Assembly (NCBI RefSeq): GCF_000426045.1
Contig: NZ_AUEP01000015.1
Location: forward strand, 58,721 to 122,720
Origin: Marmoricola sp. URHB0036
GTDB lineage: Bacteria > Actinomycetota > Actinomycetes > Propionibacteriales > Nocardioidaceae
Reading direction: 5' to 3'
Length of the DNA stretch: 64,000 nt
Under the pieces are notes generated by a model that searched no databases, had not been told where the DNA came from, and was given only the letters and a program-made list of their open reading frames with translations. Shown in pieces: positions 1 to 64,000 of this stretch. Position numbers and translations under genes: made by a program. Every line of letters starts with the position of its first letter. Positions within the stretch are counted from its first letter, which is position 1.

Positions 1-249
1 GCGAGCCCGCTCCTGGACAGATGAGCGGCACCGAACTCCTCCAAGAATTCTTGGAAGATCTCGATGCCGCTCGACACACGGGATTGGCTACCAGGCGTGC
101 ATTGTCTAACTGTGGCCCCCGGCGGTTCCGGGTCTGACCAGCGCCCTGTAGGAAGGGTAGATCGCCGCGTGGGTACCGCCACCGTGTGAGCTCTGGAGTT
201 GTTGTGTCCTGTGTACGCCGGGGCCCAGAGGAACACAACCCTTGACTTT
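1..249. other. Left edge, no assignable gene
   Basis: No convincing complete gene. On the minus strand a GGAGG-like site at about 36-41 precedes a GTG at 29-31, so a gene could start there and run off the left edge, but only ten codons are present and I do not recognise them. Confidence 0.3.
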
Positions 250-1056
250 TCAAGCCGCGGCGCGACGCCGCCTGAGGTTGAGCCAGACCGCCGCGACGAT
301 GGCCGCGACACCGCCGATCGTGAGCGCCGCGATGGTCTGTCGGGCGGGTGGGAGCTTCAACCTGGTGCGCAGCGCGACCGGCTTGTTGAAGACTAGGATC
401 GGCCAGCCGCGGTCGCGGGCGACGCGGCGCAGGTCCTTGTCGGGGTTGACCGCGTGGGGGTGGCCGACGGCCTCGAGCATGTGCACGTCGGTGATCGAGT
501 CGGAGTAGGCGTAGCTGCGCTTGAGGTCGTAGCCGCGGCGCAGGGCGAGGTCGCGGATGGCGGTCGCCTTGTTCTCGGCGTAGGCATAGAAGCTGATCCC
601 GCCGGTGTACTTGCCGTCGCGCACCTCCATCCGGGTAGCGACCACCTTGTCGGCGCCGAGCATCTCGCCGATGGGCTCGACGACCTCGGAACCGCTCGTC
701 GAGACGATGATGACGTCGCGACCGGCCAGGTGGTGCTCCTCGATCAGGCTGACCGCCTCGTCGTACACCAGGGGGTCGACGATGTTGTGCAGGGTGTCCC
801 CGACGATCTCCTTGACCGTCTCGACGTCCCAGCCCGAGCACAGCTGCGACATGAACTGCCGCATCTTCTCCATCTGGTCGTGGTCGGCGCCGCCGACGAG
901 GTAGACGAACTGTGCGTACGCCGAACGCAGGACCGCTCCGCGCGAGATCAGTCCGCCGGCCTGGAACTCGCGGCTGAAGGCAAGCGTGCTCGACTTCGCG
1001 ATGATGGTCTTGTCGAGGTCGAAGAAGGCTGCCGTCGGTCGGGGCACCGGGCTCAT
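250..1056 (-). CDS. HAD-IB family phosphatase with C-terminal membrane anchor
   Basis: Predicted haloacid-dehalogenase subfamily IB phosphatase (the SerB-like group), 268 aa. Motif I is FFDLDKT near residue 11; motif II is the STSGS stretch (about 118); motif III/IV is the YSDSITD stretch (about 187), giving the expected catalytic Asp residues and Mg site. A hydrophobic segment at about 245-262 followed by RRRR suggests a C-terminal membrane anchor with the tail in the cytoplasm. The frame stays open much further upstream, but homology starts at the ATG just before PVPRPTAAFFDLD, so I chose 1056. It is divergent from the pilus locus, an arrangement I recall from other actinobacteria. The substrate cannot be told from sequence. 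Confidence 0.88.
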   Translation of the reverse strand: MSPVPRPTAAFFDLDKTIIAKSSTLAFSREFQAGGLISRGAVLRSAYAQFVYLVGGADHDQMEKMRQFMSQLCSGWDVETVKEIVGDTLHNIVDPLVYDEAVSLIEEHHLAGRDVIIVSTSGSEVVEPIGEMLGADKVVATRMEVRDGKYTGGISFYAYAENKATAIRDLALRRGYDLKRSYAYSDSITDVHMLEAVGHPHAVNPDKDLRRVARDRGWPILVFNKPVALRTRLKLPPARQTIAALTIGGVAAIVAAVWLNLRRRRAAA

Positions 1057-1194
1057 GTCCTGAAGTGTAGGCAGCGCGCCGGATTGCCCCATGAGATGGA
1101 CCGTTTCGCGTCCACAGGCCGTGTCGGTGCCGGGTTGTCCACTGCTCCGGATCTCGCGCTCGTCGGCGCTGCCGGTGCGGCGCAGCATCGACTC

Positions 1195-2274
1195 ATGGAT
1201 GCCCCCAGAGATGCCTCCGCCCCTCTCCTGATCTCGTCCGATCCACTGCTCGTCTCCGACGTGCAACGCCTCAGTGCTGCCGCCGGCGTGCTGCCCGAGG
1301 TGGTGCGCGACCCGGCCCAGGCGCTGCGCCGGTGGAGTGCAGCGCCGGTCGTCCTGGTCGGTTCCGACTGCGCCGGTGTTCTCGCGGCCTCGAGCCCACC
1401 ACGACGTGCTCGCGTCTTCGTGCTCGGCCGCTCGCCGCTCGACAACGCACTGTTCCGCGACGCCCTCGGGGTCGGTGCCGAGACCGTGGCCGGCCTGCCG
1501 GAGTCGGAGACCTGGCTCGTCGAGCTGCTCACCGACGTCGGCGACGGCTCGGCCGTGCCGGGGGTGACGATCGGGGTGCTCGGAGGTGCAGGCGGAGCCG
1601 GTGCCACGGTGTTCGCAGCTGCACTGGCGCAGGTGGCGGCCGACGTCGGCCCGACGCTGCTCGTCGACGCCGATCCCATCGGGGCCGGGATCGACCGGGT
1701 GCTCGGGCTCGAGTCGTCCGACGGCATCCGCTGGGACTCGATGCTGCAGACCACCGGCCGGCTGAGCTCGCGGTCGTTGCGCGAGGCGCTGCCGCATACC
1801 GGGATGCTGTCGGTGCTGACCTGGCCGCCCGATCGTCCCGCCTCTTTGCAGGCGTTCGCGATGCGCGAGGTGCTCTCGGCCGGGCGGCGCGGCTTCGACG
1901 TCGTGGTGGTCGACCTGCCCCGGCACCACGACGCCGTCGTGGAGGAGACGATCACCCGCTGCGACCACGTCGTGCTGGTCTCGACGTTGACCGTGCCGGG
2001 CGTGACGTCCGCGGCCCGGGTGGCGAGTCGCCTGCCGGAGTTCAGCCCGGAACGACACCTCGTCACGCGGGGGAGCAGGGCCGGCGCCACCCCCGAGTCG
2101 GTGAGCCGGTTGCTACGGATGCCGTTGCTGGCCTCGATGGGCGACCAGCGAGGGCTCGACGAGGCGATCAACCTCGGCGCGGGACCGGCCCGTTCCCGTC
2201 GTGGCACCCTCGCGCGGGCGGCCCGTTCGTGCGCCATCGCGCTGCTGCCGGATCGGTCAGTGGCTGCGGCATGA
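1195..2274 (+). CDS. ssd: Ssd/CpaE-like P-loop ATPase of the Tad locus
   Basis: 359-aa protein of the septum-site-determining/CpaE type (Rv3660c-like): an N-terminal receiver-like region (1-110) and a MinD/ParA-like fold from about residue 120. The nucleotide loop GVLGGAGGAGATVFAAAL lacks the usual Lys of the deviant Walker A, as is common in this actinobacterial branch; LLVDADPIGAGID is the next ParA motif and FDVVVVDLP the Walker B. CpaE-like proteins position the Tad pilus machinery. It is the first gene of the locus, and its stop overlaps the tadA start (ATGA). The frame is open upstream, but ATG 1195 fits the family N-terminus. Confidence 0.87.
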   Translation: MDAPRDASAPLLISSDPLLVSDVQRLSAAAGVLPEVVRDPAQALRRWSAAPVVLVGSDCAGVLAASSPPRRARVFVLGRSPLDNALFRDALGVGAETVAGLPESETWLVELLTDVGDGSAVPGVTIGVLGGAGGAGATVFAAALAQVAADVGPTLLVDADPIGAGIDRVLGLESSDGIRWDSMLQTTGRLSSRSLREALPHTGMLSVLTWPPDRPASLQAFAMREVLSAGRRGFDVVVVDLPRHHDAVVEETITRCDHVVLVSTLTVPGVTSAARVASRLPEFSPERHLVTRGSRAGATPESVSRLLRMPLLASMGDQRGLDEAINLGAGPARSRRGTLARAARSCAIALLPDRSVAAA

Positions 2275-3425
2275 GCGACATCCCGGTCGAGCTGCTGGAC
2301 GGCGTACGCGAACGGTTGGCGCGTGACGCCGCGCCGCTGACGCCCCAGCTGGTGGCCCGGGCGCTGCGCGACCAGGGACGCCCGGTCGGGGACGCCACGG
2401 TCCTCGCGGTGCACGACGCGCTGCATCGCGATGTCGTCGGAGCCGGACCCCTCGAGCCGGTGCTCCGTCTCGAGGGGGTCACCGACGTGCTCGTCAACGG
2501 CGCCGACCAGGTCTGGATCGACCGCGGTGCCGGGCTCGAGCGCACCGGCATCACGTTCCCCGATGACTCGTCGGTGCGCCGCCTGGCCCAGCGACTGGCG
2601 GCGGCCGGTGGCCGCCGTCTCGACGACGCCTCGCCGTACGTCGACCTGCGGCTGCCCGACGGGACCCGTTTCCATGCCGTGCTCGCTCCGCTGTCCCGTC
2701 CGGGCACCGTGCTCTCCCTCCGGGTGCCGAGGCAGCGGGTCTTCACGATGGCCGAGCTGGTCGCCGCGGGTGCCGTGCCGGAGGCCGGTGTCGGCCTGAT
2801 GGAGTCCGTCGTCCGAAGACGGTTGGCGGTCCTGATCAGCGGCGGCACCGGCTCCGGCAAGACGACCTTGCTGAACGCTCTGCTCTCCATGGCCGACGCC
2901 GGGGAACGGCTGGTGCTGGTGGAGGACGCCTCCGAGCTCCGGCCGGAGCACGCCCACGTCGTGGCCCTGGAGGCGCGGCCGGCCAACATCGAGGGGGCCG
3001 GTGAGGTCACCCTCCGCACGCTGGTCCGTCAGGCGCTGCGGATGCGCCCCGACCGGCTCGTGGTCGGCGAGGTTCGTGGGGCCGAGGTCGTCGACATGCT
3101 GGCCGCGATGAACACCGGCCACGAGGGAGGGTGCGCGACCGTGCACGCCAACTCGGCCGCCGACGTGCCGAGCCGCATCGAGGGGCTGGCCATGGCTGCC
3201 GGGCTCAGCCGCGAGGCCGCGCACAGCCAGCTCAGCTCGGCCGTCGACATCGTCATCCACCTCGGCCGAGACGTCGACCGGATGCGTCGGGTGAGGGAGA
3301 TCGGCGTGGTCACCCGAGCACCCGACGGTCACGTCGAGGTGGCCACGGGCGTCGCGTTCGCTCCCGACGGCCAGCTGCGTCCCGGTCCGGCGATCGACGT
3401 CCTTTCGGCCCTGATCGAGCCGTGA
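2271..3425 (+). CDS. tadA: TadA/CpaF pilus assembly ATPase
   Basis: Secretion ATPase of the type II/IV superfamily, 384 aa, which powers assembly of Flp/Tad pili at the inner face of the membrane. Walker A is ISGGTGSGKTT (about 190), followed by the Asp box LVLVEDASEL, the Walker B region RPDRLVVGEVRG (about 265) and the His box CATVHANS (about 295). Length is normal for the CpaF family without a long N-terminal extension. It overlaps ssd by 4 bp and tadB by 4 bp, so translation is probably coupled. Confidence 0.95.
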   Translation: MSDIPVELLDGVRERLARDAAPLTPQLVARALRDQGRPVGDATVLAVHDALHRDVVGAGPLEPVLRLEGVTDVLVNGADQVWIDRGAGLERTGITFPDDSSVRRLAQRLAAAGGRRLDDASPYVDLRLPDGTRFHAVLAPLSRPGTVLSLRVPRQRVFTMAELVAAGAVPEAGVGLMESVVRRRLAVLISGGTGSGKTTLLNALLSMADAGERLVLVEDASELRPEHAHVVALEARPANIEGAGEVTLRTLVRQALRMRPDRLVVGEVRGAEVVDMLAAMNTGHEGGCATVHANSAADVPSRIEGLAMAAGLSREAAHSQLSSAVDIVIHLGRDVDRMRRVREIGVVTRAPDGHVEVATGVAFAPDGQLRPGPAIDVLSALIEP

Positions 3426-4201
3426 CCCTGCTGGCGGTGGCACTCGTGGCGGTCGCGACCACGCTTGCGATCCCGGCCCCCACGCAGCTGCCCGGCGCGC
3501 CCTCGGCCGACCGGGCCGTGCCGCGAGTGCGGGTCGTGGTCACGCTGGTCTCGGGTGCGCTGGCGCTGTGGTCCTGGCTGGACGCGCACCAGTTCGCGCT
3601 GGTCACACTGCTCGGACTCGTGGTCCTGGGCATCGCTCGGCTGGTCCGGAGGCGACAGGTGGCGCGAGCAGCAGACCGAACGGCCGAGCGGGTCCTGGCG
3701 GTGTGCGACGCGATGGCCTCCGACCTGGCTGCCGGTCAGCCGCCCCTGGTCAGCCTCCGTCGTGCTGCCGAGGAGTGGCCCGACTTCGCGCCGGTCGCGG
3801 TTGCCGGGCAGATGGGCGCCGACGTGCCCAGCCAGCTGCGCGAGCTCGCCCACCGTCCCGGTGCCCGCCAGCTGCGCACGCTCGCGGCGACCTGGCAGGT
3901 GGCCCACGACACCGGCTCGGGGCTCGCGGCGGCGATCGGACAGGCGGCGGACGCCATCCGTGCCGACCGTCGCACCGCCAGGCTGGTCGCTACCGAGCTG
4001 GCCTCGGCCCACGCCACCGCCCGGATGCTGGCGGCGCTGCCGGTCGGCGTCCTGCTGCTCGGCACCGGCATCGGGGGTGACCCGGTCGGGTTCCTCACCG
4101 GGACGACGGCGGGTCTGGTGTGCCTGGCCATCGGGCTGGGCTTGTCCTTCGCCGGGTTGCTGTGGCTCGAGCGCATCGCCGACCGGGTGCTCGGCCGATG
4201 A
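3422..4201 (+). CDS. tadB: TadB-like type II secretion F domain membrane protein
   Basis: 259-aa polytopic inner-membrane protein carrying one T2SSF domain (about 85-215), with two N-terminal hydrophobic segments (about 1-18 and 36-70) and two at the C-terminus (about 200-250). It forms the platform on which TadA acts. The start is GTG 3422, overlapping the tadA stop as GTGA; an upstream start would run far into tadA. Assignment rests on position and hydrophobic profile as much as on motifs. Confidence 0.88.
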   Translation: MTLLAVALVAVATTLAIPAPTQLPGAPSADRAVPRVRVVVTLVSGALALWSWLDAHQFALVTLLGLVVLGIARLVRRRQVARAADRTAERVLAVCDAMASDLAAGQPPLVSLRRAAEEWPDFAPVAVAGQMGADVPSQLRELAHRPGARQLRTLAATWQVAHDTGSGLAAAIGQAADAIRADRRTARLVATELASAHATARMLAALPVGVLLLGTGIGGDPVGFLTGTTAGLVCLAIGLGLSFAGLLWLERIADRVLGR

Positions 4202-4944
4202 GCGGTGGAGTCTCCTGGCTGGTCGGGTCGCTCGCTGCGCTGTCCGTCGCCTTGTTCCTCAGACCGCGACCTGTGCTGCTGCCTGAGCCACCCGGGACCG
4301 TCGCTCCTCGGTCAGCCTCGGGGTCGGGTGAGCGGGCGGTGCTGCGCCGGCTGCGACCCGTGCTGGCGACGACCGCCTTCGCGGGCGGGTGGGCGATGTT
4401 CGGCGGACCAGTCGGCTGGGTGGCCGGGTCCGGCTCGGCCGTGGCGGTGTGGGTCGTCCTGGGTCGCGCGGAGGATCCGGCCGCCGTACGACGTCGGGAG
4501 CAGCTGCTGGACGACCTGCCCACCGGAGTCGACCTGCTCGCCGCGTGCCTCGACGCAGGGGCGGCGCCGGAGTCCTCGCTGGTCGTGGTGAGTCGCGCGC
4601 TGGAGGGGCCCGTCGGCGAGGAAATGCTCGCCATCCACCACCGGCTCGAGGTCGGAGTCGACCCGGCCCAGGTCTGGCGCGCCGTCGCAGCCCATCCCCA
4701 GCTCGGACCACTGGGACGTGCGATCGGTCGTGCCCACGAGACCGGTGCACCCGTCGGACGGGCGGTGCACCAGCTCGCCGAGGAGCTGAGGGCGCAGGCC
4801 CGCGCGGACGTCGAGACCCGTGCTCGCAGCATCGAGGTCAAGGCGGCAGCACCGCTCGGACTGTGCCTGCTGCCGGCCTTCGTGGTGCTCGGCGTGGTGC
4901 CGATGGTGGTCGGCGTCTTCAGCTCGATGCGGCTCTTCTGGTGA
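4198..4944 (+). CDS. tadC: TadC-like type II secretion F domain membrane protein
   Basis: 248-aa partner of TadB. A T2SSF domain spans roughly 95-225 with the typical D-L-L-A-A-C-L-D-A-G helix near 117, and the C-terminal hydrophobic helix at about 220-243 ends in SSMRLFW. An N-terminal segment (5-22) and a pair at 60-90 also look membrane-spanning. It overlaps tadB by ATGA. A 151-bp gap separates it from the pilin gene, which therefore probably has its own promoter. Confidence 0.88.
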   Translation: MSGGVSWLVGSLAALSVALFLRPRPVLLPEPPGTVAPRSASGSGERAVLRRLRPVLATTAFAGGWAMFGGPVGWVAGSGSAVAVWVVLGRAEDPAAVRRREQLLDDLPTGVDLLAACLDAGAAPESSLVVVSRALEGPVGEEMLAIHHRLEVGVDPAQVWRAVAAHPQLGPLGRAIGRAHETGAPVGRAVHQLAEELRAQARADVETRARSIEVKAAAPLGLCLLPAFVVLGVVPMVVGVFSSMRLFW

Positions 4945-5095
4945 CCAGCACACGTCCACAGACCATGGCCGCACCCAGGTTCTCCACCGGGCAGAAAGAC
5001 GTGATCGCGCTCGGAGGCCGGGTCGAGAAACCTCGACCACGTCAACACATCCACCCCGGACCCCCACGGCCCGGGTCGCCAGTCAGGAGACCGTC

Positions 5096-5323
5096 ATGAG
5101 CAACACCGCACTCGCCCTCGTCGAGGAGTCCCAGGACCGCGCCAGGAGCCCCCGGCTCCGCCTGCTCCGGGACGAGGTCGGCGCCACGACCGCCGAATAC
5201 GCCACCGTCACCGGCTGCGGTGTCGGGTTCGCCGCGGTCCTGTTCAAGTTCCTCACCAGCTCGGCGGGGCAGGGCTTCTTGAAGCTGATCTTCAACGCCA
5301 TCAAGGGCCTGCTCCCCTTCTGA
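5096..5323 (+). CDS. Flp/DUF4244-type mini-pilin
   Basis: 75-aa pilin subunit. A charged leader (about 1-28) ends in RDEVGATTAEYATVTGCG, where the Gly before ATTAEY is the probable prepilin peptidase site and the Glu five residues into the mature chain is the conserved pilin Glu; the rest is hydrophobic (GFAAVLFKFL...LLPF). Such DUF4244 proteins sit after tadC in actinobacteria. ATG 5096 follows a CAGGAGA Shine-Dalgarno at 5084-5090. A strong hairpin at 5335-5373 follows and may hold most transcripts at the pilin gene. Confidence 0.85.
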   Translation: MSNTALALVEESQDRARSPRLRLLRDEVGATTAEYATVTGCGVGFAAVLFKFLTSSAGQGFLKLIFNAIKGLLPF

Positions 5324-5334
5324 GCCCCCAGGCC

Positions 5335-5373
5335 GGCCGGCGGGGCGCGCTGGGGCTGTCCGCTCCGCCGGCC
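5335..5373 (+). terminator. Hairpin between mini-pilin and TadE genes
   Basis: Perfect 9-bp arms, GGCCGGCGG at 5335-5343 and CCGCCGGCC at 5365-5373, with a 21-nt loop and no U-tract. It would suit partial termination or 3' protection of pilin mRNA. Confidence 0.45.
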
Positions 5374-5411
5374 GCACCCCCTCGACAGCTCATCGGAGAC
5401 TGGAGACCCAC

Positions 5412-5768
5412 ATGCGACGCGACGAGTCCGGCGCGGTCACCGCGGAGACGGCGATGGCGTTGCCGCTGATCGCCATCTTCGCGCTCTCCATGGCGTGGCT
5501 GGTGAGCCTCGGCATCACCGATGTCCGCGCCATCGACGCGGCCCGGGAGACCGCTCGAGCTGCAGCCCGCTCGGACTCGAGCGGTGAGGCGACCTCGCTC
5601 GGTCGCCGGGTCGCCCCCGACGGGTCGCGCATCAGCGTCAGCCGCGTCAACGGGACGGTGGTGGCCCGGGTCAGCAGCCCGGTGCGCGGACCGGCCGGGT
5701 TGTTCGGGCGACTGGCGGCCTTCCACGTGACCGCCGAGGCAGTCGCCGCAGAGGAGCCCACGTGGTGA
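5412..5768 (+). CDS. TadE-family pseudopilin
   Basis: 118-aa TadE-like protein. RRDESGAVTAETAMALPLIAIFALSMAWL is the signature: a short basic leader, a Gly before AVTAE as probable processing site, then a hydrophobic helix (about 10-32). The rest is a small extracytoplasmic domain. It is expected to be a minor pilin of the Tad system. The end overlaps the next gene. Confidence 0.85.
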   Translation: MRRDESGAVTAETAMALPLIAIFALSMAWLVSLGITDVRAIDAARETARAAARSDSSGEATSLGRRVAPDGSRISVSRVNGTVVARVSSPVRGPAGLFGRLAAFHVTAEAVAAEEPTW

Positions 5769-6130
5769 GGCGTCCCGGCACCGACGAGCGAGGTGCCGGG
5801 ACGGTCCTGGCGGTGGCGATGATGGGGCTGCTGGTGACCGTGACCGTGGCGGCCGCGGGCGTGGTGGGGGTGGTCGCCACCCATCGCACGGCCCAGGCGG
5901 CCGCCGACCTGGCCGCCCTGGCAGGCGCGGCGGCGCTGCAGGATGGCGGCGACGCGTGCGCGCAGGCGGCCGACGTCGCCGGGCGCAACCGGGCTCGCTT
6001 GAGCGGCTGCCAGATCGAGGGCTGGAACGTCTCGGTCGTGGTCACCGCCCACACGCCGTCGCTGCCGGGCGGGGTGCTCGACCTCGAGGCTCGGGGGCGT
6101 GCTGGCCCGGCCGTCGACGCCGGGCCGTGA
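5762..6130 (+). CDS. Rv3654c-like TadE/TadG-type pseudopilin
   Basis: 122-aa protein of the helicase/secretion-neighbourhood TadE-like family. The N-terminus DERGAGTVLAVAMMG enters a single hydrophobic helix (about 10-38), followed by QAAADLAALAGAAA, typical of TadG-like proteins. Two Cys (about 66 and 80) may form a disulfide outside. Two start codons compete: GTG 5762 and GTG 5765; the latter gives a GTGA overlap with the TadE stop, the spacing seen elsewhere in this locus. Last gene of the Tad cluster. Confidence 0.82.
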   Translation: MVRRPGTDERGAGTVLAVAMMGLLVTVTVAAAGVVGVVATHRTAQAAADLAALAGAAALQDGGDACAQAADVAGRNRARLSGCQIEGWNVSVVVTAHTPSLPGGVLDLEARGRAGPAVDAGP

Positions 6131-6140
6131 TCGCGCGCGT

Positions 6141-6446
6141 TCAGTCCTCGGTGTGGTCGCCCGAGTCACGCTCCTCGCGCTTGTACTCGTCGAGCTGGTT
6201 GCTCAGCTCGCCGACCTTCTTGCGATCGGCGCGACGCGCGGCGGCGCGCTTGGCGGCACTGCGGAACAGCAGCAGGCTCAGCACGATCAGCAGCAGCGTG
6301 CCCATGCCGGCGAAGAACACCAGCGAGGCCGAGCCGTTGACGTTGAAGGAGCCCATGTCGATGGTGGTCGCGTCGCCGCCTCCGAACACGGCGGCGAGCA
6401 CCAGCAGGACGGCGATGATCAAGATGATCAGGGCGGCGACGAACAC
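6141..6446 (-). CDS. Small two-helix membrane protein
   Basis: 101-aa protein with two hydrophobic helices (about 3-23 and 43-62), a short loop between them, and a basic then acidic cytoplasmic tail (RSAAKRAAARR to the C-terminus) predicted to be helical. I do not recognise a named family; short-chain LapA-like proteins look similar. GTG 6446 is preceded by a GGAAAGG site. It lies tail-to-tail with the Tad locus. Confidence 0.65.
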   Translation of the reverse strand: MFVAALIILIIAVLLVLAAVFGGGDATTIDMGSFNVNGSASLVFFAGMGTLLLIVLSLLLFRSAAKRAAARRADRKKVGELSNQLDEYKREERDSGDHTED

Positions 6447-6498
6447 GAGGCACGACCTTTCCGATGAGTCGGTTCGACCCTAGAGGAGCGAGCCCGGG

Positions 6499-8829
6499 TT
6501 AGTCGTCAGGAGCGCCCTCGAGCAGGAGGTCGAGCAGGGCGATCGCCCCGGATTTGTCCAGGGGGTTGTTCTGGTTGCCGCACTTCGGCGACTGCACGCA
6601 CGACGGGCAGCCATCGGTGCAGGCGCAGGACGCGATGGCCTCGCGGGTGGCGCGCAGCCAGGGTCGCGCCGCGTGGAAGCCGCGCTCGGCGAACCCGGCG
6701 CCGCCGGGGTGACCGTCGTGGACGAACACGGTCAGGCGCCCCGTGTCGGGGTGCAGTGCTGTGGAGACCCCGCCGATGTCCCACCGGTCGCACGTCGCGA
6801 AGAGCGGTAGCAGTCCGATGGATGCGTGCTCGGCGGCGTGCGCGGCTCCGGGCAGGTCGGCCTCGGCGATCCCGGACTCGGTGAGCACGTGGTCCGGCAG
6901 CGTCCACCACACGGCGGTGGTCTGCAGCACCCGCTCGGGCAGGTCGAGCGGCTCCTCGCCGATCACCTCACCCGAGGGAACCTTCCGTTTCAGGAACGAG
7001 ACCACCTGATGGGAGACCCGCACGTCGCCCAGGCTGAGCCGCGCCTCGCCCCAGGGCACCACCGCCCGCTCGGCAAGGATCTCGATGTCGGTGATCTCGC
7101 GGGCCGAGGTCGAGTAGTCGGGCTGCGCCGGGACCACGACCGCCACCGACTCGTCGAGGTCGAGCTCGGCCACCAGCCAGGTCTCTCCCTGGTGCAGGTA
7201 GACCGCGCCGGTGTGGGCCGTGCCGTGGGCGGCAGAGGCATCGACGGTGCCCAGGACGCGACCGGTGACGTCCTCGACCAACCGGACGGGCGAGCCGCCG
7301 CTCGAGCGGATGTCGGCGAGGTCGCTCGCGCGGCGTCGGTCGGTCCAGAACCAGCCGCGCGGGCGGCGCCGCAGCAGCCCGCCCTCGGTGAGTGCGTCGA
7401 GTGCAGCCTGGGCTGCGGGCCCGAACAGGGGCAGGTCCTCGAGCGTGAGCGGCGACTCGGCCGCGGCGGCGCACAGGTGCGGTCCGAGGACGTAGGGGTT
7501 GTCCGGGTCGAAGACGTTGGCCTCCACCGGTTGGCCGAGGAGGGCCTCCGGGTGGTTGACCAGGTAGGTGTCCAGCGGGTCGTCGCGCGCGACCATCACC
7601 CCCAACGCGTCACGGGCGCCCCGCCCGGCGCGACCGACCTGCTGCCACAGCGCGGCGCGGGTGCCCGGGAAGCCGGCGAGCAGCACGGCGTCGAGGCCGC
7701 TGACGTCGATGCCGAGCTCGAGGGCGTTGGTCGCGGCCAGGCCGATCAGCCGGCCGTCACGCAGGGCCGCCTCGAGCTCGCGGCGCTCCTCGGGGAGGTA
7801 GCCACCGCGGTAGGCCGCGACCTGGTCGACCAGGCTCGGGTCGACCTCGCCGAGCAGCCGCCGTGCCGTGAGGGCCACCGTCTCGGCCCCACGCCTGGAC
7901 CGGATGAACGCGAGGGTGCGCACTCGATCGACGACGAGGTCGGTCAACAGGTCGGCGACCTCGCTGGTGGCGGAGCGGCGTACGGGCGCACCGTTCTCGC
8001 CCACGCCGGGCACGAAGGGCGGTTCCCACAGGGCCAGTGCCGTGCGCCCGCGCGGCGAGCCGTCGTCGGTGACGGCCACGACGTCGAGGCCGGTGAGCCG
8101 CCCGGCCGACACCTCCGGCTCCGCGACCGTGGCCGAGGCCAGCACGAAGGTGGGGTGGGCGCCGTACAGCGCAGCCACCCGCCGCAGCCGCCGCAGGATC
8201 TGGGCGACGTGGGCACCGAAGACGCCGCGGTAGTGGTGGCACTCGTCGATCACGACGTAGCGCAGCGAACCGAAGAACCGTGACCAGCGCGCGTGACCCG
8301 GCAGCAGCGAGCGATGCAGCATGTCGGGGTTGGTCAGGACGTACTCGCCGTGGTCGCGTGTCCACTCCCGCATCTCCGGCGTGGAGTCGCCGTCGTGGGT
8401 GGAGCAGCGCAGGTCGGGGAGGCCCGCCTGGCCGAGGCGGCGCAGGGTGGCCAGCTGGTCCTGGGCGAGCGCCTTGGTCGGCGCGAGGTAGAGGACACCG
8501 GTGCCGCGCTGGCCCTTCGGCCCCCGCGAGGACTCGATCGCGTGCAGCCCCGGCAGTAGATAGGCCAGCGACTTGCCCGACGCCGTCCCCGTCGAGATGA
8601 CCGTGTGCCGCCCTTGGTGGGCGAGGTCGGCGGCCGCCACCTGGTGCGTCCACGGAGCAGGTACGCCGAGCCGCTCGAACGCCTCGCGGACGGGTTCGTG
8701 CAGCCACGTCGGCCACGCGGCGACACGCGCAGGACGCGCCTCGACGACCTCGAGGTGGGTGAGGCTGTCGCTGCGCCCGGGGCCGCCTGCCAGCCGCCCC
8801 ACCAGCGTTTCGAGATCCACCACCTGCAC
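6499..8829 (-). CDS. DEAD/DEAH-box helicase with DUF1998 zinc domain
   Basis: 776-aa superfamily 2 helicase (Rv3649/YprA-like). Motif I is STGTASGKSLAYLLP (about 78), motif II is DECHHY (about 193), motif III is LASATVAEP (about 230), and the second RecA domain shows IRSRRGAE and QQVGRAGRG (motif VI, about 395). The C-terminal MZB/DUF1998 zinc region has CACTDGCPSC then CGNQNN (about 735-760). Members related to MrfA function in DNA repair; that role here is inference from the family. Helicase next to a Tad cluster is a classic actinobacterial arrangement. Confidence 0.92.
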   Translation of the reverse strand: MQVVDLETLVGRLAGGPGRSDSLTHLEVVEARPARVAAWPTWLHEPVREAFERLGVPAPWTHQVAAADLAHQGRHTVISTGTASGKSLAYLLPGLHAIESSRGPKGQRGTGVLYLAPTKALAQDQLATLRRLGQAGLPDLRCSTHDGDSTPEMREWTRDHGEYVLTNPDMLHRSLLPGHARWSRFFGSLRYVVIDECHHYRGVFGAHVAQILRRLRRVAALYGAHPTFVLASATVAEPEVSAGRLTGLDVVAVTDDGSPRGRTALALWEPPFVPGVGENGAPVRRSATSEVADLLTDLVVDRVRTLAFIRSRRGAETVALTARRLLGEVDPSLVDQVAAYRGGYLPEERRELEAALRDGRLIGLAATNALELGIDVSGLDAVLLAGFPGTRAALWQQVGRAGRGARDALGVMVARDDPLDTYLVNHPEALLGQPVEANVFDPDNPYVLGPHLCAAAAESPLTLEDLPLFGPAAQAALDALTEGGLLRRRPRGWFWTDRRRASDLADIRSSGGSPVRLVEDVTGRVLGTVDASAAHGTAHTGAVYLHQGETWLVAELDLDESVAVVVPAQPDYSTSAREITDIEILAERAVVPWGEARLSLGDVRVSHQVVSFLKRKVPSGEVIGEEPLDLPERVLQTTAVWWTLPDHVLTESGIAEADLPGAAHAAEHASIGLLPLFATCDRWDIGGVSTALHPDTGRLTVFVHDGHPGGAGFAERGFHAARPWLRATREAIASCACTDGCPSCVQSPKCGNQNNPLDKSGAIALLDLLLEGAPDD

Positions 8830-8961
8830 CCGTTCAGTCTCTCAGCGGACCCTGACGGTCTGCCCACGGCGGCGGCCGTGGCGTGGTTCAATACATTTCA
8901 GATAAAAATGGAAGCGTAGGAGTGGGGGACCGGGGTAGGCCCCTGGCTCGGAGGAGAGACC

Positions 8962-9297
8962 GTGGATCTTTCGTTGCAGACCCGCGAGGTGGACAGTCGC
9001 ACGATTGTCTCCGTCGGCGGGGAGATCGACGTCTACACGGCGCCGAAGCTCCGCGACAAGATCACCGAGCTCGTCGGTGACGGTCACCACCAGCTGGTGA
9101 TCGACATGGAGAACGTCGACTTCCTCGACTCCACCGGGCTCGGCGTACTCGTCGGCGGCCTGAAGAAGGTGCGCGCCCACGAGGGCTCCATGGAGCTGAT
9201 CTGCTCCCAGGACCGCCTGCTGAAGATCTTCCGCATCACCGGCCTCGCCAAGGTGTTCACCATCCACGAGTCGGAGTCAGCGGCGCTCGGCGCCTGA
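8962..9297 (+). CDS. STAS-domain anti-sigma factor antagonist
   Basis: 111-aa single STAS domain of the SpoIIAA/RsbV type. The motif [16 protein letters not shown] (about 53-68) contains the Ser-Thr pair that a partner kinase phosphorylates; unphosphorylated protein binds the anti-sigma kinase and frees an alternative sigma factor. No kinase or sigma gene is adjacent, so it probably acts with a partner elsewhere. GTG 8962 follows a GGAGGAGAG site. An AT-rich stretch at 8886-8913 lies upstream and may hold its promoter. Confidence 0.88.
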
Positions 9298-9422
9298 TTC
9301 GACCCGGCTTCGGCCCCTTCCGCGACACGCACCGCCCGGTGTGTGAACCCGGTCACTGCGCTGTGTCCTGTGACACGTAGACTCCGCGGCTGTCATCCCC
9401 AGACAGATCCCCGAGGAGAATC

Positions 9423-11735
<2,313 letters not shown>

Positions 11736-11745
11736 TTCCGCCGAG

Positions 11746-11848
11746 CGGGCAATTCTGGTTGCCCCGAGCACCCTGACCGGGCAGTTCTGGTTGGTTCGTC
11801 CAACCGAAACTGCCCGGTCAGTGCTTTCTGCCCAACCACAAGTGCCCG
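11746..11848. repeat. Palindromic cluster of four GGGCANTTCTGGTTG-type units
   Basis: Four related 16-mers: direct at 11746-11761 and 11778-11793, inverted at 11801-11816 and 11833-11848. The middle two form a hairpin with 21-bp arms (11774-11794 and 11800-11820), two mismatches and a TTCGT loop. It could terminate hppA transcription or be a REP-like element. Confidence 0.75.
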
Positions 11849-11884
11849 GTCGGCGAATTGACGGGGGCCGCTAGCGTGCGCGGT

Positions 11885-13363
11885 GTGGTGGACGAGAGTG
11901 GGTTGGCGGCCAGGTTGAGGGCGGCGCTGGTCGGGGCGGGGTTCACCTACGACGGCGTCGCCGCGGCGTTGGGTACGACGGCCCACACCGCGCTCTCGCG
12001 CAACGAGACCCTCCCCGGCCTCCGGGCCACGACCGGCGGAACACCTGTCGAGACGCTGACCCGGCTCTGGCTGCTCCAGGCGACCGTGCCGGTCAGCCGG
12101 GTCGAACAGGCACTGCCCGGGCTGCTCGACCCGCTGTGCACCGCCGGACTGCTCGAGCGATCGGTCGGCGAGGTCCGCGCGCGGGTCGACGTACGCCCCT
12201 ATGCCGCGGACGACCTCGACCTCTGGGTGGCCAGCGACCTCACCCCCGGTCTCGACGGGCAGCCCAACCGCGTCTCCGCCGACCACGTGCTGGGCATCAG
12301 CTCGGCCGCGACCTCGCTGGCCCAGCTGACCGTCCGCGAGCCGGTCGCCCGCTCCCTCGACCTCGGCACCGGCTGCGGCGTACAGGCGCTGCACCTCGCC
12401 TCCCACTCCGACCGGGTCCTGGCTACCGACGTGAACAAGCGGGCGCTGCGGCTGACCCGGTTCAACGCCGCGCTCAACGAGGTGGCCGACCGGATCGAGG
12501 TCCGCGAGGGCAGCTTCTTCGACCCGGTCGCGGACAACCAGTTCGACCTGGTCGCGACCAACCCGCCGTTCGTGATCTCCCCGGCGACGGGGGAGCAGCT
12601 GGTCTACCGCGACTCGGGACTGCCCGGCGACCGCGTGGTCGAGCACATCGTCCGGGGCGTCCCCGACCTGCTGACCGTGGGCGGTACGGCGCAGGTGCTG
12701 GCCAACTGGATGATCACCCGCGACCAGCCGTGGGACGAACGACTGGCCGGCTGGATCGACGGCTGCGACGCGTGGGTCGTGCAGCGCGAGGTCGTCGACC
12801 TGCCGACGTACGTCGAGCTGTGGCTCAAGGACGCCGGTCTGCACGGCGGGCCGGAGTACCACCAGCGCTACGACACCTGGCTCTCCTGGTTCGACGAGCA
12901 GGGCGCGGAGGCGGTCGGCTTCGGCTGGATCAACCTCCGTCGCGTGCTCACCGGCGACCCGACGCTGCGCTTCGAGGACTGGCCGTACGACGTCGAGCAG
13001 CCCATCGGTCCGGAGGTCACCGATCTCTTCACCCGCATCGAGTCGCTCCGCGGGTGGGACGACGACCGGCTCGGGGCTGCCCGGCTGGTCGCCCGTCCGG
13101 ACCTCCGGCAGGAGACGTACGGCGCCCCGGGGGCCGAGGACCCCTCGGAGATCGTGCTCCGCCAGCAGCGACTCGTACGCCGGGCCCGGCAGGTCGACAC
13201 CGCCGAGGCGGCCCTCGTCGGTGCCTGCGACGGCGAGCTCACGACCGACCAGATCCTCGCTGCCCTGGGCCAGCTGCTCGACCAGGACCCGGCCGACCTG
13301 CGTGCGTCGTACCTCCCCGTGGTGCGCGACCTCATCACCGAGGGTTTCCTCGACCTATCCTGA
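11885..13363 (+). CDS. N5-glutamine methyltransferase-like SAM-dependent methyltransferase
   Basis: 492-aa protein. The N-terminal 130 residues are a helical domain; the class I methyltransferase core has DLGTGCGVQALHLA (about 157) for SAM binding, ATDVNKRAL, and VATNPPF (about 217), the NPPY-type motif of enzymes that methylate planar nitrogens such as HemK/PrmC. A C-terminal extension of about 170 residues with a winged-helix-like end (DQILAALGQLL) is seen in actinobacterial relatives. The frame opens at TTG 11858, but a TAGCGT -10 at 11872-11877 seven bases before GTG 11885 argues for a leaderless start there. Substrate unknown. Confidence 0.82.
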   Translation: MVDESGLAARLRAALVGAGFTYDGVAAALGTTAHTALSRNETLPGLRATTGGTPVETLTRLWLLQATVPVSRVEQALPGLLDPLCTAGLLERSVGEVRARVDVRPYAADDLDLWVASDLTPGLDGQPNRVSADHVLGISSAATSLAQLTVREPVARSLDLGTGCGVQALHLASHSDRVLATDVNKRALRLTRFNAALNEVADRIEVREGSFFDPVADNQFDLVATNPPFVISPATGEQLVYRDSGLPGDRVVEHIVRGVPDLLTVGGTAQVLANWMITRDQPWDERLAGWIDGCDAWVVQREVVDLPTYVELWLKDAGLHGGPEYHQRYDTWLSWFDEQGAEAVGFGWINLRRVLTGDPTLRFEDWPYDVEQPIGPEVTDLFTRIESLRGWDDDRLGAARLVARPDLRQETYGAPGAEDPSEIVLRQQRLVRRARQVDTAEAALVGACDGELTTDQILAALGQLLDQDPADLRASYLPVVRDLITEGFLDLS

Positions 13364-13370
13364 GCCGCTG

Positions 13371-14306
13371 GTGGACTTCGCACACGGAGCACCGGTCGCA
13401 GGTGACCTCGACGTCGAGTGGAGCCACGGCGTTCCGCGTGGCGGGGCGGATCCGGGGCCACCCATCCAGGTCCACGAGTACGACGAGCACACGATCATCC
13501 TGAGGCAGAGCAAGAGCACCCACTACGAGGCGCCTTTCCTGTACCTGCTGATGGGCAACGACCGCGCGGTGCTGTTCGACACCGGTGCCACGCCCGACCC
13601 GGCGGTGTTCCCGTTGCGCGAGACCGTCGACCGGCTGCTCGCGTCGTGGCAGGCGCGGAACGGACGACCGGACCACCACCTGGTCGTCGCCCACTCCCAC
13701 GCCCACGGGGACCACGTCGCCGCCGACGAACAGTTCGCCAGCCGGGCCGACACCACCGTGGTCGGGCACGACCCGATGGCCGTCCAGCAGTTCTTCGGGT
13801 TCGCGTCCTGGCCGGAGGAGGTGGTGCAGCTCGACCTCGGCGGGCGCGTGCTGGAGGTCACCGGCATCCCCGGTCACCACCCCGCCTCGATCGCGGTCTT
13901 CGACCCGTGGACCGGGTTTCTGCTGACCGGCGACAGCGTCTACCCCGGCCGGCTGTACGCCGACGACATGACCGACTTCCTCGCCAGCGCCGAGCGACTC
14001 GTCGAGCTCGCGGCCGCCCGTCCGGTGCGCCACGTGATGGGCTGCCACATCGAGATGACCCGGACGCCCGGTCGGGACTATCCGATCGGCACGACGTACC
14101 AGCCCGACGAGCCGCCGCTGCAGCTGGCGCCCGACCGACTGCTCGCGGTCCGCGACGCCGCCCGGGCAGCCACCGCGCGACCAGGCGTGCACGTCTTCCC
14201 GGACTTCCTGATCTTCAACGGGACCGGCCCGACCGCGATGCCGAGGCTGATGCTGCGCACCCTGCGCCAACGACTGGCGGCCCGTTGGGGGCGCCTGACG
14301 TCCTGA
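13371..14306 (+). CDS. Metallo-beta-lactamase-fold hydrolase
   Basis: 311-aa MBL-fold protein. The metal motif HSHAHGDH lies at about 104-111; further ligands are the His in GHH (about 164), the Asp of LLTGDSVYPG (about 185) and CHIEM (about 225). The family hydrolyses thioesters, lactones and many other bonds, so no substrate can be named. It starts eight bases after the methyltransferase stop and may be co-transcribed, although a TATCCT at 13356-13361 could give it its own promoter. A large hairpin follows. Confidence 0.85.
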   Translation: MDFAHGAPVAGDLDVEWSHGVPRGGADPGPPIQVHEYDEHTIILRQSKSTHYEAPFLYLLMGNDRAVLFDTGATPDPAVFPLRETVDRLLASWQARNGRPDHHLVVAHSHAHGDHVAADEQFASRADTTVVGHDPMAVQQFFGFASWPEEVVQLDLGGRVLEVTGIPGHHPASIAVFDPWTGFLLTGDSVYPGRLYADDMTDFLASAERLVELAAARPVRHVMGCHIEMTRTPGRDYPIGTTYQPDEPPLQLAPDRLLAVRDAARAATARPGVHVFPDFLIFNGTGPTAMPRLMLRTLRQRLAARWGRLTS

Positions 14307-14307
14307 G

Positions 14308-14358
14308 CCGGTCGTCGAAGACCTGCAGACCCCGCGCCTGCAGGTCTTCCGCGACCGG
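14308..14358. terminator. Long perfect hairpin after the MBL gene
   Basis: Inner arms GAAGACCTGCAG (14317-14328) and CTGCAGGTCTTC (14338-14349) are perfect; outer arms CCGGTCG and CGACCGG extend the stem. No U-tract, which is usual for actinobacterial intrinsic terminators. Confidence 0.6.
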
Positions 14359-14504
14359 TCGAACAGGACACCCCACGCTAGTCCCGTTGCGGCCGGACCG
14401 CATCACGTCGTCGGGCTGTCCCTGGCCCGACACCCCCCGAGAGCAGTCCGGCGGACCGGAAAAATCGGTCGCGCCGACAGCGCTCCGCTCCGTAGCGTGA
14501 GGCG

Positions 14505-16220
14505 GTGCGCGACCTCCCCCTCCACCATCCCGGCACCGCCGACCACCGGTCGGCGGGGCGACTGCTGTGGTGGCTGGCCAAGGGCCAGTGGCACACCTTG
14601 GTGCTGGGGATGCTGTTCGGCATCGTCTGGATGAGCGCGCAGGCTGTGCTGCCGGCGGTGATCGGGCGCGCGATCGACAAGGGCGTGGCGGCGAAGGACT
14701 CCCAGGAGCTGCTGACGTACGCCGGCCTGATGTTCGCGATCGGATTGGTGCAAGCAGCCGCCGGCATCATGCGCCACCGCTTCGCGGTCACCAACTGGCT
14801 GACCGCTGCCTACCGCACCGTCCAGCTGGTCGGCCGCCAGGCGGTGACCCTGGGTGGCACCCTGCCGCGCAGGGTGTCGACGGGCGAGGTGGTCGCGATC
14901 GGTACCTCGGACCTCGAGCACCTCGGGAACCTGATGGACGTCAGTGCCCGGTTCGCCGGCGCCATCGTCTCGTTCGTGATCGTGGCCGTCATCCTGCTGC
15001 AGACCTCGGTCACGCTCGGGCTGGTCGTGCTGATCGGCGTACCCCTGCTGATGCTGCTGGTCGGCCCGTTGCTCAAGCCGCTCCAGGTGCGAAGCACCCA
15101 CCAGCGCGAGCTGATGGGCTCACTGTCCAACACGGCCAGCGACATCGTCTCCGGCCTCCGGGTGCTGCGCGGCATCGGCGGCGAGCAGGTCTTCCACGGC
15201 CGCTACGAGCGTGAGTCCCAGACCACGCGCCGCGCCGGCGTCGAGGTGGCCAGGTTGCAGTCCGTGCTCGATGCGCTCCAGGTGTTCCTGCCCGGTGTCT
15301 TCGTCGTGCTGGTGGTGTGGATCGGCGCCCGCTACGCGGTCGAGGGCAGGATCTCGGCCGGTGAGCTGGTCGCGTTCTACGGTTACTCGGCGTTCCTGAT
15401 GATCCCGCTGCGCACGGCCACGGAGTACTTCAACCGGCTGATCCGCGCCCGCGTCGCCGCCCAGCGCGTCTGCCGCGTGCTCGCGCTGACCAGCGACCAC
15501 CCGGACCCCGAGCACCCCTCCGCTTCTCCGCCGGTGGGCTCGCCGCTGCGCGACCTGCGCACCGGTCTCAGGGTCGCTCCCGGCTCGCTCGTCGCCATCG
15601 TCAGCGAGCGTCCCGACGAGTCGGCCGCCCTGGCCGAGCGGCTGGGACTGACCGGCGCCGAGAGCGACGCCGACGTGCTGCTGGGCGACGTACCCCTCGC
15701 GTGCCTCACCCGTGAGGAGGTACGCCGACGGGTCGTCGTCTCGGACACCGCGGCGGCCCTGTTCTCCGGCCGCCTCGGCGACCGCCTCGACGTCAGTGGG
15801 CACGGTGACGTCGCGCGGGCAATGGAGACGGCATCCGCCGCCGACGTCCTCGACGGCCTCCCGGACGGCTTCGACTCCTGGGTGGCGGAGAAGGGCCGCA
15901 CGTTCTCCGGAGGGCAACGGCAACGGCTGGTGCTCGTGCGTGCACTGACCCTCGCCCCCGAGGTGCTCGTCCTCGTCGAGCCGACCTCCGCGGTCGACGC
16001 CCACACCGAGGCCCGGATCGCCGCCCGGCTCCGCGCCCACCGTGCCGGCCGGATCACGGTCGTGACCTCGAGCAGCCCGCTGGTGCTCGGGGCGGTCGAC
16101 GAGGTGGCCTTCCTCCAGCAGGGACGCATCGTTGCCACCGGTCGCCACGAGGACCTGCTCGACGAGGTCCCCGACTACCGGATGGTCGTGACCCGCGAGT
16201 CCGAGGCGATGACGTCGTGA
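14505..16220 (+). CDS. ABC exporter half-transporter with degenerate nucleotide site
   Basis: 571-aa membrane-plus-ATPase subunit. Six predicted helices occupy about 20-310 (ABC type 1 exporter fold). In the ATPase domain the Walker A is lost: the expected GxxGxGKS is SERPDESAAL (about 367) without Lys. Walker B reads LVLVEPTSAVD, with Pro at the catalytic Glu position, while the signature FSGGQRQRL is intact. This is the non-catalytic half of a heterodimer with the next gene, which supplies the missing residues. It starts at GTG 14505, six bases after TAGCGT, a leaderless arrangement. It overlaps the partner by 4 bp. Confidence 0.9.
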   Translation: MRDLPLHHPGTADHRSAGRLLWWLAKGQWHTLVLGMLFGIVWMSAQAVLPAVIGRAIDKGVAAKDSQELLTYAGLMFAIGLVQAAAGIMRHRFAVTNWLTAAYRTVQLVGRQAVTLGGTLPRRVSTGEVVAIGTSDLEHLGNLMDVSARFAGAIVSFVIVAVILLQTSVTLGLVVLIGVPLLMLLVGPLLKPLQVRSTHQRELMGSLSNTASDIVSGLRVLRGIGGEQVFHGRYERESQTTRRAGVEVARLQSVLDALQVFLPGVFVVLVVWIGARYAVEGRISAGELVAFYGYSAFLMIPLRTATEYFNRLIRARVAAQRVCRVLALTSDHPDPEHPSASPPVGSPLRDLRTGLRVAPGSLVAIVSERPDESAALAERLGLTGAESDADVLLGDVPLACLTREEVRRRVVVSDTAAALFSGRLGDRLDVSGHGDVARAMETASAADVLDGLPDGFDSWVAEKGRTFSGGQRQRLVLVRALTLAPEVLVLVEPTSAVDAHTEARIAARLRAHRAGRITVVTSSSPLVLGAVDEVAFLQQGRIVATGRHEDLLDEVPDYRMVVTRESEAMTS

Positions 16221-17974
16221 AGGCGCCGGACACCACGTCGCTGCCGGTCGCGAACGGCCGGTCCGTACGCCGCTACGCACGCACCATCGCGCGCCAGTAC
16301 CCCCGGATGCTCTGGACTGCGTTGGTGCTGCACGTCCTGGCGGCGCTGGCCGGGTTGGCGGCGCCGCGACTGATCGGCGACCTCGTCGAGTCCGTGCAGG
16401 AGGGCACCACCGTCCACCACGTCGACCGGGTCATCGCCGTGCTGGCGGCGTTCCTGGTCGCCCAGACGGTGCTGACCCGCTACGCGCGCTACGTCAGCCA
16501 GGCGCTCGGCGAGCAGGTGCTGGCCGAGCTGCGCGAGGACTTCGTCGCGAACACGCTGGCCCTGCCCGTCGGCGTCGTCGAGTCGGCCGGCTCCGGCGAC
16601 CTGCTCACCCGCACCGGTCGCGACATCGACCAGCTGGGCTGGTCGGTGCGCTGGGCGTTGCCCGAGTGGACCATCGCCGTGGTGACCGCCGTGGTCACCT
16701 TCGTGGCCGCGCTGAGCGTCGGCCTGTGGGTGGCGATCCCGTGCCTGCTCGGCCTGCCTCCGCTCGTCATCGGCCTGCGCTGGTACCTCGCCCGGGCCAA
16801 GGACGGCTACCTGCGCGAGGGAGCGTCGTACTCACGCATCAACGCCACCCTGACCGAGACCGTCGAGGGGGCGCGCACCGTCGAGGCGCTCGGACTCGCC
16901 GAGGAGCGCATCGCGACCATCGACGACGACATCAGCGAGTCGTACGCCGCTGAGAAGTACACCCTCTACCTGCGCACGGTCTTCTTCCCGAGCATGGAGC
17001 TGTCCTACCTGATCCCCACGGTCTGCACACTCCTCCTTGGTGGCTACCTCTACATGCAGGGCACCGTCTCGCTGGGCGACGTCACTGCGGCCACCCTCTA
17101 CGTGCAGATGCTGATCGACCCGGTCGACCGGATCGTGTCCATCCTCGACGAGCTCCAGCTCGGTGCCGCGTCGCTGGCCCGGCTGCTCGGGGTGGCCGAG
17201 GTCCCCGACGACCGGGAGGTGACCGGACACCAGCCGGAGGGTGAGGAGCTGGTCGCGCAGGACGTGCGGTTCTCCTACGTCGACGGCCGCGACGTGCTGC
17301 ACGGCGTGGACCTCGACGTCGCCCCCGGGGAGCGGATCGCGATGGTCGGTCCCTCCGGTGCCGGCAAGTCGACGCTGGGTCGACTGCTGGCGGGCATCCA
17401 CCCGCCCCGGGCGGGCAGTGTCGAGCTCGGTGGCGTCGGCCTGGTCGAGATGGCACTCCCGGTGCTGCGCAGGCACGTCGCCCTCGTCACCCAGGAGCAC
17501 CACGTCTTCGTCGGCACCCTGCGCGAGAACCTCGCCCTGGCGGCGCCACCGGGTGCCACCGACGACGACATCCGTGAGGCTCTCGACGCCGTGGACGCGC
17601 TCGGCTGGGTCCTCGACCTGCCGGACGAGCTGGACACGGTGGTCGGCTCGGGCGGCCGGGCGTTGACGGCTGCGCAGGCACAGCAGGTCGCGCTCGCCCG
17701 GCTGGTGCTGGCCGACCCGCACACCCTGGTCCTCGACGAGGCGACCTCGCTGATCGACCCGCGCTCGGCCCGTCACCTCGAGCGATCGCTGGCGGCGGTG
17801 CTGCACGGGCGGACGGTCATCGCGATCGCCCACCGCTTGTTCTCGGCCCACGACGCCGACCGGGTCGCAGTGGTCGAGGACGGCCGTATCTCCGAGCTCG
17901 GCTCGCACGACGAGCTGGTCGCCGCCGGTGGCTCCTACGCCGCGCTGTGGGACAGCTGGAACGGCAAGCACTGA
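16217..17974 (+). CDS. ABC exporter half-transporter, catalytic partner
   Basis: 585-aa membrane-plus-ATPase subunit. Walker A GPSGAGKSTLGRLL (about 377), Q-loop VTQEHH and Walker B LVLDEATSLID with catalytic Glu are intact, followed by the switch His in IAHRL. The signature is degraded to LTAAQAQQ in place of LSGGQ. With the upstream gene it therefore forms one composite working ATP site, from this Walker A/B and the partner's signature, and one dead site. Likely a drug or lipid exporter; cargo unknown. The GTG start overlaps the partner's stop (GTGA). Confidence 0.92.
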   Translation: MKAPDTTSLPVANGRSVRRYARTIARQYPRMLWTALVLHVLAALAGLAAPRLIGDLVESVQEGTTVHHVDRVIAVLAAFLVAQTVLTRYARYVSQALGEQVLAELREDFVANTLALPVGVVESAGSGDLLTRTGRDIDQLGWSVRWALPEWTIAVVTAVVTFVAALSVGLWVAIPCLLGLPPLVIGLRWYLARAKDGYLREGASYSRINATLTETVEGARTVEALGLAEERIATIDDDISESYAAEKYTLYLRTVFFPSMELSYLIPTVCTLLLGGYLYMQGTVSLGDVTAATLYVQMLIDPVDRIVSILDELQLGAASLARLLGVAEVPDDREVTGHQPEGEELVAQDVRFSYVDGRDVLHGVDLDVAPGERIAMVGPSGAGKSTLGRLLAGIHPPRAGSVELGGVGLVEMALPVLRRHVALVTQEHHVFVGTLRENLALAAPPGATDDDIREALDAVDALGWVLDLPDELDTVVGSGGRALTAAQAQQVALARLVLADPHTLVLDEATSLIDPRSARHLERSLAAVLHGRTVIAIAHRLFSAHDADRVAVVEDGRISELGSHDELVAAGGSYAALWDSWNGKH

Positions 17975-18000
17975 GCCCCCGAAGTCGCGAAGTAGACCAG

Positions 18001-18034
18001 TGCCGGGGATCCCGGCCCCTTCGGGGCCCCGGCA
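18001..18034 (+). terminator. Hairpin terminator after ABC genes
   Basis: TGCCGGGG (18001-18008) pairs with CCCCGGCA (18027-18034) around an inner GCCCC/GGGGC stem with a TTC loop. It lies 26 bp past the ABC stop and before topA. Confidence 0.55.
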
Positions 18035-18134
18035 CCCCGCAGTGGACGGGTGTCAGGGACCGTTGCGGCGACGCGCTACCTTGACGGGGCCCCACGGGTC
18101 GCCCCGCGGGGCATTCAGTGCAACGCAGCAAAGG

Positions 18135-20831
18135 ATGAGTAACAGAGAAGTGGCACACAAGCTCGTCATCGTCGAGTCACCGGCCAAGGCCCGCACCATC
18201 GAGGGCTACCTGGGCCGGGGCTACGTCGTGGAGTCCTCCATCGGGCACATCCGCGACCTGCCGCAGAGCGCCGCCGACATCCCGGCCAAGCTCAAGGGCG
18301 AGCCGTGGGCCCGTCTCGGCGTCGACGTCGACAACAACTTCGAGCCGGTCTACGTCGTCGCCCGCGACAAGAAGTCGCACATGACCAAGCTCAAGGGCCT
18401 GCTCAAGGACGCCGACGAGCTCTACCTCGCCACCGACGAGGACCGCGAGGGTGAAGCAATTGCGTGGCACCTGCTCGACGAGCTGAAGCCCAAGGTCCCG
18501 GTGCACCGGATGGTCTTCCACGAGATCACCCCGGCGGCGATCAATGCGGCCGTCGAGAACCCGCGTGAGATCGACATGGACCTCGTCGAGGCCCAGGAGG
18601 CGCGTCGCATCCTCGACCGCCTCTACGGCTACGAGGTCAGTCCCGTGCTGTGGCGCAAGGTGATGTCCGGTCTCTCCGCCGGGCGGGTGCAGTCGGTCGC
18701 GACGCGGCTCGTGGTCGACCGGGAGCGCGAACGGATGAAGTTCCGCGTCGCGTCGTACTGGGATCTCGAGGGCACCTTCGACGCCGGCGAGAAGCACGAC
18801 CAGCGGATGTTCCCGGCCCGGCTCCACTCGGTCGACGAGACCCGCGTGGCGCGTGGCTCCGACTTCGGCCAGGACGGTGAGCTCAAGCCCAACGCCAAGG
18901 TCGTGCACCTGACCAAGAGTCGGGCCGAGGCCCTGGCCAGTGGCCTGCACGACACCGAGTTCGCCGTGCGCTCGGTGGAGTCCAAGCCCTACACCCGCCG
19001 CCCCTACGCACCCTTCCGTACGACGACCATGCAGCAGGAGGCCAGCCGCAAGCTCGGCTTCAGTGCCTCCTCCACCATGTCGGTGGCGCAGCGTCTCTAC
19101 GAGAACGGCTTCATCACCTACATGCGCACCGACTCCACGACGCTCTCGGAGACCGCCATCTCCGCGGCTCGGAGCCAGGCCCGTGATCTCTACGGACCGG
19201 AGTACGTCCCCGACGCCCCGCGCATCTACGCCTCGAAGGTGAAGAACGCGCAGGAGGCACACGAGGCGATCCGTCCTGCCGGTGACTCCTTCCGTACGCC
19301 GGCCCAGACCGGCCTGACCGGCGACCAGTTCCGCCTCTACGAGTTGATCTGGATGCGCACCATCGCCTCGCAGATGAAGGACGCACTCGGCAACTCGGTG
19401 ACGATCCGGCTGGGTGGTGTCGCCAGCACCGGCGAGGACGTCGTCTTCTCAGCGAGTGGTCGGGTGATCACCTTCCACGGGTTCCTGAAGGCCTACGTCG
19501 AGGGCAGCGACGACGACAGCGCCACCGACGACCAGGAGACGCGACTGCCCAACGTGAGCGAGGGCGACGCGGTCAACGCGGCGGCGATCCGGGCCGAGGG
19601 CCACTCGACCAAGCCGCCGGCCCGCTACACCGAGGCGACGCTGATCAAGGAGCTCGAGGAGCGCGAGATCGGCCGGCCGTCGACGTACGCCTCGATCATC
19701 GGCACCATCCTCAACCGCGGCTACGTCTACAAGAAGGGGACCGCGCTCGTCCCTGCCTGGCTGGCGTTCTCGGTGATCCGGTTGCTCGAGGAGCACTTCG
19801 CGCGGCTGGTGTCCTACGAGTTCACCGCCGGCATGGAGGACATCCTCGACGAGATCGCCGGCGGGCGGCGCGACCGCAACACCGAGCTGGCCGAGTTCTA
19901 CTTCGGCAGCGGCCAGGTGGAGGGGCTCAAGGAGCTGGTCACCGAGCTCGGCGAGATCGACGCCAAGGAGCTGGCCACCTTCCCGATCCCGGGGCCGGAC
20001 GGCAGCGACAGCGGGATCGCGCTGCGCGTCGGCAAGTACGGCCCCTACCTCGAGGGTCCCGGCGACGACGGCACCCCGGCGGCCAAGAAGGCCAACGTTC
20101 CCGACGACCTGCCGCCCGACGAGCTCACCCTCGAGAAGGCCAAGGAGCTCCTCGCCAACCCGGCCGGTGAGGAGATCCCGCTCGGCACCCATCCGGAGAC
20201 CGGGCTGGAGATCGTGGCCAAGAACGGCCGCTACGGTCCCTACGTCACCGAGCTGCTGCCCGAGGACGCGCCCAAGAAGGCCAAGCCGCGCACCGGCTCG
20301 TTGTTCAAGGACATGTCGCTGGACACGATCACCCTCGAGCAGGCGGTCAAGCTGCTGTCGCTGCCCAGGGTGGTCGGCGTCGACAGCGAGGGCACCGAGA
20401 TCACCGCGCAGAACGGCCGCTACGGCCCCTACCTCAAGCGCGGCACCGACTCGCGCTCGCTGGAGACCGAGCAGCAGCTCTTCGACATCACCCTCGACGA
20501 GGCCCTGCGCATCTACGCCCAGCCCAAGCAGCGTGGACGGGGCGCCTCTGCGACGGCGCCGCTCAAGGAGCTCGGCAACGACCCCGTCTCCGGAGCCCCG
20601 GTCGTGGTGAAGGCCGGCCGGTTCGGTGAGTACGTCACGGACGGTGAGTACAACGCCACTCTCCGCAAGGACGACTCCGTCGAGGCGATCACCCTCGAGC
20701 GGGCGGCCGAGCTGTTGGCCGAGCGGCGGGCCAAGGGGCCGGCCAAGAAGACCGCCAAGCGGGGCGCGAAGAAGTCCAGCGCCAAGAAGACCACCAAGAA
20801 GACCGCGAAGAAGACCGCCAAGAAGAGCTGA
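18135..20831 (+). CDS. topA: DNA topoisomerase I
   Basis: 898-aa type IA topoisomerase that relaxes negative supercoils. The TOPRIM start is KLVIVESPAKARTIEGYLG, with ATDEDREGEAIAWHL (about 97-111) binding Mg. The catalytic Tyr lies in GFITYMRTDST (about 335). The C-terminus holds three or four actinobacterial topoisomerase C-domain repeats recognisable by NGRYGPYVTELLPED and NGRYGPYLKRGTD, ending in a Lys-rich tail (AKKTAKRGAKKSSAKKTTKK). ATG 18135 is chosen; GTG 18150 (VAHKLVIVE) is a real alternative with a purine-rich site before it. Confidence 0.96.
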   Translation: MSNREVAHKLVIVESPAKARTIEGYLGRGYVVESSIGHIRDLPQSAADIPAKLKGEPWARLGVDVDNNFEPVYVVARDKKSHMTKLKGLLKDADELYLATDEDREGEAIAWHLLDELKPKVPVHRMVFHEITPAAINAAVENPREIDMDLVEAQEARRILDRLYGYEVSPVLWRKVMSGLSAGRVQSVATRLVVDRERERMKFRVASYWDLEGTFDAGEKHDQRMFPARLHSVDETRVARGSDFGQDGELKPNAKVVHLTKSRAEALASGLHDTEFAVRSVESKPYTRRPYAPFRTTTMQQEASRKLGFSASSTMSVAQRLYENGFITYMRTDSTTLSETAISAARSQARDLYGPEYVPDAPRIYASKVKNAQEAHEAIRPAGDSFRTPAQTGLTGDQFRLYELIWMRTIASQMKDALGNSVTIRLGGVASTGEDVVFSASGRVITFHGFLKAYVEGSDDDSATDDQETRLPNVSEGDAVNAAAIRAEGHSTKPPARYTEATLIKELEEREIGRPSTYASIIGTILNRGYVYKKGTALVPAWLAFSVIRLLEEHFARLVSYEFTAGMEDILDEIAGGRRDRNTELAEFYFGSGQVEGLKELVTELGEIDAKELATFPIPGPDGSDSGIALRVGKYGPYLEGPGDDGTPAAKKANVPDDLPPDELTLEKAKELLANPAGEEIPLGTHPETGLEIVAKNGRYGPYVTELLPEDAPKKAKPRTGSLFKDMSLDTITLEQAVKLLSLPRVVGVDSEGTEITAQNGRYGPYLKRGTDSRSLETEQQLFDITLDEALRIYAQPKQRGRGASATAPLKELGNDPVSGAPVVVKAGRFGEYVTDGEYNATLRKDDSVEAITLERAAELLAERRAKGPAKKTAKRGAKKSSAKKTTKKTAKKTAKKS

Positions 20832-20832
20832 C

Positions 20833-21498
20833 GTGCGCCGCGCTCTCCTCGTTGCGGTCCTCCTCCTGCTGACCGGATGTGGTGGGCAGGCGCCGCAGAC
20901 GGCACCCACGCCCGAGCCTTCCGCTCCTCCTTCGTCGCCGTGCCCCACGCTGGTGCTCGCCTTCCGCGGTCAGGGCCAGTCGACCCGCGGCTTCCACGGC
21001 GGCGGCCGGGAGGCGGGCCAGGTGGCGGAGCGGCTGGGTGCCCGGGTCGTCGGTGTGCGCTTCCCCTCCAGCGCTGACTCTTCGTACGACGCGGACGTGG
21101 CGGCCGGCGTGCGGATGGCAAGCCGGCTGATCCGCTCGGCCTGCGGGCGGGTGGTGCTGGTCGGCTACAGCCAGGGTGCCGAGGTCGCCCACCGGGTCGT
21201 CTTGGCCCACCCGCGACGGGTCGCGCTGGCCGTGCTGATGGGCGACCCGCTCCGCGACCCTGCCGATCAGGTGCACACCCTGGCCCTCGGCACCGGCCCG
21301 TTGAGCGGCCGGGGCAACGGTGGTCCGTACGCCCGGTTCCCGGCCGGCGTACGCCCCCGGGTGCTGGAGGTCTGCGCGCCCGGCGACGACGTCTGCAACG
21401 CCCCGCCGACCGGCCGGTTGGGACCGCCGTCGGCGACCCACCGCACGGCGTACCAAGGTGACGGGGCGGTCCGGCGCATCGTCGGCGCCGCCTCGTAG
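20833..21498 (+). CDS. Cutinase-like secreted lipoprotein
   Basis: 221-aa serine hydrolase. The signal peptide RRALLVAVLLLLTGC ends in an LTGC lipobox, so the mature protein is predicted to be lipid-anchored outside the membrane. The nucleophile motif GYSQG (about 115) is that of the cutinase family; GDDVC (about 187) supplies the acid, and a His in ATHR or similar could complete the triad. A Cys pair at about 36 and 107 fits the family disulfide. It starts one base after the topA stop. Confidence 0.82.
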   Translation: MRRALLVAVLLLLTGCGGQAPQTAPTPEPSAPPSSPCPTLVLAFRGQGQSTRGFHGGGREAGQVAERLGARVVGVRFPSSADSSYDADVAAGVRMASRLIRSACGRVVLVGYSQGAEVAHRVVLAHPRRVALAVLMGDPLRDPADQVHTLALGTGPLSGRGNGGPYARFPAGVRPRVLEVCAPGDDVCNAPPTGRLGPPSATHRTAYQGDGAVRRIVGAAS

Positions 21499-21507
21499 GC
21501 TCGCCTC

Positions 21508-22146
21508 GTGCGCGACTTCCCAGGCTTCTACTCCGAGAGCGGATTGTTCGTCTGCTTCGAGGGTGGCGAGGGCGCCGGCAAGTCGACCCAGGCGCGCCGG
21601 CTCGGCGACCGGCTGCGCGAGGACGGTCATGTCGTGGTGCTGACGCGCGAGCCGGGAGACACCCCGGTGGGCGCCGAGATGCGCCGGATCGTGCTCGACC
21701 CCGCGACCGGCGAGCTGGCCGACCGCACCGAGGCGCTGCTCTACGCCGCCGACAAGGCCGAGCACATCCATGCCGTGGTCAGGCCGGCGCTGGAGCGGGG
21801 CGAGGTGGTGATCACCGACCGCTACGTCGACTCCACGCTCGCCTACCAGGGAGCGGGTCGCGCCCTCGACGTCGACGAGCTCGAGTGGGTGGCGCGCTGG
21901 GCGACCGAGGACCTGCGTCCGCACCTCACCGTGCTGCTCGACCTGGAGCCGAGCACCGGCCTGACCAGGTTCGAGGAGCGCGACCGCATCGAGGGTGAGT
22001 CCCTGGAGTTCCACCAACGGGTGCGCGAGGCGTTCCTCGGCCTGGCCGCGGCCGACCCCGACCACTACCTGGTGCTCGACGCCCGTGACGACGTGGAGAA
22101 GATCGCGATTGCCGTGCTCGACCGGGTGCGAGGGTTGCTCTCATGA
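21508..22146 (+). CDS. tmk: Thymidylate kinase
   Basis: 212-aa dTMP kinase making dTDP for DNA synthesis. P-loop FEGGEGAGKSTQARRL (about 12-27), the dTMP-binding DRYVDSTLAYQGAGR (about 92-106) and LID region RDRIEGE are all present. It starts at GTG 21508, six bases after TAGGCT (21496-21501), a leaderless pattern. It is followed by holB, the usual tmk-holB pairing. Confidence 0.95.
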   Translation: MRDFPGFYSESGLFVCFEGGEGAGKSTQARRLGDRLREDGHVVVLTREPGDTPVGAEMRRIVLDPATGELADRTEALLYAADKAEHIHAVVRPALERGEVVITDRYVDSTLAYQGAGRALDVDELEWVARWATEDLRPHLTVLLDLEPSTGLTRFEERDRIEGESLEFHQRVREAFLGLAAADPDHYLVLDARDDVEKIAIAVLDRVRGLLS

Positions 22147-22210
22147 CCTCACCCCACGCCGTTCTTCTCCCCCGCTTCGCTCCTCCGAACAACGCCGCGG
22201 GGACCCCGAA

Positions 22211-23347
22211 ATGACGGTCTGGGACAGCCTCGTCGGGCAGGGGCAGGTGATCGCGCGGCTCCAGCGTGCCGTGGCGGGGGAGATGACCCACGCCTGGCTG
22301 TTCACCGGTCCTCCGGGTTCCGGTCGCTCCAACACCGCGGTCGCCTTCGCGGCCGCGCTCCAGTGCGAGCAGGGCGGCTGCGGCCAGTGCCACTCCTGCC
22401 ACGAGGTCGCGGTCGGCTCCCACCCCGACGTCCGCGTCACCCGCACCGAGAAGCTCTCGATCGGTGTCGACGAGGTGCGCGAGCTGGTGCGGGCCTCGGC
22501 GTTGGCTCCCGTCGGGCGCCGCTGGCAGATCATGGTGGTCGAGGACGCCGACCGGCTCACCGACCAGGCCGCCAACGCCCTGCTCAAGGCGATCGAGGAG
22601 CCCACCGAGCGCACCGTCTGGCTGCTGTGCGCGCCGACCGTCGAGGACGTGCTGCCGACGATCCGGTCCCGCACCCGTCTCGTGGTGCTCTCGACTCCCT
22701 CCGTCGACGACGTCACCGACTTCCTGGTGCGGAGCGAGGGACTCGGAGTCGAGACCGCGTCGTACGCCGCCCGCGCCAGCCAGGGCCACATCGGCCGGGC
22801 TCGCGCGCTGGCCCGCGACGAGGACACCCGTCGCCGGCGGCGCGAGGTGGTCGCGATACCCGGTCGGCTCTCCTCGCTGGGCGCCTGCATGGCGTCGGCG
22901 GCGGACCTGCACGACCTCGCCAAGGAGGAGGCCGACGCGCTCACCAGTGACCACGACCAGCGCGAGAAGTCCGACCTCGACCGTGCCTACGGTGTCGTCG
23001 AGCGGGGTCGCCGACCGCGCGAGTACGCCCCGGCCCTGCGCGACCTCGAGAAGTCCCAGAAGACGCGGGCCAAGCGGCGCCACCTCGACGTCGTCGACCG
23101 CGGCCTGATGGACCTGGTGTCGGTCTACCGCGACGTGCTCACCGTGCAGCTCGGCACCGGCGTCGACCTGGTCAACGAGGAGGTGCGCGGCGACGTGGTC
23201 GCGCTGGCCAACGCCTCCTCGGCCGAGCAGAGCCTGCGCCGGATCGAGGCGGTGTTCGAGGCGCGCGAGCAGATGCTCGAGTTCAACGTGCCGCCCCTGC
23301 TGGCGCTCGAGTCGATGATGGTGGGGCTGCAGATCGTCCGCGACTGA
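22211..23347 (+). CDS. holB: DNA polymerase III subunit delta prime
   Basis: 378-aa clamp-loader subunit. The P-loop is of the non-hydrolysing type, GPPGSGRSNTAVAFA (Arg for Lys, about 34), as expected for delta prime. The zinc module is CEQGGCGQCHSC (about 55-66). Sensor-type sequences NALLKAIEEP and TIRSRTR follow. The open frame extends upstream inside tmk, but ATG 22211 matches the family start (TVWDSLVGQ). Confidence 0.94.
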   Translation: MTVWDSLVGQGQVIARLQRAVAGEMTHAWLFTGPPGSGRSNTAVAFAAALQCEQGGCGQCHSCHEVAVGSHPDVRVTRTEKLSIGVDEVRELVRASALAPVGRRWQIMVVEDADRLTDQAANALLKAIEEPTERTVWLLCAPTVEDVLPTIRSRTRLVVLSTPSVDDVTDFLVRSEGLGVETASYAARASQGHIGRARALARDEDTRRRRREVVAIPGRLSSLGACMASAADLHDLAKEEADALTSDHDQREKSDLDRAYGVVERGRRPREYAPALRDLEKSQKTRAKRRHLDVVDRGLMDLVSVYRDVLTVQLGTGVDLVNEEVRGDVVALANASSAEQSLRRIEAVFEAREQMLEFNVPPLLALESMMVGLQIVRD

Positions 23348-23391
23348 CTCGAACCGCCAGATCTCGACCGATATCCGCCTACCCTTGCCGC

Positions 23392-24993
23392 ATGACTTCC
23401 CCGTCCGCGCCTCCGCCTGCGCCGCCGCGCAGGAGCACGACGCGGATCGTGGCCGCGGTGGCGCTGGTGCTGGTCGTCGTCCTGGTCGGCGGTGGGCTCG
23501 CGGCCTGGGCCACGTTGGGTGCCGACAGTGGCGGCAGTGACGATGCTCCTCTCGCGACGCCGCCCAAACCGAGCTCGACGGTCGCGGCTCCGTCGTACCC
23601 CTCCGAGCTAGCCAAGTTCTACACGCAGAAGCTCGACTGGAAGAACTGCGACTCCGACCAGTGCACGCACCTGACGGTGCCGCTCGACTACGCCCATCCC
23701 CACGGCCGGACCATCGAGCTGGCCGTGCTGCGCGCGCCCGCCACCCGTCGGGGCGAGCGGGTCGGCCAGCTCGTCGTCGATCCCGGCGGACCGGGCGGCT
23801 CCGCGGTCGACTACGCCTCGTCGGGCGCGTTCACCTTCGGCGGTCCGCTGACCCGCTACTTCGACATCGTCGGCATGGACCCCCGCGGCGTCGGCAGGAG
23901 TACGCCGCTGGAGTGTGGCGACACCGAGCAGGTCGACGAGTTCGTCGGCGTCGACCCCGACCCGGACACTCCTGCCGAGGTGAAGGACTTCGACCGCGTC
24001 AACCGTGAGTTCGGCCAGCGCTGCCTGACCAGGGACGCCGGGCTGACCCGGCACATGTCCACCATCGAGGCCGCCAAGGACATGGACATCCTCCGCGCGG
24101 CTCTCGGTGAGCGGCAGCTGGACTACCTCGGTGCGTCGTACGGCACCCTGCTCGGCGCGACCTACGCCGACCTCTTCCCCCACAACATCCGCCGGATGGT
24201 CCTCGACGGCGCCCTCGACCCGACGCTGACCAACGAACAGCTCAACCTCGGCCAGTCCCGCGGCTTCGAGACCGCGCTGACGGCGTACGTCCAGTACTGC
24301 GTCGACCGCGGCGACTGCGTGCTCGGCGACGACGTCGACGCGGCCAAGCAGCACATCCGTCAGCTGCTCGACAGCCTCGACAGCAAGCCGCTCCCGACGA
24401 GCAGCGGTCGTCCGCTGACCGAGAGCCTGGGCCGGTTCGGCGTCGTACTGCCGCTGTATGTGAAGACGCTCTGGCCCATCCTCAGCATCGCCCTGTCGCA
24501 GGCGATCGAGGACGGTCGTGGCGACCAGCTGCTCGCGCTCGCCGACCAGTACACCGCCCGCGGGCCCGAGGGCTACAACTCCAACGAGTTCACGGCGTAC
24601 TGGGCGGTCAGCTGCCTCGACTACCCAGACAGCGTCCCGGGCGCCCAGATGCCGAGCAAGTTCAAGGAGTTCGACGACGCGTCGCCCACCTTCGGCCGGC
24701 TGTTCGTCTACGACCTCGCCAAGTGCGCGGACTGGCCGGTCAAGAGCACCCACAAGCCCGCGCCGATCCATGCTCCCGGCGCGCCGCCGATCGTGGTCAT
24801 CGGTACGACGCGCGACCCCGCCACGCCGTACATCTGGGCGAAGGCACTCGCCTCCCAGCTCGACTCCGGCCGCCTGATCTCCCGCGACGGCGACGGCCAC
24901 ACCGGCTACCACCAGGGCAACCAGTGCGTCGACGACGCCGTCCAGCACTACCTGGTCGGTGGCACGGTGCCGCAGGACAACCTGTCCTGCTGA
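23392..24993 (+). CDS. Secreted/anchored tripeptidyl-aminopeptidase-like alpha/beta hydrolase
   Basis: 533-aa TAP-family hydrolase. An N-terminal hydrophobic helix (about 18-40) after a Pro-rich cytoplasmic stretch exports or anchors it. The oxyanion part DPGGPGGSAVD (about 128), nucleophile GASYG (about 245), acidic residue in TTRDPATPY (about 478) and His in GDGHTGYH (about 502) form the expected triad, and the C-terminal TAP cap ends in paired Cys. Probably a peptidase of the cell surface. It starts at ATG 23392, six bases after TACCCT (leaderless). Confidence 0.9.
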   Translation: MTSPSAPPPAPPRRSTTRIVAAVALVLVVVLVGGGLAAWATLGADSGGSDDAPLATPPKPSSTVAAPSYPSELAKFYTQKLDWKNCDSDQCTHLTVPLDYAHPHGRTIELAVLRAPATRRGERVGQLVVDPGGPGGSAVDYASSGAFTFGGPLTRYFDIVGMDPRGVGRSTPLECGDTEQVDEFVGVDPDPDTPAEVKDFDRVNREFGQRCLTRDAGLTRHMSTIEAAKDMDILRAALGERQLDYLGASYGTLLGATYADLFPHNIRRMVLDGALDPTLTNEQLNLGQSRGFETALTAYVQYCVDRGDCVLGDDVDAAKQHIRQLLDSLDSKPLPTSSGRPLTESLGRFGVVLPLYVKTLWPILSIALSQAIEDGRGDQLLALADQYTARGPEGYNSNEFTAYWAVSCLDYPDSVPGAQMPSKFKEFDDASPTFGRLFVYDLAKCADWPVKSTHKPAPIHAPGAPPIVVIGTTRDPATPYIWAKALASQLDSGRLISRDGDGHTGYHQGNQCVDDAVQHYLVGGTVPQDNLSC

Positions 24994-24995
24994 GG

Positions 24996-25016
24996 GCCCT
25001 CCCCGGTTTGGAGGGC
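24996..25016 (+). terminator. Hairpin terminator before tRNA-Thr
   Basis: GCCCTCC (24996-25002) pairs with GGAGGGC (25010-25016) with a 7-nt loop, just past the peptidase stop. Confidence 0.55.
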
Positions 25017-25032
25017 GCGCCCCCTGCGCCCC

Positions 25033-25038
25033 TATACT
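25033..25038 (+). promoter_or_regulatory. Probable -10 box of tRNA-Thr
   Basis: TATACT lies 36 bases before the mature tRNA 5' end; no clear -35 is visible. Confidence 0.45.
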
Positions 25039-25073
25039 CGTCCGGCGTGCCCGGCTGCCAGGCCGGGTGCTGC

Positions 25074-25146
25074 GCCGCCTTAGCTCAGTCGGTAGAGCGT
25101 CTCACTCGTAATGAGAAGGTCGTCGGTTCGATTCCGACAGGCGGCT
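25074..25146 (+). tRNA. tRNA-Thr (anticodon CGT)
   Basis: Cloverleaf: acceptor GCCGCCT pairs with AGGCGGC, anticodon arm TCTCA/TGAGA around CTCGTAA (anticodon CGT), and T arm GTCGG-TTCGATT-CCGAC. The discriminator is T and CCA is not encoded. Gene-poor, lower-GC accessory DNA begins directly after it, so it is the likely integration site of the island. No second copy of its 3' end is visible in this window. Confidence 0.95.
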
Positions 25147-25156
25147 CCCAGTAGGC

Positions 25157-25186
25157 CTCTGACCTGCGGAAACGCAGAGGGGGCTT
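25157..25186 (+). terminator. Hairpin after tRNA-Thr
   Basis: CTGCG-GAAA-CGCAG stem with a GNRA loop, followed by AGGGGGCTTTCG. A plausible tRNA terminator. Confidence 0.45.
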
Positions 25187-25216
25187 TCGTGTGCGGAGCC
25201 AGCAGCGGCCGGCTCT

Positions 25217-25238
25217 CAACAAACTCCCAACAAACCCC
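25217..25238 (+). repeat. Tandem 11-bp repeat, possible integrase arm sites
   Basis: CAACAAACTCC is followed directly by CAACAAACCCC. Tandem short repeats just downstream of a tRNA integration site resemble the arm-type sites bound by tyrosine integrases. No intact integrase gene is adjacent. Confidence 0.4.
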
Positions 25239-25691
25239 GGCGGAGTTCTGCCGTGTGCGCCGGCACGGCATTACGTCTCGGCAGGTCAACTGCACGGAGC
25301 AGGCGACCGCGAAGGTTGCCTCCCCCGGGCATGGGTTGTCCACGGAGGCTGCGGCTGCCGACGGACTGATCTGTGAACCAACTCGGGCGGTGGGCCAGCA
25401 TGCCGACTCGGACGGTGCCTGTGGCGTTCCAGAGCCTCCGCGGTTCACGTCCCGCGTGGCGCGGTGCAAGCCAGTCCGGGCAGCCGCAGTCGCGCCTCCG
25501 AGACAGCTCGTGTGTCCGGTCACGAGACTGTCGCGCTGGCCTTGGGGGTAGCCCACCCCGCCCAGAGTGACGCGGTTGAATCGTCGGGGCAGCAGGCTAT
25601 GAGCCCACTCGCTGGAGGAGCCTTCATTCAGGCCTATTCTTGGGCACACCAGCCCAGGGTGTAACCAGCTAGACGATCCGGAACGCGTCCC

Positions 25692-28600
25692 TTGCCCGAG
25701 CAGAGCAGCGATACCCGATCCGAGGGACCCGGTGATCGGGACGCCCTTCCGCTAAGCTCGCGAGCGCCCGCATCGGGACCCGGGACCAATCGCGGGCTCT
25801 GGACCGCTCAGCGCGAGGAGCTCCACGATGCGCTGGCGTCGCAGAACACCACGTGCGCCCAGCTGTATCGGGAAGCCGTTGACGCCCTCGGTTCACCTGA
25901 CCTCAACATCGGCAAGTTGGTCGTCGCTGGCCATGCAGTCCGTGAACTCGTCAACCTACTCCCGGGCGTGCTTGGCGACGTGGACCTTCCCGAGAGGGTC
26001 CGCGATTCCGAACTCCGCGACGAGCTCGTGGCATCGTGGAGCGAGTATCAGGCTGATACCGCTGCTGGGCGTGCCGCGCCGGGCCTGATACCTGCCAAGG
26101 TCGCGAACGCGCTAAACGTCTGGGTTCAGGCGCAAAACCAGATCACGGAGAACTCCCAGGCACGTCGAGCGGCGCTGGTCCTAGGCACGATCGACGCGTC
26201 CGATGACAGCAGCGTTAGGGTGGTCGTCGGCGCGGTGGGAATTTTTGAGCACCTCCGCCATCCGACCGCGGAGGATTCCGAGTCATCGATGGACCGTGCC
26301 GCGTATCAGGATGCTCTGAGCATCATCGAGAATGCGATCACCAGCCGCATCCTCGGTTTCTTCGCCGTGAAGGAGAAACTTCAGGGCGTGGTTGACTCCG
26401 CGAATGTCCAGACCGAAGACGGCACCTGGAGAACACCCGCGGAGACTGACGTGTCAACGACACTCGCACGCATAGGCGGCCTTCAACACCGCAGGATCTT
26501 TTACGACCAGCTTGGCAACCCGGAGTGGATTGGATCGCTGGACCGTTTTGCAGCACTCGAGCCACCGAAGCGGCTCGATGCCGACGGCGGCCAACAGTGG
26601 CAACCATGGCCGGCTGGGGACTACCTGGTGCGAATGGCTGAGCACCGGCCCCTGGAGGTTCGGCAGATCTTGCTCCGGGTCATCGATGAAGAAACGGTAT
26701 GGCGCACAAAGGTCCGGCTACTCGAGGCAGCCCTTCGGATGCCGGTCGCGGAATCGAGGGCCATGGCATCAGCCATCCAGGCGCACCTGACCGGCGAGCT
26801 CGACCCCTATGTCGCCCTTGACGTCGTGACCTTCATCGAACAGCTATCGCAAGCCGGAGAGACGCAGTCTGCAATGCGCCTCGCCCAAACGCTGCTGCGC
26901 CCCCGCCTCTCACCCAACGCGGGGGACGCCGGGCGCCGGCGTGTAGTAGCCGGAATAGATTCATATTGGTACGCAGAGGCCCTAAGACGCGTGACGTCCG
27001 CACTCAGTGCCGACTCACGCCTCCTCGGCACGGTGTACGCATGGCTGCGCGAGGAGCAGCGGCTCAGTGATTCCTGGGACCCAGAAAGGGACTGGGACGC
27101 GAGCCACATCTGGCGGCCCTCGATCAGCGACCACGAACAGAACTATCGACACCACGACATCGCAGATGCGCTAGTTGATGCTCTCAGGGACATCGCGATC
27201 AGTCAGGTGGAATCCGGAGTAGGCCTTGAGCGGGTTATGAGGACACTCGAACGCGACAGGATGCCGATCGCGATGAGAATTGCTGTGTTTGCACTGTCCG
27301 CGCAGGACGGCCAACAAAGCGACGCGCTACAGGTAGCAAAAGAACGCGTGCTCGACCGAGACCTACTCCACCACCGGTGGTTCTTCCGTGAGTACACCCA
27401 GCTCGCCGCCGCGACTCTGCCGCGCCTCAACGAGGCCGACTACGGTCGATGGGAAGCACTTGTGGATGAAGGTCCCCAGGTCAGCGAGCAACGCCGTCAG
27501 CGGATTGTGGAGCACCGGGCAGAAGGACAGACCGAGGACGACGCCTTCGCCGAGTACGCCACGATGCGGCGACATGAACTCCTTTCGGCCGTCGGAGCGG
27601 ATGCGCTTCGAGGTCGTCTCCTCGACACTCATACCGGACTCGTGGAAGACCTCGGCGAGTACGAGCACGCAGGGTTCCGAAGCTGGCACTCGATATCGGC
27701 CGGCGAAGAGGCTCCGCCGATCGCCGTCGAACTTGCCGACATGCCTGCCAAGGATGTTCTTGCCATCCTCCGCGACTGGGTACCCGACGAGCGGCAGACC
27801 GGGACGAGGGAAGGGCTTGCGGAGTCGCTACAGGAAGCCGCCGAGGCCAGACCAGCTGAGTTCAGCGCTCTGACGCAGGCCTTCGTGCACTTGGACGAGC
27901 CGTACCGGTCCCGCTTCCTGGACGGAATAAGGCAGGCGGCTGAGTCCAACGCGGGGGCCATCGACTGGAGCGCCTACTTGCTTGGCTCCCGAGAACTGCA
28001 AGTCGCCGTCGGGCGCGAGGACGATCGGAATATCTATCCGCTGAGGCAGGTCTGCATCACGATCGAGCGGGCCGTCAACGGGGAGAAGACCCGGCTTCCC
28101 GAACAGTTGCTCGCTGATGCCGCCGCGATAGTCGCGACGTGTATCGACGACCCTGACCCGAGCGATGAGGATGGCTTTGGTAGCGACCACCTGACCAAGG
28201 CTTTCAATGCGATGCGCCCAGTTGCCGCTCACACCTTGATTCGCCTTGCACGGGCAACAAAACTCGCCCAGAGCGAGGAGTTCGACTCCGCACCGGTGAT
28301 CGCTGCTGTCCAGGATACTCTCCAAAGCCGACTCGTTCCCCGCGACCCAAGCCTCGCTGTCGCAGCCGCGTTCGGCGAGGGCCTCAGCCTGATGATGTGG
28401 ATCGACACCGCATGGACTGCCTCCTGGTTGCCAGGCGCCGCCACCACCGACACATGGGGCGACGTCTTCATCACCACCGCCCTGACGACCAACACGACCA
28501 GCACCCAACTGCTGAACGACCTCTGGCCCAGCATCGACACCATCCTCGACCGCACCGCGGGAAACGAGTCAGTTGAGATGGGCTGGCGATCTGACCGACC

Positions 28601-29228
28601 GGTCTGCGATTTCATCGGTGACCACCTAATGACTCTCGCCATGTGGGGCTCGACATCGCCATGGCCAGAACGCACAGAGTCGTACTTCGGGCGCGTGAGC
28701 ACCGAAACGGCTGCAGCCGTGCTCGGGCAAGTGGGCTGGCGTCTGATGAACACAACCGAACCCTCGCGAGAACTCATCCAGCGCGCGGAATCCATCTGGG
28801 ACGCTCGGCAGGCTGCCGTCGACCAAGGCAACGCCGATGCCGGCCAACTCGCCCAGTTCTACTGGTGGGTCCATAGCAACAAGTTCCCCACTACCTGGTG
28901 GCTCCCGCGCCTCGCTCGGGTAACCGAGCAGATTGACTTCGATGGCCGCAGCTTTATTGGAGAGCACATCGAAGAGGCGGCGCAAACCTACCCTGGGGAG
29001 GCCGTGGCCCTCATGACCCAGCTGCTACGAAGCGAAGGAGCCGGGACCCTGGCCCGGCACGGGCTTGTCACCTCGGCTCCCAAGGTGATCGCACTCGGAC
29101 TGCGTTGCGCCGATGAATCAGTCGAACGGGTCTCCCGGGAACTGATGGATCTTCTGGGCGAGCAGGGGATCGTCGATATGGACGAACAGGTGGCAAGGGC
29201 CGCACGGGAAATCGAAGACACGAACTAG
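25692..29228 (+). CDS. Very large protein of unknown function, nuclease-linked
   Basis: 1178-aa protein I do not recognise. It shows no signal peptide, membrane helix, P-loop or zinc motif. The sequence is mostly helix-forming, with many repeated acidic/Leu segments (for example around 560-700 and 880-1000), so a HEAT- or TPR-like solenoid is a reasonable guess. The start is uncertain: TTG 25692 is the first codon in frame and nothing better lies near. The next gene, on the same strand 131 bp on, encodes a nuclease-like protein, so the two may act together. Codon usage is less GC-biased than in the core genes to the left. A defence role is inference. Confidence 0.75.
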   Translation: MPEQSSDTRSEGPGDRDALPLSSRAPASGPGTNRGLWTAQREELHDALASQNTTCAQLYREAVDALGSPDLNIGKLVVAGHAVRELVNLLPGVLGDVDLPERVRDSELRDELVASWSEYQADTAAGRAAPGLIPAKVANALNVWVQAQNQITENSQARRAALVLGTIDASDDSSVRVVVGAVGIFEHLRHPTAEDSESSMDRAAYQDALSIIENAITSRILGFFAVKEKLQGVVDSANVQTEDGTWRTPAETDVSTTLARIGGLQHRRIFYDQLGNPEWIGSLDRFAALEPPKRLDADGGQQWQPWPAGDYLVRMAEHRPLEVRQILLRVIDEETVWRTKVRLLEAALRMPVAESRAMASAIQAHLTGELDPYVALDVVTFIEQLSQAGETQSAMRLAQTLLRPRLSPNAGDAGRRRVVAGIDSYWYAEALRRVTSALSADSRLLGTVYAWLREEQRLSDSWDPERDWDASHIWRPSISDHEQNYRHHDIADALVDALRDIAISQVESGVGLERVMRTLERDRMPIAMRIAVFALSAQDGQQSDALQVAKERVLDRDLLHHRWFFREYTQLAAATLPRLNEADYGRWEALVDEGPQVSEQRRQRIVEHRAEGQTEDDAFAEYATMRRHELLSAVGADALRGRLLDTHTGLVEDLGEYEHAGFRSWHSISAGEEAPPIAVELADMPAKDVLAILRDWVPDERQTGTREGLAESLQEAAEARPAEFSALTQAFVHLDEPYRSRFLDGIRQAAESNAGAIDWSAYLLGSRELQVAVGREDDRNIYPLRQVCITIERAVNGEKTRLPEQLLADAAAIVATCIDDPDPSDEDGFGSDHLTKAFNAMRPVAAHTLIRLARATKLAQSEEFDSAPVIAAVQDTLQSRLVPRDPSLAVAAAFGEGLSLMMWIDTAWTASWLPGAATTDTWGDVFITTALTTNTTSTQLLNDLWPSIDTILDRTAGNESVEMGWRSDRPVCDFIGDHLMTLAMWGSTSPWPERTESYFGRVSTETAAAVLGQVGWRLMNTTEPSRELIQRAESIWDARQAAVDQGNADAGQLAQFYWWVHSNKFPTTWWLPRLARVTEQIDFDGRSFIGEHIEEAAQTYPGEAVALMTQLLRSEGAGTLARHGLVTSAPKVIALGLRCADESVERVSRELMDLLGEQGIVDMDEQVARAAREIEDTN

Positions 29229-29359
29229 ATGGGCCGGCAGGCGCACCTCGGCCACGCACGTGTCCCACACCGCGACCGGAAGCAGTGATCTGTCGGAACA
29301 CTCTTGGACACTCGCTCGCCCGCTTGAACACATCGTCGTGTCGCACGCGACAATCACGC

Positions 29360-30613
29360 ATGCCCATCTTCTACGGCTTCCTTGATGGCGACCTATTCGG
29401 ACCCAAGACCCTAGACGCCTATCTGGAGGGTCGTCTCGCGGCGGCAACAAAAGCCGTCGAGGACACAGCCGATACGCACCTGCTTGCCGACCCCGAGGAG
29501 GTAGCCGGTCAACTGATTTCGCGATACGAGATTGAACCCCTACGAGTTGACTACAGCAGCGCTGAGGCCACGCAACCAAGCGAAGGCATGGACGGAGAGG
29601 ACCGCCTTTCGGTTATCGTGCCATTCACTGGAGACGCCGAGTTGCTGCGTCGGGACGCCCACCACCGATCGATCAAAGGCACGATCCGCGCCCAGGTCGT
29701 CGAAGACACTGACGAGTCCCGCATCGTCTACTGGGTCACAGGGCGCCCTCTGACCGCAATACGGGTCAGAAACCAAATGGATGAAACACATCAAATGCTG
29801 CGCTCCGCAATCGAGTGGACGAATAGGCTCGTCGCCGATTGGAACGCCACCCTGGTCACGACTCTGACCGACGCCGCTCGGCTACGAGCAGCCCGGCTCG
29901 CCCGGCTCCAAGACTTGGCCGCCAACCTTCCCATACCGATCAGAGCCTCCAGGGACCACGCTGTACCAATCCCAGTCCAACCTCGGGAGATGCCCGCCCG
30001 AGATCTTGTGGCGCCAGTATCGAGACCGAACGGCAGGCCTGAGCAGTGGATGCTTGAGGAGGACATCTACGAAGACGTTCTTGAAAAGCTGGAGCTATTT
30101 GCCGCAGCAGTCGGCCGCTTACCGGTCACCATGGCAGGGCTCGGCGAGGTGGACTACCGCAACATTGCGCTCGTCGTCCTGAACAGCAACTTCCATCTGT
30201 CAGGTGCCCGCGGGGAAGTCTTCAACGGCCTCGGAAAGTCAGACGTCGCAGTGCCCTGGCGCGGCCGGAACGCCTTCATCGGTGAGTTCAAGAAGTGGGA
30301 CGGCCCGAAAGTGGTGACCGACGGCGTCAGCCAGCTCTTTACCTACCTGACGTGGCACGACACAAAGGCTGCACTGGTGCTCTTCATCAAGGAGCGGAAT
30401 GCTTCCGAACTGATTGAAAAGGCCGACAAAGCCATCCGGGATCATCCGCTGTTTGAGGTAACCCTACCCTCACCAGAACCGGACACTCGACGGAACTACA
30501 AGTTGCTCAGCCCTACAGATGACCAGAGGCGCGTGCACCTAGCACTCCTTCCCGTGGTGATCACGAAATCAATCCCGAACGCCGACCCAGACTTGTTGCA
30601 GAATTTGCAGTGA
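29360..30613 (+). CDS. Protein with C-terminal PD-(D/E)xK-like nuclease domain
   Basis: 417-aa protein. The C-terminal half has the restriction-endonuclease-fold pattern: RGEVFNG (Glu 286), GKSDVAVPW (Asp 295) and FIGEFKKW (Glu 309 and Lys 311), then a helix ending in TWHDTKAALVLFIKE. The N-terminal 230 residues are unrecognised and contain helices at about 140-190. It probably cuts nucleic acid and may be guided by the large upstream protein. ATG 29360 (PIFYGFLDGDLFG) is preferred to GTG 29285 because the extra stretch is Ser/Arg/Cys-rich and unlike protein. Confidence 0.75.
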   Translation: MPIFYGFLDGDLFGPKTLDAYLEGRLAAATKAVEDTADTHLLADPEEVAGQLISRYEIEPLRVDYSSAEATQPSEGMDGEDRLSVIVPFTGDAELLRRDAHHRSIKGTIRAQVVEDTDESRIVYWVTGRPLTAIRVRNQMDETHQMLRSAIEWTNRLVADWNATLVTTLTDAARLRAARLARLQDLAANLPIPIRASRDHAVPIPVQPREMPARDLVAPVSRPNGRPEQWMLEEDIYEDVLEKLELFAAAVGRLPVTMAGLGEVDYRNIALVVLNSNFHLSGARGEVFNGLGKSDVAVPWRGRNAFIGEFKKWDGPKVVTDGVSQLFTYLTWHDTKAALVLFIKERNASELIEKADKAIRDHPLFEVTLPSPEPDTRRNYKLLSPTDDQRRVHLALLPVVITKSIPNADPDLLQNLQ

Positions 30614-30758
30614 CTATCCGACCGTCTTTCTTAGCAGTCGCGGCCCAAGACCAGGGCCGAACTCGGCGCAGACCTGTTCGTCCTGGACCAGCACTCGTAG
30701 TGGCGCGATGAACGACCTGTGGCGGATCCACACAACGCACGACGCGTACCCACCACTC

Positions 30759-30773
30759 GCGCCTTAACGCCGC
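30759..30773 (+). repeat. Degenerate copy of the cassette-site core
   Basis: GCGCCTTAACGCCGC matches the core GCGTCWTTCCGCCGC at 12 of 15 positions. It is intergenic, before the alpha/beta hydrolase gene. Confidence 0.4.
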
Positions 30774-30893
30774 TTCTGGTTCCAGCGTCAACAGAGCGTC
30801 CCGGGGAGCGTGGGTGCAACCTGCCCGGCGACACACGAGGAACCGGTGAGCGACTGCCTTGCCTAGGCAGAGATGCACTGTCATGGTCGGGCC

Positions 30894-32399
30894 ATGACCG
30901 GGGACGACGAACTGCCGGTCGCTGTCGTTGTGGTTCACGGCATCGGCCAGCAACTGCCCATGGATACGCTGCGATCGCTCGTTGACACTCTCTGGGGGCC
31001 CGGTCCGGGTGCCCGAGCGGGCCAGTCAAACGACGGTCAAGAGATCTTCAACAAGGTGGACAGGCATTCAAGCTTCCTGGACTTACGGCGTCTTTCGCTC
31101 GCGACAGGATACGGGCATCCTCGCGTGGATTTCTTCGAGCTGTATTGGGCCGCGGCCTTCGGAAGCGGGACAGTAGGTCAGGTACTCGCGTGGGCCGCGA
31201 GACTCCTCGGAAGCCGTCCTCGCGGAGCGCAAATGAAGCAGATCGTCTGGACGACAAGACTTGCAGTCCTGGTGTTCGTCGCAGCTGCGGCGAGCATCTT
31301 CGTTGTCGGCTCGGCTTGGGGATGGTGGGCGAAGCTGGCTTTTCTCCTCCCGTTCCTTGGCGCCATCGGGTTGGTCGCGCGACAAGCGGCTCGGACGGTT
31401 CTCGCAGATGTGCTTTCCGACGCGAGCCGGTGGTTCGCGCCCTCTCCAAAAGACATCGCTGGGCGGGACAAGGTGCGGCAACTGGGTCTGGGACTTCTCC
31501 AGTCTTTGCACAAGCCAGACGAGGACGGCTGTGCTCGCTATGGGCGCATCGTCGTAGTCGGCCATAGCCTCGGCTCAGTAGTGGCCTACGACGTTCTGCG
31601 AATCGCGTTCGATCGGCTTCGCGCTCCGTCTTCGCTCCCAGGAGAAACGCTAGTTGTCCCGCTCTCGAAACGGCAATGCGTTGCTTGGAACTACGAGAGC
31701 GAGCGAGTTCGGCTCAATTCTGGCAGCGCGGCGGACATGAACAAGCGGGTGAGGGCTTTCCAGTACGTGCAGCGGCAGTTGCATGGCGAGCAACGAGACG
31801 TGGGGGTCCCTTGGTTGGTCACCGACCTGATCACAGTGGGGTCGCCGTTAACTCACGCCGCGGATCTGTGGCGCAGCAAAGCGGCGGAGTTCCCGCGTCG
31901 AGTCACCGAAGGGGAATTCCCAGTCTGCCCGCCGATCGGGGAGTTTCAACACAGCGAGAGGCAGCGTGCCCGGCAAAACCAAGCGATCCCAACGGGAGCG
32001 GATTCGGTTCCCATATGCTTCTATCGAAAGGTCAATGAGGGGCCTTTGATTGCCCATGAGGCGTCGCTGTTCGCATCAACTCGCTGGACCAATTTGTATA
32101 TTCCAATGCGGTGGTGGCTCGGAGGTGACCCCGTCGGTGGCCCTTTACTCCCCATCTTCGGACCAGGCGTGAAGGACGTTCCCGTGCGTGTTAGCGCCCC
32201 ACAGAAGAGGCGTCGCGCCATCATGGCGGTGCCGGTTCGCGCACATACTTGGTATTGGCGGCGTCACCCCGACACGAGCCAGGATGACATCAAAGATCGC
32301 GAAGGGCTTCGAGACGCTGTGCGGCAGCTCGAGATCGTCATCAACCTTCGAGAGAAGCGCGCAACACCATATAGATTCCGGTCACTTCTGTCGGACTAG
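30894..32399 (+). CDS. Alpha/beta hydrolase (lipase-like) with two membrane segments
   Basis: 501-aa predicted serine hydrolase. HGIG (15-18) forms the oxyanion region and GHSLG (223-227) holds the nucleophile Ser; the strand before it is RIVVV. Between them are two hydrophobic segments (about 122-141 and 146-162), so the enzyme is probably membrane-associated. DLITVGSPLTH (about 310) resembles PGAP1/lipase-type enzymes. ATG 30894 places HGIG at the normal distance from the N-terminus; ATG 30873 in frame is possible. It is a single-gene unit between repeat-like sites. Esterase or phospholipase effectors occur in defence systems, but nothing here proves that. Confidence 0.75.
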   Translation: MTGDDELPVAVVVVHGIGQQLPMDTLRSLVDTLWGPGPGARAGQSNDGQEIFNKVDRHSSFLDLRRLSLATGYGHPRVDFFELYWAAAFGSGTVGQVLAWAARLLGSRPRGAQMKQIVWTTRLAVLVFVAAAASIFVVGSAWGWWAKLAFLLPFLGAIGLVARQAARTVLADVLSDASRWFAPSPKDIAGRDKVRQLGLGLLQSLHKPDEDGCARYGRIVVVGHSLGSVVAYDVLRIAFDRLRAPSSLPGETLVVPLSKRQCVAWNYESERVRLNSGSAADMNKRVRAFQYVQRQLHGEQRDVGVPWLVTDLITVGSPLTHAADLWRSKAAEFPRRVTEGEFPVCPPIGEFQHSERQRARQNQAIPTGADSVPICFYRKVNEGPLIAHEASLFASTRWTNLYIPMRWWLGGDPVGGPLLPIFGPGVKDVPVRVSAPQKRRRAIMAVPVRAHTWYWRRHPDTSQDDIKDREGLRDAVRQLEIVINLREKRATPYRFRSLLSD

Positions 32400-32527
32400 C
32401 TCTCGACGGGTCGCGAGCACGCGTCGTTCCCGGGGCCGACTAGAACAAAGCCACGAAGCTCGAGTGCGTGAACCACGGGTGGGTCAAGCGTCGTGATTGC
32501 TGATTGGCTGTGTGCAACACGCCCATC

Positions 32528-34024
32528 TCAAGGTCCGTGCTCGGGTTGACGCAGGAGTGGGTAGGCGGCCCATGCCTCCTCCAGTAGCGGGTTGCGCCGT
32601 GGAAATGCAGCGTCTTGCAAGGCGTTGCCCAGATTCCAGGTCGAGCGACTTGGATCTGACGTGATTTTCGTCAACTGGCGTGCGACCTCTTCGACGGAAA
32701 GCGTCACAAGTTTCTCGATTTCGCGAAGCGAGGCCACCAATGTTGGGAAAGGCGAGGAGATTGTCAGGTCTCGCATCCATGGGCTGTTACTGAGATAGTG
32801 CGGTTCGGCAGTGACGACGACGCCAATACGTGGCACGTCCTTTGGTATGTGAGCAAGTTCGGCGCGGCCTGCATCAAGCGCACTCGATGTCGTGCCTAAC
32901 TGCTTGACAGCCCGGTTTAACAGACCCTTGCTGCGCTCCTCAAAACCGTCCATGGCGGCCTTCTCAAGCAGACCGAAGCGGGCAGATTTGACCTCAAACA
33001 TGACCAGCGCGGATGGGAGCACTAAAAACCAATCGATGCTCTTAACATGAGACTTGCCGTAGGTGATCTCCGGGTAGACATCGGCCGGCCGACCGAGCGT
33101 TCGCAACTGGCGACCCACATAGGCCTCGACCAAGGTCCCGAGGTCATGCGCGAACGCGTCTCCCAAGACCTCCTTGCCAATGGGAAAGAGCGCGCCCGGA
33201 CTGATCGTCCTCAAGATCAATCGCGGCTGCGGTGCAAGGTACCTGCCGTCGGGCATCAACACGAATGGACGACGCGTGAGTGGGTTGTACGCGTAGCGCT
33301 CGAGGCCTGCTGCCGGTTTCGGCGCTGCGGCATAGTCTGCTTTGAACTCCGCAAACGTGGATGAGAGGTCGGCCAGCCGTCGATCAAGGGCGTAACGCGG
33401 CCACTGTTCAAGGATCTCAGCGAGATCGTGACGGTCGAGCCAAGCAGGGTCATACCAGCCCGCGTTCTCGTTCGCCGCGACCTGGAGGAGAAAGGTCGCG
33501 CCAACTGCCAGCCCGAGGGGCATGCCGAGCATTAGCTGCCAAGATCGTTCGTTGGCGAGAACCTTAAGATTGAGATTGGCGGGTTTGTCTATCAGCATGG
33601 CGTGAGAACGGCTGACCTCTTCGAAGATCGACTCGCCGTAGGGGAACTGCTCAAAGGCGATCCGGGTGAGTAGGCCGAGCACGCCCTTCGAAACGCCGGG
33701 TAGATCACTTTCGTAGAGGTCGTTGTGCGCGTTAAAAAGCACGCGGAGATCGTCACCATCGAACCGTGCATTGCGGTGCTCATTGCTCCACAGGATGGAC
33801 TCGCGTGCTGCGAGCGCAACAGCCCACGGCGGATAGGTTTCGAGATTGGTGGGGCGATCGAAGGGCTCGCCAGAGCCCACGGTCAGGGCGGCTAGGGCGG
33901 GAAGAAGAACCGACGGTCGATGGCGGCGTACCACTTGGCGGAACTCTTCGAAACGCACCGTTCGGCGGAGCTCTTGGACACCGGCCGCCCGTCGACGCGC
34001 GACCATGCGCATGTAGTCATTCAC
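32528..34024 (-). CDS. PD-(D/E)xK-like nuclease-fold protein
   Basis: 498-aa protein. The C-terminal third has LVEAYVGRQLRTLG (Glu 300), VKSIDWFLVLP (Asp 331) and VMFEVKSARFG (Glu 344, Lys 346), which fits a restriction-like nuclease core. The N-terminal 280 residues are helical and unrecognised. The start was set at GTG 34024 because AGGAG lies five bases before it; the frame is open to 34072. It stands alone between other accessory genes. Close homologues with a known role are not known to me. Confidence 0.65.
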   Translation of the reverse strand: MNDYMRMVARRRAAGVQELRRTVRFEEFRQVVRRHRPSVLLPALAALTVGSGEPFDRPTNLETYPPWAVALAARESILWSNEHRNARFDGDDLRVLFNAHNDLYESDLPGVSKGVLGLLTRIAFEQFPYGESIFEEVSRSHAMLIDKPANLNLKVLANERSWQLMLGMPLGLAVGATFLLQVAANENAGWYDPAWLDRHDLAEILEQWPRYALDRRLADLSSTFAEFKADYAAAPKPAAGLERYAYNPLTRRPFVLMPDGRYLAPQPRLILRTISPGALFPIGKEVLGDAFAHDLGTLVEAYVGRQLRTLGRPADVYPEITYGKSHVKSIDWFLVLPSALVMFEVKSARFGLLEKAAMDGFEERSKGLLNRAVKQLGTTSSALDAGRAELAHIPKDVPRIGVVVTAEPHYLSNSPWMRDLTISSPFPTLVASLREIEKLVTLSVEEVARQLTKITSDPSRSTWNLGNALQDAAFPRRNPLLEEAWAAYPLLRQPEHGP

Positions 34025-34030
34025 CGCCGC
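34015..34030 (+). repeat. Possible degenerate cassette-site core
   Basis: AGTCATTCACCGCCGC equals the core variant at 50831 with one extra A. It overlaps the start codon of a minus-strand gene, so it may be coincidence. Confidence 0.2.
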
Positions 34031-34281
34031 TCCTGTCCGGAGTTCGCTTGCGCGTCTTGCGCCTTCGTCCATGTGGGGAGCCTCGAATGCTTGTCGTCTG
34101 AGTCGACAATGATCACTCCAACCGCGAGGCGGTGCAATCGGTCGCGATGGACAGCGCTAGCCGGAGCGCCGAGGGTTTGCGCAGTGCCGGCAACACCTCG
34201 CGCTCCTAGGGTGCGAGCAAGTGCCTCACCGTCGGTGCGGCGAGCCTTGGCGAGGCTGCTCTCCTTCGCCAGGTGCAACCG

Positions 34282-35192
34282 ATGACCTCAACAACGCTCT
34301 TACCGTTCCAACCCGATGCCATGTCACCCGCGCAACTAGCCGCGGTCTCCTACCTAGCTCGGTACTCCGGTCACACCCGCGTCCTGTACGCCTATCAACT
34401 TCGTCGATGGTTCACCTGGTGCGAAGACAACGCTCTTGACCCACTCCTCGGCATCCAGCGAGCACACGTCGAGCTCTACATCCGCTACCTCGGCGGTTGC
34501 GGCCTCATCGACTCTTCGGTGGTCACGATGATGCACGCGGTGCGAGGGTTCTTCCGGTTCGCTCACATCGACGGGCTCGTCTCGTCCGACCCAGCCGTCT
34601 GCGCACGTCTCCCGAAGGTCCACCGCGACGAGTCCCGTACCCAGGGCCTCGACCGGCTCGAGCTGATCCGGTTCCTCCAAGTCGCCCAAACCATCAGCGT
34701 CCATCACGGCGCTCTCGCCTACCTGCTCGGTATCAATGCACTCCGCGCCTCAGAAGCCGCCGCCGTGCGCATCGAGGACTACCGCGAAACACTCCGCGGC
34801 CACCGCGTCCTGCACCTTGTGGGAAAGGGCAACAAACCAGCGACGATGCCACTGACCGTGCCGGTGCTCCGCGTCCTGGAGGCCTGCCGCGGACACCGCA
34901 CCACCGGCGGCTCGTACGACGCCCGCTCTCAGGCAAGCCGATCGACCGCCGCGACGCTTATCGGATGGTGGTCCGCATCGCCAAGGAGGCCGGCATCCTG
35001 CGACACATCAGCTCACACTCGCTGCGGCACGCGGCGATTACCAACGCGCTCGATGCCGGCGTTCCGCTACGCGACGCTCAGATCCTCGCCCGTCACGCCG
35101 ACCCACGCACCACCGAGCACTACGACCGAGCTCGCGGCAACCTCGACCGTCACGGCGTCCATTTCCTCACCGCCTACGTCGCTGGGGTCTAA
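34282..35192 (+). pseudogene. Frameshifted XerC/D-like tyrosine recombinase
   Basis: The N-terminal core-binding domain (SPAQLAAVSYLARYSGHTR...HVELYIRYLGG) and the first half of the catalytic domain read in one frame from ATG 34282, with the first Arg in NALRASEAAAV. At about 34905-34920 the frame is lost; the rest (GKPIDRRDAYRMV, HSLRHAAITNALDAG, LARHADPRTTEHYDRA) continues in the frame one base back. All catalytic residues (Arg, His-x-x-Arg, His, Tyr) are present across the two frames. A net loss of one base would explain it: recent inactivation, a sequencing error, or less likely programmed frameshifting. I see no feature that proves the IntI class. It is the only recombinase gene in the window. 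Confidence 0.85.
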
Positions 35193-35365
35193 CCCAAACC
35201 GCCAATTCTCGACGGGCGCGGCCCGACCTCTCGCCCAGTTTGACGCGAGGTGGCGCGCAAGAGGGTGTATCCGTTCGGTCGGCCCGACTGCGAGCCTCAC
35301 AGCCCTGGTGAGACGAAGATGAGGACACGACCAGATCCGGGGTTCGTGGTAATACGTTCGGGTCT

Positions 35366-36118
35366 GTGGATCCGAAACTACTGGACCTGCTCCACACGTG
35401 GGTAGAGAAAAGCGGACGTGCGCTCGAGCTCAGGGTCGCACGAACCCTGAGAACTGCAGGAAACGCAAGCGTTCAGCAATCATTCACCTACCTGGACGAG
35501 GTAACAGGGATGGTCAGGGAGTCCGACGCGCTGGCACGCTTCCGATGGACGTCCTTGAACGACGTTCCGTGTGACCTCACAGTTGCCATCGAGTGCAAGA
35601 GTCGCAGCGACAAGCCTTGGGTTGCGTTCTACGACCGGCAGATCGCCTCAGCCTCCAATCTCGACAAATGGGTTGTCTACGCGCACGGTCCTTTCGTCGG
35701 AATCACAGAGCCACTAGACGAGCTGTGGCTCGGCGAGCCTCCATTCTCAGACGTACAAGTTGCCACCCACGTCGTGGAAGCGCTTTCTAACGACAGTCGA
35801 AATCGCGCCAATGACAGTGTGCGGCAGGTCCTCAGCTGCGCGGCATCTGTCAAGACGAAATTTCTGAAGAATCTGAGTCCGAACCGCCCGGCACTTGTCC
35901 TGCTGGCCGCCGTTGTCACCGCGGCGCCCTTGGTGACTTGCACACTCGACGCCTCGGAGAAGGTTCTGATGACTCAGGTCGACCAGATTCAGGTCTGGGG
36001 GAACAACGCCGACGGGACGCGCGCTCGCGTATTTGTGTTGAACGAAAGTGTCCTGCCTGCCTTTGCCTCCGGTCTCCGCGATCGCGCGATAGCAGCGGGC
36101 CACGCCACCGACAGTTGA
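35366..36118 (+). CDS. Restriction-endonuclease-like membrane-associated protein
   Basis: 250-aa protein. The first 100 residues match the pattern of a nuclease-fold domain: ELRVARTL (Glu 21), VRESDALARF (Asp 54) and VAIECKSR (Glu 76, Lys 78). A hydrophobic segment (about 175-192, PALVLLAAVVTAAPLV) could cross or touch the membrane. Function unknown; other members of this broad fold act on DNA, but the fold is also used in non-nuclease sensors. It starts at GTG 35366, seven bases after TACGTT, a leaderless pattern. Confidence 0.6.
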   Translation: MDPKLLDLLHTWVEKSGRALELRVARTLRTAGNASVQQSFTYLDEVTGMVRESDALARFRWTSLNDVPCDLTVAIECKSRSDKPWVAFYDRQIASASNLDKWVVYAHGPFVGITEPLDELWLGEPPFSDVQVATHVVEALSNDSRNRANDSVRQVLSCAASVKTKFLKNLSPNRPALVLLAAVVTAAPLVTCTLDASEKVLMTQVDQIQVWGNNADGTRARVFVLNESVLPAFASGLRDRAIAAGHATDS

Positions 36119-36188
36119 CTTGGGTACGCACATGCCGCGATGCGTGTGGCGCGATGCGACTTGGGTGCCTTCCTGCGAGCGAATCGTC

Positions 36189-36203
36189 ACGTCATGGCGA
36201 CGC
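36189..36203 (+). repeat. Degenerate copy of the cassette-site core
   Basis: ACGTCATGGCGACGC, 11 of 15. It lies inside an imperfect palindrome with GAGCG upstream and CGCTC downstream. Confidence 0.35.
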
Positions 36204-36396
36204 GCTCACAACCCTGCGTGATGGTTACGGATCGTAGAGACCGCACGCGACCTGCCACAGCCGGCGTGACATGGCGTATCGCTAAGGCCGAGTGCAGTCG
36301 GCTCATGCTGTGGAACGGATCCCTCGGAGGTTTCAGTGCCACTCGGGATCTCGGTTGACAATGTCGCAACGCAAGCCAACTGACTAGGCTCTCCGG

Positions 36397-38454
36397 CTAT
36401 CGCGTTGGGGGTATCCACCGTGCCATGGCGAAGTGACGTCGATTCGACCAACTGACATCTGTTTCTTCCCACTCCTCGTCCAGTGTCACTGACGGTAGCT
36501 CGGAACCATCGGGTGCAAGCCGATTGAAGTTCTCGTTGGAGAAGTTGTGTATCGAACGAATCGGCTGCGCGGAGAATGAGGTGGCAAGGGATACAAATCG
36601 GCTGGCTAGGTCCGCCAGGGTGAACCTCCTGTTGCGAAGGTCTTGGGCGATCCCGTCGCGTAGTCGGTCAACCTCACCGGACGTCAGGATGAAGTCCAGG
36701 ACAACACCGGTCCTCAGCTGATCATCTGCGTCGTCTCGCCTTCGCAAGTGATCCGTGATGACTTCTTCGAAATCTATGGCGACCTTGCCGCAAAGGTCGT
36801 CGCATGTGTCGCCGATCGTCGATGCGCGTGGTTGCGCCTTCCAGAGGATCCAGGCCTGAACCGCGGGGTCCTCGCACAGCCTCACGACCCTTAGCAGCTC
36901 GCTCAGGTCAGTGTTTTCGATGATCAACTCTGCGAGAATGTGCGCGGCCCAAGTGATCGCTTGCTCCTGGGTTCGGTAGCCCGAGTTCATTCCTCCGGCG
37001 AGCCCCGTCACACGCCGCATGAGCGATTCCAGCAACTCAACGGTGCAGAATTCTGGTGCCAGTCTCCCGTTTAGTTCGCTCACGGCGATCATCTTGCGAA
37101 GAGCCAGGTCTGCCCGGTCTTGGTTCGACTTACGCAGCAGATCATTGAACGCCCCCCGTGCTCCCGAGGCAGCGGACCGGAGCGCCTGTGTGACTGCGAC
37201 ATCGGAAACGTCGTGAGCAGGGATGGCATGAACGAAGTACCGCGGGAAGTACGAGTGACGAGATACCCCCAGAGGGATCTGTCCGAACGACCCCGAGCCG
37301 AATGCTGGAAAGAGCAGTCCGAGCGCAGTCTCTGCATCACGCCGCGATCGCTCGTCCTCAACCAGCGCGAGAAGGTCGTCCCACTGGTGTGCAACCTCGC
37401 CAGTAGCGAGTTGCGTGGGGGACTGGGTCGCCGTGAGTTCTCTACGCCATTGGGGGAGGTCTCCGTGAAGGCGGGGGAACTGCATCTTGACGAACGTGAC
37501 GAGCAACAAATCCACAATGTTGATCTCACCCGGCGAGTGCATTGATGCAGAAAGTTGCAATTGGGCGACAAACCTGTCTACCGACCGCGGTGTTAGGAAC
37601 TGCGACTCAAAGAGATCCGGCAAGTACTGGAGGCGCCCATCGTCGTCCGCGAAGGAGAAGCCGGTTGTCGCAAGCGCCGCAGAAAGGGCAGCATCTAGGC
37701 GGCTAGTCATTTGTTCAGGGAGCAGCGGTGGCACTGCAAATGGGTACTGCACGATCTTTTCCATGAAAAGGCGAGACCGCTCGGTTGACTTGCTGGCGGC
37801 TCCTTGTCCGAGGGTGGCGAAGAGTGTCTCCTCGTCGTAGGCGAGCACGTAGCTCACGCCCGGAAATCGGCCGAGCAAACGAACGACCTTCAGCAAGGCG
37901 AGCAACTCTTCTGGTTGGAGCCGGTCGATGTCGTCCGCGATGACGAGAAGGGGTGTTCCGCTGGCCCCGATCGCTTTCGAGGCTGCTTTGAAAGCCTTGT
38001 CCCAACTGGGGCTCGCAGTAAGGAGGTCTGCTGTGTTGGTTGCATAGTCGGCTGCCGATGCCCCAGCAACTGGTATGAGCTTCAACGCGGGGGCGACCAC
38101 GCGCGCGCACGCAGCAATCTTCTCCTTGAGTTCCCGGTCCTTCTGCACGGAGAGGCCCTCGCTGATGGCCGAGTAGAACTCCGACAGGAGCGACTCAGCA
38201 TCCGCGGTTGCCCAAGGAGTGAATCGCACGACCTTCCACTTGGTATCCCTCTGGGCGAGATAGCGGATGGACATCTGAAGGATCGAGGTCTTGCCGCTTC
38301 CCCACGGTCCGGTCAAGCCGATGACAGGGCTGCCGTTCCACGAGTGAGTCTCATCGACCAGGTTCGCGAGCCGCTTAGCGATGTGCCTCGTTCCAATGGT
38401 ATCGCTGCGGATGCGGTCGATCGGGTCGTCGAGCCAACTGCCGTCGTCTTCCAT
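36397..38454 (-). CDS. KAP-family P-loop NTPase
   Basis: 685-aa KAP NTPase. Walker A GPWGSGKTS is at 49-57 and Walker B LLVIADDIDRL at about 169-179, followed by LLALLKVVRLLGRFPGVSYVLAYDEETL, the typical sensor region. KAP NTPases are large ATPases, some membrane-associated; bacterial members occur in phage-exclusion loci. I see no clear transmembrane hairpin inserted in the P-loop domain here, so it is probably soluble. ATG 38454 has GGAGG just upstream. It is a single-gene packet between repeats at 36189 and 38695. Confidence 0.88.
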   Translation of the reverse strand: MEDDGSWLDDPIDRIRSDTIGTRHIAKRLANLVDETHSWNGSPVIGLTGPWGSGKTSILQMSIRYLAQRDTKWKVVRFTPWATADAESLLSEFYSAISEGLSVQKDRELKEKIAACARVVAPALKLIPVAGASAADYATNTADLLTASPSWDKAFKAASKAIGASGTPLLVIADDIDRLQPEELLALLKVVRLLGRFPGVSYVLAYDEETLFATLGQGAASKSTERSRLFMEKIVQYPFAVPPLLPEQMTSRLDAALSAALATTGFSFADDDGRLQYLPDLFESQFLTPRSVDRFVAQLQLSASMHSPGEINIVDLLLVTFVKMQFPRLHGDLPQWRRELTATQSPTQLATGEVAHQWDDLLALVEDERSRRDAETALGLLFPAFGSGSFGQIPLGVSRHSYFPRYFVHAIPAHDVSDVAVTQALRSAASGARGAFNDLLRKSNQDRADLALRKMIAVSELNGRLAPEFCTVELLESLMRRVTGLAGGMNSGYRTQEQAITWAAHILAELIIENTDLSELLRVVRLCEDPAVQAWILWKAQPRASTIGDTCDDLCGKVAIDFEEVITDHLRRRDDADDQLRTGVVLDFILTSGEVDRLRDGIAQDLRNRRFTLADLASRFVSLATSFSAQPIRSIHNFSNENFNRLAPDGSELPSVTLDEEWEETDVSWSNRRHFAMARWIPPTR

Positions 38455-38812
38455 TGTTCCTCCAGGGCAGCTCTGAATGCTCCGCGCGTCAGCTAGGAAC
38501 CAGATGCTGCCACGTGCGAGCTACCTCGGCACAGGCCCGCTCTCGGATGCAAGACCGCGGCGACGGCCATTCACGTTGCTGTCATGACCTGATAGCAAAC
38601 CGCTGAATCAGAGATCCTTGTCCTCGACCATTCGACCAGGACCACAACGTCCGTCGAAGACCTTCTCGAGCGCGGCGGTCAATGTGAGTCTCCTGCGGCA
38701 TTCCGTCGCGAACGCCCGGGTCGCCGGGGGGCTGTGGGCGCCCTGCGCGAGCGCTTACATGGCAGTTGGTTGGGCGGCGAGGTGGCGCGAACTCTGCGCG
38801 TGGGCGCGCGGG
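38455..38812. other. Intergenic stretch with one cassette site
   Basis: 358 bp without a supportable gene; it holds the repeat at 38695-38709. A 71-codon plus-strand frame here is Ala/Arg/Ser-rich and crosses the repeat, so I do not call it. Confidence 0.55.
38695..38709 (+). repeat. Cassette-site core copy
   Basis: GCGGCATTCCGTCGC, 13 of 15 to GCGTCWTTCCGCCGC, followed by GAACG as in the copy at 43055. Confidence 0.65.
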
Positions 38813-39634
38813 TCAAGGAAGCCACTCCTCTAGATGACCCGGGTGCGTCCGATACGGAAAAGCCAGGTATGAGGCGACAAGATCGACGATTTCATCGTCG
38901 CCGCGCTCGTTGAGCCTGCTGAGGATACGTCGCTTGGCCGTCGCATCTTCGGCGAGTCGCCTACCTAACCGGCAGTTGCACGTCTCCGAAGGAGCTGGTG
39001 GGACAGCGGCGCACTCTGACTCATGCGAATCTTGCGCAAGCACGTCCTCCTGCAGCACGACGTCAAGAAACGCCAGCAACCCAGGGCGCGCCATCTGGGT
39101 CACATCGAATGCCCCAACCTGGGATGCCATGGGAATGGGGTTGCAAAGCGTGATCCCAGCTTCCGCGTAGGCTGCTACCGGGTCGGGCCGTTGGCTGCGA
39201 TATTTAAGCGCCGTCAGACGAGCATCCTCATCCTTGGTGATCCAAGCCAACTGCAGTTCCCTGCTCAGGATCGCCACGACGTGAGCAGGCGACATCGCTT
39301 CGTTCAGAGTGGCTCGAATGGCTGACACAGGCTGGACGTGCTCGTAGTGGAAGACGATGCGGCCGGGATCAAATCTGGGCTGTGAGTGCCACGTCTCGCG
39401 ACTCAGATCGATGCCACCCTGGTCCGCCACGGCCTTGGCGGTCACGCTGATCGATGGTCTGCGAGCCGCCGGAAACGCTATGTCGCACAACTTGCGGATA
39501 TCCACGGCGATCGACTCGGCCAGACGAGCGCGTTGGAATTTGCTCAGCTCGGGATTCGAGCTAGCGCGCGACTTGTCCAGCAGCCCTCGGGCAAAAGGGA
39601 AGGCTAGAGATTCGAAGTCACTCAGCTCGGCCAT
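38813..39634 (-). CDS. Uncharacterised 273-aa soluble protein
   Basis: I do not recognise this protein. It lacks signal or membrane segments. HYEHVQPVSAIRATLNE (about 115-131) resembles a motif in hypothetical proteins around HNH or restriction genes, and a Cys-rich stretch (SECAAVPPAPSETCNCR, about 218-234) could bind metal. ATG 39634 lies six bases after TAAGTT on the minus strand, so the message may be leaderless. It is a single-gene packet between repeats at 38695 and 39721. Confidence 0.6.
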   Translation of the reverse strand: MAELSDFESLAFPFARGLLDKSRASSNPELSKFQRARLAESIAVDIRKLCDIAFPAARRPSISVTAKAVADQGGIDLSRETWHSQPRFDPGRIVFHYEHVQPVSAIRATLNEAMSPAHVVAILSRELQLAWITKDEDARLTALKYRSQRPDPVAAYAEAGITLCNPIPMASQVGAFDVTQMARPGLLAFLDVVLQEDVLAQDSHESECAAVPPAPSETCNCRLGRRLAEDATAKRRILSRLNERGDDEIVDLVASYLAFPYRTHPGHLEEWLP

Positions 39635-39720
39635 TGGCTCAACTTAGATGACACCCCCGACACAAGCCTTGACCTTGTCTTCGGTGACGGCGGCAGCTGG
39701 CAGAGAAGAGCGAAAGCACT

Positions 39721-39735
39721 GCGTCATCCCGCCGC
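39721..39735 (+). repeat. Cassette-site core copy
   Basis: GCGTCATCCCGCCGC, 14 of 15. CCCGCCG at 39728-39734 pairs with CGGCGGG at 39767-39773, giving an attC-sized hairpin of about 46 nt. Confidence 0.85.
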
Positions 39736-39781
39736 GTGTCGGGTCTTCATACTTGCGACTCGGCGACGGCGGGGCCGTGGG

Positions 39782-40375
39782 CTACACGTCAGTCGAGTAC
39801 AGCCAACCCGTGAATGGTCCGTCGAACATAGCCAAGCCGACCTGCGAGGTTATCTGGATCATGTTTCGGAACTGCATCTCATCGACATGGGTTCGTGCAA
39901 CGGCGCTCGACATCCAGAAATGCGTGTTGCCTTCTGTGCCGACAAAGCCCGAGAACTGCCTCTCGATCCTGCTGACCTGCTGGCTTCCAGGGATGACCTT
40001 GATATGCATCGGACGAGGTTGATCGAGGGGTGCAATCGACGCATGGATCTGGACGCTCACGCTGCCTGGCCGTGGCATGAGGTACACAGTGACGACCTTC
40101 TGCGCCACCGCAGTGGGCTCATGGCCCGAGTCGAGCGGCACCTCCCACATCGTCATGCCGTTCTCGTCTGGGACGGCACGGGCGTTCAGAAACCGACCCC
40201 GGATGGAAAAGTTCGCCTTGGCGGTATCGAACTCGTAGAAGACGGCGTCGGTCCCTGGCGGCTGGCTCGATCGGAATCGGACTCGGACGTCACCATCATC
40301 GTCGTAGTTCCAGGTCACGCCGGCCCGGTCGAGCGCTGAGCCAATCTCTTGGGCGTTGCCGCGTGTCAGGTCCAT
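39782..40375 (-). CDS. Uncharacterised 197-aa protein
   Basis: Predicted soluble, mixed alpha/beta. LDRAGVTWNYDDDGDVRVRF at the start and FWMSSAVARTHVDEMQFRNMI near the end give a loose resemblance to YbjN/type III chaperone-like folds, but this is weak. ATG 40375 has GGAAAGAG upstream. It is the only gene between repeats at 39721 and 40506. Confidence 0.55.
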   Translation of the reverse strand: MDLTRGNAQEIGSALDRAGVTWNYDDDGDVRVRFRSSQPPGTDAVFYEFDTAKANFSIRGRFLNARAVPDENGMTMWEVPLDSGHEPTAVAQKVVTVYLMPRPGSVSVQIHASIAPLDQPRPMHIKVIPGSQQVSRIERQFSGFVGTEGNTHFWMSSAVARTHVDEMQFRNMIQITSQVGLAMFDGPFTGWLYSTDV

Positions 40376-40505
40376 AGCTCTTTCCAGCCTGCGGGTGAAC
40401 GACCAGACGTGCCCTGGGCGCCGTCTGTCGGCTCGGACTCCTGCCGCGCAGCATATTGGAGCGCGCAGTTGAAAGGCAGTCGAACCAAGGCGCCGTCTTC
40501 GATGC

Positions 40506-40520
40506 GCGTCATTCCGCCGC
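40506..40520 (+). repeat. Cassette-site core copy
   Basis: GCGTCATTCCGCCGC, 15 of 15. AAGGCG (40487-40492) pairs with CGCCTT (40518-40523) across the core. Confidence 0.88.
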
Positions 40521-40542
40521 CTTCGAACGTCCTCGCCCCTGG

Positions 40543-40920
40543 CTAGATGGTGTCCTCCGCAAGGAGCTCAAGGAGCGCGAGCGCAGTTGTGGTCACGAAC
40601 CAACTCTCGTCCAGGTCGACGAAACCAGCCTCCTTGTCACTCGGATCATTCAGTTGAGCCTCTTGGACAACATCGATCAGGCTAAGCCGGCGCAAACGCG
40701 CGACCATCGGTCCCGTGACGACCTCGGAGACGTTAAGCGCCTTCGCCAGGAAGGCAGCGGCATCCGAAGGCCGTCGTTCGGACATGGCGAGAAGGGATCT
40801 AACGTCCACGGCTTCTAGCTGCTCCGCGATACGCAGCAGCTCCCTAACCTCGTCGACCCTGGCATCGTCTTCCGCAATCGCAGCCGAGGCAAGCACTCGA
40901 CCCAATAGTCGGATTTTCAT
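40543..40920 (-). CDS. Uncharacterised 125-aa helical protein
   Basis: Small soluble protein, mostly helix-forming, second gene of a two-gene unit. Its ATG overlaps the stop of the upstream gene by 4 bp. LLAMSERRPSDAAAFLAKAL and VARLRRLSLIDVV suggest a winged-helix-like core, but I cannot name a family. The tight coupling of two small genes is the layout of toxin-antitoxin and similar pairs, which is only a suggestion. Confidence 0.5.
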   Translation of the reverse strand: MKIRLLGRVLASAAIAEDDARVDEVRELLRIAEQLEAVDVRSLLAMSERRPSDAAAFLAKALNVSEVVTGPMVARLRRLSLIDVVQEAQLNDPSDKEAGFVDLDESWFVTTTALALLELLAEDTI

Positions 40921-41168
40921 TTCGGAACTGTGCGGACTGCACTTTCGACCGCTGCACGGAACATGTCGCTCAGTTCTTCATCGGCAGCAAGCTGGGCGAG
41001 CAGTTGCTCCATGCCGATCTCTGCCGAGGCCGTCTCGCCCAGCAACTGCGCCCGGCGTTGCTCGCGCTCGAACATTGCCTTACGCCAGTCCGCGACCAAG
41101 GGACCGTACTTCGGTATGAGACTGAGCATCAGTTGGCTCGTCGGGTGGGGGCCGAGATCTTCTTCCAC
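40917..41168 (-). CDS. Uncharacterised 83-aa helical protein
   Basis: First gene of the pair. An amphipathic helix from about 25 to 75 is rich in Glu, Arg and Leu. It starts at GTG 41168. No known motif. It overlaps the next gene (ATGA), so the two are probably translated together. Confidence 0.5.
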   Translation of the reverse strand: MEEDLGPHPTSQLMLSLIPKYGPLVADWRKAMFEREQRRAQLLGETASAEIGMEQLLAQLAADEELSDMFRAAVESAVRTVPK

Positions 41169-41249
41169 CGGTACATACTTGCAGGACAGACTGGACGATG
41201 CGGTTCAGTGGCCTGAACGTCTATTCGGACGATCCCTCCGAGGGCGCCC

Positions 41250-41264
41250 GCCCCATTCTGCCGC
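41250..41264 (+). repeat. Degenerate copy of the cassette-site core
   Basis: GCCCCATTCTGCCGC, 12 of 15, in the gap between the two-gene unit and the HEPN gene. Confidence 0.4.
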
Positions 41265-41389
41265 CAGCCGGTGAGGACGGATCGAGAGTTCCGTGGACAG
41301 GACGATCTGTAATCTTCCTGAAGGACAATGGACGCGTGGCGCCGAGAACGACCGGGCACGAGAGAGAAAAGCCGCGTGCGACCGTCTAT

Positions 41390-41860
41390 TTACGCGGCCG
41401 AGGTTGCGAAGCCACCGAGATACATGGCAGCGATACGTCGTGCCAGCTGCTCAAGATCCTCCACAGAGATGCGCGCCTTCCAGGTCACTGGACCACTGGC
41501 GCCCTTCCGGTTCCAGATCTCGACCCACTCGATTTCGCCTCCGTCATCGGCTCCGAACTCGACATTGAAATGCGCCACGGCATTGCGTAGATAGCGCAAG
41601 AAGTCTCGGAGGTCCTCTGGTTCGGAGCCCTCGAGAGTCGACAGCTTCGGCCAACCTTGCGCCCTCATCTTCGGCATCGGTGTGCGCGGGATCAGGCCAA
41701 CCTCGCGCTCGCGCGGAGCGACCACCAGTCCTAGTAGCGAATTCCACAGCTGCGTCACCGGATGGACGTCGTGGTTGCCGAGCGCCTCTTGTGCCTGGAT
41801 GTGGTCCAAGTTCTCTAGCGTCCGCGATGCGAAGTCACGGATTAGGTGCTTGTACTCCAT
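41390..41860 (-). CDS. HEPN-family RNase
   Basis: 156-aa protein of the HEPN nuclease family. The Rx4-6H active-site motif is RNAVAH at 92-97, on the helix after DLRDFLRYL; the upstream LWNSLLGLVVAPRERE and downstream GEIEWVEIWNRKG...VTWKARI match the family as I know it. HEPN RNases cut RNA and serve as toxins or abortive-infection effectors. No MNT-type antitoxin is adjacent, so it may act alone or be held in check internally. ATG 41860 lies six bases after TACGGT on the minus strand (leaderless). Confidence 0.82.
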   Translation of the reverse strand: MEYKHLIRDFASRTLENLDHIQAQEALGNHDVHPVTQLWNSLLGLVVAPREREVGLIPRTPMPKMRAQGWPKLSTLEGSEPEDLRDFLRYLRNAVAHFNVEFGADDGGEIEWVEIWNRKGASGPVTWKARISVEDLEQLARRIAAMYLGGFATSAA

Positions 41861-42195
41861 CCGGCGACCGTACCGAGGAGAGCGCGACAGGGCTCTGCCA
41901 TCCGTCGGGTCTTTCCGCCGCCTGTCGGACGGGGGCGTGTCGGCGCCCCTTGGGGGTGGGCTGGATATGCAGATGACCCGACGCTCGACCGGTGCGAGCT
42001 CCGGCCCGAATCGGTCTTGCGGAAAAGGTCATGCGGGCGTCTACGCCCCTGAACTGATCACGAGGGTGCAGCCGGATAGACCTCAGTCACGATCAGTCGG
42101 CGAGACTGGCCGTATTTGATGCGCCCGTCATCCCTTGGCCCTCCGATTCCTCGCCAAGGACCGACCTCGCCTTTGGGGTCGGTCGTAGCGGAGAT
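41861..42195. other. Intergenic stretch with one cassette site
   Basis: 335 bp holding the repeat at 41907-41921; no supportable gene. Confidence 0.5.
41907..41921 (+). repeat. Cassette-site core copy
   Basis: GGGTCTTTCCGCCGC, 14 of 15. CGACAGG (41885-41891) and CCTGTCG (41921-41927) form a perfect 7-bp stem spanning the core. Confidence 0.88.
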
Positions 42196-42432
42196 TCACC
42201 TATCGTCAATGCCCGGCCCGGTATCGAATTCGGTTTCGTTGGCCGAGGGGTTGACCTTTTCCCACCCGCGGTGGATATCAAGGGTCGTCTCTCCGTCCAG
42301 CACCTCGCCGGCACCGAAAAGAGTGAAGCTCGCGGGGTCACATGTCACGTTGCATGTGCGTGAGATGCCATCGATGTCGGCTGCCTTTCCTGTTGCAAGA
42401 ACCACGCCATCTTCGCCGAGCAAGCAATCCAC
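42196..42432 (-). CDS. Possible 78-aa acidic protein
   Basis: A GTG-started acidic frame whose composition is protein-like (balanced Asp/Glu, Gly, Val, Thr; two Cys at about 27 and 31). The overlapping plus-strand frame looks like its shadow. No motif is recognised and no clear RBS is seen, so it may be a fragment of an older gene. Confidence 0.35.
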   Translation of the reverse strand: MDCLLGEDGVVLATGKAADIDGISRTCNVTCDPASFTLFGAGEVLDGETTLDIHRGWEKVNPSANETEFDTGPGIDDR

Positions 42433-42655
42433 GTGTCGACCCCAAGGCCCCCACTCCAGTGCTCGGGCTCACGCTGAGCCTAGGCACTTCACGCATCTCG
42501 AATCGTCCCTCTTTTGTCCCGTAACGCCGCCGTAGGCCGACTTGCTGAGATCGTGGGAGCACGCTGCCAGCGGCGGAATGCTAAACGAAGGTGCGAGCGG
42601 CTGGCTATCGCATCAAGTCCCAAATGAACTCAGAGTTCCGAAGGAGGTGAAGAGC

Positions 42656-42850
42656 ATGGTTGGAAACGTCCCGCCCAACTACGGGCACCAGCAACAGGCT
42701 GACGCCGAGGCAACGCGGCGCGCTCAGGAGTACCAACAGCAGCTTGCCCACAAGCAGCAACTGGAGGAGCAGCGTCGTGCCGAAGAGCGTCAGCGAGCAC
42801 TGGATGCAGAGGCGCGTCGACGAGCGAGCGAAAACTCGCAGCGTCGATAG
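42656..42850 (+). CDS. 64-aa Gln/Arg-rich coiled-coil protein
   Basis: Short hydrophilic protein. From about residue 14 it is one long charged helix of Gln, Glu, Arg and Ala (QLEEQRRAEERQRALDAEARRR), with no hydrophobic core. The start is well defined: AGGAGGTG lies seven bases before ATG 42656. A strong hairpin follows, so this is a self-contained transcription unit. Function unknown; such peptides may bind nucleic acid or form coiled coils. Confidence 0.7.
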   Translation: MVGNVPPNYGHQQQADAEATRRAQEYQQQLAHKQQLEEQRRAEERQRALDAEARRRASENSQRR

Positions 42851-42866
42851 CCCACACCACATGTAG

Positions 42867-42895
42867 CCGCTCCCGAGGTCTGGTCTCGGGAGCGG
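42867..42895 (+). terminator. Intrinsic terminator after coiled-coil gene
   Basis: Perfect 11-bp arms CCGCTCCCGAG and CTCGGGAGCGG with a 7-nt loop, then TCTACTAT. Confidence 0.75.
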
Positions 42896-43054
42896 TCTAC
42901 TATGACGCCGCCTCGACCGCAGGCGATGTGGCGCGGCGCGTGCATAGCGTCCGAACGTACGAGATCGAACAGAAAGTTCAATGGCCTTTTCCCTCGGCCA
43001 CGGCTGGCCAGGCATTGACCGGGATGTCGAAGCTCTTTATGACGGTGAACGTAT

Positions 43055-43069
43055 GCGTCATTCCGCCGC
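43055..43069 (+). repeat. Cassette-site core copy
   Basis: GCGTCATTCCGCCGC, 15 of 15; CCGCC in the core can pair with GGCGG at 43086-43090. Confidence 0.85.
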
Positions 43070-43202
43070 GAACGGGGCCAATAGTGGCGGCACCCCCGGT
43101 GCAACATGTGCTAACGCGGACTATGCCAGTCGGTCGAGAGCCGGGCTCATCGTTGACACCCCTCATCTGCCACATCACGCTCGACTGAAGGGGGTGGTTC
43201 TC

Positions 43203-44681
43203 GTGGCCACGACGGGCAGCCCAGCTGAATCACTGCAGAACAAGCCAAAGGGTGAGGAAGAGGGAGGCTCTTGGAAGAGAGCCAGGGCTGCCCTCGATCG
43301 GCTAGCTGAACCATGGAGCGATTCCACGCTTTGGCTCTCGCTTCAGGTGCTCATCGTCTGGACCATCACCAGTTGGGTGCTCCTGCAGGCCGATCTCCAG
43401 AAGGGCTCAGACACTGACGCAAACAATTGGATTCGGGGCGTCCTAGTTGTCGCATGGCTACTCTTCATAGCCCGCTATCTAATGCTGCTCGTAATGCGTG
43501 ATCGGCCTAGCCCCAATCCGGAGTTCGTCATCGACTACACGCTTTGGCAGCAGGCCGATGCCATGACGAGGTTCGCCGCGCAGCGCGGAAAGACGCCGGA
43601 CGCACGAGATCTCGCGACCGTGCGCAAGTACGACAGTGTTTCGTTCGACAAGCCATCCACCAAGCGCATGAACGAGATCGCCGAAGCTCACCAGCACCTA
43701 TCCCGGCTCGTCGCCCCCGCAGTGCCCATGACGATCCTTCTTCTGTGGGAGAACACATATCAAGTAAAGCCGGAGGACGAGGACGTAGACGCGGAATCTC
43801 GCCACAGACACACGCCGCGGCGCCTCGTCCAAAGCTTCAGCTGGCTCGGCAACGTGCGACTCGCGCGCATGATGCTGGGACTGGCCCTGGCCCTCCTTCC
43901 CGTCTTCATCGCGCTGGCCCTGTATAAGGGCAGCTCACTCGCCAAGCCTGAGGACCTGGTCACCGGGGGTTTCGTCAGCAAGGCCGCTTCTGCTGCCTAC
44001 CTAATCGTTGCGTCGGCCCTTGGCGCCGCCTTCGCAGCCTTGTTCAAGGTGCGGAAGTACGTGGAGCACCTGAACTATGACCCGCAGTACGAGTCGTCGT
44101 ACTGGGTGCGGTTTGTGCTCGGCCTTGTGGCGGGCCTACTGCTCTCAGTGCTGCTCGTGACGCTGCTCCCGGACCAAAAGGAGGCTGATGCATTTCGCAT
44201 CACCCTGCCAATCCTGGCGCTCGTTGGGGGGTTCTCCTCCGACCTCGTATACCGAATTTTAAAGAGACTCATCGATTCGATCGAGACGTTGATCGAAGGC
44301 AGCGCCAGCGAGATCAATGAAGCCGAGAAGACGCGGAGTGACGCGAGGCTGCGCGAACTAGAAATGGAATCGCGTCAGCACCTTAACGAGAGCCTGCTGG
44401 CAGGTAAGCGAGTCGAGGCAAAGTCGTTGATTGAGACTCGCAAGTTGCTACCTCACGGCACAGGTGGCGACGAAGCGCGCAAGCAGATTGACGCCCGCCT
44501 AGCGGCGCTCTTCGAAGAAGCTGAAGTCGACGATGACGATGACGATGACAGCGGCCGTGACGGCAAGGACCCGATGTTGGAAGCGGACCAGCAGGAGGAC
44601 AACGCTCCTTTGGATGATGCGCGCCGGCAAGAGCGAGGCGACGACGCCGTGGTGGATGACGTGCCACCAACGCGGTCATGA
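43203..44681 (+). CDS. Multi-pass membrane protein with acidic tail
   Basis: 492-aa protein I do not recognise. Predicted helices are at about 43-62 and 77-93 (N-terminal pair) and four in the middle (about 218-238, 253-275, 300-322, 329-350). The C-terminal 120 residues form a cytoplasmic helix (RLRELEMESRQHLNESLL), then an Asp run (DDDDDDD, about 448) and a Glu/Asp-rich tail. GTG 43203 is preceded by GAAGGGGG. It occupies the packet between repeats at 43055 and 44782 alone. Confidence 0.7.
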   Translation: MATTGSPAESLQNKPKGEEEGGSWKRARAALDRLAEPWSDSTLWLSLQVLIVWTITSWVLLQADLQKGSDTDANNWIRGVLVVAWLLFIARYLMLLVMRDRPSPNPEFVIDYTLWQQADAMTRFAAQRGKTPDARDLATVRKYDSVSFDKPSTKRMNEIAEAHQHLSRLVAPAVPMTILLLWENTYQVKPEDEDVDAESRHRHTPRRLVQSFSWLGNVRLARMMLGLALALLPVFIALALYKGSSLAKPEDLVTGGFVSKAASAAYLIVASALGAAFAALFKVRKYVEHLNYDPQYESSYWVRFVLGLVAGLLLSVLLVTLLPDQKEADAFRITLPILALVGGFSSDLVYRILKRLIDSIETLIEGSASEINEAEKTRSDARLRELEMESRQHLNESLLAGKRVEAKSLIETRKLLPHGTGGDEARKQIDARLAALFEEAEVDDDDDDDSGRDGKDPMLEADQQEDNAPLDDARRQERGDDAVVDDVPPTRS

Positions 44682-44781
44682 TGACGACCCTTCCCCGCCG
44701 ACAGAGACGACACGGGGCTAGGCGCCTAGGCGCGGTGTTGGGTTGCCCACCCGAACCCACATCGCGCCACACCCGAAACCC

Positions 44782-44796
44782 GCGTCTTTCCGCCGC
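44782..44796 (+). repeat. Cassette-site core copy
   Basis: GCGTCTTTCCGCCGC, 15 of 15. It is flanked by GCGCCACACCC (44764-44774) and GGGTGCGC (44800-44807), which pair with small bulges. Confidence 0.88.
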
Positions 44797-44940
44797 AAAG
44801 GGTGCGCCCCCGGGACGCCCAGGATGATCTAGCGATCTGTTCCTCGTTGTCCGTGGCGTGTCGACAGGGCGCGCTGCCTGCGCTTCGTAAGGTCAACTCA
44901 TGGATGCGTCGCATTCGGCGCGGTTGGTTGGCGTCTTCCG

Positions 44941-45519
44941 ATGAGGGCATCCCGCCTGGTGGCTGTGATCGTCCTCGTGTTTGCGATTGCCTGCGCGTTC
45001 TACCTGTTCCAGCGCAGAACGACGACGGCAGGCTTCGTGGCAGCGGCTGACCTTCCGGCCTTCCATCAACTGGAAGAGCGTGACATACGTCGATCCGAGG
45101 TAAGCGCCGCCGACCTTCCCGACGGCACCGTGCGTTCGCGGAGTGAGCTGATCGGCCACTACACAATGGGCCGAGTCCAGCAGGACCACCCCTTTGACAG
45201 AGCCGGACTTGGCCCCGAACTACCGCCACACTCCGTGACGGGGATGGCCATTATGGGACTGGACTTGACACCCGCGAGCTCGCTTGGGGGCACGCTTTCC
45301 GCTGGAGACCTCGTGACGATCGTGCAGGTACCCGATGGCAAGGGGCTCGCGCCTGTTGCAAGCGACCGGATCCGACAGGTACGTGTGCTGGCCGTGGTCA
45401 AAGACCAGAAAGCAATTCTCGTAGCCCTCAACCCTGACCAAGCCAAGGCCTTTAGCTCCGGCGCTGCGAGCAGACCTCGCATCCTCGTTCTACGAACGAC
45501 CCCGTACTCAGGACCTTGA
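44941..45519 (+). CDS. SAF-domain (CpaB-like) membrane-anchored protein
   Basis: 192-aa protein: an N-terminal membrane helix (about 5-23), then a SAF domain with FVAAADLPAFHQLEERDIRRSEV (about 31-53), and a second half LSAGDLVTIVQV (about 119-130). The fold is shared by CpaB pilus proteins and antifreeze-like domains, so this one probably sits outside the membrane. The chromosomal Tad locus at 1-6 kb has no CpaB, but a functional link is speculation. Its end overlaps the convergent next gene by 12 bp. Confidence 0.75.
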   Translation: MRASRLVAVIVLVFAIACAFYLFQRRTTTAGFVAAADLPAFHQLEERDIRRSEVSAADLPDGTVRSRSELIGHYTMGRVQQDHPFDRAGLGPELPPHSVTGMAIMGLDLTPASSLGGTLSAGDLVTIVQVPDGKGLAPVASDRIRQVRVLAVVKDQKAILVALNPDQAKAFSSGAASRPRILVLRTTPYSGP

Positions 45520-46500
45520 ATCGTTCGGAGTACCAGCGGCTGATGGCGGAGTTCCGCTGCGGCCTTCACCCAAGTCGCGGTCCGCACGACGTCGGCCAAG
45601 ACGGGTGCCCTGCGGCTGTTCCCACCGAGCTGGACTGTTGAGGACGACGAAGTCTGCAATGAGATCAAACGCCTTTTTCTCGTCTTGCACGTCGGCAACG
45701 GACGGCCAGGCATCCAGAAGGAGGCCACGGTACAGATCGAATGCTGTTCGCTGTTGCTCGGCCATCTGCACCGCACTGCCGAGCGAAAGCACGTAGAAGA
45801 CGTAGGCGACAGCCAAACAGCCCAAGAACAGACCCATGAAGACGAGCGGCGCACCGGTTGTCAGGAGGCAGACCATCGCGAGCAGACACCCAGACGTGCC
45901 CGCAAGGAAGGACACGACCAAAGGAAACTCGTACTCGCGCACGAACTCTTCGTAGTCGCGCTGAAACTGGGGCGGAATCAACGGGTACAGCCGAGGCCAG
46001 AAGATGATGGGATCGATCCCATAGCGCTCAATCGGATACTTCTCGGCCGACAGCAGGATGTTCCCAAGCCTCGTCGGCAAGACGTCCTCCAGCCAGCGCT
46101 CGCGCGGGTACGAGTAGTACGCGCGTGTTGAATCGGGGGTTCTTTGCCGCACCTCTAACAGGGCGTTGCGATGCCAGACGACACCCGGCGCCAACTTTCC
46201 GACGCGCTTGAAGAGTGCGACGACAGGGTATCCCTCGAAGAGTCGGACGATGTCTCGCCATCGCCCCGCGACAATGACCGCTACGAACCACGCTGCGCTG
46301 ACGTAGCCGGCCGTGATCAGGACTTGAGGTAGGAACTCGAGTCGACCGAAAGCGGCGAAGGCGCTCTGGAGCTGATCTGTGAGCGCCAAGATCATCGTGG
46401 CGTCCACGGCCAGGAAGATGAGTACAGGTGCGAAGGCGTTGAACAGAAACCGACGTGTTAAGACGGCTTCGAGGGACGCGAGGTCACCGGCACCCACCAC
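45508..46500 (-). CDS. Uncharacterised four-helix membrane protein
   Basis: 330-aa protein with four predicted helices (about 22-40, 58-78, 195-215, 219-238) and cytoplasmic parts between and after them. PTRLGNILLSAEKYPIERYGID and FWPRLYPLIP (about 138-170) form a recurrent signature of an uncharacterised family; I recall relatives near SAF-domain genes, which fits the neighbour. GTG 46500 lies nine bases after the stop of the zinc-ribbon gene, so these two form an operon. Confidence 0.72.
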   Translation of the reverse strand: MVGAGDLASLEAVLTRRFLFNAFAPVLIFLAVDATMILALTDQLQSAFAAFGRLEFLPQVLITAGYVSAAWFVAVIVAGRWRDIVRLFEGYPVVALFKRVGKLAPGVVWHRNALLEVRQRTPDSTRAYYSYPRERWLEDVLPTRLGNILLSAEKYPIERYGIDPIIFWPRLYPLIPPQFQRDYEEFVREYEFPLVVSFLAGTSGCLLAMVCLLTTGAPLVFMGLFLGCLAVAYVFYVLSLGSAVQMAEQQRTAFDLYRGLLLDAWPSVADVQDEKKAFDLIADFVVLNSPARWEQPQGTRLGRRRADRDLGEGRSGTPPSAAGTPNDSRS

Positions 46501-46509
46501 GTCAAACCT

Positions 46510-46671
46510 TTATGCGTCTCTGGGCTCAAGGGCTGGAACATCCGCCCCGCAGAACTGACATTCGTCTGGCCAATCTGCTCTGGGCGGCAAATCTGTTCCG
46601 CAGGATGTGCACCTGAGTAGCGCGACTCTGGCGGTCGCATTGCCGCGAGGAGTCTCTCCACCTGGGCTCAT
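46510..46671 (-). CDS. 53-aa zinc-ribbon protein
   Basis: Very short gene with two CxxC knuckles: RCTSCG at 20-25 and ECQFCG at 37-42. The start is secure: GGGAGG lies four bases before ATG. It overlaps nothing and leads directly into the membrane-protein gene on the same strand. Possibly an adaptor for that membrane protein. Confidence 0.65.
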   Translation of the reverse strand: MSPGGETPRGNATARVALLRCTSCGTDLPPRADWPDECQFCGADVPALEPRDA

Positions 46672-46779
46672 GGCACCTCCCGTCCCTAGGCTCAGTGTGG
46701 AAGGAACCGACCGCGCTGTCCATCATTGATGGAATTCTAATCGGACTTAATGACGCTTTCGATACTGAATCGTCCAGTG

Positions 46780-46794
46780 GTGTCTTATTGCCGC
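46780..46794 (+). repeat. Degenerate copy of the cassette-site core
   Basis: GTGTCTTATTGCCGC, 11 of 15, three of the four changes being C to T. Intergenic. Confidence 0.4.
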
Positions 46795-46858
46795 GTACTT
46801 CCTCCGACAGTCGTCGTGGCAGAGCGCAGGACCGCCATGAGGCCCCCTGGGTGATCAC

Positions 46859-47356
46859 TCAGTGAGTGAGCCAACGTTGGAGTTGCCGGCCGGACGATCC
46901 GGAGGATTCCGCACTATCCCCGTAGGGCATCTCATCCATGTCGCTGAGGACCCGATCTACGGAAGTCTCCATGGAGTTCTTTGATGCCTTCGCGGCCAGG
47001 AAACACACCACAGCGACCAGCGTGAAGCAGATTCCGGCGGCGATGATGGCGGGCCACACCCACGCGGCATCGGCTTTCTGATCGCTCGTCATCACGGAGC
47101 GCGCTGGAGCCCACGCCACCCCCGCAAAGACTGCGCTGACGACGACACCCACTGATGCCCACGCCGCCGCCGCGAACTGACGGTTAACGCCCGTGAGGCT
47201 CGCGATCTCCTTACGTAAACGTGCCCAGTCGCGTTTCATGAGCACCAAGTGTTCCTCGCCCTTGCTGGGGATCTTGATTGCCCCCGGGGGCATAAACGCG
47301 GTGCCCGAGTCTCCAGGATCTCCTCCCCTGCCTCGCCCCCCAGCGTCAATCACCAT
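46859..47356 (-). CDS. Two-helix membrane protein
   Basis: 165-aa protein: a charged N-terminal part with a coiled-coil-like stretch (KRDWARLRKEIASLTGVNRQF, about 41-61), then two membrane helices (about 63-83 and 99-122) and a hydrophilic tail. Its ATG lies inside the last codons of the upstream gene (11-bp overlap), so translation is coupled. No family recognised. Confidence 0.6.
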   Translation of the reverse strand: MVIDAGGRGRGGDPGDSGTAFMPPGAIKIPSKGEEHLVLMKRDWARLRKEIASLTGVNRQFAAAAWASVGVVVSAVFAGVAWAPARSVMTSDQKADAAWVWPAIIAAGICFTLVAVVCFLAAKASKNSMETSVDRVLSDMDEMPYGDSAESSGSSGRQLQRWLTH

Positions 47357-47684
47357 CGATGGCCTCGCGGTCCTCGGCGACTTCAGGTGGAGTCGGGGTT
47401 ACTCCACTCATGACCGCGTTGAACAGGCGCGTGAACGCACAGTTGTTACAGATCAGCTGGAACAATGGGTAAGTACCAGATCCGCCGCTGAAAACGAGGT
47501 TGCCCTCCTCCCAGGGGCGGATCTCAACTGCCTCTGTGATCGTCCATTGCACCGTGCCGCAGATTGGGCATGCCCGGCTCCCGGTCCACTTCTCGTCCAA
47601 CCATGCGATGGCCCGCTCACGTTCGCCCGAACGGCGCTCGTCCTGGTTGTCGGCACGCTTATCCGCCCTATGATCCTCAGCCAC
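47346..47684 (-). CDS. Zinc-ribbon protein of an uncharacterised family
   Basis: 112-aa protein. ERAIAWLDEKWTGSRACPICG (about 22-42), VEIRPW and LICNNCAFTRLFNA (about 76-89) form a two-knuckle zinc ribbon seen in many hypothetical bacterial proteins. It starts at GTG 47684, six bases after TACGTT on the minus strand (leaderless). It is coupled to the membrane-protein gene downstream. Confidence 0.75.
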   Translation of the reverse strand: MAEDHRADKRADNQDERRSGERERAIAWLDEKWTGSRACPICGTVQWTITEAVEIRPWEEGNLVFSGGSGTYPLFQLICNNCAFTRLFNAVMSGVTPTPPEVAEDREAIDGD

Positions 47685-47761
47685 GCAGCGAACGTAGTGC
47701 CACAGGCAGTCCAGACACCAGGTGCGAGATGCGTTGTGGACAAGCGGTAGTACAGCCTGCG

Positions 47762-48145
47762 CTAGGCAGGAGGAAAGCTGCCTAGAAGGAAGCGCGAGAG
47801 TCTCGCAATGCTTGCGGCGAGACTCGCCAACAGCTCCCAGGTGAAGCAGAGGTCGGCTCGCTTGGGTGCCTCGCCGCCACCCTCGATGATCACGAACCTG
47901 AGTCGAGGGCTCGCGGCAATCAGATACCCGGAAGACACCCTCGCGAGTCCAGCCGTTCTGGAACGGCGCAGCTCACGCCGGGGGACGCGGGTCCTGACGT
48001 TCGCGATCCAAGGCGGTTCTGCGAAGGTCGCACACCGCGACGCGGCGCCGCTCTTGCCGCGCTCGCCACATTTGGCCAAGCGCAGAACGCCTCCGCGGCG
48101 TACCACGTTTACTCGACGTCGGCGAAACCGGACCGCTTCACCCAC
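47762..48145 (-). CDS. Doubtful 127-aa frame
   Basis: The C-terminal part (LRFVIIEGGGEAPKRADLCFTWELLASLAASIARL) looks like protein, but the first 80 residues are Arg-rich and resemble shadow translation. The overlapping plus-strand frame is worse. No RBS. It may be the remnant of a gene. Confidence 0.3.
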   Translation of the reverse strand: MGEAVRFRRRRVNVVRRGGVLRLAKCGERGKSGAASRCATFAEPPWIANVRTRVPRRELRRSRTAGLARVSSGYLIAASPRLRFVIIEGGGEAPKRADLCFTWELLASLAASIARLSRFLLGSFPPA

Positions 48146-48210
48146 AGATGCCTATGTGCTCCTGATCAGGTCGCCCGAGACAGGATGTTGCAGTCCTCGC
48201 TCGAGCTGAT

Positions 48211-48225
48211 GCGTCATTTCGCCGC
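48211..48225 (+). repeat. Cassette-site core copy
   Basis: GCGTCATTTCGCCGC, 14 of 15. GCTCG (48199-48203) can pair with CGAGC (48238-48242). Confidence 0.82.
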
Positions 48226-48292
48226 GGGTCGGCCACGCGAGCAGCACCTATTTTGGCGCCATGCGGCGGACGGCATCTGTCAGACTCTCTCC

Positions 48293-48523
48293 ATGGCTGT
48301 CGTGACTAGCGATGATGAGCTGTATCCCCCTTCTGGAACCGAGTGTCTGCTGTGCCTAGGCGACTTCTCAGATGGCCAACCAGCGGTCTACTGGCGCGGT
48401 GGCCAAGATCTATTCCTACATGGTGGCTGCGCAGGCACATTCGTACTTCGGCTCGCCCGCGATGCGTGGCAGCTGGAACGTGATGCAGACGATGACAAGT
48501 TTGAGTTAACCAAGGATCGCTGA
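48293..48523 (+). CDS. 76-aa metal-binding-like small protein
   Basis: Small soluble protein with GTECLLCLGDF (about 15-25) and FLHGGCAGTFV (about 41-51), a CxxC plus HxxC pattern that could bind one zinc. ATG 48293 is preferred to ATG 48185 because the longer frame crosses the repeat at 48211. It shares its packet with the convergent 72-aa zinc-ribbon gene. Confidence 0.6.
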   Translation: MAVVTSDDELYPPSGTECLLCLGDFSDGQPAVYWRGGQDLFLHGGCAGTFVLRLARDAWQLERDADDDKFELTKDR

Positions 48524-48622
48524 GTAAGGCTTCCCGCCAAGCTCCCCAGCGGCGCGAGGCGCACGCGCCGCCTACCAATAGGAGATTGTGCGATCACAAC
48601 CGCGCAATCAAAACTGGGCCGG

Positions 48623-48841
48623 CTACCAACGACTCCAGTTTTCGTTCAGCGTGATCTGCATCGCCTCAATAAACTCCGCATGTCTCGTGACGTGGCAGCC
48701 GTTCGAGCATGTGGCGCCATCGCCGGGCTCATAGTCAACGATCTCTGGGTCGACGCCTTGCATGGCAGGTCGCGCATACCTGACCAGTGCCTCTTGACCG
48801 CACAAGGGGCACATCAGGACCTTCTTCGGGTGCTGAGCCAT
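48623..48841 (-). CDS. 72-aa zinc-ribbon protein
   Basis: CPLCGQEALVRYARP at 11-25 and ATCSNGCHVTRH at 43-54 give two Cys pairs for a small zinc ribbon. AAGGAA precedes ATG 48841. Convergent with the preceding gene. Function unknown. Confidence 0.65.
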   Translation of the reverse strand: MAQHPKKVLMCPLCGQEALVRYARPAMQGVDPEIVDYEPGDGATCSNGCHVTRHAEFIEAMQITLNENWSRW

Positions 48842-49199
48842 GAAATTCCTTCCATCGAGACCAGGCCTTCATCTTGCATCAGCCCCACGAGCAACGTGAT
48901 CCGAATGCGTGTGGGCAAGGGAAGCGCCTTGGGCTCGCGTCTTTCCGCCGCCTTCGTGACATCCATGTTTAGCTTGCGATCGACCTGGGTCAGAGGCACG
49001 TGGCAGCTTGCGCGCCACTTCGCCGCCTGTTCGCTCACGTGGTCCGCGGCAGGCAACGCTTGGGTTGGGCTGCACGCAGTCGACCTGGCGCTCTTCTACG
49101 CGGTCTTAGAACCGCGGGGTGGCTGGGGCCTAGTCTGAGTCACTGCCCGTGCGGACCGCTCTCCGAGTAGCCGTTGCGTGCCGAGCTGAGGAGTTTCCG
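48842..49199. other. Intergenic stretch with one cassette site
   Basis: 358 bp; holds the repeat at 48937-48951. Open frames on both strands are shadow-like. Nothing else seen. Confidence 0.5.
48937..48951 (+). repeat. Cassette-site core copy
   Basis: GCGTCTTTCCGCCGC, 15 of 15; GAAG upstream (48921-48924) and CTTC downstream give only a weak stem. Confidence 0.85.
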
Positions 49200-49979
49200 A
49201 TGGGCTGGGAAGAAGCGGGTATTGCCTGGAGCGATCGCGCAGTTGACTGGGCGTACTTGATGGAGCCGCTCTTCACTCCTGTCTATGAAACGCTCGGCAG
49301 GTCTCTCGCTCTCCAGCCGACCCACTCGCTGCTCGACATCGGGTGCGGAGGCGGCCGTGCTCTGCAGGGATACGCGGCACAGGGATTTCAGGTCGCTGGT
49401 ATCGACGCCGCAGAGGGTCTGCTCAGCATCGCGCGTCTCCGCGCGCCGCAAGCCGACCTGCGACAGGGTTCCCTGACCGAGCTGCCCTGGCCGGATGGCA
49501 CCTTCGACGCAGTCACTGGCGTGAACTCCTTCGTGTACGCCGACGACGGCGGACTCTCGGAAGCCTTCCGGGTGCTCAAGCGCGGCGGAAGGTTGGGCAT
49601 CGGGTTCTGGGCCGACCCCATGGACTTCGTGTTCTGCATGACTGCCCTGGGAAGGGCTTTGGGTCCGTATGTCGCCCCGACGAGCACCAACACCCCCTTG
49701 GCCATGTCCGAGCCAGGGAGGGCGCGTGAGCTGCTCGCGGCGGCCGGCTTCGACGTACTCAACTCCGGCTCCGTCGATTGCGTCAGCGAGTTCGCGGACG
49801 CAGAGACGGCCTACCGAGGGTTGGCCTCGACGGGAATGATCTACCCCATTGTCCAAGACGACGCGGAGGCGGACCTGCGGGCCGAAGTCATGGATGACCT
49901 CCGCTCGCGGTATTCAGTCGCCGACGGCATCAGGATGCACGCGTCCATCGGCTGGCTTGTCGCCGAGCGATCACGCTGA
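49200..49979 (+). CDS. Class I SAM-dependent methyltransferase (type 11)
   Basis: 259-aa methyltransferase. LLDIGCGGGRALQGYAAQG (about 44-62) binds SAM, GIDAAEGLLSIAR is motif II, and LTELPWPDGTFDAVTGVNSF (about 91-110) is motif IV with post-I. EAFRVLKRGGRLGIGFW follows. Substrate unknown, small molecule likely. GAGGAG lies six bases before ATG 49200. It lies alone between repeats at 48937 and 50064. GC content is closer to the core genome than that of its left neighbours. Confidence 0.85.
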   Translation: MGWEEAGIAWSDRAVDWAYLMEPLFTPVYETLGRSLALQPTHSLLDIGCGGGRALQGYAAQGFQVAGIDAAEGLLSIARLRAPQADLRQGSLTELPWPDGTFDAVTGVNSFVYADDGGLSEAFRVLKRGGRLGIGFWADPMDFVFCMTALGRALGPYVAPTSTNTPLAMSEPGRARELLAAAGFDVLNSGSVDCVSEFADAETAYRGLASTGMIYPIVQDDAEADLRAEVMDDLRSRYSVADGIRMHASIGWLVAERSR

Positions 49980-50063
49980 CGCCACCCCGTGAAAGCGTGC
50001 CCGGCTTACCGCCCGGGGAGTTGAAATGTCCATCTCTTGACCGCGCGGAACCCGGGCCAACCC

Positions 50064-50078
50064 GCTTCTTTCCGCGAG
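50064..50078 (+). repeat. Degenerate copy of the cassette-site core
   Basis: GCTTCTTTCCGCGAG, 11 of 15. CGCGGAA (50044-50050) and TTCCGCG (50070-50076) form a perfect 7-bp stem across it. Confidence 0.55.
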
Positions 50079-50111
50079 ACGACGATGGCAGGAGCGGATC
50101 TATGACAATGG

Positions 50112-50732
50112 CTAGTGGCTGGTTGAACCTGCCCCTCCTCGTGACAGTTCGGCTCGCCACCAGGCACCGCTCTCGATCCGCTCAACTCGGCGCAGGATGA
50201 GGTCGCCGATGGCAAACTCCTCGAGCTCTGCACGGGTCAGCGGCCACGGCGGTCCTGTCACCTCGGAGCCTTCGTCCCGTGTGGTCGCCAGGACCAGCAG
50301 AGTGCCTTCTGGTGCCACCAACGCGGCAATGTTCTGCGCCGCCACTGTGTGGTGCTCGAAGGGCATCGACTGCACGGTCAGACTCTCTACGACCAGGTCG
50401 AACCTGCCCTGCCACTCACGGGGAAGATCCAAGACGTCGGCAACGAACCCATTCACCTCGCTGGCTGGGTACTTTCGCCGCGCTCCAGCAATCGCGGTCG
50501 GCGCGAAGTCAAACCCCGTTGTGCGAAATCCCAACAGCGCAAGGAACTCGGCGTCAGCGCCGTAGCCGCACCCCACCACCAGCGCCTCGCGGCCGCCACC
50601 AGCTAGGTTTCGCGCCTCGGCCCACTCCACGAACTGGGGACGAGGGCCGCCGTAGTCCCACGGCGGCTTGGCTCCACCGGCCTCCGCGCCTGTGTAGATC
50701 GCCTCGAACTTGCCAGATGGCTCGCCCGTCAC
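50112..50732 (-). CDS. TPMT-like SAM-dependent methyltransferase
   Basis: 206-aa class I methyltransferase resembling the thiopurine methyltransferase group. The N-terminus FEAIYTGAEAGGAKPPWDYGG is typical, followed by ALVVGCGYGADAEFLALLG (about 49-67), TGFDFAPTAIAGAR and the VADVLDLPREWQGRFDLVVE region. Probably acts on a small thiol, selenium or halide compound. GTG 50732 lies six bases after TAGTCT on the minus strand (leaderless). It lies alone between two repeat copies. Confidence 0.85.
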   Translation of the reverse strand: MTGEPSGKFEAIYTGAEAGGAKPPWDYGGPRPQFVEWAEARNLAGGGREALVVGCGYGADAEFLALLGFRTTGFDFAPTAIAGARRKYPASEVNGFVADVLDLPREWQGRFDLVVESLTVQSMPFEHHTVAAQNIAALVAPEGTLLVLATTRDEGSEVTGPPWPLTRAELEEFAIGDLILRRVERIESGAWWRAELSRGGAGSTSH

Positions 50733-50830
50733 GACTCGAGACTACCTATCAGATTGTTCCCGCGGGACAAGTCGAGACCTGGCCTGAGTTTCTATCCGTT
50801 CGATGCCGCAGGGCCGCGGTCAGTACACCT

Positions 50831-50845
50831 GAGTCATTCCGCCGC
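50831..50845 (+). repeat. Cassette-site core copy
   Basis: GAGTCATTCCGCCGC, 14 of 15. Here the core itself is part of a hairpin: CGCCGC-CTG-GCGGCG at 50840-50854. Confidence 0.82.
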
Positions 50846-50946
50846 CTGGCGGCGTTCTCATCTGGCGATCGCCGGTCGTTCTGCGGACAGGACCCGACAT
50901 TCGGGGCAGTGGCGGAACCTGGGGGTTAGTGCGGCCCCGCGCGTCG

Positions 50947-52902
50947 TCAACTGCTGTCGTTCCTCAGCAGTTGTCGTACGAGGTCCGGAGTGAAGCGGCG
51001 CCAATGCTCCCGGTCTTGTGAGACCTCGGTGGCCCCGGGTGCGCCCCTGGCGAAGAGGTCACCCACCAGCCGCGGGGTGACATCCTCGCCAGCTGCGGGG
51101 TCTGTGAATGTCCGTGCGCCGTCGTGGGAGATGCGGTATGGGGCTCGATAGTCGCCGGTGATGATGGTGCCGTCGGGCCAGACCCTGAAGCTGGCCGGCC
51201 CTTCGCCTTGTGGGTAGGGGCCGAGCTCCAATGTCCAGGTCGCGCCCGCGTCGAGGCTCACGTACATCGTGCGTCGCCCTGGCACCAGCAGGGTGGATCC
51301 GGTGCCCTGAACGTCTCGGGCACCGATGCCAGGTCCGAGGTCGTGACTCGTCCAGGGCCCACCTGGCACCGCCGAGCGCACCACCGTGCGGCCGGGCGCT
51401 TCATTGCCCAGAGCCCACATCCGGCCCCGTCCGTCGTTCGCGTAGACGAGGCCGTCTGGTGAGGCGGTTCCGGTGAACTCCGCAAGGTCGCTGCGTCGGA
51501 AGACCCAACCGCCCTGGACGAAGGTGTCACCTGACGTGACAGGACGCCTGGCTGAGAAGTCGAAATCGACCGGGACCGAGCGTCCCGCAGCATCCACGAA
51601 CTGCACTCCGGCGTCCGTGGACAGTACGAACCCGTCGCCGGCCGCGTCCACGTCCGCGCCGCGCGTGAGTCCCTCGGCAACGATCCGGTCCATGCGGTCA
51701 TAGAGGCGCCAGGCCGACTTGGGCCCGCGGCCATAGGTGACCAAGACCAGTCCGTGACGGCCCAACGCCACGTCGTGCGGGCCGAGCTGACTGATTCGAT
51801 CGGCGGCGCTGGGCTGGGCAGGCAGGCGCAGGTCCGCGGCCGGTGCTGCTGGGGCTGTGCGGGCATCGCCCGCGGCATCGATCACCTGGCGCCACGTCGT
51901 GCCGTCGTCCGCCGACATCCAGACCAGGTGGTGAAGCGCATGCTCGGGGGCCTGGTCTGCCAGCCCGTAGAGGCGGTGTCCGGACGAGAGCACGGTCGTG
52001 ATCGGGCCGGCGTCGAGTGCGTCGTACGTGGTGTTGGTTGCGTCGGTCCCGCGCCAGAGCTGGCCGTTATAGGGGCCGAGCAGGACTCGCCCGTCAGGCA
52101 GGAGGTACGCCAGCTCGGGGTCCTGTGCCGCCTGCGGGGGCTCGGTCACGCGGGTCCAGGACGTGCCGGTGTCGTCGCTGACGAACATGTCCCCAGTGGG
52201 GGTTCTCGTCCAGAGGGCGGCGGAGTCCCCACGGACCATCAACTGGTCGACCGCGGCTGGCAACGGTTGGCTCGCCGAGGACTTCGTCCCGTCGGACACA
52301 GTCACTGTGTTGTGGGCCCCGGCGGACCAGATGCGTCCGCGCGAGTCGATGGCTAGGACGGAACGTGGAAGCAGGTACAGGCCGTGCGACCGGGGAGAGT
52401 AAGCGCAGCCATGCGGGACATCGTCCGTCCCGAAAATGCTGCACAGCACCTTCCCGAACTCACCGCGGCCGAGGTACGTGTCACCGGCTTGCGGCTCTCC
52501 TTCTTCGTGCGTCACGGCCACTCTGGTCTCGTGAAGTGGGTCGGAAAGGTCGACCGCATCGGTGAAGTCCCCGGCGTCCGAGCCCAGCAGTCCGGAGTCC
52601 ACGCGCACGACTGCCGGGCAGCCCGCGTGGGCTTTCCGCAGCCACCCGGTCACCGTCCCATCGCTGTGGACCTGTCGGAAGTAGCAGTGGTGGCCCCCTT
52701 CGTAGGTCAGCACCAAGGATCCGTCGCCGGTCGTCTCAGCTTGCGAGGGCCCCAAATGCGCTCTGACCAAGGCGACCCCGGCCGCGGGCTCCGTCGCCGT
52801 TCGGTGCGCAGCCGGTTGGTGGTGGCCGGCACCGCCGCTGCACGCCCCGCTCACCATCAAGCACATCAGCACCGCCCCTGTGCCGACCAGCCCCCGACCC
52901 AC
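50947..52902 (-). CDS. Secreted beta-propeller (BNR/sialidase-like) protein
   Basis: 651-aa exported protein. The signal peptide (GLVGTGAVLMCLMVSGACSGG) ends in a possible, imperfect lipobox (SGAC). Repeats of the BNR type are visible: MFVSDDTGTSWTRV, WMSADDGTTWRQV, MYVSLDAGATWTLE and YRISHDGARTFTD, so a beta-propeller is likely. No catalytic sialidase residues can be pointed out; a surface-binding or sensor role is as likely. GTG 52902. The next gene upstream on the same strand is another lipoprotein, and the two may be one operon (87-bp gap). Confidence 0.72.
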   Translation of the reverse strand: MGRGLVGTGAVLMCLMVSGACSGGAGHHQPAAHRTATEPAAGVALVRAHLGPSQAETTGDGSLVLTYEGGHHCYFRQVHSDGTVTGWLRKAHAGCPAVVRVDSGLLGSDAGDFTDAVDLSDPLHETRVAVTHEEGEPQAGDTYLGRGEFGKVLCSIFGTDDVPHGCAYSPRSHGLYLLPRSVLAIDSRGRIWSAGAHNTVTVSDGTKSSASQPLPAAVDQLMVRGDSAALWTRTPTGDMFVSDDTGTSWTRVTEPPQAAQDPELAYLLPDGRVLLGPYNGQLWRGTDATNTTYDALDAGPITTVLSSGHRLYGLADQAPEHALHHLVWMSADDGTTWRQVIDAAGDARTAPAAPAADLRLPAQPSAADRISQLGPHDVALGRHGLVLVTYGRGPKSAWRLYDRMDRIVAEGLTRGADVDAAGDGFVLSTDAGVQFVDAAGRSVPVDFDFSARRPVTSGDTFVQGGWVFRRSDLAEFTGTASPDGLVYANDGRGRMWALGNEAPGRTVVRSAVPGGPWTSHDLGPGIGARDVQGTGSTLLVPGRRTMYVSLDAGATWTLELGPYPQGEGPASFRVWPDGTIITGDYRAPYRISHDGARTFTDPAAGEDVTPRLVGDLFARGAPGATEVSQDREHWRRFTPDLVRQLLRNDSS

Positions 52903-52989
52903 GGTGTGATCGTTTCACCGGCTGACGACCCAGTCGAGGCCTGACACGAGGAGTCGGCACCGGCCAGGTGGACTGTTCGGTCGCGTAAG

Positions 52990-54129
52990 TTACGGCACGG
53001 GTTGCCAGGCGGGCGAATACACGCTTCCGGTGACACCGCCCAGCCCATGGGCGTGGCGGGCAAAGGCAGTCAAAGGCTGCACCACCTGGTGGGGCTCGCT
53101 GCCGTCGGCGTTCGCGACCCACACGGCGCCGTGGTCGATGTAGGCGAACTGGCGGCCGTCAGGGGACCAGACCGGTTCGGATTGAGCGCACAGGCGTCTC
53201 AGGAGCAGGGTGGGGTGCTGCAGATTTGCATCGGTGGCGTAGACGTTGCCGGCGCAGGAGGCGCCCCGAGTCTGGAGTCCCTGGGCGAGGATGACTCGGC
53301 AGTTCGTCCAGGACCAGTCCCAACCCAGGAGATTCCTCGCGCCCGGTATCTGGGCGGCGTGCCCCCCGGTCGTGGCGTCCACCGTGAACAGCCCCGAGGT
53401 CCGGGTGTAGTCGTCGGGGCCAGGCCCCTTCTTGGTTGCGCCAACGAGTAGATGGGCGCCGTCGGCCGACCAGCGCGGGCCAACTGGCCCGAACCAGCCC
53501 TCAGCGCCGAACGGCAGCCGACGCGGCCGCAGCGTCGCCAGATCGAGCACCCACAGACCCCGAGACTGCACCCCGAACGCGAGCCGCGTGCCGTCAGGAG
53601 ACCAGGTCGGGGCCCCAACGGGGCCGCGGGTGACCAAGGCCCGTGGGCGGGAGCCGTCGGCGTCCATGACCCACAGCGAGCGCTCGTAGTTGCCGCGCCA
53701 GTTCGCCCGCACGAACGCGATCTGGGTGCCGTCCGGGGACCAGGCCGGGCTGCCGGCGTCCAGGGTCTGCGTCAACCGCCGCAGATGGGTGCCATCGCTG
53801 TCGGCGATGTAGATGTCCCCAGGGGCGTTGACCTCCTCGGAGTTGATGTCGATGGTGGGATTGCCGTCGAACGCGATCATTCCGTTACCGGGCCGTCCCC
53901 GGTGCGGTGCACAGCCGCCGCTCGCCGGAGTCTCTAGCGCCGAGGACCGACCCGACCCGGATGTCGACTGGATGGTGCTCGGTGAGGGATCGCTGGGCGT
54001 GGGCGAGCTCCTCGCCGGGGGCGTTGCCGCGGAGCCGGTCCGTTCCGAGCTCGGGCCTGAGGTGCCGCTGCCGCCGACCGAACACCCCGCGACAAGGGCC
54101 AAGGTGACCAGCGCGCTGACGCGTCCCAT
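52990..54129 (-). CDS. TolB-like PD40 beta-propeller lipoprotein
   Basis: 379-aa lipoprotein. Signal peptide with lipobox ALVAGC (about 11-16), a Ser/Pro/Thr-rich linker (17-75), then WD40-like PD40 repeats: SPAWSPDGTQIAFVR, APTWSPDGTRLAFG, GPRWSADGAHLLVG and EPVWSPDGRQFAYID. Each has the D-x-D-G-T-x preceding strand typical of TolB propellers (IADSDGTHLRRL, MDADGSRPRAL). It is probably a surface-exposed binding or regulatory protein. ATG 54129 lies seven bases after TAGCCT on the minus strand. Confidence 0.82.
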   Translation of the reverse strand: MGRVSALVTLALVAGCSVGGSGTSGPSSERTGSAATPPARSSPTPSDPSPSTIQSTSGSGRSSALETPASGGCAPHRGRPGNGMIAFDGNPTIDINSEEVNAPGDIYIADSDGTHLRRLTQTLDAGSPAWSPDGTQIAFVRANWRGNYERSLWVMDADGSRPRALVTRGPVGAPTWSPDGTRLAFGVQSRGLWVLDLATLRPRRLPFGAEGWFGPVGPRWSADGAHLLVGATKKGPGPDDYTRTSGLFTVDATTGGHAAQIPGARNLLGWDWSWTNCRVILAQGLQTRGASCAGNVYATDANLQHPTLLLRRLCAQSEPVWSPDGRQFAYIDHGAVWVANADGSEPHQVVQPLTAFARHAHGLGGVTGSVYSPAWQPVP

Positions 54130-54258
54130 ACGGACAAGGCTAGGTCAGATCAGCACCGGAACCGTCGGCTCGTTACGACGTTTAAGCCGGCGCAGATCTG
54201 CCGCAGACGCGCACTCTGCGGCTGCCCTGGTCTCCTGCCGTCTGAGCGTCCCAGCGAT

Positions 54259-54273
54259 GCGTCATTCCGCCGC
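54259..54273 (+). repeat. Cassette-site core copy
   Basis: GCGTCATTCCGCCGC, 15 of 15. CCGTC (54238-54242) pairs with GACGG (54276-54280), with GCG/CGC inside. Confidence 0.88.
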
Positions 54274-54298
54274 GTGACGGGCTCTGCTTCCTGAGCAC

Positions 54299-54901
54299 TC
54301 ACTGCTTGGCTGCGCTCGCCTCCGACGAAGCGCGCCGTCGGCCCGTAAGGGTGAGCAGGTGGGACTGGATCGGTGCTTCCTTCTCGAGGCCGTCGCCGTA
54401 CGTCCAGTCCGCGTCCGTGGCGACCAGCCGCACGCCGCCTGGCGGGTCCCACATCCGCATCGGGCCGCGCAACAAGAGCACCCGGTCTGCGGCCGCGACC
54501 GCCGCGTCGACCGGCATGGGGTGCTCGATGCCCAGCGGCACGCAGATGTCCTGGGAGTGCACCAGGATGTCGAGGAGTGGCTCCAGCTCGGTGACGAAGG
54601 GAGCCCTCCGACGTGAGCCGACGAAGCCGCGGAGCGTGGCCACGATCTGGGTGTGGGTCAGCGGGCTGTGAAGGGCGGCGTACCGGATCATCTCGTTGTA
54701 GCGGAAGCCGGTCCTGACCGCCGGCCAGGCCACGTCACGCAACCGGGCGTGAGAGAACGTCAGGTGCGCGCCGACGTCCCGAACGCTCCATCCTTCACAC
54801 AGGCTGTGCTGCTCCCACGCTGTCTGCGGGAGCGACTCCAGAAGGCCGGCCAACTTCGAGCGCTCGGTGTCGATGTGCTGCCAGATCGTCTCGCTGTCCA
54901 T
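54299..54901 (-). CDS. DinB-like maleylpyruvate isomerase family protein
   Basis: 200-aa protein of the mycothiol-dependent maleylpyruvate isomerase N-domain/TIGR03083 type. WEQHSLCEGWSVRDVGAHLTFSHAR (about 29-53) carries the first metal His, and DILVHSQDICVPLG (about 110-123) the other two. Members bind divalent metal and use mycothiol or related thiols in actinobacteria. It is divergent from a MarR gene, with a perfect palindrome between them, so the MarR protein probably controls it. Confidence 0.82.
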   Translation of the reverse strand: MDSETIWQHIDTERSKLAGLLESLPQTAWEQHSLCEGWSVRDVGAHLTFSHARLRDVAWPAVRTGFRYNEMIRYAALHSPLTHTQIVATLRGFVGSRRRAPFVTELEPLLDILVHSQDICVPLGIEHPMPVDAAVAAADRVLLLRGPMRMWDPPGGVRLVATDADWTYGDGLEKEAPIQSHLLTLTGRRRASSEASAAKQ

Positions 54902-54925
54902 GGCGTGGCGCCTGCCTCATGTGCG

Positions 54926-54946
54926 TTAGACAGATTATCTGTCTAA
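54926..54946. promoter_or_regulatory. Perfect palindromic operator
   Basis: Arms TTAGACAGAT and ATCTGTCTAA flank a single T. The right arm overlaps TAATCT (54944-54949), the likely -10 of the leaderless MarR gene, so binding would block transcription. Size and placement fit autorepression by MarR. Confidence 0.75.
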
Positions 54947-54955
54947 TCTGGCACG

Positions 54956-55399
54956 GTGCCCACAGACCGTCAAGAGCCGAACCTTGGCATCCTGCTGTTC
55001 GTCGCCTACAGAGCGCTCGAGCAGCGGGCGCACGACGCCGTCATTGCGGCCGGCAGCACGGACATCACCCTCGCGCAGGCCCGCATCGCAGCCCGGATAG
55101 GCCCACACGGAACCCGCGTCTCCGACCTGGCCGAGCAGGCCCGAGTCACCAAGCAAAGCGCCGGATTCCTCGTCGACCAGCTTGAAGCGGCCGGGTACGT
55201 CGAGAGAGTCCCCGACCCCACCGACCGCCGCGCTCGACTCGTGCGGCTCACGGCCCGCGCCGACAGAGTGGTCAAGACAGCAAATGCAGAGGTGGAGCGG
55301 GTCCTAGCCGAGTGGGCCGACCACGTCGGGGCCGACCGTCTCCGACGGGTGCACGAGACCCTCCTAGACCTGCGGGAGATCACCGACCCATGGCGGTGA
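54956..55399 (+). CDS. MarR-family transcriptional regulator
   Basis: 147-aa winged-helix repressor. The DNA-binding region has ITLAQARIAARIG, VSDLAEQARVTKQSAGFLVDQLEAAGYVERVPDPTDRRARLVRLT (about 55-100), including the Asp/Arg wing typical of MarR proteins. GTG 54956 lies six bases after TAATCT (leaderless). It probably binds the palindrome at 54926-54946 and controls itself and the divergent DinB-like gene; the ligand is unknown. Confidence 0.9.
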   Translation: MPTDRQEPNLGILLFVAYRALEQRAHDAVIAAGSTDITLAQARIAARIGPHGTRVSDLAEQARVTKQSAGFLVDQLEAAGYVERVPDPTDRRARLVRLTARADRVVKTANAEVERVLAEWADHVGADRLRRVHETLLDLREITDPWR

Positions 55400-55524
55400 G
55401 GGCTGCCTCAAGAAACCCGGCGCACGCCCACGGCGGTCCGCAAGGCAGTAGATCGACGGCGACCCGCCGCCGGTCGGACGCACGAACTGCAGCTGGGACG
55501 CGGGACTGCCCGCCCATCGACCCC

Positions 55525-55539
55525 GCGTCATAGCGCCGC
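55525..55539 (+). repeat. Cassette-site core copy
   Basis: GCGTCATAGCGCCGC, 13 of 15; lies between the MarR and SDR genes. Confidence 0.65.
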
Positions 55540-55562
55540 ATTGGCCGGGTAGCGTCGCTGTC

Positions 55563-56330
55563 ATGACTGCGGTCGATCGGCTGGATGGAGTTCGTGTTCT
55601 TGTCACCGGTGCCACCAGCGGTTTGGGTGCGGCCATGGCCGCTGCACTGGTCCAGGCGGGTGCACGAGTGATGGTCACCAGCCGCGATCGAGAACGGGCC
55701 GTGGCCGCCTCAACCGATCTGGGTTCCTCGGCTATCCCGTGTCGGCTCGACGTGCGTGACGAGCGTTCGGTTGTCGCCTGTCTCGACCGGGCCAACGAGG
55801 CGTGGGGAGGTGTCGACATGCTGGTCAACAACGCGGGCATTGGTATGCGGACGGTCAACCCCCGGTTCCTGTCCGAGCCGCAACCATTCTGGAGGGTCGA
55901 GCCGGGCGGCTTCCGGGACGTCGTGGACACGAAGCTGGTCGGCTGCTTCCTCATGGCCCGCGCGGTGGTTCCCTTGATGCTCGAGGCAGGCGGCGGGCGG
56001 GTGGTCAACATCTCGATGAACGAGCAGACGATGACGCGCCGCGGGTTTGTCCCGTATGGACCGGCCGGAGCCGGCGTGGAGGCGCTGTCGCGGGTGATGG
56101 CAGCCGATCTGGCGGGCAGCTCGGTGAACGTCAACATGCTGCTTCCCGGCGGAACGGGCACCCGGACCGGGATGGTCCCGGAGGACGCCCCCGACGACGT
56201 TCAGGCCCGACTGCAGGACCCAGCTGTCATGGGCCCACCGATTGTGTGGCTTGCCTCCGATCAGGCCGCCAGCGTGCATGACCAGCGCATCGTGGCCACG
56301 GAGTTCAACGCAGCAGCGCCTTCGCCCTAG
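55563..56330 (+). CDS. Short-chain dehydrogenase-like protein lacking the catalytic Lys
   Basis: 255-aa SDR fold. The cofactor motif VTGATSGLGAAMA (about 14-26), RDRERA and DMLVNNAGIGM (about 84-94) are normal. The catalytic Ser is in VVNISM (about 142) and Tyr in FVPYGPAGAG (about 161), but the position four after Tyr is Gly instead of Lys. The classical SDR reaction may therefore be lost or altered, or the protein may act as a binder. ATG 55563 lies seven bases after TAGCGT (leaderless). GC content is core-like. Confidence 0.82.
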   Translation: MTAVDRLDGVRVLVTGATSGLGAAMAAALVQAGARVMVTSRDRERAVAASTDLGSSAIPCRLDVRDERSVVACLDRANEAWGGVDMLVNNAGIGMRTVNPRFLSEPQPFWRVEPGGFRDVVDTKLVGCFLMARAVVPLMLEAGGGRVVNISMNEQTMTRRGFVPYGPAGAGVEALSRVMAADLAGSSVNVNMLLPGGTGTRTGMVPEDAPDDVQARLQDPAVMGPPIVWLASDQAASVHDQRIVATEFNAAAPSP

Positions 56331-56469
56331 CCGCGTTCGAGCGGAGCTCGGCCAGCCAGCACGTGTGTGCTTATCTTCGACGTACGCCGTCCAGGGACCC
56401 AGCACGAGGCAGAGTCGCCCACACGGATCAGGCCGGACCGGCTTTGCGCCAACAGAAGAGAGACCGCCC

Positions 56470-56646
56470 ATGCTCAAAGATCTGTCCGGTGTCGGCGCCC
56501 TTCAGGACGCTCTCACCACGACCAACGCTCTGCTCGCCGACGTTCTTGCTGAACTCCAGGAGACCAATTCCCAGCGCCTCGACGAGGTCGCCAAGGAGCT
56601 ACGCCTGCTGAACGAGAAAGTTGGCAACATTCCTTTCACGGGCTGA
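56470..56646 (+). CDS. 58-aa coiled-coil small protein
   Basis: Small protein: LSGVGALQDALTTTNALLADVLAELQETNSQRLDEVAKELRLLN gives a regular heptad-like helix and a short tail. A purine-rich stretch (AGAAGAGAG) precedes ATG 56470. Function unknown; no membrane segment. Confidence 0.55.
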   Translation: MLKDLSGVGALQDALTTTNALLADVLAELQETNSQRLDEVAKELRLLNEKVGNIPFTG

Positions 56647-56810
56647 CCCACGCCGGGTGTGTACTCGCGCGGGAGTGCAGTCCAGCTTCGTCGGCGGCAA
56701 CTGGCGCAGAGACACCCGACCACGCGGCAGTTGTGGATTTGCTGACTTCGTTCCGGTCAGCGGGGCGCCCGGGGTTGGCCAGTGTGTACCCCCCTGATCA
56801 GCACTCGCGG

Positions 56811-56825
56811 TGTGTCTTACCACCG
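56811..56825 (+). repeat. Degenerate copy of the cassette-site core
   Basis: GTGTCTTACCACCGC, 12 of 15, followed by CTGTCGG as in the 41907 copy. GCGGTG (56806-56811) pairs with CACCGC (56820-56825). Confidence 0.5.
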
Positions 56826-56927
56826 CCTGTCGGCGTGGTGGAGGGGGCTGCCGATGAGCAAGTGCCGGTGCCGAGATGTTGTCGATCGCGTACCGCTTGT
56901 CTGGGCCTGGCGGGCCTGCTGAGAGTT

Positions 56928-57851
56928 TCAGGACCGTTCCTGATCAGCTGCCTCATCGCAGGTCATCGTGTTGGTCTCGCTGGTTGCCCAGCTGGCGAGC
57001 AGGGTGAGTGCGTCGTGGGACGGGCTGCTCGGTTCGGCGAGGTAGGTGACCAGGTTGGTGCTGGAGCCGGTCTCGAGAGGTAAGGACTCGAAGGGCAGGT
57101 CGAGGTCGCCGACGACAGGATGGTGCAGCTGCTTGATGCCGGTGTTGTGGATTCGCACGTCGTGGGCGGCCCAACGGACCCGGAAGTCCCCGCTGCGAGT
57201 AGACAGCTCGCCCACGAGGTCGCTCAACTGTCGGTCGGAGGGGACGCGGCCCGCCTCGGCGCGGAGCAGGGCAACGGTGTCGTTCGCGACGGTCTCCCAA
57301 TCGCGGAAGAGAGAGTCGGCTCTGGGGTCGAAGAACACGAGGCGGGCGTTGTTCACCGGTAGGTCGGCGTCGTACCAGGGTGAGAACAAGGCCCGGCCGA
57401 GCGCGTTGGCGGCGAGGACGTCGAGGCGTCCGTTGAGGACGACGGCCGGCACGGTCGGCATCGCGTCGACCAGGCGTTGGATGGTCGGACGGACTCGCTT
57501 GGCCGTCGGCCGTCGCTGCTTCTTGGCCCGTGAGGGCGCGCCGGCCGTACTGAGCAGGTCGAGCAGGTGGGCCCGCTCGGCGTCGTCGAGCCTGAGTGCG
57601 TGGGCGATGCCGTCGATGACACTCTCGGAGACTCCGGTGGCATCTCCTCGCTCAAGGCGGATGTAGTACTGCGGGGAGACCCCGACCAGCAGCGCCGTCT
57701 CCTCCCGGCGCAGCCCGGGCACCCGACGTCGGTCTCCACCGAAGGTGGGGAGACCGGCTTCCTCAGGGGTGATGCGGGCCCGACGAGTGCTGAGAAACTC
57801 CCGGATCTCGGCCCGGACGGCATCGCGGGGGCTCGGTTCGGGGAGGGTCAC
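56928..57851 (-). CDS. XRE-family regulator with MmyB-like ligand domain
   Basis: 307-aa repressor. Helix-turn-helix at about 45-100 (RVPGLRREETALLVGVSPQYYIRLERGD), typical of the MmyB-like group, then a PAS-like MmyB ligand-binding domain (about 130-290) with VLNGRLDVLAANALGRALF and the RWAAHDVRIHNTGIKQLHHPVVGDLDL region. Such regulators usually control a divergent SDR or oxidoreductase gene, as here (58011). GTG 57851 lies seven bases after TAGAGT on the minus strand (leaderless). Confidence 0.9.
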   Translation of the reverse strand: MTLPEPSPRDAVRAEIREFLSTRRARITPEEAGLPTFGGDRRRVPGLRREETALLVGVSPQYYIRLERGDATGVSESVIDGIAHALRLDDAERAHLLDLLSTAGAPSRAKKQRRPTAKRVRPTIQRLVDAMPTVPAVVLNGRLDVLAANALGRALFSPWYDADLPVNNARLVFFDPRADSLFRDWETVANDTVALLRAEAGRVPSDRQLSDLVGELSTRSGDFRVRWAAHDVRIHNTGIKQLHHPVVGDLDLPFESLPLETGSSTNLVTYLAEPSSPSHDALTLLASWATSETNTMTCDEAADQERS

Positions 57852-58010
57852 GTCATCAACTCTACGAGCGCCCGAGTCCAGGTGGGGGTCCCTGTCGGTG
57901 ACCCCCGTGTCAGGGACTCCCGCATGCTCTTCCGCGCTGGTTACGTGGTGGATGTCAGCCCATCAGGGCTGAGCTCCGACAAGGCCTAGCACGAGGGAAG
58001 TGCAGCACAG

Positions 58011-58865
58011 ATGACCGAGAAGTCCACGCAGGACGTATGGCTGGTGACCGGCGCAGGTCGCGGTCTGGGCGTCGACATCGCCAGGGCGGCCCTGGCGGCC
58101 GGGCACGGGGTGGTCGCGACCGCCCGCGACGCCGCCAACGTCACGAAGGCGCTCGGGGAGCACGAGAACCTGCTTGCCAGCGCACTCGACGTCACCGACC
58201 CCGCCGCCGCGGAGGCGGCCGTCGCGGCCGCTGTGGAGCGGTTCGGCCGTCTCGACGTCGTGGTCAACAACGCCGGGTCCTTCAACGCCGGATTCTTCGA
58301 GGAGATGACGCCCGCGGACTTCCGTGCCCAGATCGAGACCACCCTGTTCGGACCGGTCAACGTCACCCGCGCTGCCCTACCCCAGCTGCGCCGGCAGCGC
58401 TCCGGACTGGTCATAACCATCTCCTCAACCGCCGGCATCGCCTCGACCGGCGACTTCCTGACCGCCTATGCCGCCTCGAAGTTCGGCGTCGAGGGCTTCA
58501 TGGAAGGACTCGCCTCTGAGGTCGCGCCGTTCGGGATCAAGACCATGCTGGTCGAGCCCGGCTTCTTCCGCACCGAGCTGCTCACCCCGCAGTCCACCCG
58601 GTACGCCCAGCCCTCCATCGCCGACTACGCCGACCGCACCGCCGCGACCATCGAGGCATGGCAGGGCATGGACGGCAAGCAGGGCGGCGACCCCGCGAAG
58701 CTCGCCGACGCGCTCGTCCACCTCGCCACACTCCAGGAGCCGCCCGCGCGGTTCGCCGCCGGCGCTGACGCCGTCGAGCTTTTCGAGACCAAGGCCCAGA
58801 CCCTCCACGACCAGGCCAACGCCCACCGAGAGCTTTCCTCCAGCCTCGCCCACGACGAAGCTTGA
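58011..58865 (+). CDS. Short-chain dehydrogenase/reductase
   Basis: 284-aa classical SDR. Cofactor motif VTGAGRGLG (about 13-21), DVVVNNAGSFNAG (about 83-95), catalytic Ser in TISSTAG (about 137-143), and Tyr/Lys in YAASKFG (about 154-160); all four catalytic residues are present. LVEPGFFRTEL is typical of the subfamily often paired with MmyB-type regulators. NADP is likely from the Arg after the first strand (TARD). Substrate unknown. Confidence 0.9.
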   Translation: MTEKSTQDVWLVTGAGRGLGVDIARAALAAGHGVVATARDAANVTKALGEHENLLASALDVTDPAAAEAAVAAAVERFGRLDVVVNNAGSFNAGFFEEMTPADFRAQIETTLFGPVNVTRAALPQLRRQRSGLVITISSTAGIASTGDFLTAYAASKFGVEGFMEGLASEVAPFGIKTMLVEPGFFRTELLTPQSTRYAQPSIADYADRTAATIEAWQGMDGKQGGDPAKLADALVHLATLQEPPARFAAGADAVELFETKAQTLHDQANAHRELSSSLAHDEA

Positions 58866-58932
58866 CCCAACCCCCGTGTGAAGCTGATCGCGCCGATGAG
58901 CCTGCGACGCTCCACCGCCATCGTCTCGCGCC

Positions 58933-59126
58933 TTATTCCTTTTCAGGCACCGATCCATGGAAGTGGCTGAGTCGCCAGCCGACATCGCGCTCCACGGCCA
59001 CACCAGTCAGCCTGAACTCATCTCGCTGTCCATCTCGTCGTCGAACAGGGACGACAGGGCCGCGAGGTCCTTGGCGCTGGCGGCATCCTGCAGCTGACCC
59101 AAGATCGAGCGGACCCTCGTTTCCGC
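58933..59126 (-). pseudogene. Remnant of an NTF2/SnoaL-like gene
   Basis: Two frames on the minus strand keep protein-like pieces: ETRVRSILGQLQDAASAKDLAALSSLFDDE in one and RLTGVAVERDVGWRLSHFHGSVPEKE in the next. The second is the typical end of an NTF2/SnoaL-like domain (W-R-x-x-H-F-H-x-S-V-P). The middle is missing and the start is absent, so this is a decayed, internally deleted gene. Confidence 0.5.
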
Positions 59127-59164
59127 GTTTCGTCACGAAGTCATCTCGTGCCTGCTGTCTGCAC

Positions 59165-59254
59165 TCATCTGCTGAGCAAGACCGCGAGGCCAGTGCCGAC
59201 GCCAGCGGCAACGAGCGCCACGACGAGGACAACGGCGACGAGCTTGGTGTTCAT
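59165..59254 (-). CDS. Possible 29-aa membrane peptide
   Basis: ATG 59254 opens a short frame with Lys 4, a run of about 23 hydrophobic residues (VAVVLVVALVAAGVGTGLAVLL) cut here by description into one membrane helix, and a terminal Arg. A GGGGGA stretch lies nine bases upstream. It could be a genuine small membrane protein; too short for confidence. Confidence 0.35.
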   Translation of the reverse strand: MNTKLVAVVLVVALVAAGVGTGLAVLLSR

Positions 59255-59408
59255 CACGACGGTTCCCCCCAGGTTTGCTGGCGGTCGCGGTCGAACGTGA
59301 CGACCAAAGACCCCTTTGTGCCAACGCCGGCCGTACCGCGGACCGTGCTCCCAACTTGTCTCACTTGATCAACCTACGGCGTTCTCAAGTGCGGATGACG
59401 GCCTCTCC

Positions 59409-59489
59409 TCATGCATCACACCACCGCGCATGGCGGTTCCTGCGTGAAGCGGTGCGGCCTGGTCCAGGTAGTGGGGTGTAGGTGGTCAT
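59409..59489 (-). CDS. Possible 26-aa peptide or truncated gene start
   Basis: ATG 59489 follows a strong GGAAGGAGA site, but the frame ends after 26 codons (TTYTPLPGPGRTASRRN...). It may be the remaining 5' end of a lost gene. It lies downstream of the ABC permease on the same strand. Confidence 0.3.
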   Translation of the reverse strand: MTTYTPLPGPGRTASRRNRHARWCDA

Positions 59490-59612
59490 GGTTGTGGTCT
59501 CCTTCCTTGTCGCCAGGCGACGTCATGACCGCGGCGCTGAGCCGATCCACCACGGAACGGCTGTATCCGGAACGCCCAGAGGAGTCCCGGACAGCGCCGC
59601 CAGCGTGTGTGG

Positions 59613-60425
59613 CTACTTGACCTCGGAGCGGCGCAGGGAGAGCAACCCGACGATGACGGGAATGACGATCCAGATCATCGTGGTCGAGCCGAGCATCGCC
59701 CACTCCTTGACAGTGTTCGTGGCGCCATCGAGGAGCGCCACCTGCGTGTAGTGCCAGTCGATCCACGGCTGCAGGTCCTCGAACCACGAGCGCACCTGGG
59801 CCAGGAGCGCGAGGACGCCCGGCATGACCAGTGAAGCGACGAAGTAGCCCACGATCGCGGCCGCGGAGTTGCGCAGCACGACACCGAGCGCGAAGCCGAA
59901 GGCCATGCCAACCAGGTTGTAGAGCACCATCTGCAGTGCCGTGGACAACGAAATGTCCCACGCGGTGTCGACGCCTGCGAGTGCGGACCCGGCCACGTTG
60001 CCGAGGGCGCCGACCGCAAAGGCGACAGAGACGGCGCCGAGGCCCACCAGGAGGGTCGCGATCGCCTTGGCGCCGATCACGCGGCCGCGGCTCGGCACCA
60101 GCGTGAACGTCGTGAGCCCACTTCGCTGGTTCCACTCACCCGTGACGGCCAGGATCGCGATCATCGGCAAGATCACCGACATGGGGAACCCGCTCGCCCT
60201 CACGAAGTTCTGGTAGGTGACGTCGGTGTTGAGGCCGAAGACGAGGAGCGACCCGGCCGAGATGGGCGACAGGACGCCGATGCAGACCAGCATCCAGAAT
60301 CCCGAGCGGGTGTTGAACATCTTGCGCAGCTCGACCTTGACGAGTCGGCTGGTCGGGATGGGCTGGGCGGTCCGTCGGGCCGGCTCGGCCTCGATGGCGT
60401 CGGGAGGGACGATCGTGGCGGTCAT
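59613..60425 (-). CDS. ABC-2 type permease
   Basis: 270-aa membrane protein with six predicted helices (about 41-62, 78-97, 116-140, 155-178, 184-205, 240-262) and an N-terminal cytoplasmic stretch SRLVKVELRKMFNTRSGFWML, the usual start of ABC-2 permeases. It forms an exporter with the ATPase encoded just upstream (4-bp ATGA overlap). Cargo unknown. Confidence 0.88.
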   Translation of the reverse strand: MTATIVPPDAIEAEPARRTAQPIPTSRLVKVELRKMFNTRSGFWMLVCIGVLSPISAGSLLVFGLNTDVTYQNFVRASGFPMSVILPMIAILAVTGEWNQRSGLTTFTLVPSRGRVIGAKAIATLLVGLGAVSVAFAVGALGNVAGSALAGVDTAWDISLSTALQMVLYNLVGMAFGFALGVVLRNSAAAIVGYFVASLVMPGVLALLAQVRSWFEDLQPWIDWHYTQVALLDGATNTVKEWAMLGSTTMIWIVIPVIVGLLSLRRSEVK

Positions 60426-61321
60426 GCCGCAACTCCTTCGCGTTGGGTGTCGGCAGTGAGCGACAGGAACATGTCTTCGAGCCCGGTGCCCTCGGCGGAC
60501 CGGAGCTCGGTGAGGGCGATGCCAGCTGTCAGGGCCACGGCGCCTACCTGAGCGGGGTCGGCGTCGGTGCGGACCGAGCCGTCGCTGGCGAGCGTGCTGG
60601 GGATCCCGGCCTGCTCGAGTGCGTGTGCGAGGTCGCGCGGTGACGTCGACCGGACGAGGGTCCCCGCTGCGGCCAGCAGCTCTTCCTTGCTGCCGGCCGC
60701 GACAATCTTCCCGTTCCCGATCACGACCAGGTCATCGGCGATGACCTCGATCTCGTGGAGCAGGTGCGAGGACAACAGCACGGTGCCGCCCCGGCCGGCG
60801 AAGCCCGTCAGCAGGTCGCGCATCCACCGGATCCCCGCGGGGTCGAGCCCGTTGGCGGGCTCGTCGAGGATCAGCACCCGGGGGTCGCCGAGCAGTGCGG
60901 TGCCGATGCCCAGTCGCTGACGCATGCCGAGCGAGTAGTTGCGCACCCGGCGCTTGGCCTCCGAAGATGTCAAGCTGACGAGCTCGAGCATCTCGTCGAC
61001 GCGGCGGCGGGGCAGACCCATGGTGTCAGCGGCGATCGTGAGGATCTCGCGTCCGGTGCGGCCGGCGTGCTGGGCAGAGGCGTCCAGGAGGACGCCCACC
61101 TCGAGGCCGGGGTTGGGTAGGTCTGCGAACCGTTCTCCGTTGATGGTCGCGGTGCCGGACGTCGGGACGGTCAGGCCGACCATGACGCGCATCGTGGTGG
61201 ACTTGCCGGCGCCGTTCGGGCCGAGGAAGCCGGTCACGCGGCCCGGCAGGGCAGTGAAGGAGACGTTGTCGACGGCGGTGAAGCCGGCGTACCTCCGGGT
61301 CAGGGACTCAACAGTGATCAT
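60422..61321 (-). CDS. ABC transporter ATP-binding protein
   Basis: 299-aa ATPase of the DrrA/CcmA-like export group. Walker A GPNGAGKSTTMRVM (about 34-47), signature NYSLGMRQRLGIG (about 128), Walker B LILDEPANGLDPAG (about 151-164) and switch His in SSHLLHE. The C-terminal 90 residues (LVRSTSPRDLAHAL...) are the usual regulatory extension. Divergent from the two-component genes, which probably control it. Confidence 0.92.
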   Translation of the reverse strand: MITVESLTRRYAGFTAVDNVSFTALPGRVTGFLGPNGAGKSTTMRVMVGLTVPTSGTATINGERFADLPNPGLEVGVLLDASAQHAGRTGREILTIAADTMGLPRRRVDEMLELVSLTSSEAKRRVRNYSLGMRQRLGIGTALLGDPRVLILDEPANGLDPAGIRWMRDLLTGFAGRGGTVLLSSHLLHEIEVIADDLVVIGNGKIVAAGSKEELLAAAGTLVRSTSPRDLAHALEQAGIPSTLASDGSVRTDADPAQVGAVALTAGIALTELRSAEGTGLEDMFLSLTADTQREGVAA

Positions 61322-61452
61322 GTGACAACCTTCGCCGCGTCACGGCGTGCGCACATCGGCGTCGAGGCCGGACCCTCCTCGGCTGTTGGGAGGAGCGAGG
61401 TCTCGTTCTTTCGGTCGGTCCCCCAGGCCTCGGCGGTCCCTAGGCTGGGTGT

Positions 61453-62595
61453 GTGATCACCAACGCCCTGCGCTCGCTGTGGGCCGAGCCCCGCGCCACG
61501 GACGTTCCCGAACGGCTGTGGCGCGACTGGGTGCTGGTCGGGGTGTTGATGATGACGGCGCTGCTCGAGGGAGTCTTCCGGGACGACGTCGCCTGGCGGC
61601 CGTTCGCGACGATCGTGGCTGTGGGCCTCGCGCCGGTGCTGCTCTGGCGGCGTACCCAGCCGTTGGCCTGTGTCGTGGTGGGCTTCGGCACCGCGATGGC
61701 GTTGGGACTGGCGACCCTGGCGGGCGGGCCCCGCAGTGTGGGGCTCACCTCGATGATCTACATCCTGGTGCTCGTCTACGCGCTGGTCCGCTGGGGCTCA
61801 GGGCGTGAGATCGTGATCGGGCTGACGGTGGTGCTGGTCGCTGCGGTCATCGGTACGGTGGCCGACTACACCGGCCCGTCCGACGTCATCGGCGGGTTCG
61901 GCATCATCGCGGCGGCAGCCGCGGGCGGAGCCGCGGTCCGCTACCGCGCCGAGAGCTGGCGCCGAGCGTTGGACCAGATCCGCAGCCAGGAGCGTGTCGG
62001 CCTCGCGCGCGAGCTGCACGACATGGTCGCCCACCACGTCTCGGCGATCGCGGTGCAGGCGCAGGCGGGCCGGGCGATGGCCGGGCAGCGACCCGAAGCG
62101 GGGCTCGAGGCGCTGGCGGTCATCGAAGGGGAGGCGTCGCGGACGCTGGCGGAGATGCGGGCGATGGTCCGGGTGCTGCGCGACGGAGCGCCGGCGGAGT
62201 ACACCCCCCAGCCCGGCGTTGGCGACCTGGTGTCGCTCGCCCGCCGCGAACCGGTGCCGGTCGTCTACGTGGAGGTGCCGGATGACCTGGACGAACTTCC
62301 GATCCAGGTGGACGCGGCGGTCTACCGGCTAGCGCAAGAGGCGCTGACGAACGCCCTGCGGCACGCCCGCAACGCCTCGCGTGTGGAGATCCGGGTCGTC
62401 GAGGGTGGAGGAAGGCTGCGGCTGCGCGTGACCGACGACGGACAGATCGACCCGGCACGGTCGGCGAGCCACGGCTTCGGGCTGCTGGGGATGACCGAGC
62501 GCGTGCAGCTGCTCGGCGGCACGCTGCGTGCCGGGCCGGTGCCCGAGGGCGGGTGGACGGTCGACGCCGAGCTGCCGACGGAGGTAAGCCGATGA
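61453..62595 (+). CDS. Sensor histidine kinase, NarL-partner type
   Basis: 380-aa kinase. Five or so membrane helices occupy about 25-165 without a sizeable extracellular domain. The HisKA_3 phosphoacceptor is in ARELHDMVAHHVSAIAVQAQ (His about 193), and the ATP domain has LAQEALTNALRHARNA (about 294), DDGQ and GFGLLGMTERV (about 340). Such intramembrane-sensing kinases often respond to antibiotic or membrane stress together with an adjacent ABC exporter. GTG 61453 lies six bases after TAGGCT (leaderless). Confidence 0.92.
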   Translation: MITNALRSLWAEPRATDVPERLWRDWVLVGVLMMTALLEGVFRDDVAWRPFATIVAVGLAPVLLWRRTQPLACVVVGFGTAMALGLATLAGGPRSVGLTSMIYILVLVYALVRWGSGREIVIGLTVVLVAAVIGTVADYTGPSDVIGGFGIIAAAAAGGAAVRYRAESWRRALDQIRSQERVGLARELHDMVAHHVSAIAVQAQAGRAMAGQRPEAGLEALAVIEGEASRTLAEMRAMVRVLRDGAPAEYTPQPGVGDLVSLARREPVPVVYVEVPDDLDELPIQVDAAVYRLAQEALTNALRHARNASRVEIRVVEGGGRLRLRVTDDGQIDPARSASHGFGLLGMTERVQLLGGTLRAGPVPEGGWTVDAELPTEVSR

Positions 62596-63248
62596 CGGTG
62601 CGCGTGCTGGTGGCCGACGACCAGGATCTGGTGCGTACCGGCCTGTCCATGATCCTTGACGCCCAGCCCGACATCGAGGTCGTCGGCCAGGCCGCCGACG
62701 GCCACGCCGCGGTCGAGCTGGCGCACAGGCTCCACCCCGACGTGTGCCTGGTCGACATCCGGATGCCCGGCCTCGACGGCATCGAGGTGACCGAGCTCCT
62801 CGCAGGGCGGGGCGTCCCGGACCCGATGGCGGTCGTGGTGATCACGACCTTCGACCTCGACGAGTACGTCCACGGCGCGCTTCGTGCCGGCGCCCGAGGC
62901 TTTCTGCTCAAGGACGCCGGGCCGGAGCTGCTAGTCCAGGCCGTGCACGCCGCCGCCGTCGGAGATGCCCTGATCGCGCCGAACATCACCCGACGGCTGC
63001 TAGCCACCTTGGCCGCCAGGGAACCGTCGAAACGCCGTACCCAACCGATCGAGCCGCTCACCGACCGCGAAGAGGAAGTGCTGGCGCTGGTCGCCCGAGG
63101 CCGCACGAACGCCGAGATCGCCGCGGATCTCTTCATCGGCCTGACGACCGCCAAGACCCACGTCGCCAGCCTGCTGACAAAGCTCGGTGCCCGCAACAGG
63201 GTCGAGATCGCGATGTGGGCTTACGACACCGGCCGGGTGGGGGACTAA
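62592..63248 (+). CDS. NarL/FixJ-family response regulator
   Basis: 218-aa regulator. The receiver has VADDQDLVR, phospho-acceptor Asp in CLVDIRMPGLDG (about 54), Thr in VVITTFD and Lys in FLLKDAG (about 105). The LuxR-type helix-turn-helix is LTDREEEVLALVARGRTNAEIAADL (about 154-178) then TAKTHVASLLTKLGARNRVE. ATG 62592 overlaps the kinase stop (ATGA). It probably controls the divergent ABC genes. Confidence 0.94.
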   Translation: MTVRVLVADDQDLVRTGLSMILDAQPDIEVVGQAADGHAAVELAHRLHPDVCLVDIRMPGLDGIEVTELLAGRGVPDPMAVVVITTFDLDEYVHGALRAGARGFLLKDAGPELLVQAVHAAAVGDALIAPNITRRLLATLAAREPSKRRTQPIEPLTDREEEVLALVARGRTNAEIAADLFIGLTTAKTHVASLLTKLGARNRVEIAMWAYDTGRVGD

Positions 63249-63293
63249 AGCCGCCGCCGAGACTCGGAGAAGCCGTTCCGCCAAACAAGTAGT

Positions 63294-63307
63294 GAGTCTT
63301 TCGCCGC
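63294..63307 (+). repeat. Outlying copy of the cassette-site core
   Basis: GAGTCTTTCGCCGC matches the core with one C missing, and GCCGC-GAAG-GCGGC forms a local hairpin. It lies 7-8 kb from the rest of the array. Confidence 0.5.
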
Positions 63308-63324
63308 GAAGGCGGCACCCATCA

Positions 63325-63342
63325 CCAGGTTGAACAACCTGG
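63325..63342. repeat. Short perfect palindrome
   Basis: CCAGGTT-GAAC-AACCTGG. Intergenic; possible terminator of the response-regulator gene, without a U-tract. Confidence 0.4.
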
Positions 63343-63475
63343 CTGGGCATCACAACTAGAGGTCGGCTCTCACGGCAAGCGGCCTGCCGCCAGCGTTGTC
63401 GGACCTCGAACTTGGCGCACGTACAGTAAACGAAAGCGCTTGGGGGACCCATCGGCACGAAAGCAGGGATCCGCT

Positions 63476-64000
63476 GTGGTTGAGCAAGTTCTGGTTGTCG
63501 CATGTGTTGCCGGCGTGCTGTTCGTCATCACGACTGGCGTCGTGGCTGTGGTTGTCGTCCGGGGTGTTCGCCGCCGTTACCGCTCCCTCCGTGATCGGCT
63601 CAGCGGCTTCTTCCAAGCGTCGCAACTGGACGGCACGGGCCCCACGCGTGTCCGGGGCTCGGTGGCGCTTTCCACTGTTGGCGCGCCTGGCTGGTGGGCA
63701 GTCCAGAATCGCCGCCACCGGATGTGGCGTGCAGTCTGCTCGGCGGAGCACTCGGTCGCCGTCGCACGTCGCTCCGATGTCGCGGTAGGTGACCTGCCTG
63801 CGCTGGCAACCCAGCTAAGGACGGCGGCCAGTAGAGCCGACGCGGTTCTCTGTGTGAGTGCCCGTTCCGGATCGCTGCGCGAGGAGGACCACGCGGACTG
63901 CGAACGGATCGAGGCAGCCGCCGCCGGCATCCATTCCGCCGCCCTGTCCTCGTTGAGGTCTGTCTCCCGCGGAGAGGCTGACCCCGTCGTGTCCGCCGTT
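63476..64000 (+). CDS. Membrane-anchored protein, truncated by the window end
   Basis: Open to the last base, 175 codons visible from GTG 63476. An N-terminal hydrophobic helix (about 3-29, EQVLVVACVAGVLFVITTG onward) is followed by RGVRRRYRSLRDRL, so the rest lies in the cytoplasm. The remainder is Ala/Arg-rich and mostly helical, with HRMWRAVCSAEHSVAVARRSDVAVGDLPALATQL near the middle. I do not recognise a family. The usual frame scan misses it because it has no stop here. Confidence 0.65.
   Translation, partial: MVEQVLVVACVAGVLFVITTGVVAVVVVRGVRRRYRSLRDRLSGFFQASQLDGTGPTRVRGSVALSTVGAPGWWAVQNRRHRMWRAVCSAEHSVAVARRSDVAVGDLPALATQLRTAASRADAVLCVSARSGSLREEDHADCERIEAAAAGIHSAALSSLRSVSRGEADPVVSAV

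What the first reader, a model, noticed from the sequence alone, without database searches (positions are those of the whole stretch)
38695..55539. A family of same-strand intergenic sites (core GCGTCWTTCCGCCGC) divides the accessory region into gene packets like an integron cassette array
Seen: cores at 38695, 39721, 40506, 41907, 43055, 44782, 48211, 48937, 50831, 54259 and 55525 match at 13-15 of 15 positions. Weaker copies lie at 30759, 36189, 41250, 46780, 50064 and 56811, and a one-base-shorter copy at 63294. Apart from the doubtful 34015 match, every copy lies between called genes and reads on the plus strand, even when the neighbouring genes run on the minus strand, which argues against a promoter or terminator role. 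Packets hold one to three unrelated genes (KAP NTPase; HEPN; membrane protein; zinc ribbons; methyltransferases). Known: integrons show exactly this layout, with attC sites in one orientation. Inference: this is an integron-like cassette array whose sites lack the GTTRRRY core of classical attC.
Basis: partly seen in the sequence, partly recalled or inferred. Interest (0 to 1): 0.92.

Follow-up and report, generated by a model that had tools for sequence, protein, structure and literature searches.

The report
Integron-like gene arrays in actinobacteria
Certain actinobacteria keep accessory genes, including predicted phage defences, in rows of packets separated by a short DNA mark that nearly always points the same way, and a XerD-like recombinase encoded in many of these rows likely moves the packets much as integrons move genes in other bacteria.

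Summary
In detail: 11 cores at 38695-55525 match at 13-15 of 15 positions, all on the plus strand. Relatives of it in 79 loci from Nocardioides, Terrabacter, Intrasporangium, Ornithinimicrobium, Jiangella and others sit in arrays of the same site. There the sites lie on the recombinase's strand 225 to 1 or 317 to 1 (weight matrix), 311 of 317 outside called genes. Similarity between loci breaks at sites far more often than chance. The window's own methyltransferase packet recurs in another genus with similarity starting at a site. Packets hold varied genes; one is a complete CBASS operon. It works like an integron but is not one: the recombinase is not IntI, the site is a ~25-bp dif-like core without convincing attC-like folding, and cassette genes point either way. 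The window's genome holds no intact recombinase copy, so this array may be inactive. Excision and integration are untested.

The parts
34282..35192 (+). Tyrosine recombinase (XerC/XerD-like) gene, frameshifted near 34905: residues 1 to about 210 read in one frame (ORF 34282-35322), the half with HSLRH, ARHADP and EHYDRA in another frame ending at 35192
   Evidence: PF02899; homologues; sequence; frames read apart; full-length relatives have both domains
35223..35247 (+). Attachment-like site behind the recombinase stop: second-type right half TCGCCCAGTTTGACGC at 35231-35246; left arm degenerate
   Evidence: Sequence; same element 18-60 nt behind the stop in 26 of 60 loci by a strict pattern, chance 0.027 per locus. 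Matrix score of this copy is -11.6 because the matrix models the other right half
38695..38719 (+). Array site, 2 mismatches
   Evidence: 13.9
39721..39745 (+). Array site
   Evidence: 24.2
40506..40530 (+). Array site
   Evidence: 26.3
41250..41274 (+). Borderline array site
   Evidence: 10.9
41907..41931 (+). Array site
   Evidence: 21.3
43055..43079 (+). Array site
   Evidence: 27.5
44782..44806 (+). Array site
   Evidence: 24.5
48211..48235 (+). Array site
   Evidence: 26.7
48937..48961 (+). Array site
   Evidence: 21.8
49012..49036 (+). Array site, weaker
   Evidence: 15.5
50064..50078 (+). Damaged array site, core three bases shorter than in the homologous packet of another genome
   Evidence: matrix score -3.5
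50831..50855 (+). Array site
   Evidence: 28.6
54259..54283 (+). Array site
   Evidence: 30.6
55525..55549 (+). Array site
   Evidence: 17.5
56812..56836 (+). Array site, 3 mismatches but good right half
   Evidence: 22.0
36397..38454 (-). KAP P-loop NTPase, PifA-like
   Evidence: PF07693 3.9e-53; PADLOC PifA 6.5e-54
41390..41860 (-). HEPN protein packet
   Evidence: PF18736 2.7e-20
42981..44681 (+). Gene without a Pfam hit between sites 43055 and 44782; start likely later than 42981
49149..49979 (+). Methyltransferase gene
   Evidence: PF08241 3.9e-18
50112..50732 (-). Methyltransferase packet shared with other genera, left similarity edge at a site
   Evidence: PF13649, PF05724

Best explanation
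The window holds an integron-like cassette array: a ~25-bp polar site repeated on one strand divides accessory genes into packets, and a XerD-like tyrosine recombinase encoded in the array, here frameshifted, likely recombines these sites to insert, delete and reorder packets. Shown: the site family, its strand polarity, its linkage to one recombinase clade, its place outside genes, and similarity breaks at sites. Inferred: the recombinase binds imperfect inverted arms (GCGTC on the left, a weak GRCGC on the right) around a nearly invariant, non-palindromic centre CGCCGC, and strand exchange there joins sites head to tail, so that a packet leaves or enters as a circle carrying one site. Also inferred: the recombinase gene itself travels as a packet, since a site lies about 110-190 bp upstream of its start in most loci and an attI-like, nearly palindromic site often follows its stop codon. 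Packets would then act as a store of niche genes such as phage defences. In the window's own genome the recombinase is broken, so this copy may be a fossil unless another enzyme acts on it.
For: Strand: 225 to 1 and 317 to 1 in 79 loci. Place: 311 of 317 outside called genes, 98.5 expected. Linkage: arrays surround recombinases of this clade; loci of 32-50% identical recombinases lack the site. Breakpoints: upstream of the recombinase, 47 of 861 pairs are at least 75% alike on the gene side and have a median of 0.53 on the other side, random 0.54; 173 left ends of recombinase-bearing alignments at a site in both sequences (0.78 expected) and 7 ends of other alignments (0.04 expected, at most 1 in 300 shuffles). 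Single packets with different neighbours: L111/L122, L097/L145, L178/L179, C8/C19 of the own genome. The window's own packet in another genus. Catalytic residues R155, K182, H246, R249, H272, Y281 invariant in 15 homologues.
Against: No reaction was observed. The window's recombinase is frameshifted and the rest of its genome has only a C-terminal piece; 16 of 62 copies elsewhere are interrupted or lack the motifs searched. Of 4838 recombinase-bearing alignments 4665 do not begin at a site in both sequences, the 173 come from 44 related loci and are not independent, and at least 170 of 177 other alignments do not end at one. An earlier, stricter count found 1 end. An upstream site was missing in 21 of 63 loci and the strict site behind the stop in 34 of 60. 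The right arm is weakly conserved. The enzyme-site pairing rests on linkage only.
Confidence: 0.82

Rival explanations
1. It is a true integron whose attC sites have drifted beyond recognition.
For: Same layout of a recombinase beside an array of polar sites; the bottom strand downstream of the site folds slightly more stably than control in 2 of 10 comparisons (p 0.0015 and 0.0057).
Against: The recombinase scores 46 bits against a 265-bit cut-off for IntI but 96 for XerC (cut-off 335), and aligns to IntI4 only over the last 57 residues but to XerD over nearly its whole length. The fold effect nearly vanishes when the core is kept and the flank shuffled (z -0.23 +/- 0.10). Cassette genes lie 187 to 144 against and with the sites.
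Confidence: 0.05
2. The sites are dif-like modules worked by the host's XerC and XerD, and the linked recombinase is only a passenger.
For: A short core with inverted arms resembles dif; arrays of dif modules exist in Acinetobacter chromosomes and plasmids (PMC12907356 abstract). Site groups also occur without a recombinase match (G003, G020).
Against: Acinetobacter dif sites are 28 bp with a more variable 6-bp centre (PMC6449649 passages) and some modules are flanked by inversely oriented sites (a cited title there); here the centre is the most conserved part and orientation is 317 to 1. Sites track one recombinase clade and are missing beside other recombinases tested. Host XerC and XerD were not tested.
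Confidence: 0.08
3. The repeats are regulatory or structural elements (terminators, promoters, REP-like repeats, or a polar chromosome motif like KOPS).
For: Short, intergenic, polar.
Against: Gene strand does not follow site strand (187 to 144); sites are clustered; similarity breaks at them; they track a recombinase.
Confidence: 0.02
4. The sites are passive hotspots at which RecA-dependent recombination between islands tends to break.
For: Breaks at a shared short sequence would look alike.
Against: The shared sequence is only 15-25 bp, short for homologous recombination (recalled), and nothing in this model explains the link with one recombinase clade and its strand.
Confidence: 0.03

Closest known systems
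Integrons (IntI, attI, attC), above all sedentary chromosomal integrons and CALIN
   Same: Tyrosine recombinase beside a long array of one-way sites; small packets of mostly one gene; content varied and including phage defence; attI-like site next to the recombinase; arrays without a working recombinase
   Different: Recombinase not IntI; site a short core with invariant centre and no convincing folded structure; packets' genes in both orientations; recombinase itself has sites on both sides and can occur twice in one array (L102); host phylum nearly lacks integrons (PMC9024848 passages)
dif/pdif modules of Acinetobacter (XerC/XerD)
   Same: Gene modules between short sites with inverted arms, in linear arrays (PMC12907356 abstract)
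   Different: Here one orientation, most conserved centre, 25 bp instead of 28, and a dedicated recombinase in the array (PMC6449649 passages)
XerC and XerD
   Same: Best match by sequence; same two domains and catalytic residues
   Different: 96 bits against a cut-off of 335 (XerC) and 86 against 330 (XerD); found inside arrays

Membership tests
Integron | Integrase of the IntI family | tested here: not met
   TIGR02249 43-52 bits in three intact homologues, cut-off 265. A search of 98 relatives with that family found none, but its control genomes rang nowhere, so it does not show absence
Integron | IntI-specific insertion in the catalytic domain | tested here: inconclusive
   Alignment with XerD runs through without a large insertion, but IntI4 aligned only over the last 57 residues; the AlphaFold2 model was too poor (pLDDT 52)
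Integron | attC sites: R box GTTRRRY (recalled) and conserved folded structure | tested here: not met
   The core shows no GTTRRRY; no convincing fold: 2 of 10 comparisons nominally significant, small effect after shuffling flanks
Integron | Primary site (attI) beside the integrase gene | tested here: met
   By analogy: upstream site in 42 of 63 loci, site behind the stop in 26 of 60
Integron | Array of cassettes between sites of one orientation | tested here: met
   317 to 1; 240 packets, median 1356 bp
Integron | Cassette genes co-oriented, read from a platform promoter | tested here: not met
   187 against and 144 with the site strand; promoter not tested
Integron | Excision and integration by the integrase | not testable with these tools
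   Only breakpoints could be compared
Acinetobacter-type dif modules | 28-bp site, conserved arms, variable 6-bp centre | tested here: not met
   25 bp, centre CGCCGC at 95-99%, right arm weak
Acinetobacter-type dif modules | Worked by host XerC and XerD | not tested
   Linkage to another recombinase argues against
Simple tyrosine recombinases (Xer-like) | Catalytic R, K, H, R, H, Y and SAM-like plus catalytic domain | tested here: met
   R155, K182, H246, R249, H272, Y281 invariant in 15 sequences (assigned by alignment to XerD); PF02899 and PF00589

The most novel reading that the evidence does not exclude
Actinobacteria have a second, independently evolved counterpart of the integron: a XerD-derived recombinase that carries its own attachment sites and shuffles a chromosomal library of accessory and phage-defence cassettes through short double-stranded sites with an invariant CGCCGC crossover, in the very phylum where integrons are nearly missing.
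Probability: 0.7. Interest if true: 0.93.

Novelty: new variant of a known kind. Interest (0 to 1): 0.87.

Why it matters
Integrons are the textbook platform for stockpiling and shuffling genes, and the IntegronFinder 2.0 paper reports that actinobacteria lack complete integrons and that the reasons for such gaps are unclear (PMC9024848 passages). A separate platform of the same logic in soil actinobacteria would offer a direct answer, would show that cassette arrays arose more than once from Xer-like recombinases, and would give a simple sequence signature for finding hidden stores of phage-defence and other niche genes. Integron searches that look for IntI and the attC fold would be expected to miss it.

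Tried and rejected
Bare 15-mer statistics in the window: weak at 3 mismatches. Promoter, terminator or genome-wide polar motif: set aside because of clustering and indifference to gene strand; in whole genomes the pattern count is close to its reversed control in some (G003 5 and 11 against 6 and 4; G020 11 and 11 against 9 and 7; G066 4 and 11 against 6 and 8; own genome 34 and 19 against 18 and 23 at 2 mismatches), so it is grouping, not total number, that stands out. Folded attC-like site: ten fold comparisons, two nominally significant on the bottom strand downstream; with the core kept and the flank shuffled, z -0.23 +/- 0.10. A loose motif GCCGATGAGC is enriched downstream with a peak at +30 to +50, meaning unknown; the upstream search gave nothing positioned. 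Own sites for the 47-50% recombinases: no repeated word stood out in their two 20-kb loci. First breakpoint count, leaving out alignments near recombinases, gave 1 end in 70 alignments (0.01 expected). Structure: the one AlphaFold2 job gave pLDDT 52 (its alignment A2 held some aberrant homologues), so no fold search was run. Programmed frameshift: dropped, because frameshifted homologues break at differing places and intact 303-aa ones are common.

The matrix was trained on 195 plus-strand sites of the same loci, so 225 to 1 is the cleaner figure. Searches used 63, 62 and 60 of the 79 loci (those with a near-complete recombinase match). Gene calls come from my own coding-score script, not a standard gene finder. 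The 132 cassette proteins scanned are a random draw from 250 length- and score-filtered genes of 331; how many of them are defence genes was not counted. The ten proteins were chosen by hand; 7 of 10 gave a hit at 1e-10.
Full report
What was checked. The 11 strong cores are at the stated places, all on the plus strand. Within the window alone the 15-mer at 3 mismatches is barely above chance (20 against 11.9), so the case rests on what follows. The window is 64 kb of a 4.83-Mb draft genome in 22 contigs. The better sites elsewhere in that genome fall mostly in a few same-orientation groups (C1 45-72 kb, C11 41-43 kb, C14 start, C19 end, C8 start, C1 324-325 kb). G+C falls from about 0.70 to about 0.61 between 26 and 50 kb.

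The missed gene. At 34282-35192 lies a tyrosine recombinase. The N-terminal half reads in one frame (SAM-like domain) and the half with HSLRH, ARHADP and EHYDRA in another, so it is frameshifted. Homologues are many: 2036 proteins at E 1e-10 among the 7996 best candidates (120 listed), intact ones about 303 residues long. Among the genome and its relatives 24 of 148 genomes, own included, match at 1e-15. The own genome has only this broken copy and a C-terminal piece on C11, near another site group. In a sample of 396 genomes of the phylum only the own genome matched at 1e-80, so the system is patchy. A scan of named genomes with an intact homologue returned 79 loci (111 stretches matched, 92 coded a relative, best 80 kept), from Nocardioides, Jiangella, Terrabacter, Intrasporangium, Ornithinimicrobium, Serinicoccus, Phycicoccus, Pedococcus, Humibacillus, Flexivirga, Mumia and others. 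In 46 of 62 loci with a near-complete gene it is one open frame.

Strand and place of sites. In these 79 loci, turned so that the recombinase is on +, the pattern GCGTCWHWCCGCCGC at up to 1 mismatch occurs 225 times on + and once on -; the reversed pattern 6 and 3 times. A 30-position matrix gives 317 and 1 at score 14, with 5 in shuffled sequence, over 1.24 Mb. Of the 317, 311 have their midpoint outside called genes, 98.5 expected. Of 240 packets, 107 hold one called gene and 36 none; median length 1356 bp. Genes other than the recombinase lie 187 against and 144 with the sites. In six genomes searched whole, good sites group: G008 at 1.978-2.025 Mb and 2.870-2.877 Mb, G033 with three minus-strand groups and one plus-strand group; the remaining matches are scattered and near the control count. 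G003 and G020, without a recombinase match, still have small groups. Loci of recombinases only 32-50% identical show no site of score 11 or more, apart from one of 14.5 on the other strand in L055; for most of these only 3-4 kb were held, 20 kb for two.

Anatomy of the site. Conservation runs from about -4 to +22: GCGTC on the left, positions 9-14 CGCCGC at 95-99%, then a weaker right arm around [GC][AT]G[TC][CG]GGC. Thus GCGTC and GRCGC flank about 15 bp, an imperfect inverted repeat around a non-palindromic centre; that is the make-up of a short double-stranded tyrosine-recombinase core (inference). Beside the recombinase two sites recur. One lies 110-190 bp upstream of its start, in 42 of 63 loci. 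The other follows its stop: its right half is of another type, CCCA[GC]WWWGACGC, making the best copies nearly palindromic. A strict pattern for that half starts 18-60 nt behind the stop in 26 of 60 loci, chance 0.027 per locus; 3 more have the common type and 31 neither. The second right-half type also occurs in arrays: 17 on + and 0 on - for the strict form, 6 of the 17 behind a recombinase.

Breakpoints. At the upstream site the flank on the recombinase side is alike between loci while the other flank is not: 47 of 861 pairs have at least 75% identity on the gene side, and these have a median of 0.53 (largest 0.59) on the other side, as random DNA (0.54). Across 124 loci, 4838 alignments of 110 bp or more contain the recombinase on both sides; 173 begin at a site in both sequences (0.78 expected), from 44 related loci, so they are not independent. 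Of the 177 alignments without it, 7 have an end at a site in both sequences (0.04 expected, at most 1 in 300 shuffles). Most alignments of either kind do not end at a site in both, as expected for old or non-array similarity, but this leaves the well-bounded cases few. Six pairs end 0 to 7 nt behind CGCCGC. Examples: L097/L145 (Phycicoccus), 2410 bp at 91%, recombinase included, from site to site (the left site of L097 is below the matrix cut-off); L111/L122 (Nocardioides), 2344 bp at 93%, behind the recombinase in one and about 3 kb in front of it in the other, diverging right behind the core; C8 and C19 of the own genome, 98.4% identical over 493 bp up to +21 of a site, then unrelated; L128/L189, 1111 bp at 96.7%, starting at the site in both. 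L102 carries two recombinase copies about 4 kb apart, the second interrupted.

The window's own packet. The methyltransferase packet 50072-50765 matches 17 loci; in 6 a site in the same orientation lies within 200 nt, and in L155 (87% identity, another genus) similarity starts 11 nt into an intact site, where the window has a site with a core three bases shorter. The other 11 have no site that near, so the gene also lives outside arrays.

Contents. The 132 sampled cassette proteins match 93 Pfam families, none in more than 3 members, and include strong hits to phage-defence models. L120 holds cyclase, E1-E2, JAB and NucC genes, a complete CBASS set, at 11347-15380 between the recombinase and the next site at 15410; L151 a reverse transcriptase of the UG17 group, L131 a SIR2 protein, L107 a type IV restriction enzyme. 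In the window: a KAP NTPase like PifA and a HEPN protein, and further 5' a PDC-S54 protein and weakly Dsr1-like and GapS1-like proteins.

What it is. It works like an integron. It is not filed as one: the recombinase scores far below the IntI cut-off and nearest to XerC and XerD, though below their cut-offs too, the site shows no convincing attC-type fold, and genes are not co-oriented. Nor is it a dif module of the Acinetobacter type: one orientation, conserved centre, a recombinase in the array. Ten paper searches in an open-access library that lacks most subscription journals and states that it holds no bioRxiv preprints listed no such system; passages (PMC9024848, PMC8138268, PMC6449649) or the abstract (PMC12907356) were seen of four papers, the rest only as listings. 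Absence from print is therefore not proven.

Limits. No reaction was seen. The own genome's recombinase is broken, and 16 of 62 copies elsewhere are interrupted or lack the motifs searched, so many arrays may be fossils, like CALIN among integrons.

Noticed in passing
window 25692-34072: Genes 5' of the array with phage-defence resemblance: a PDC-S54 protein (29285-30613, 246 bits), a weakly Dsr1-like protein (25692-29228) and a weakly GapS1-like protein (32528-34072), the last two far below NCBI's cut-offs.
   Followed up: partly
recombinase homologues: Many homologues are frameshifted between about residues 205 and 245, at differing places; the list is biased because the query is frameshifted there. 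Frequent loss of the enzyme while arrays remain is possible.
   Followed up: partly
L102:9862-15170: Two recombinase copies in one array, the second interrupted, with three sites at 24-bp steps in front of it (14027, 14051, 14075).
   Followed up: no
L075-L153, arrays and recombinase 3' ends: Two types of right half follow the same left half, GC[GC][AT]G[TC]CGG and CA[GC]WWWGACGC; in arrays the second type was seen mostly 5' of the recombinase (12 of 14 by a loose pattern). Meaning unknown.
   Followed up: partly
25-110 nt downstream of array sites: A loose motif GCCGATGAGC with a peak at +30 to +50; partly complementary to the right arm, but no clear fold signal.
   Followed up: partly
G000 contig ends C8:1-497, C14:1-2067, C19:84508-85015: Several contigs of the own genome break inside or beside site groups, so the arrays are probably incompletely assembled.
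   Followed up: no
G003:C1:284399-287662, G020:C1:2857294-2863045: Small site groups in genomes without a recombinase match, like integron remnants without integrase.
   Followed up: no
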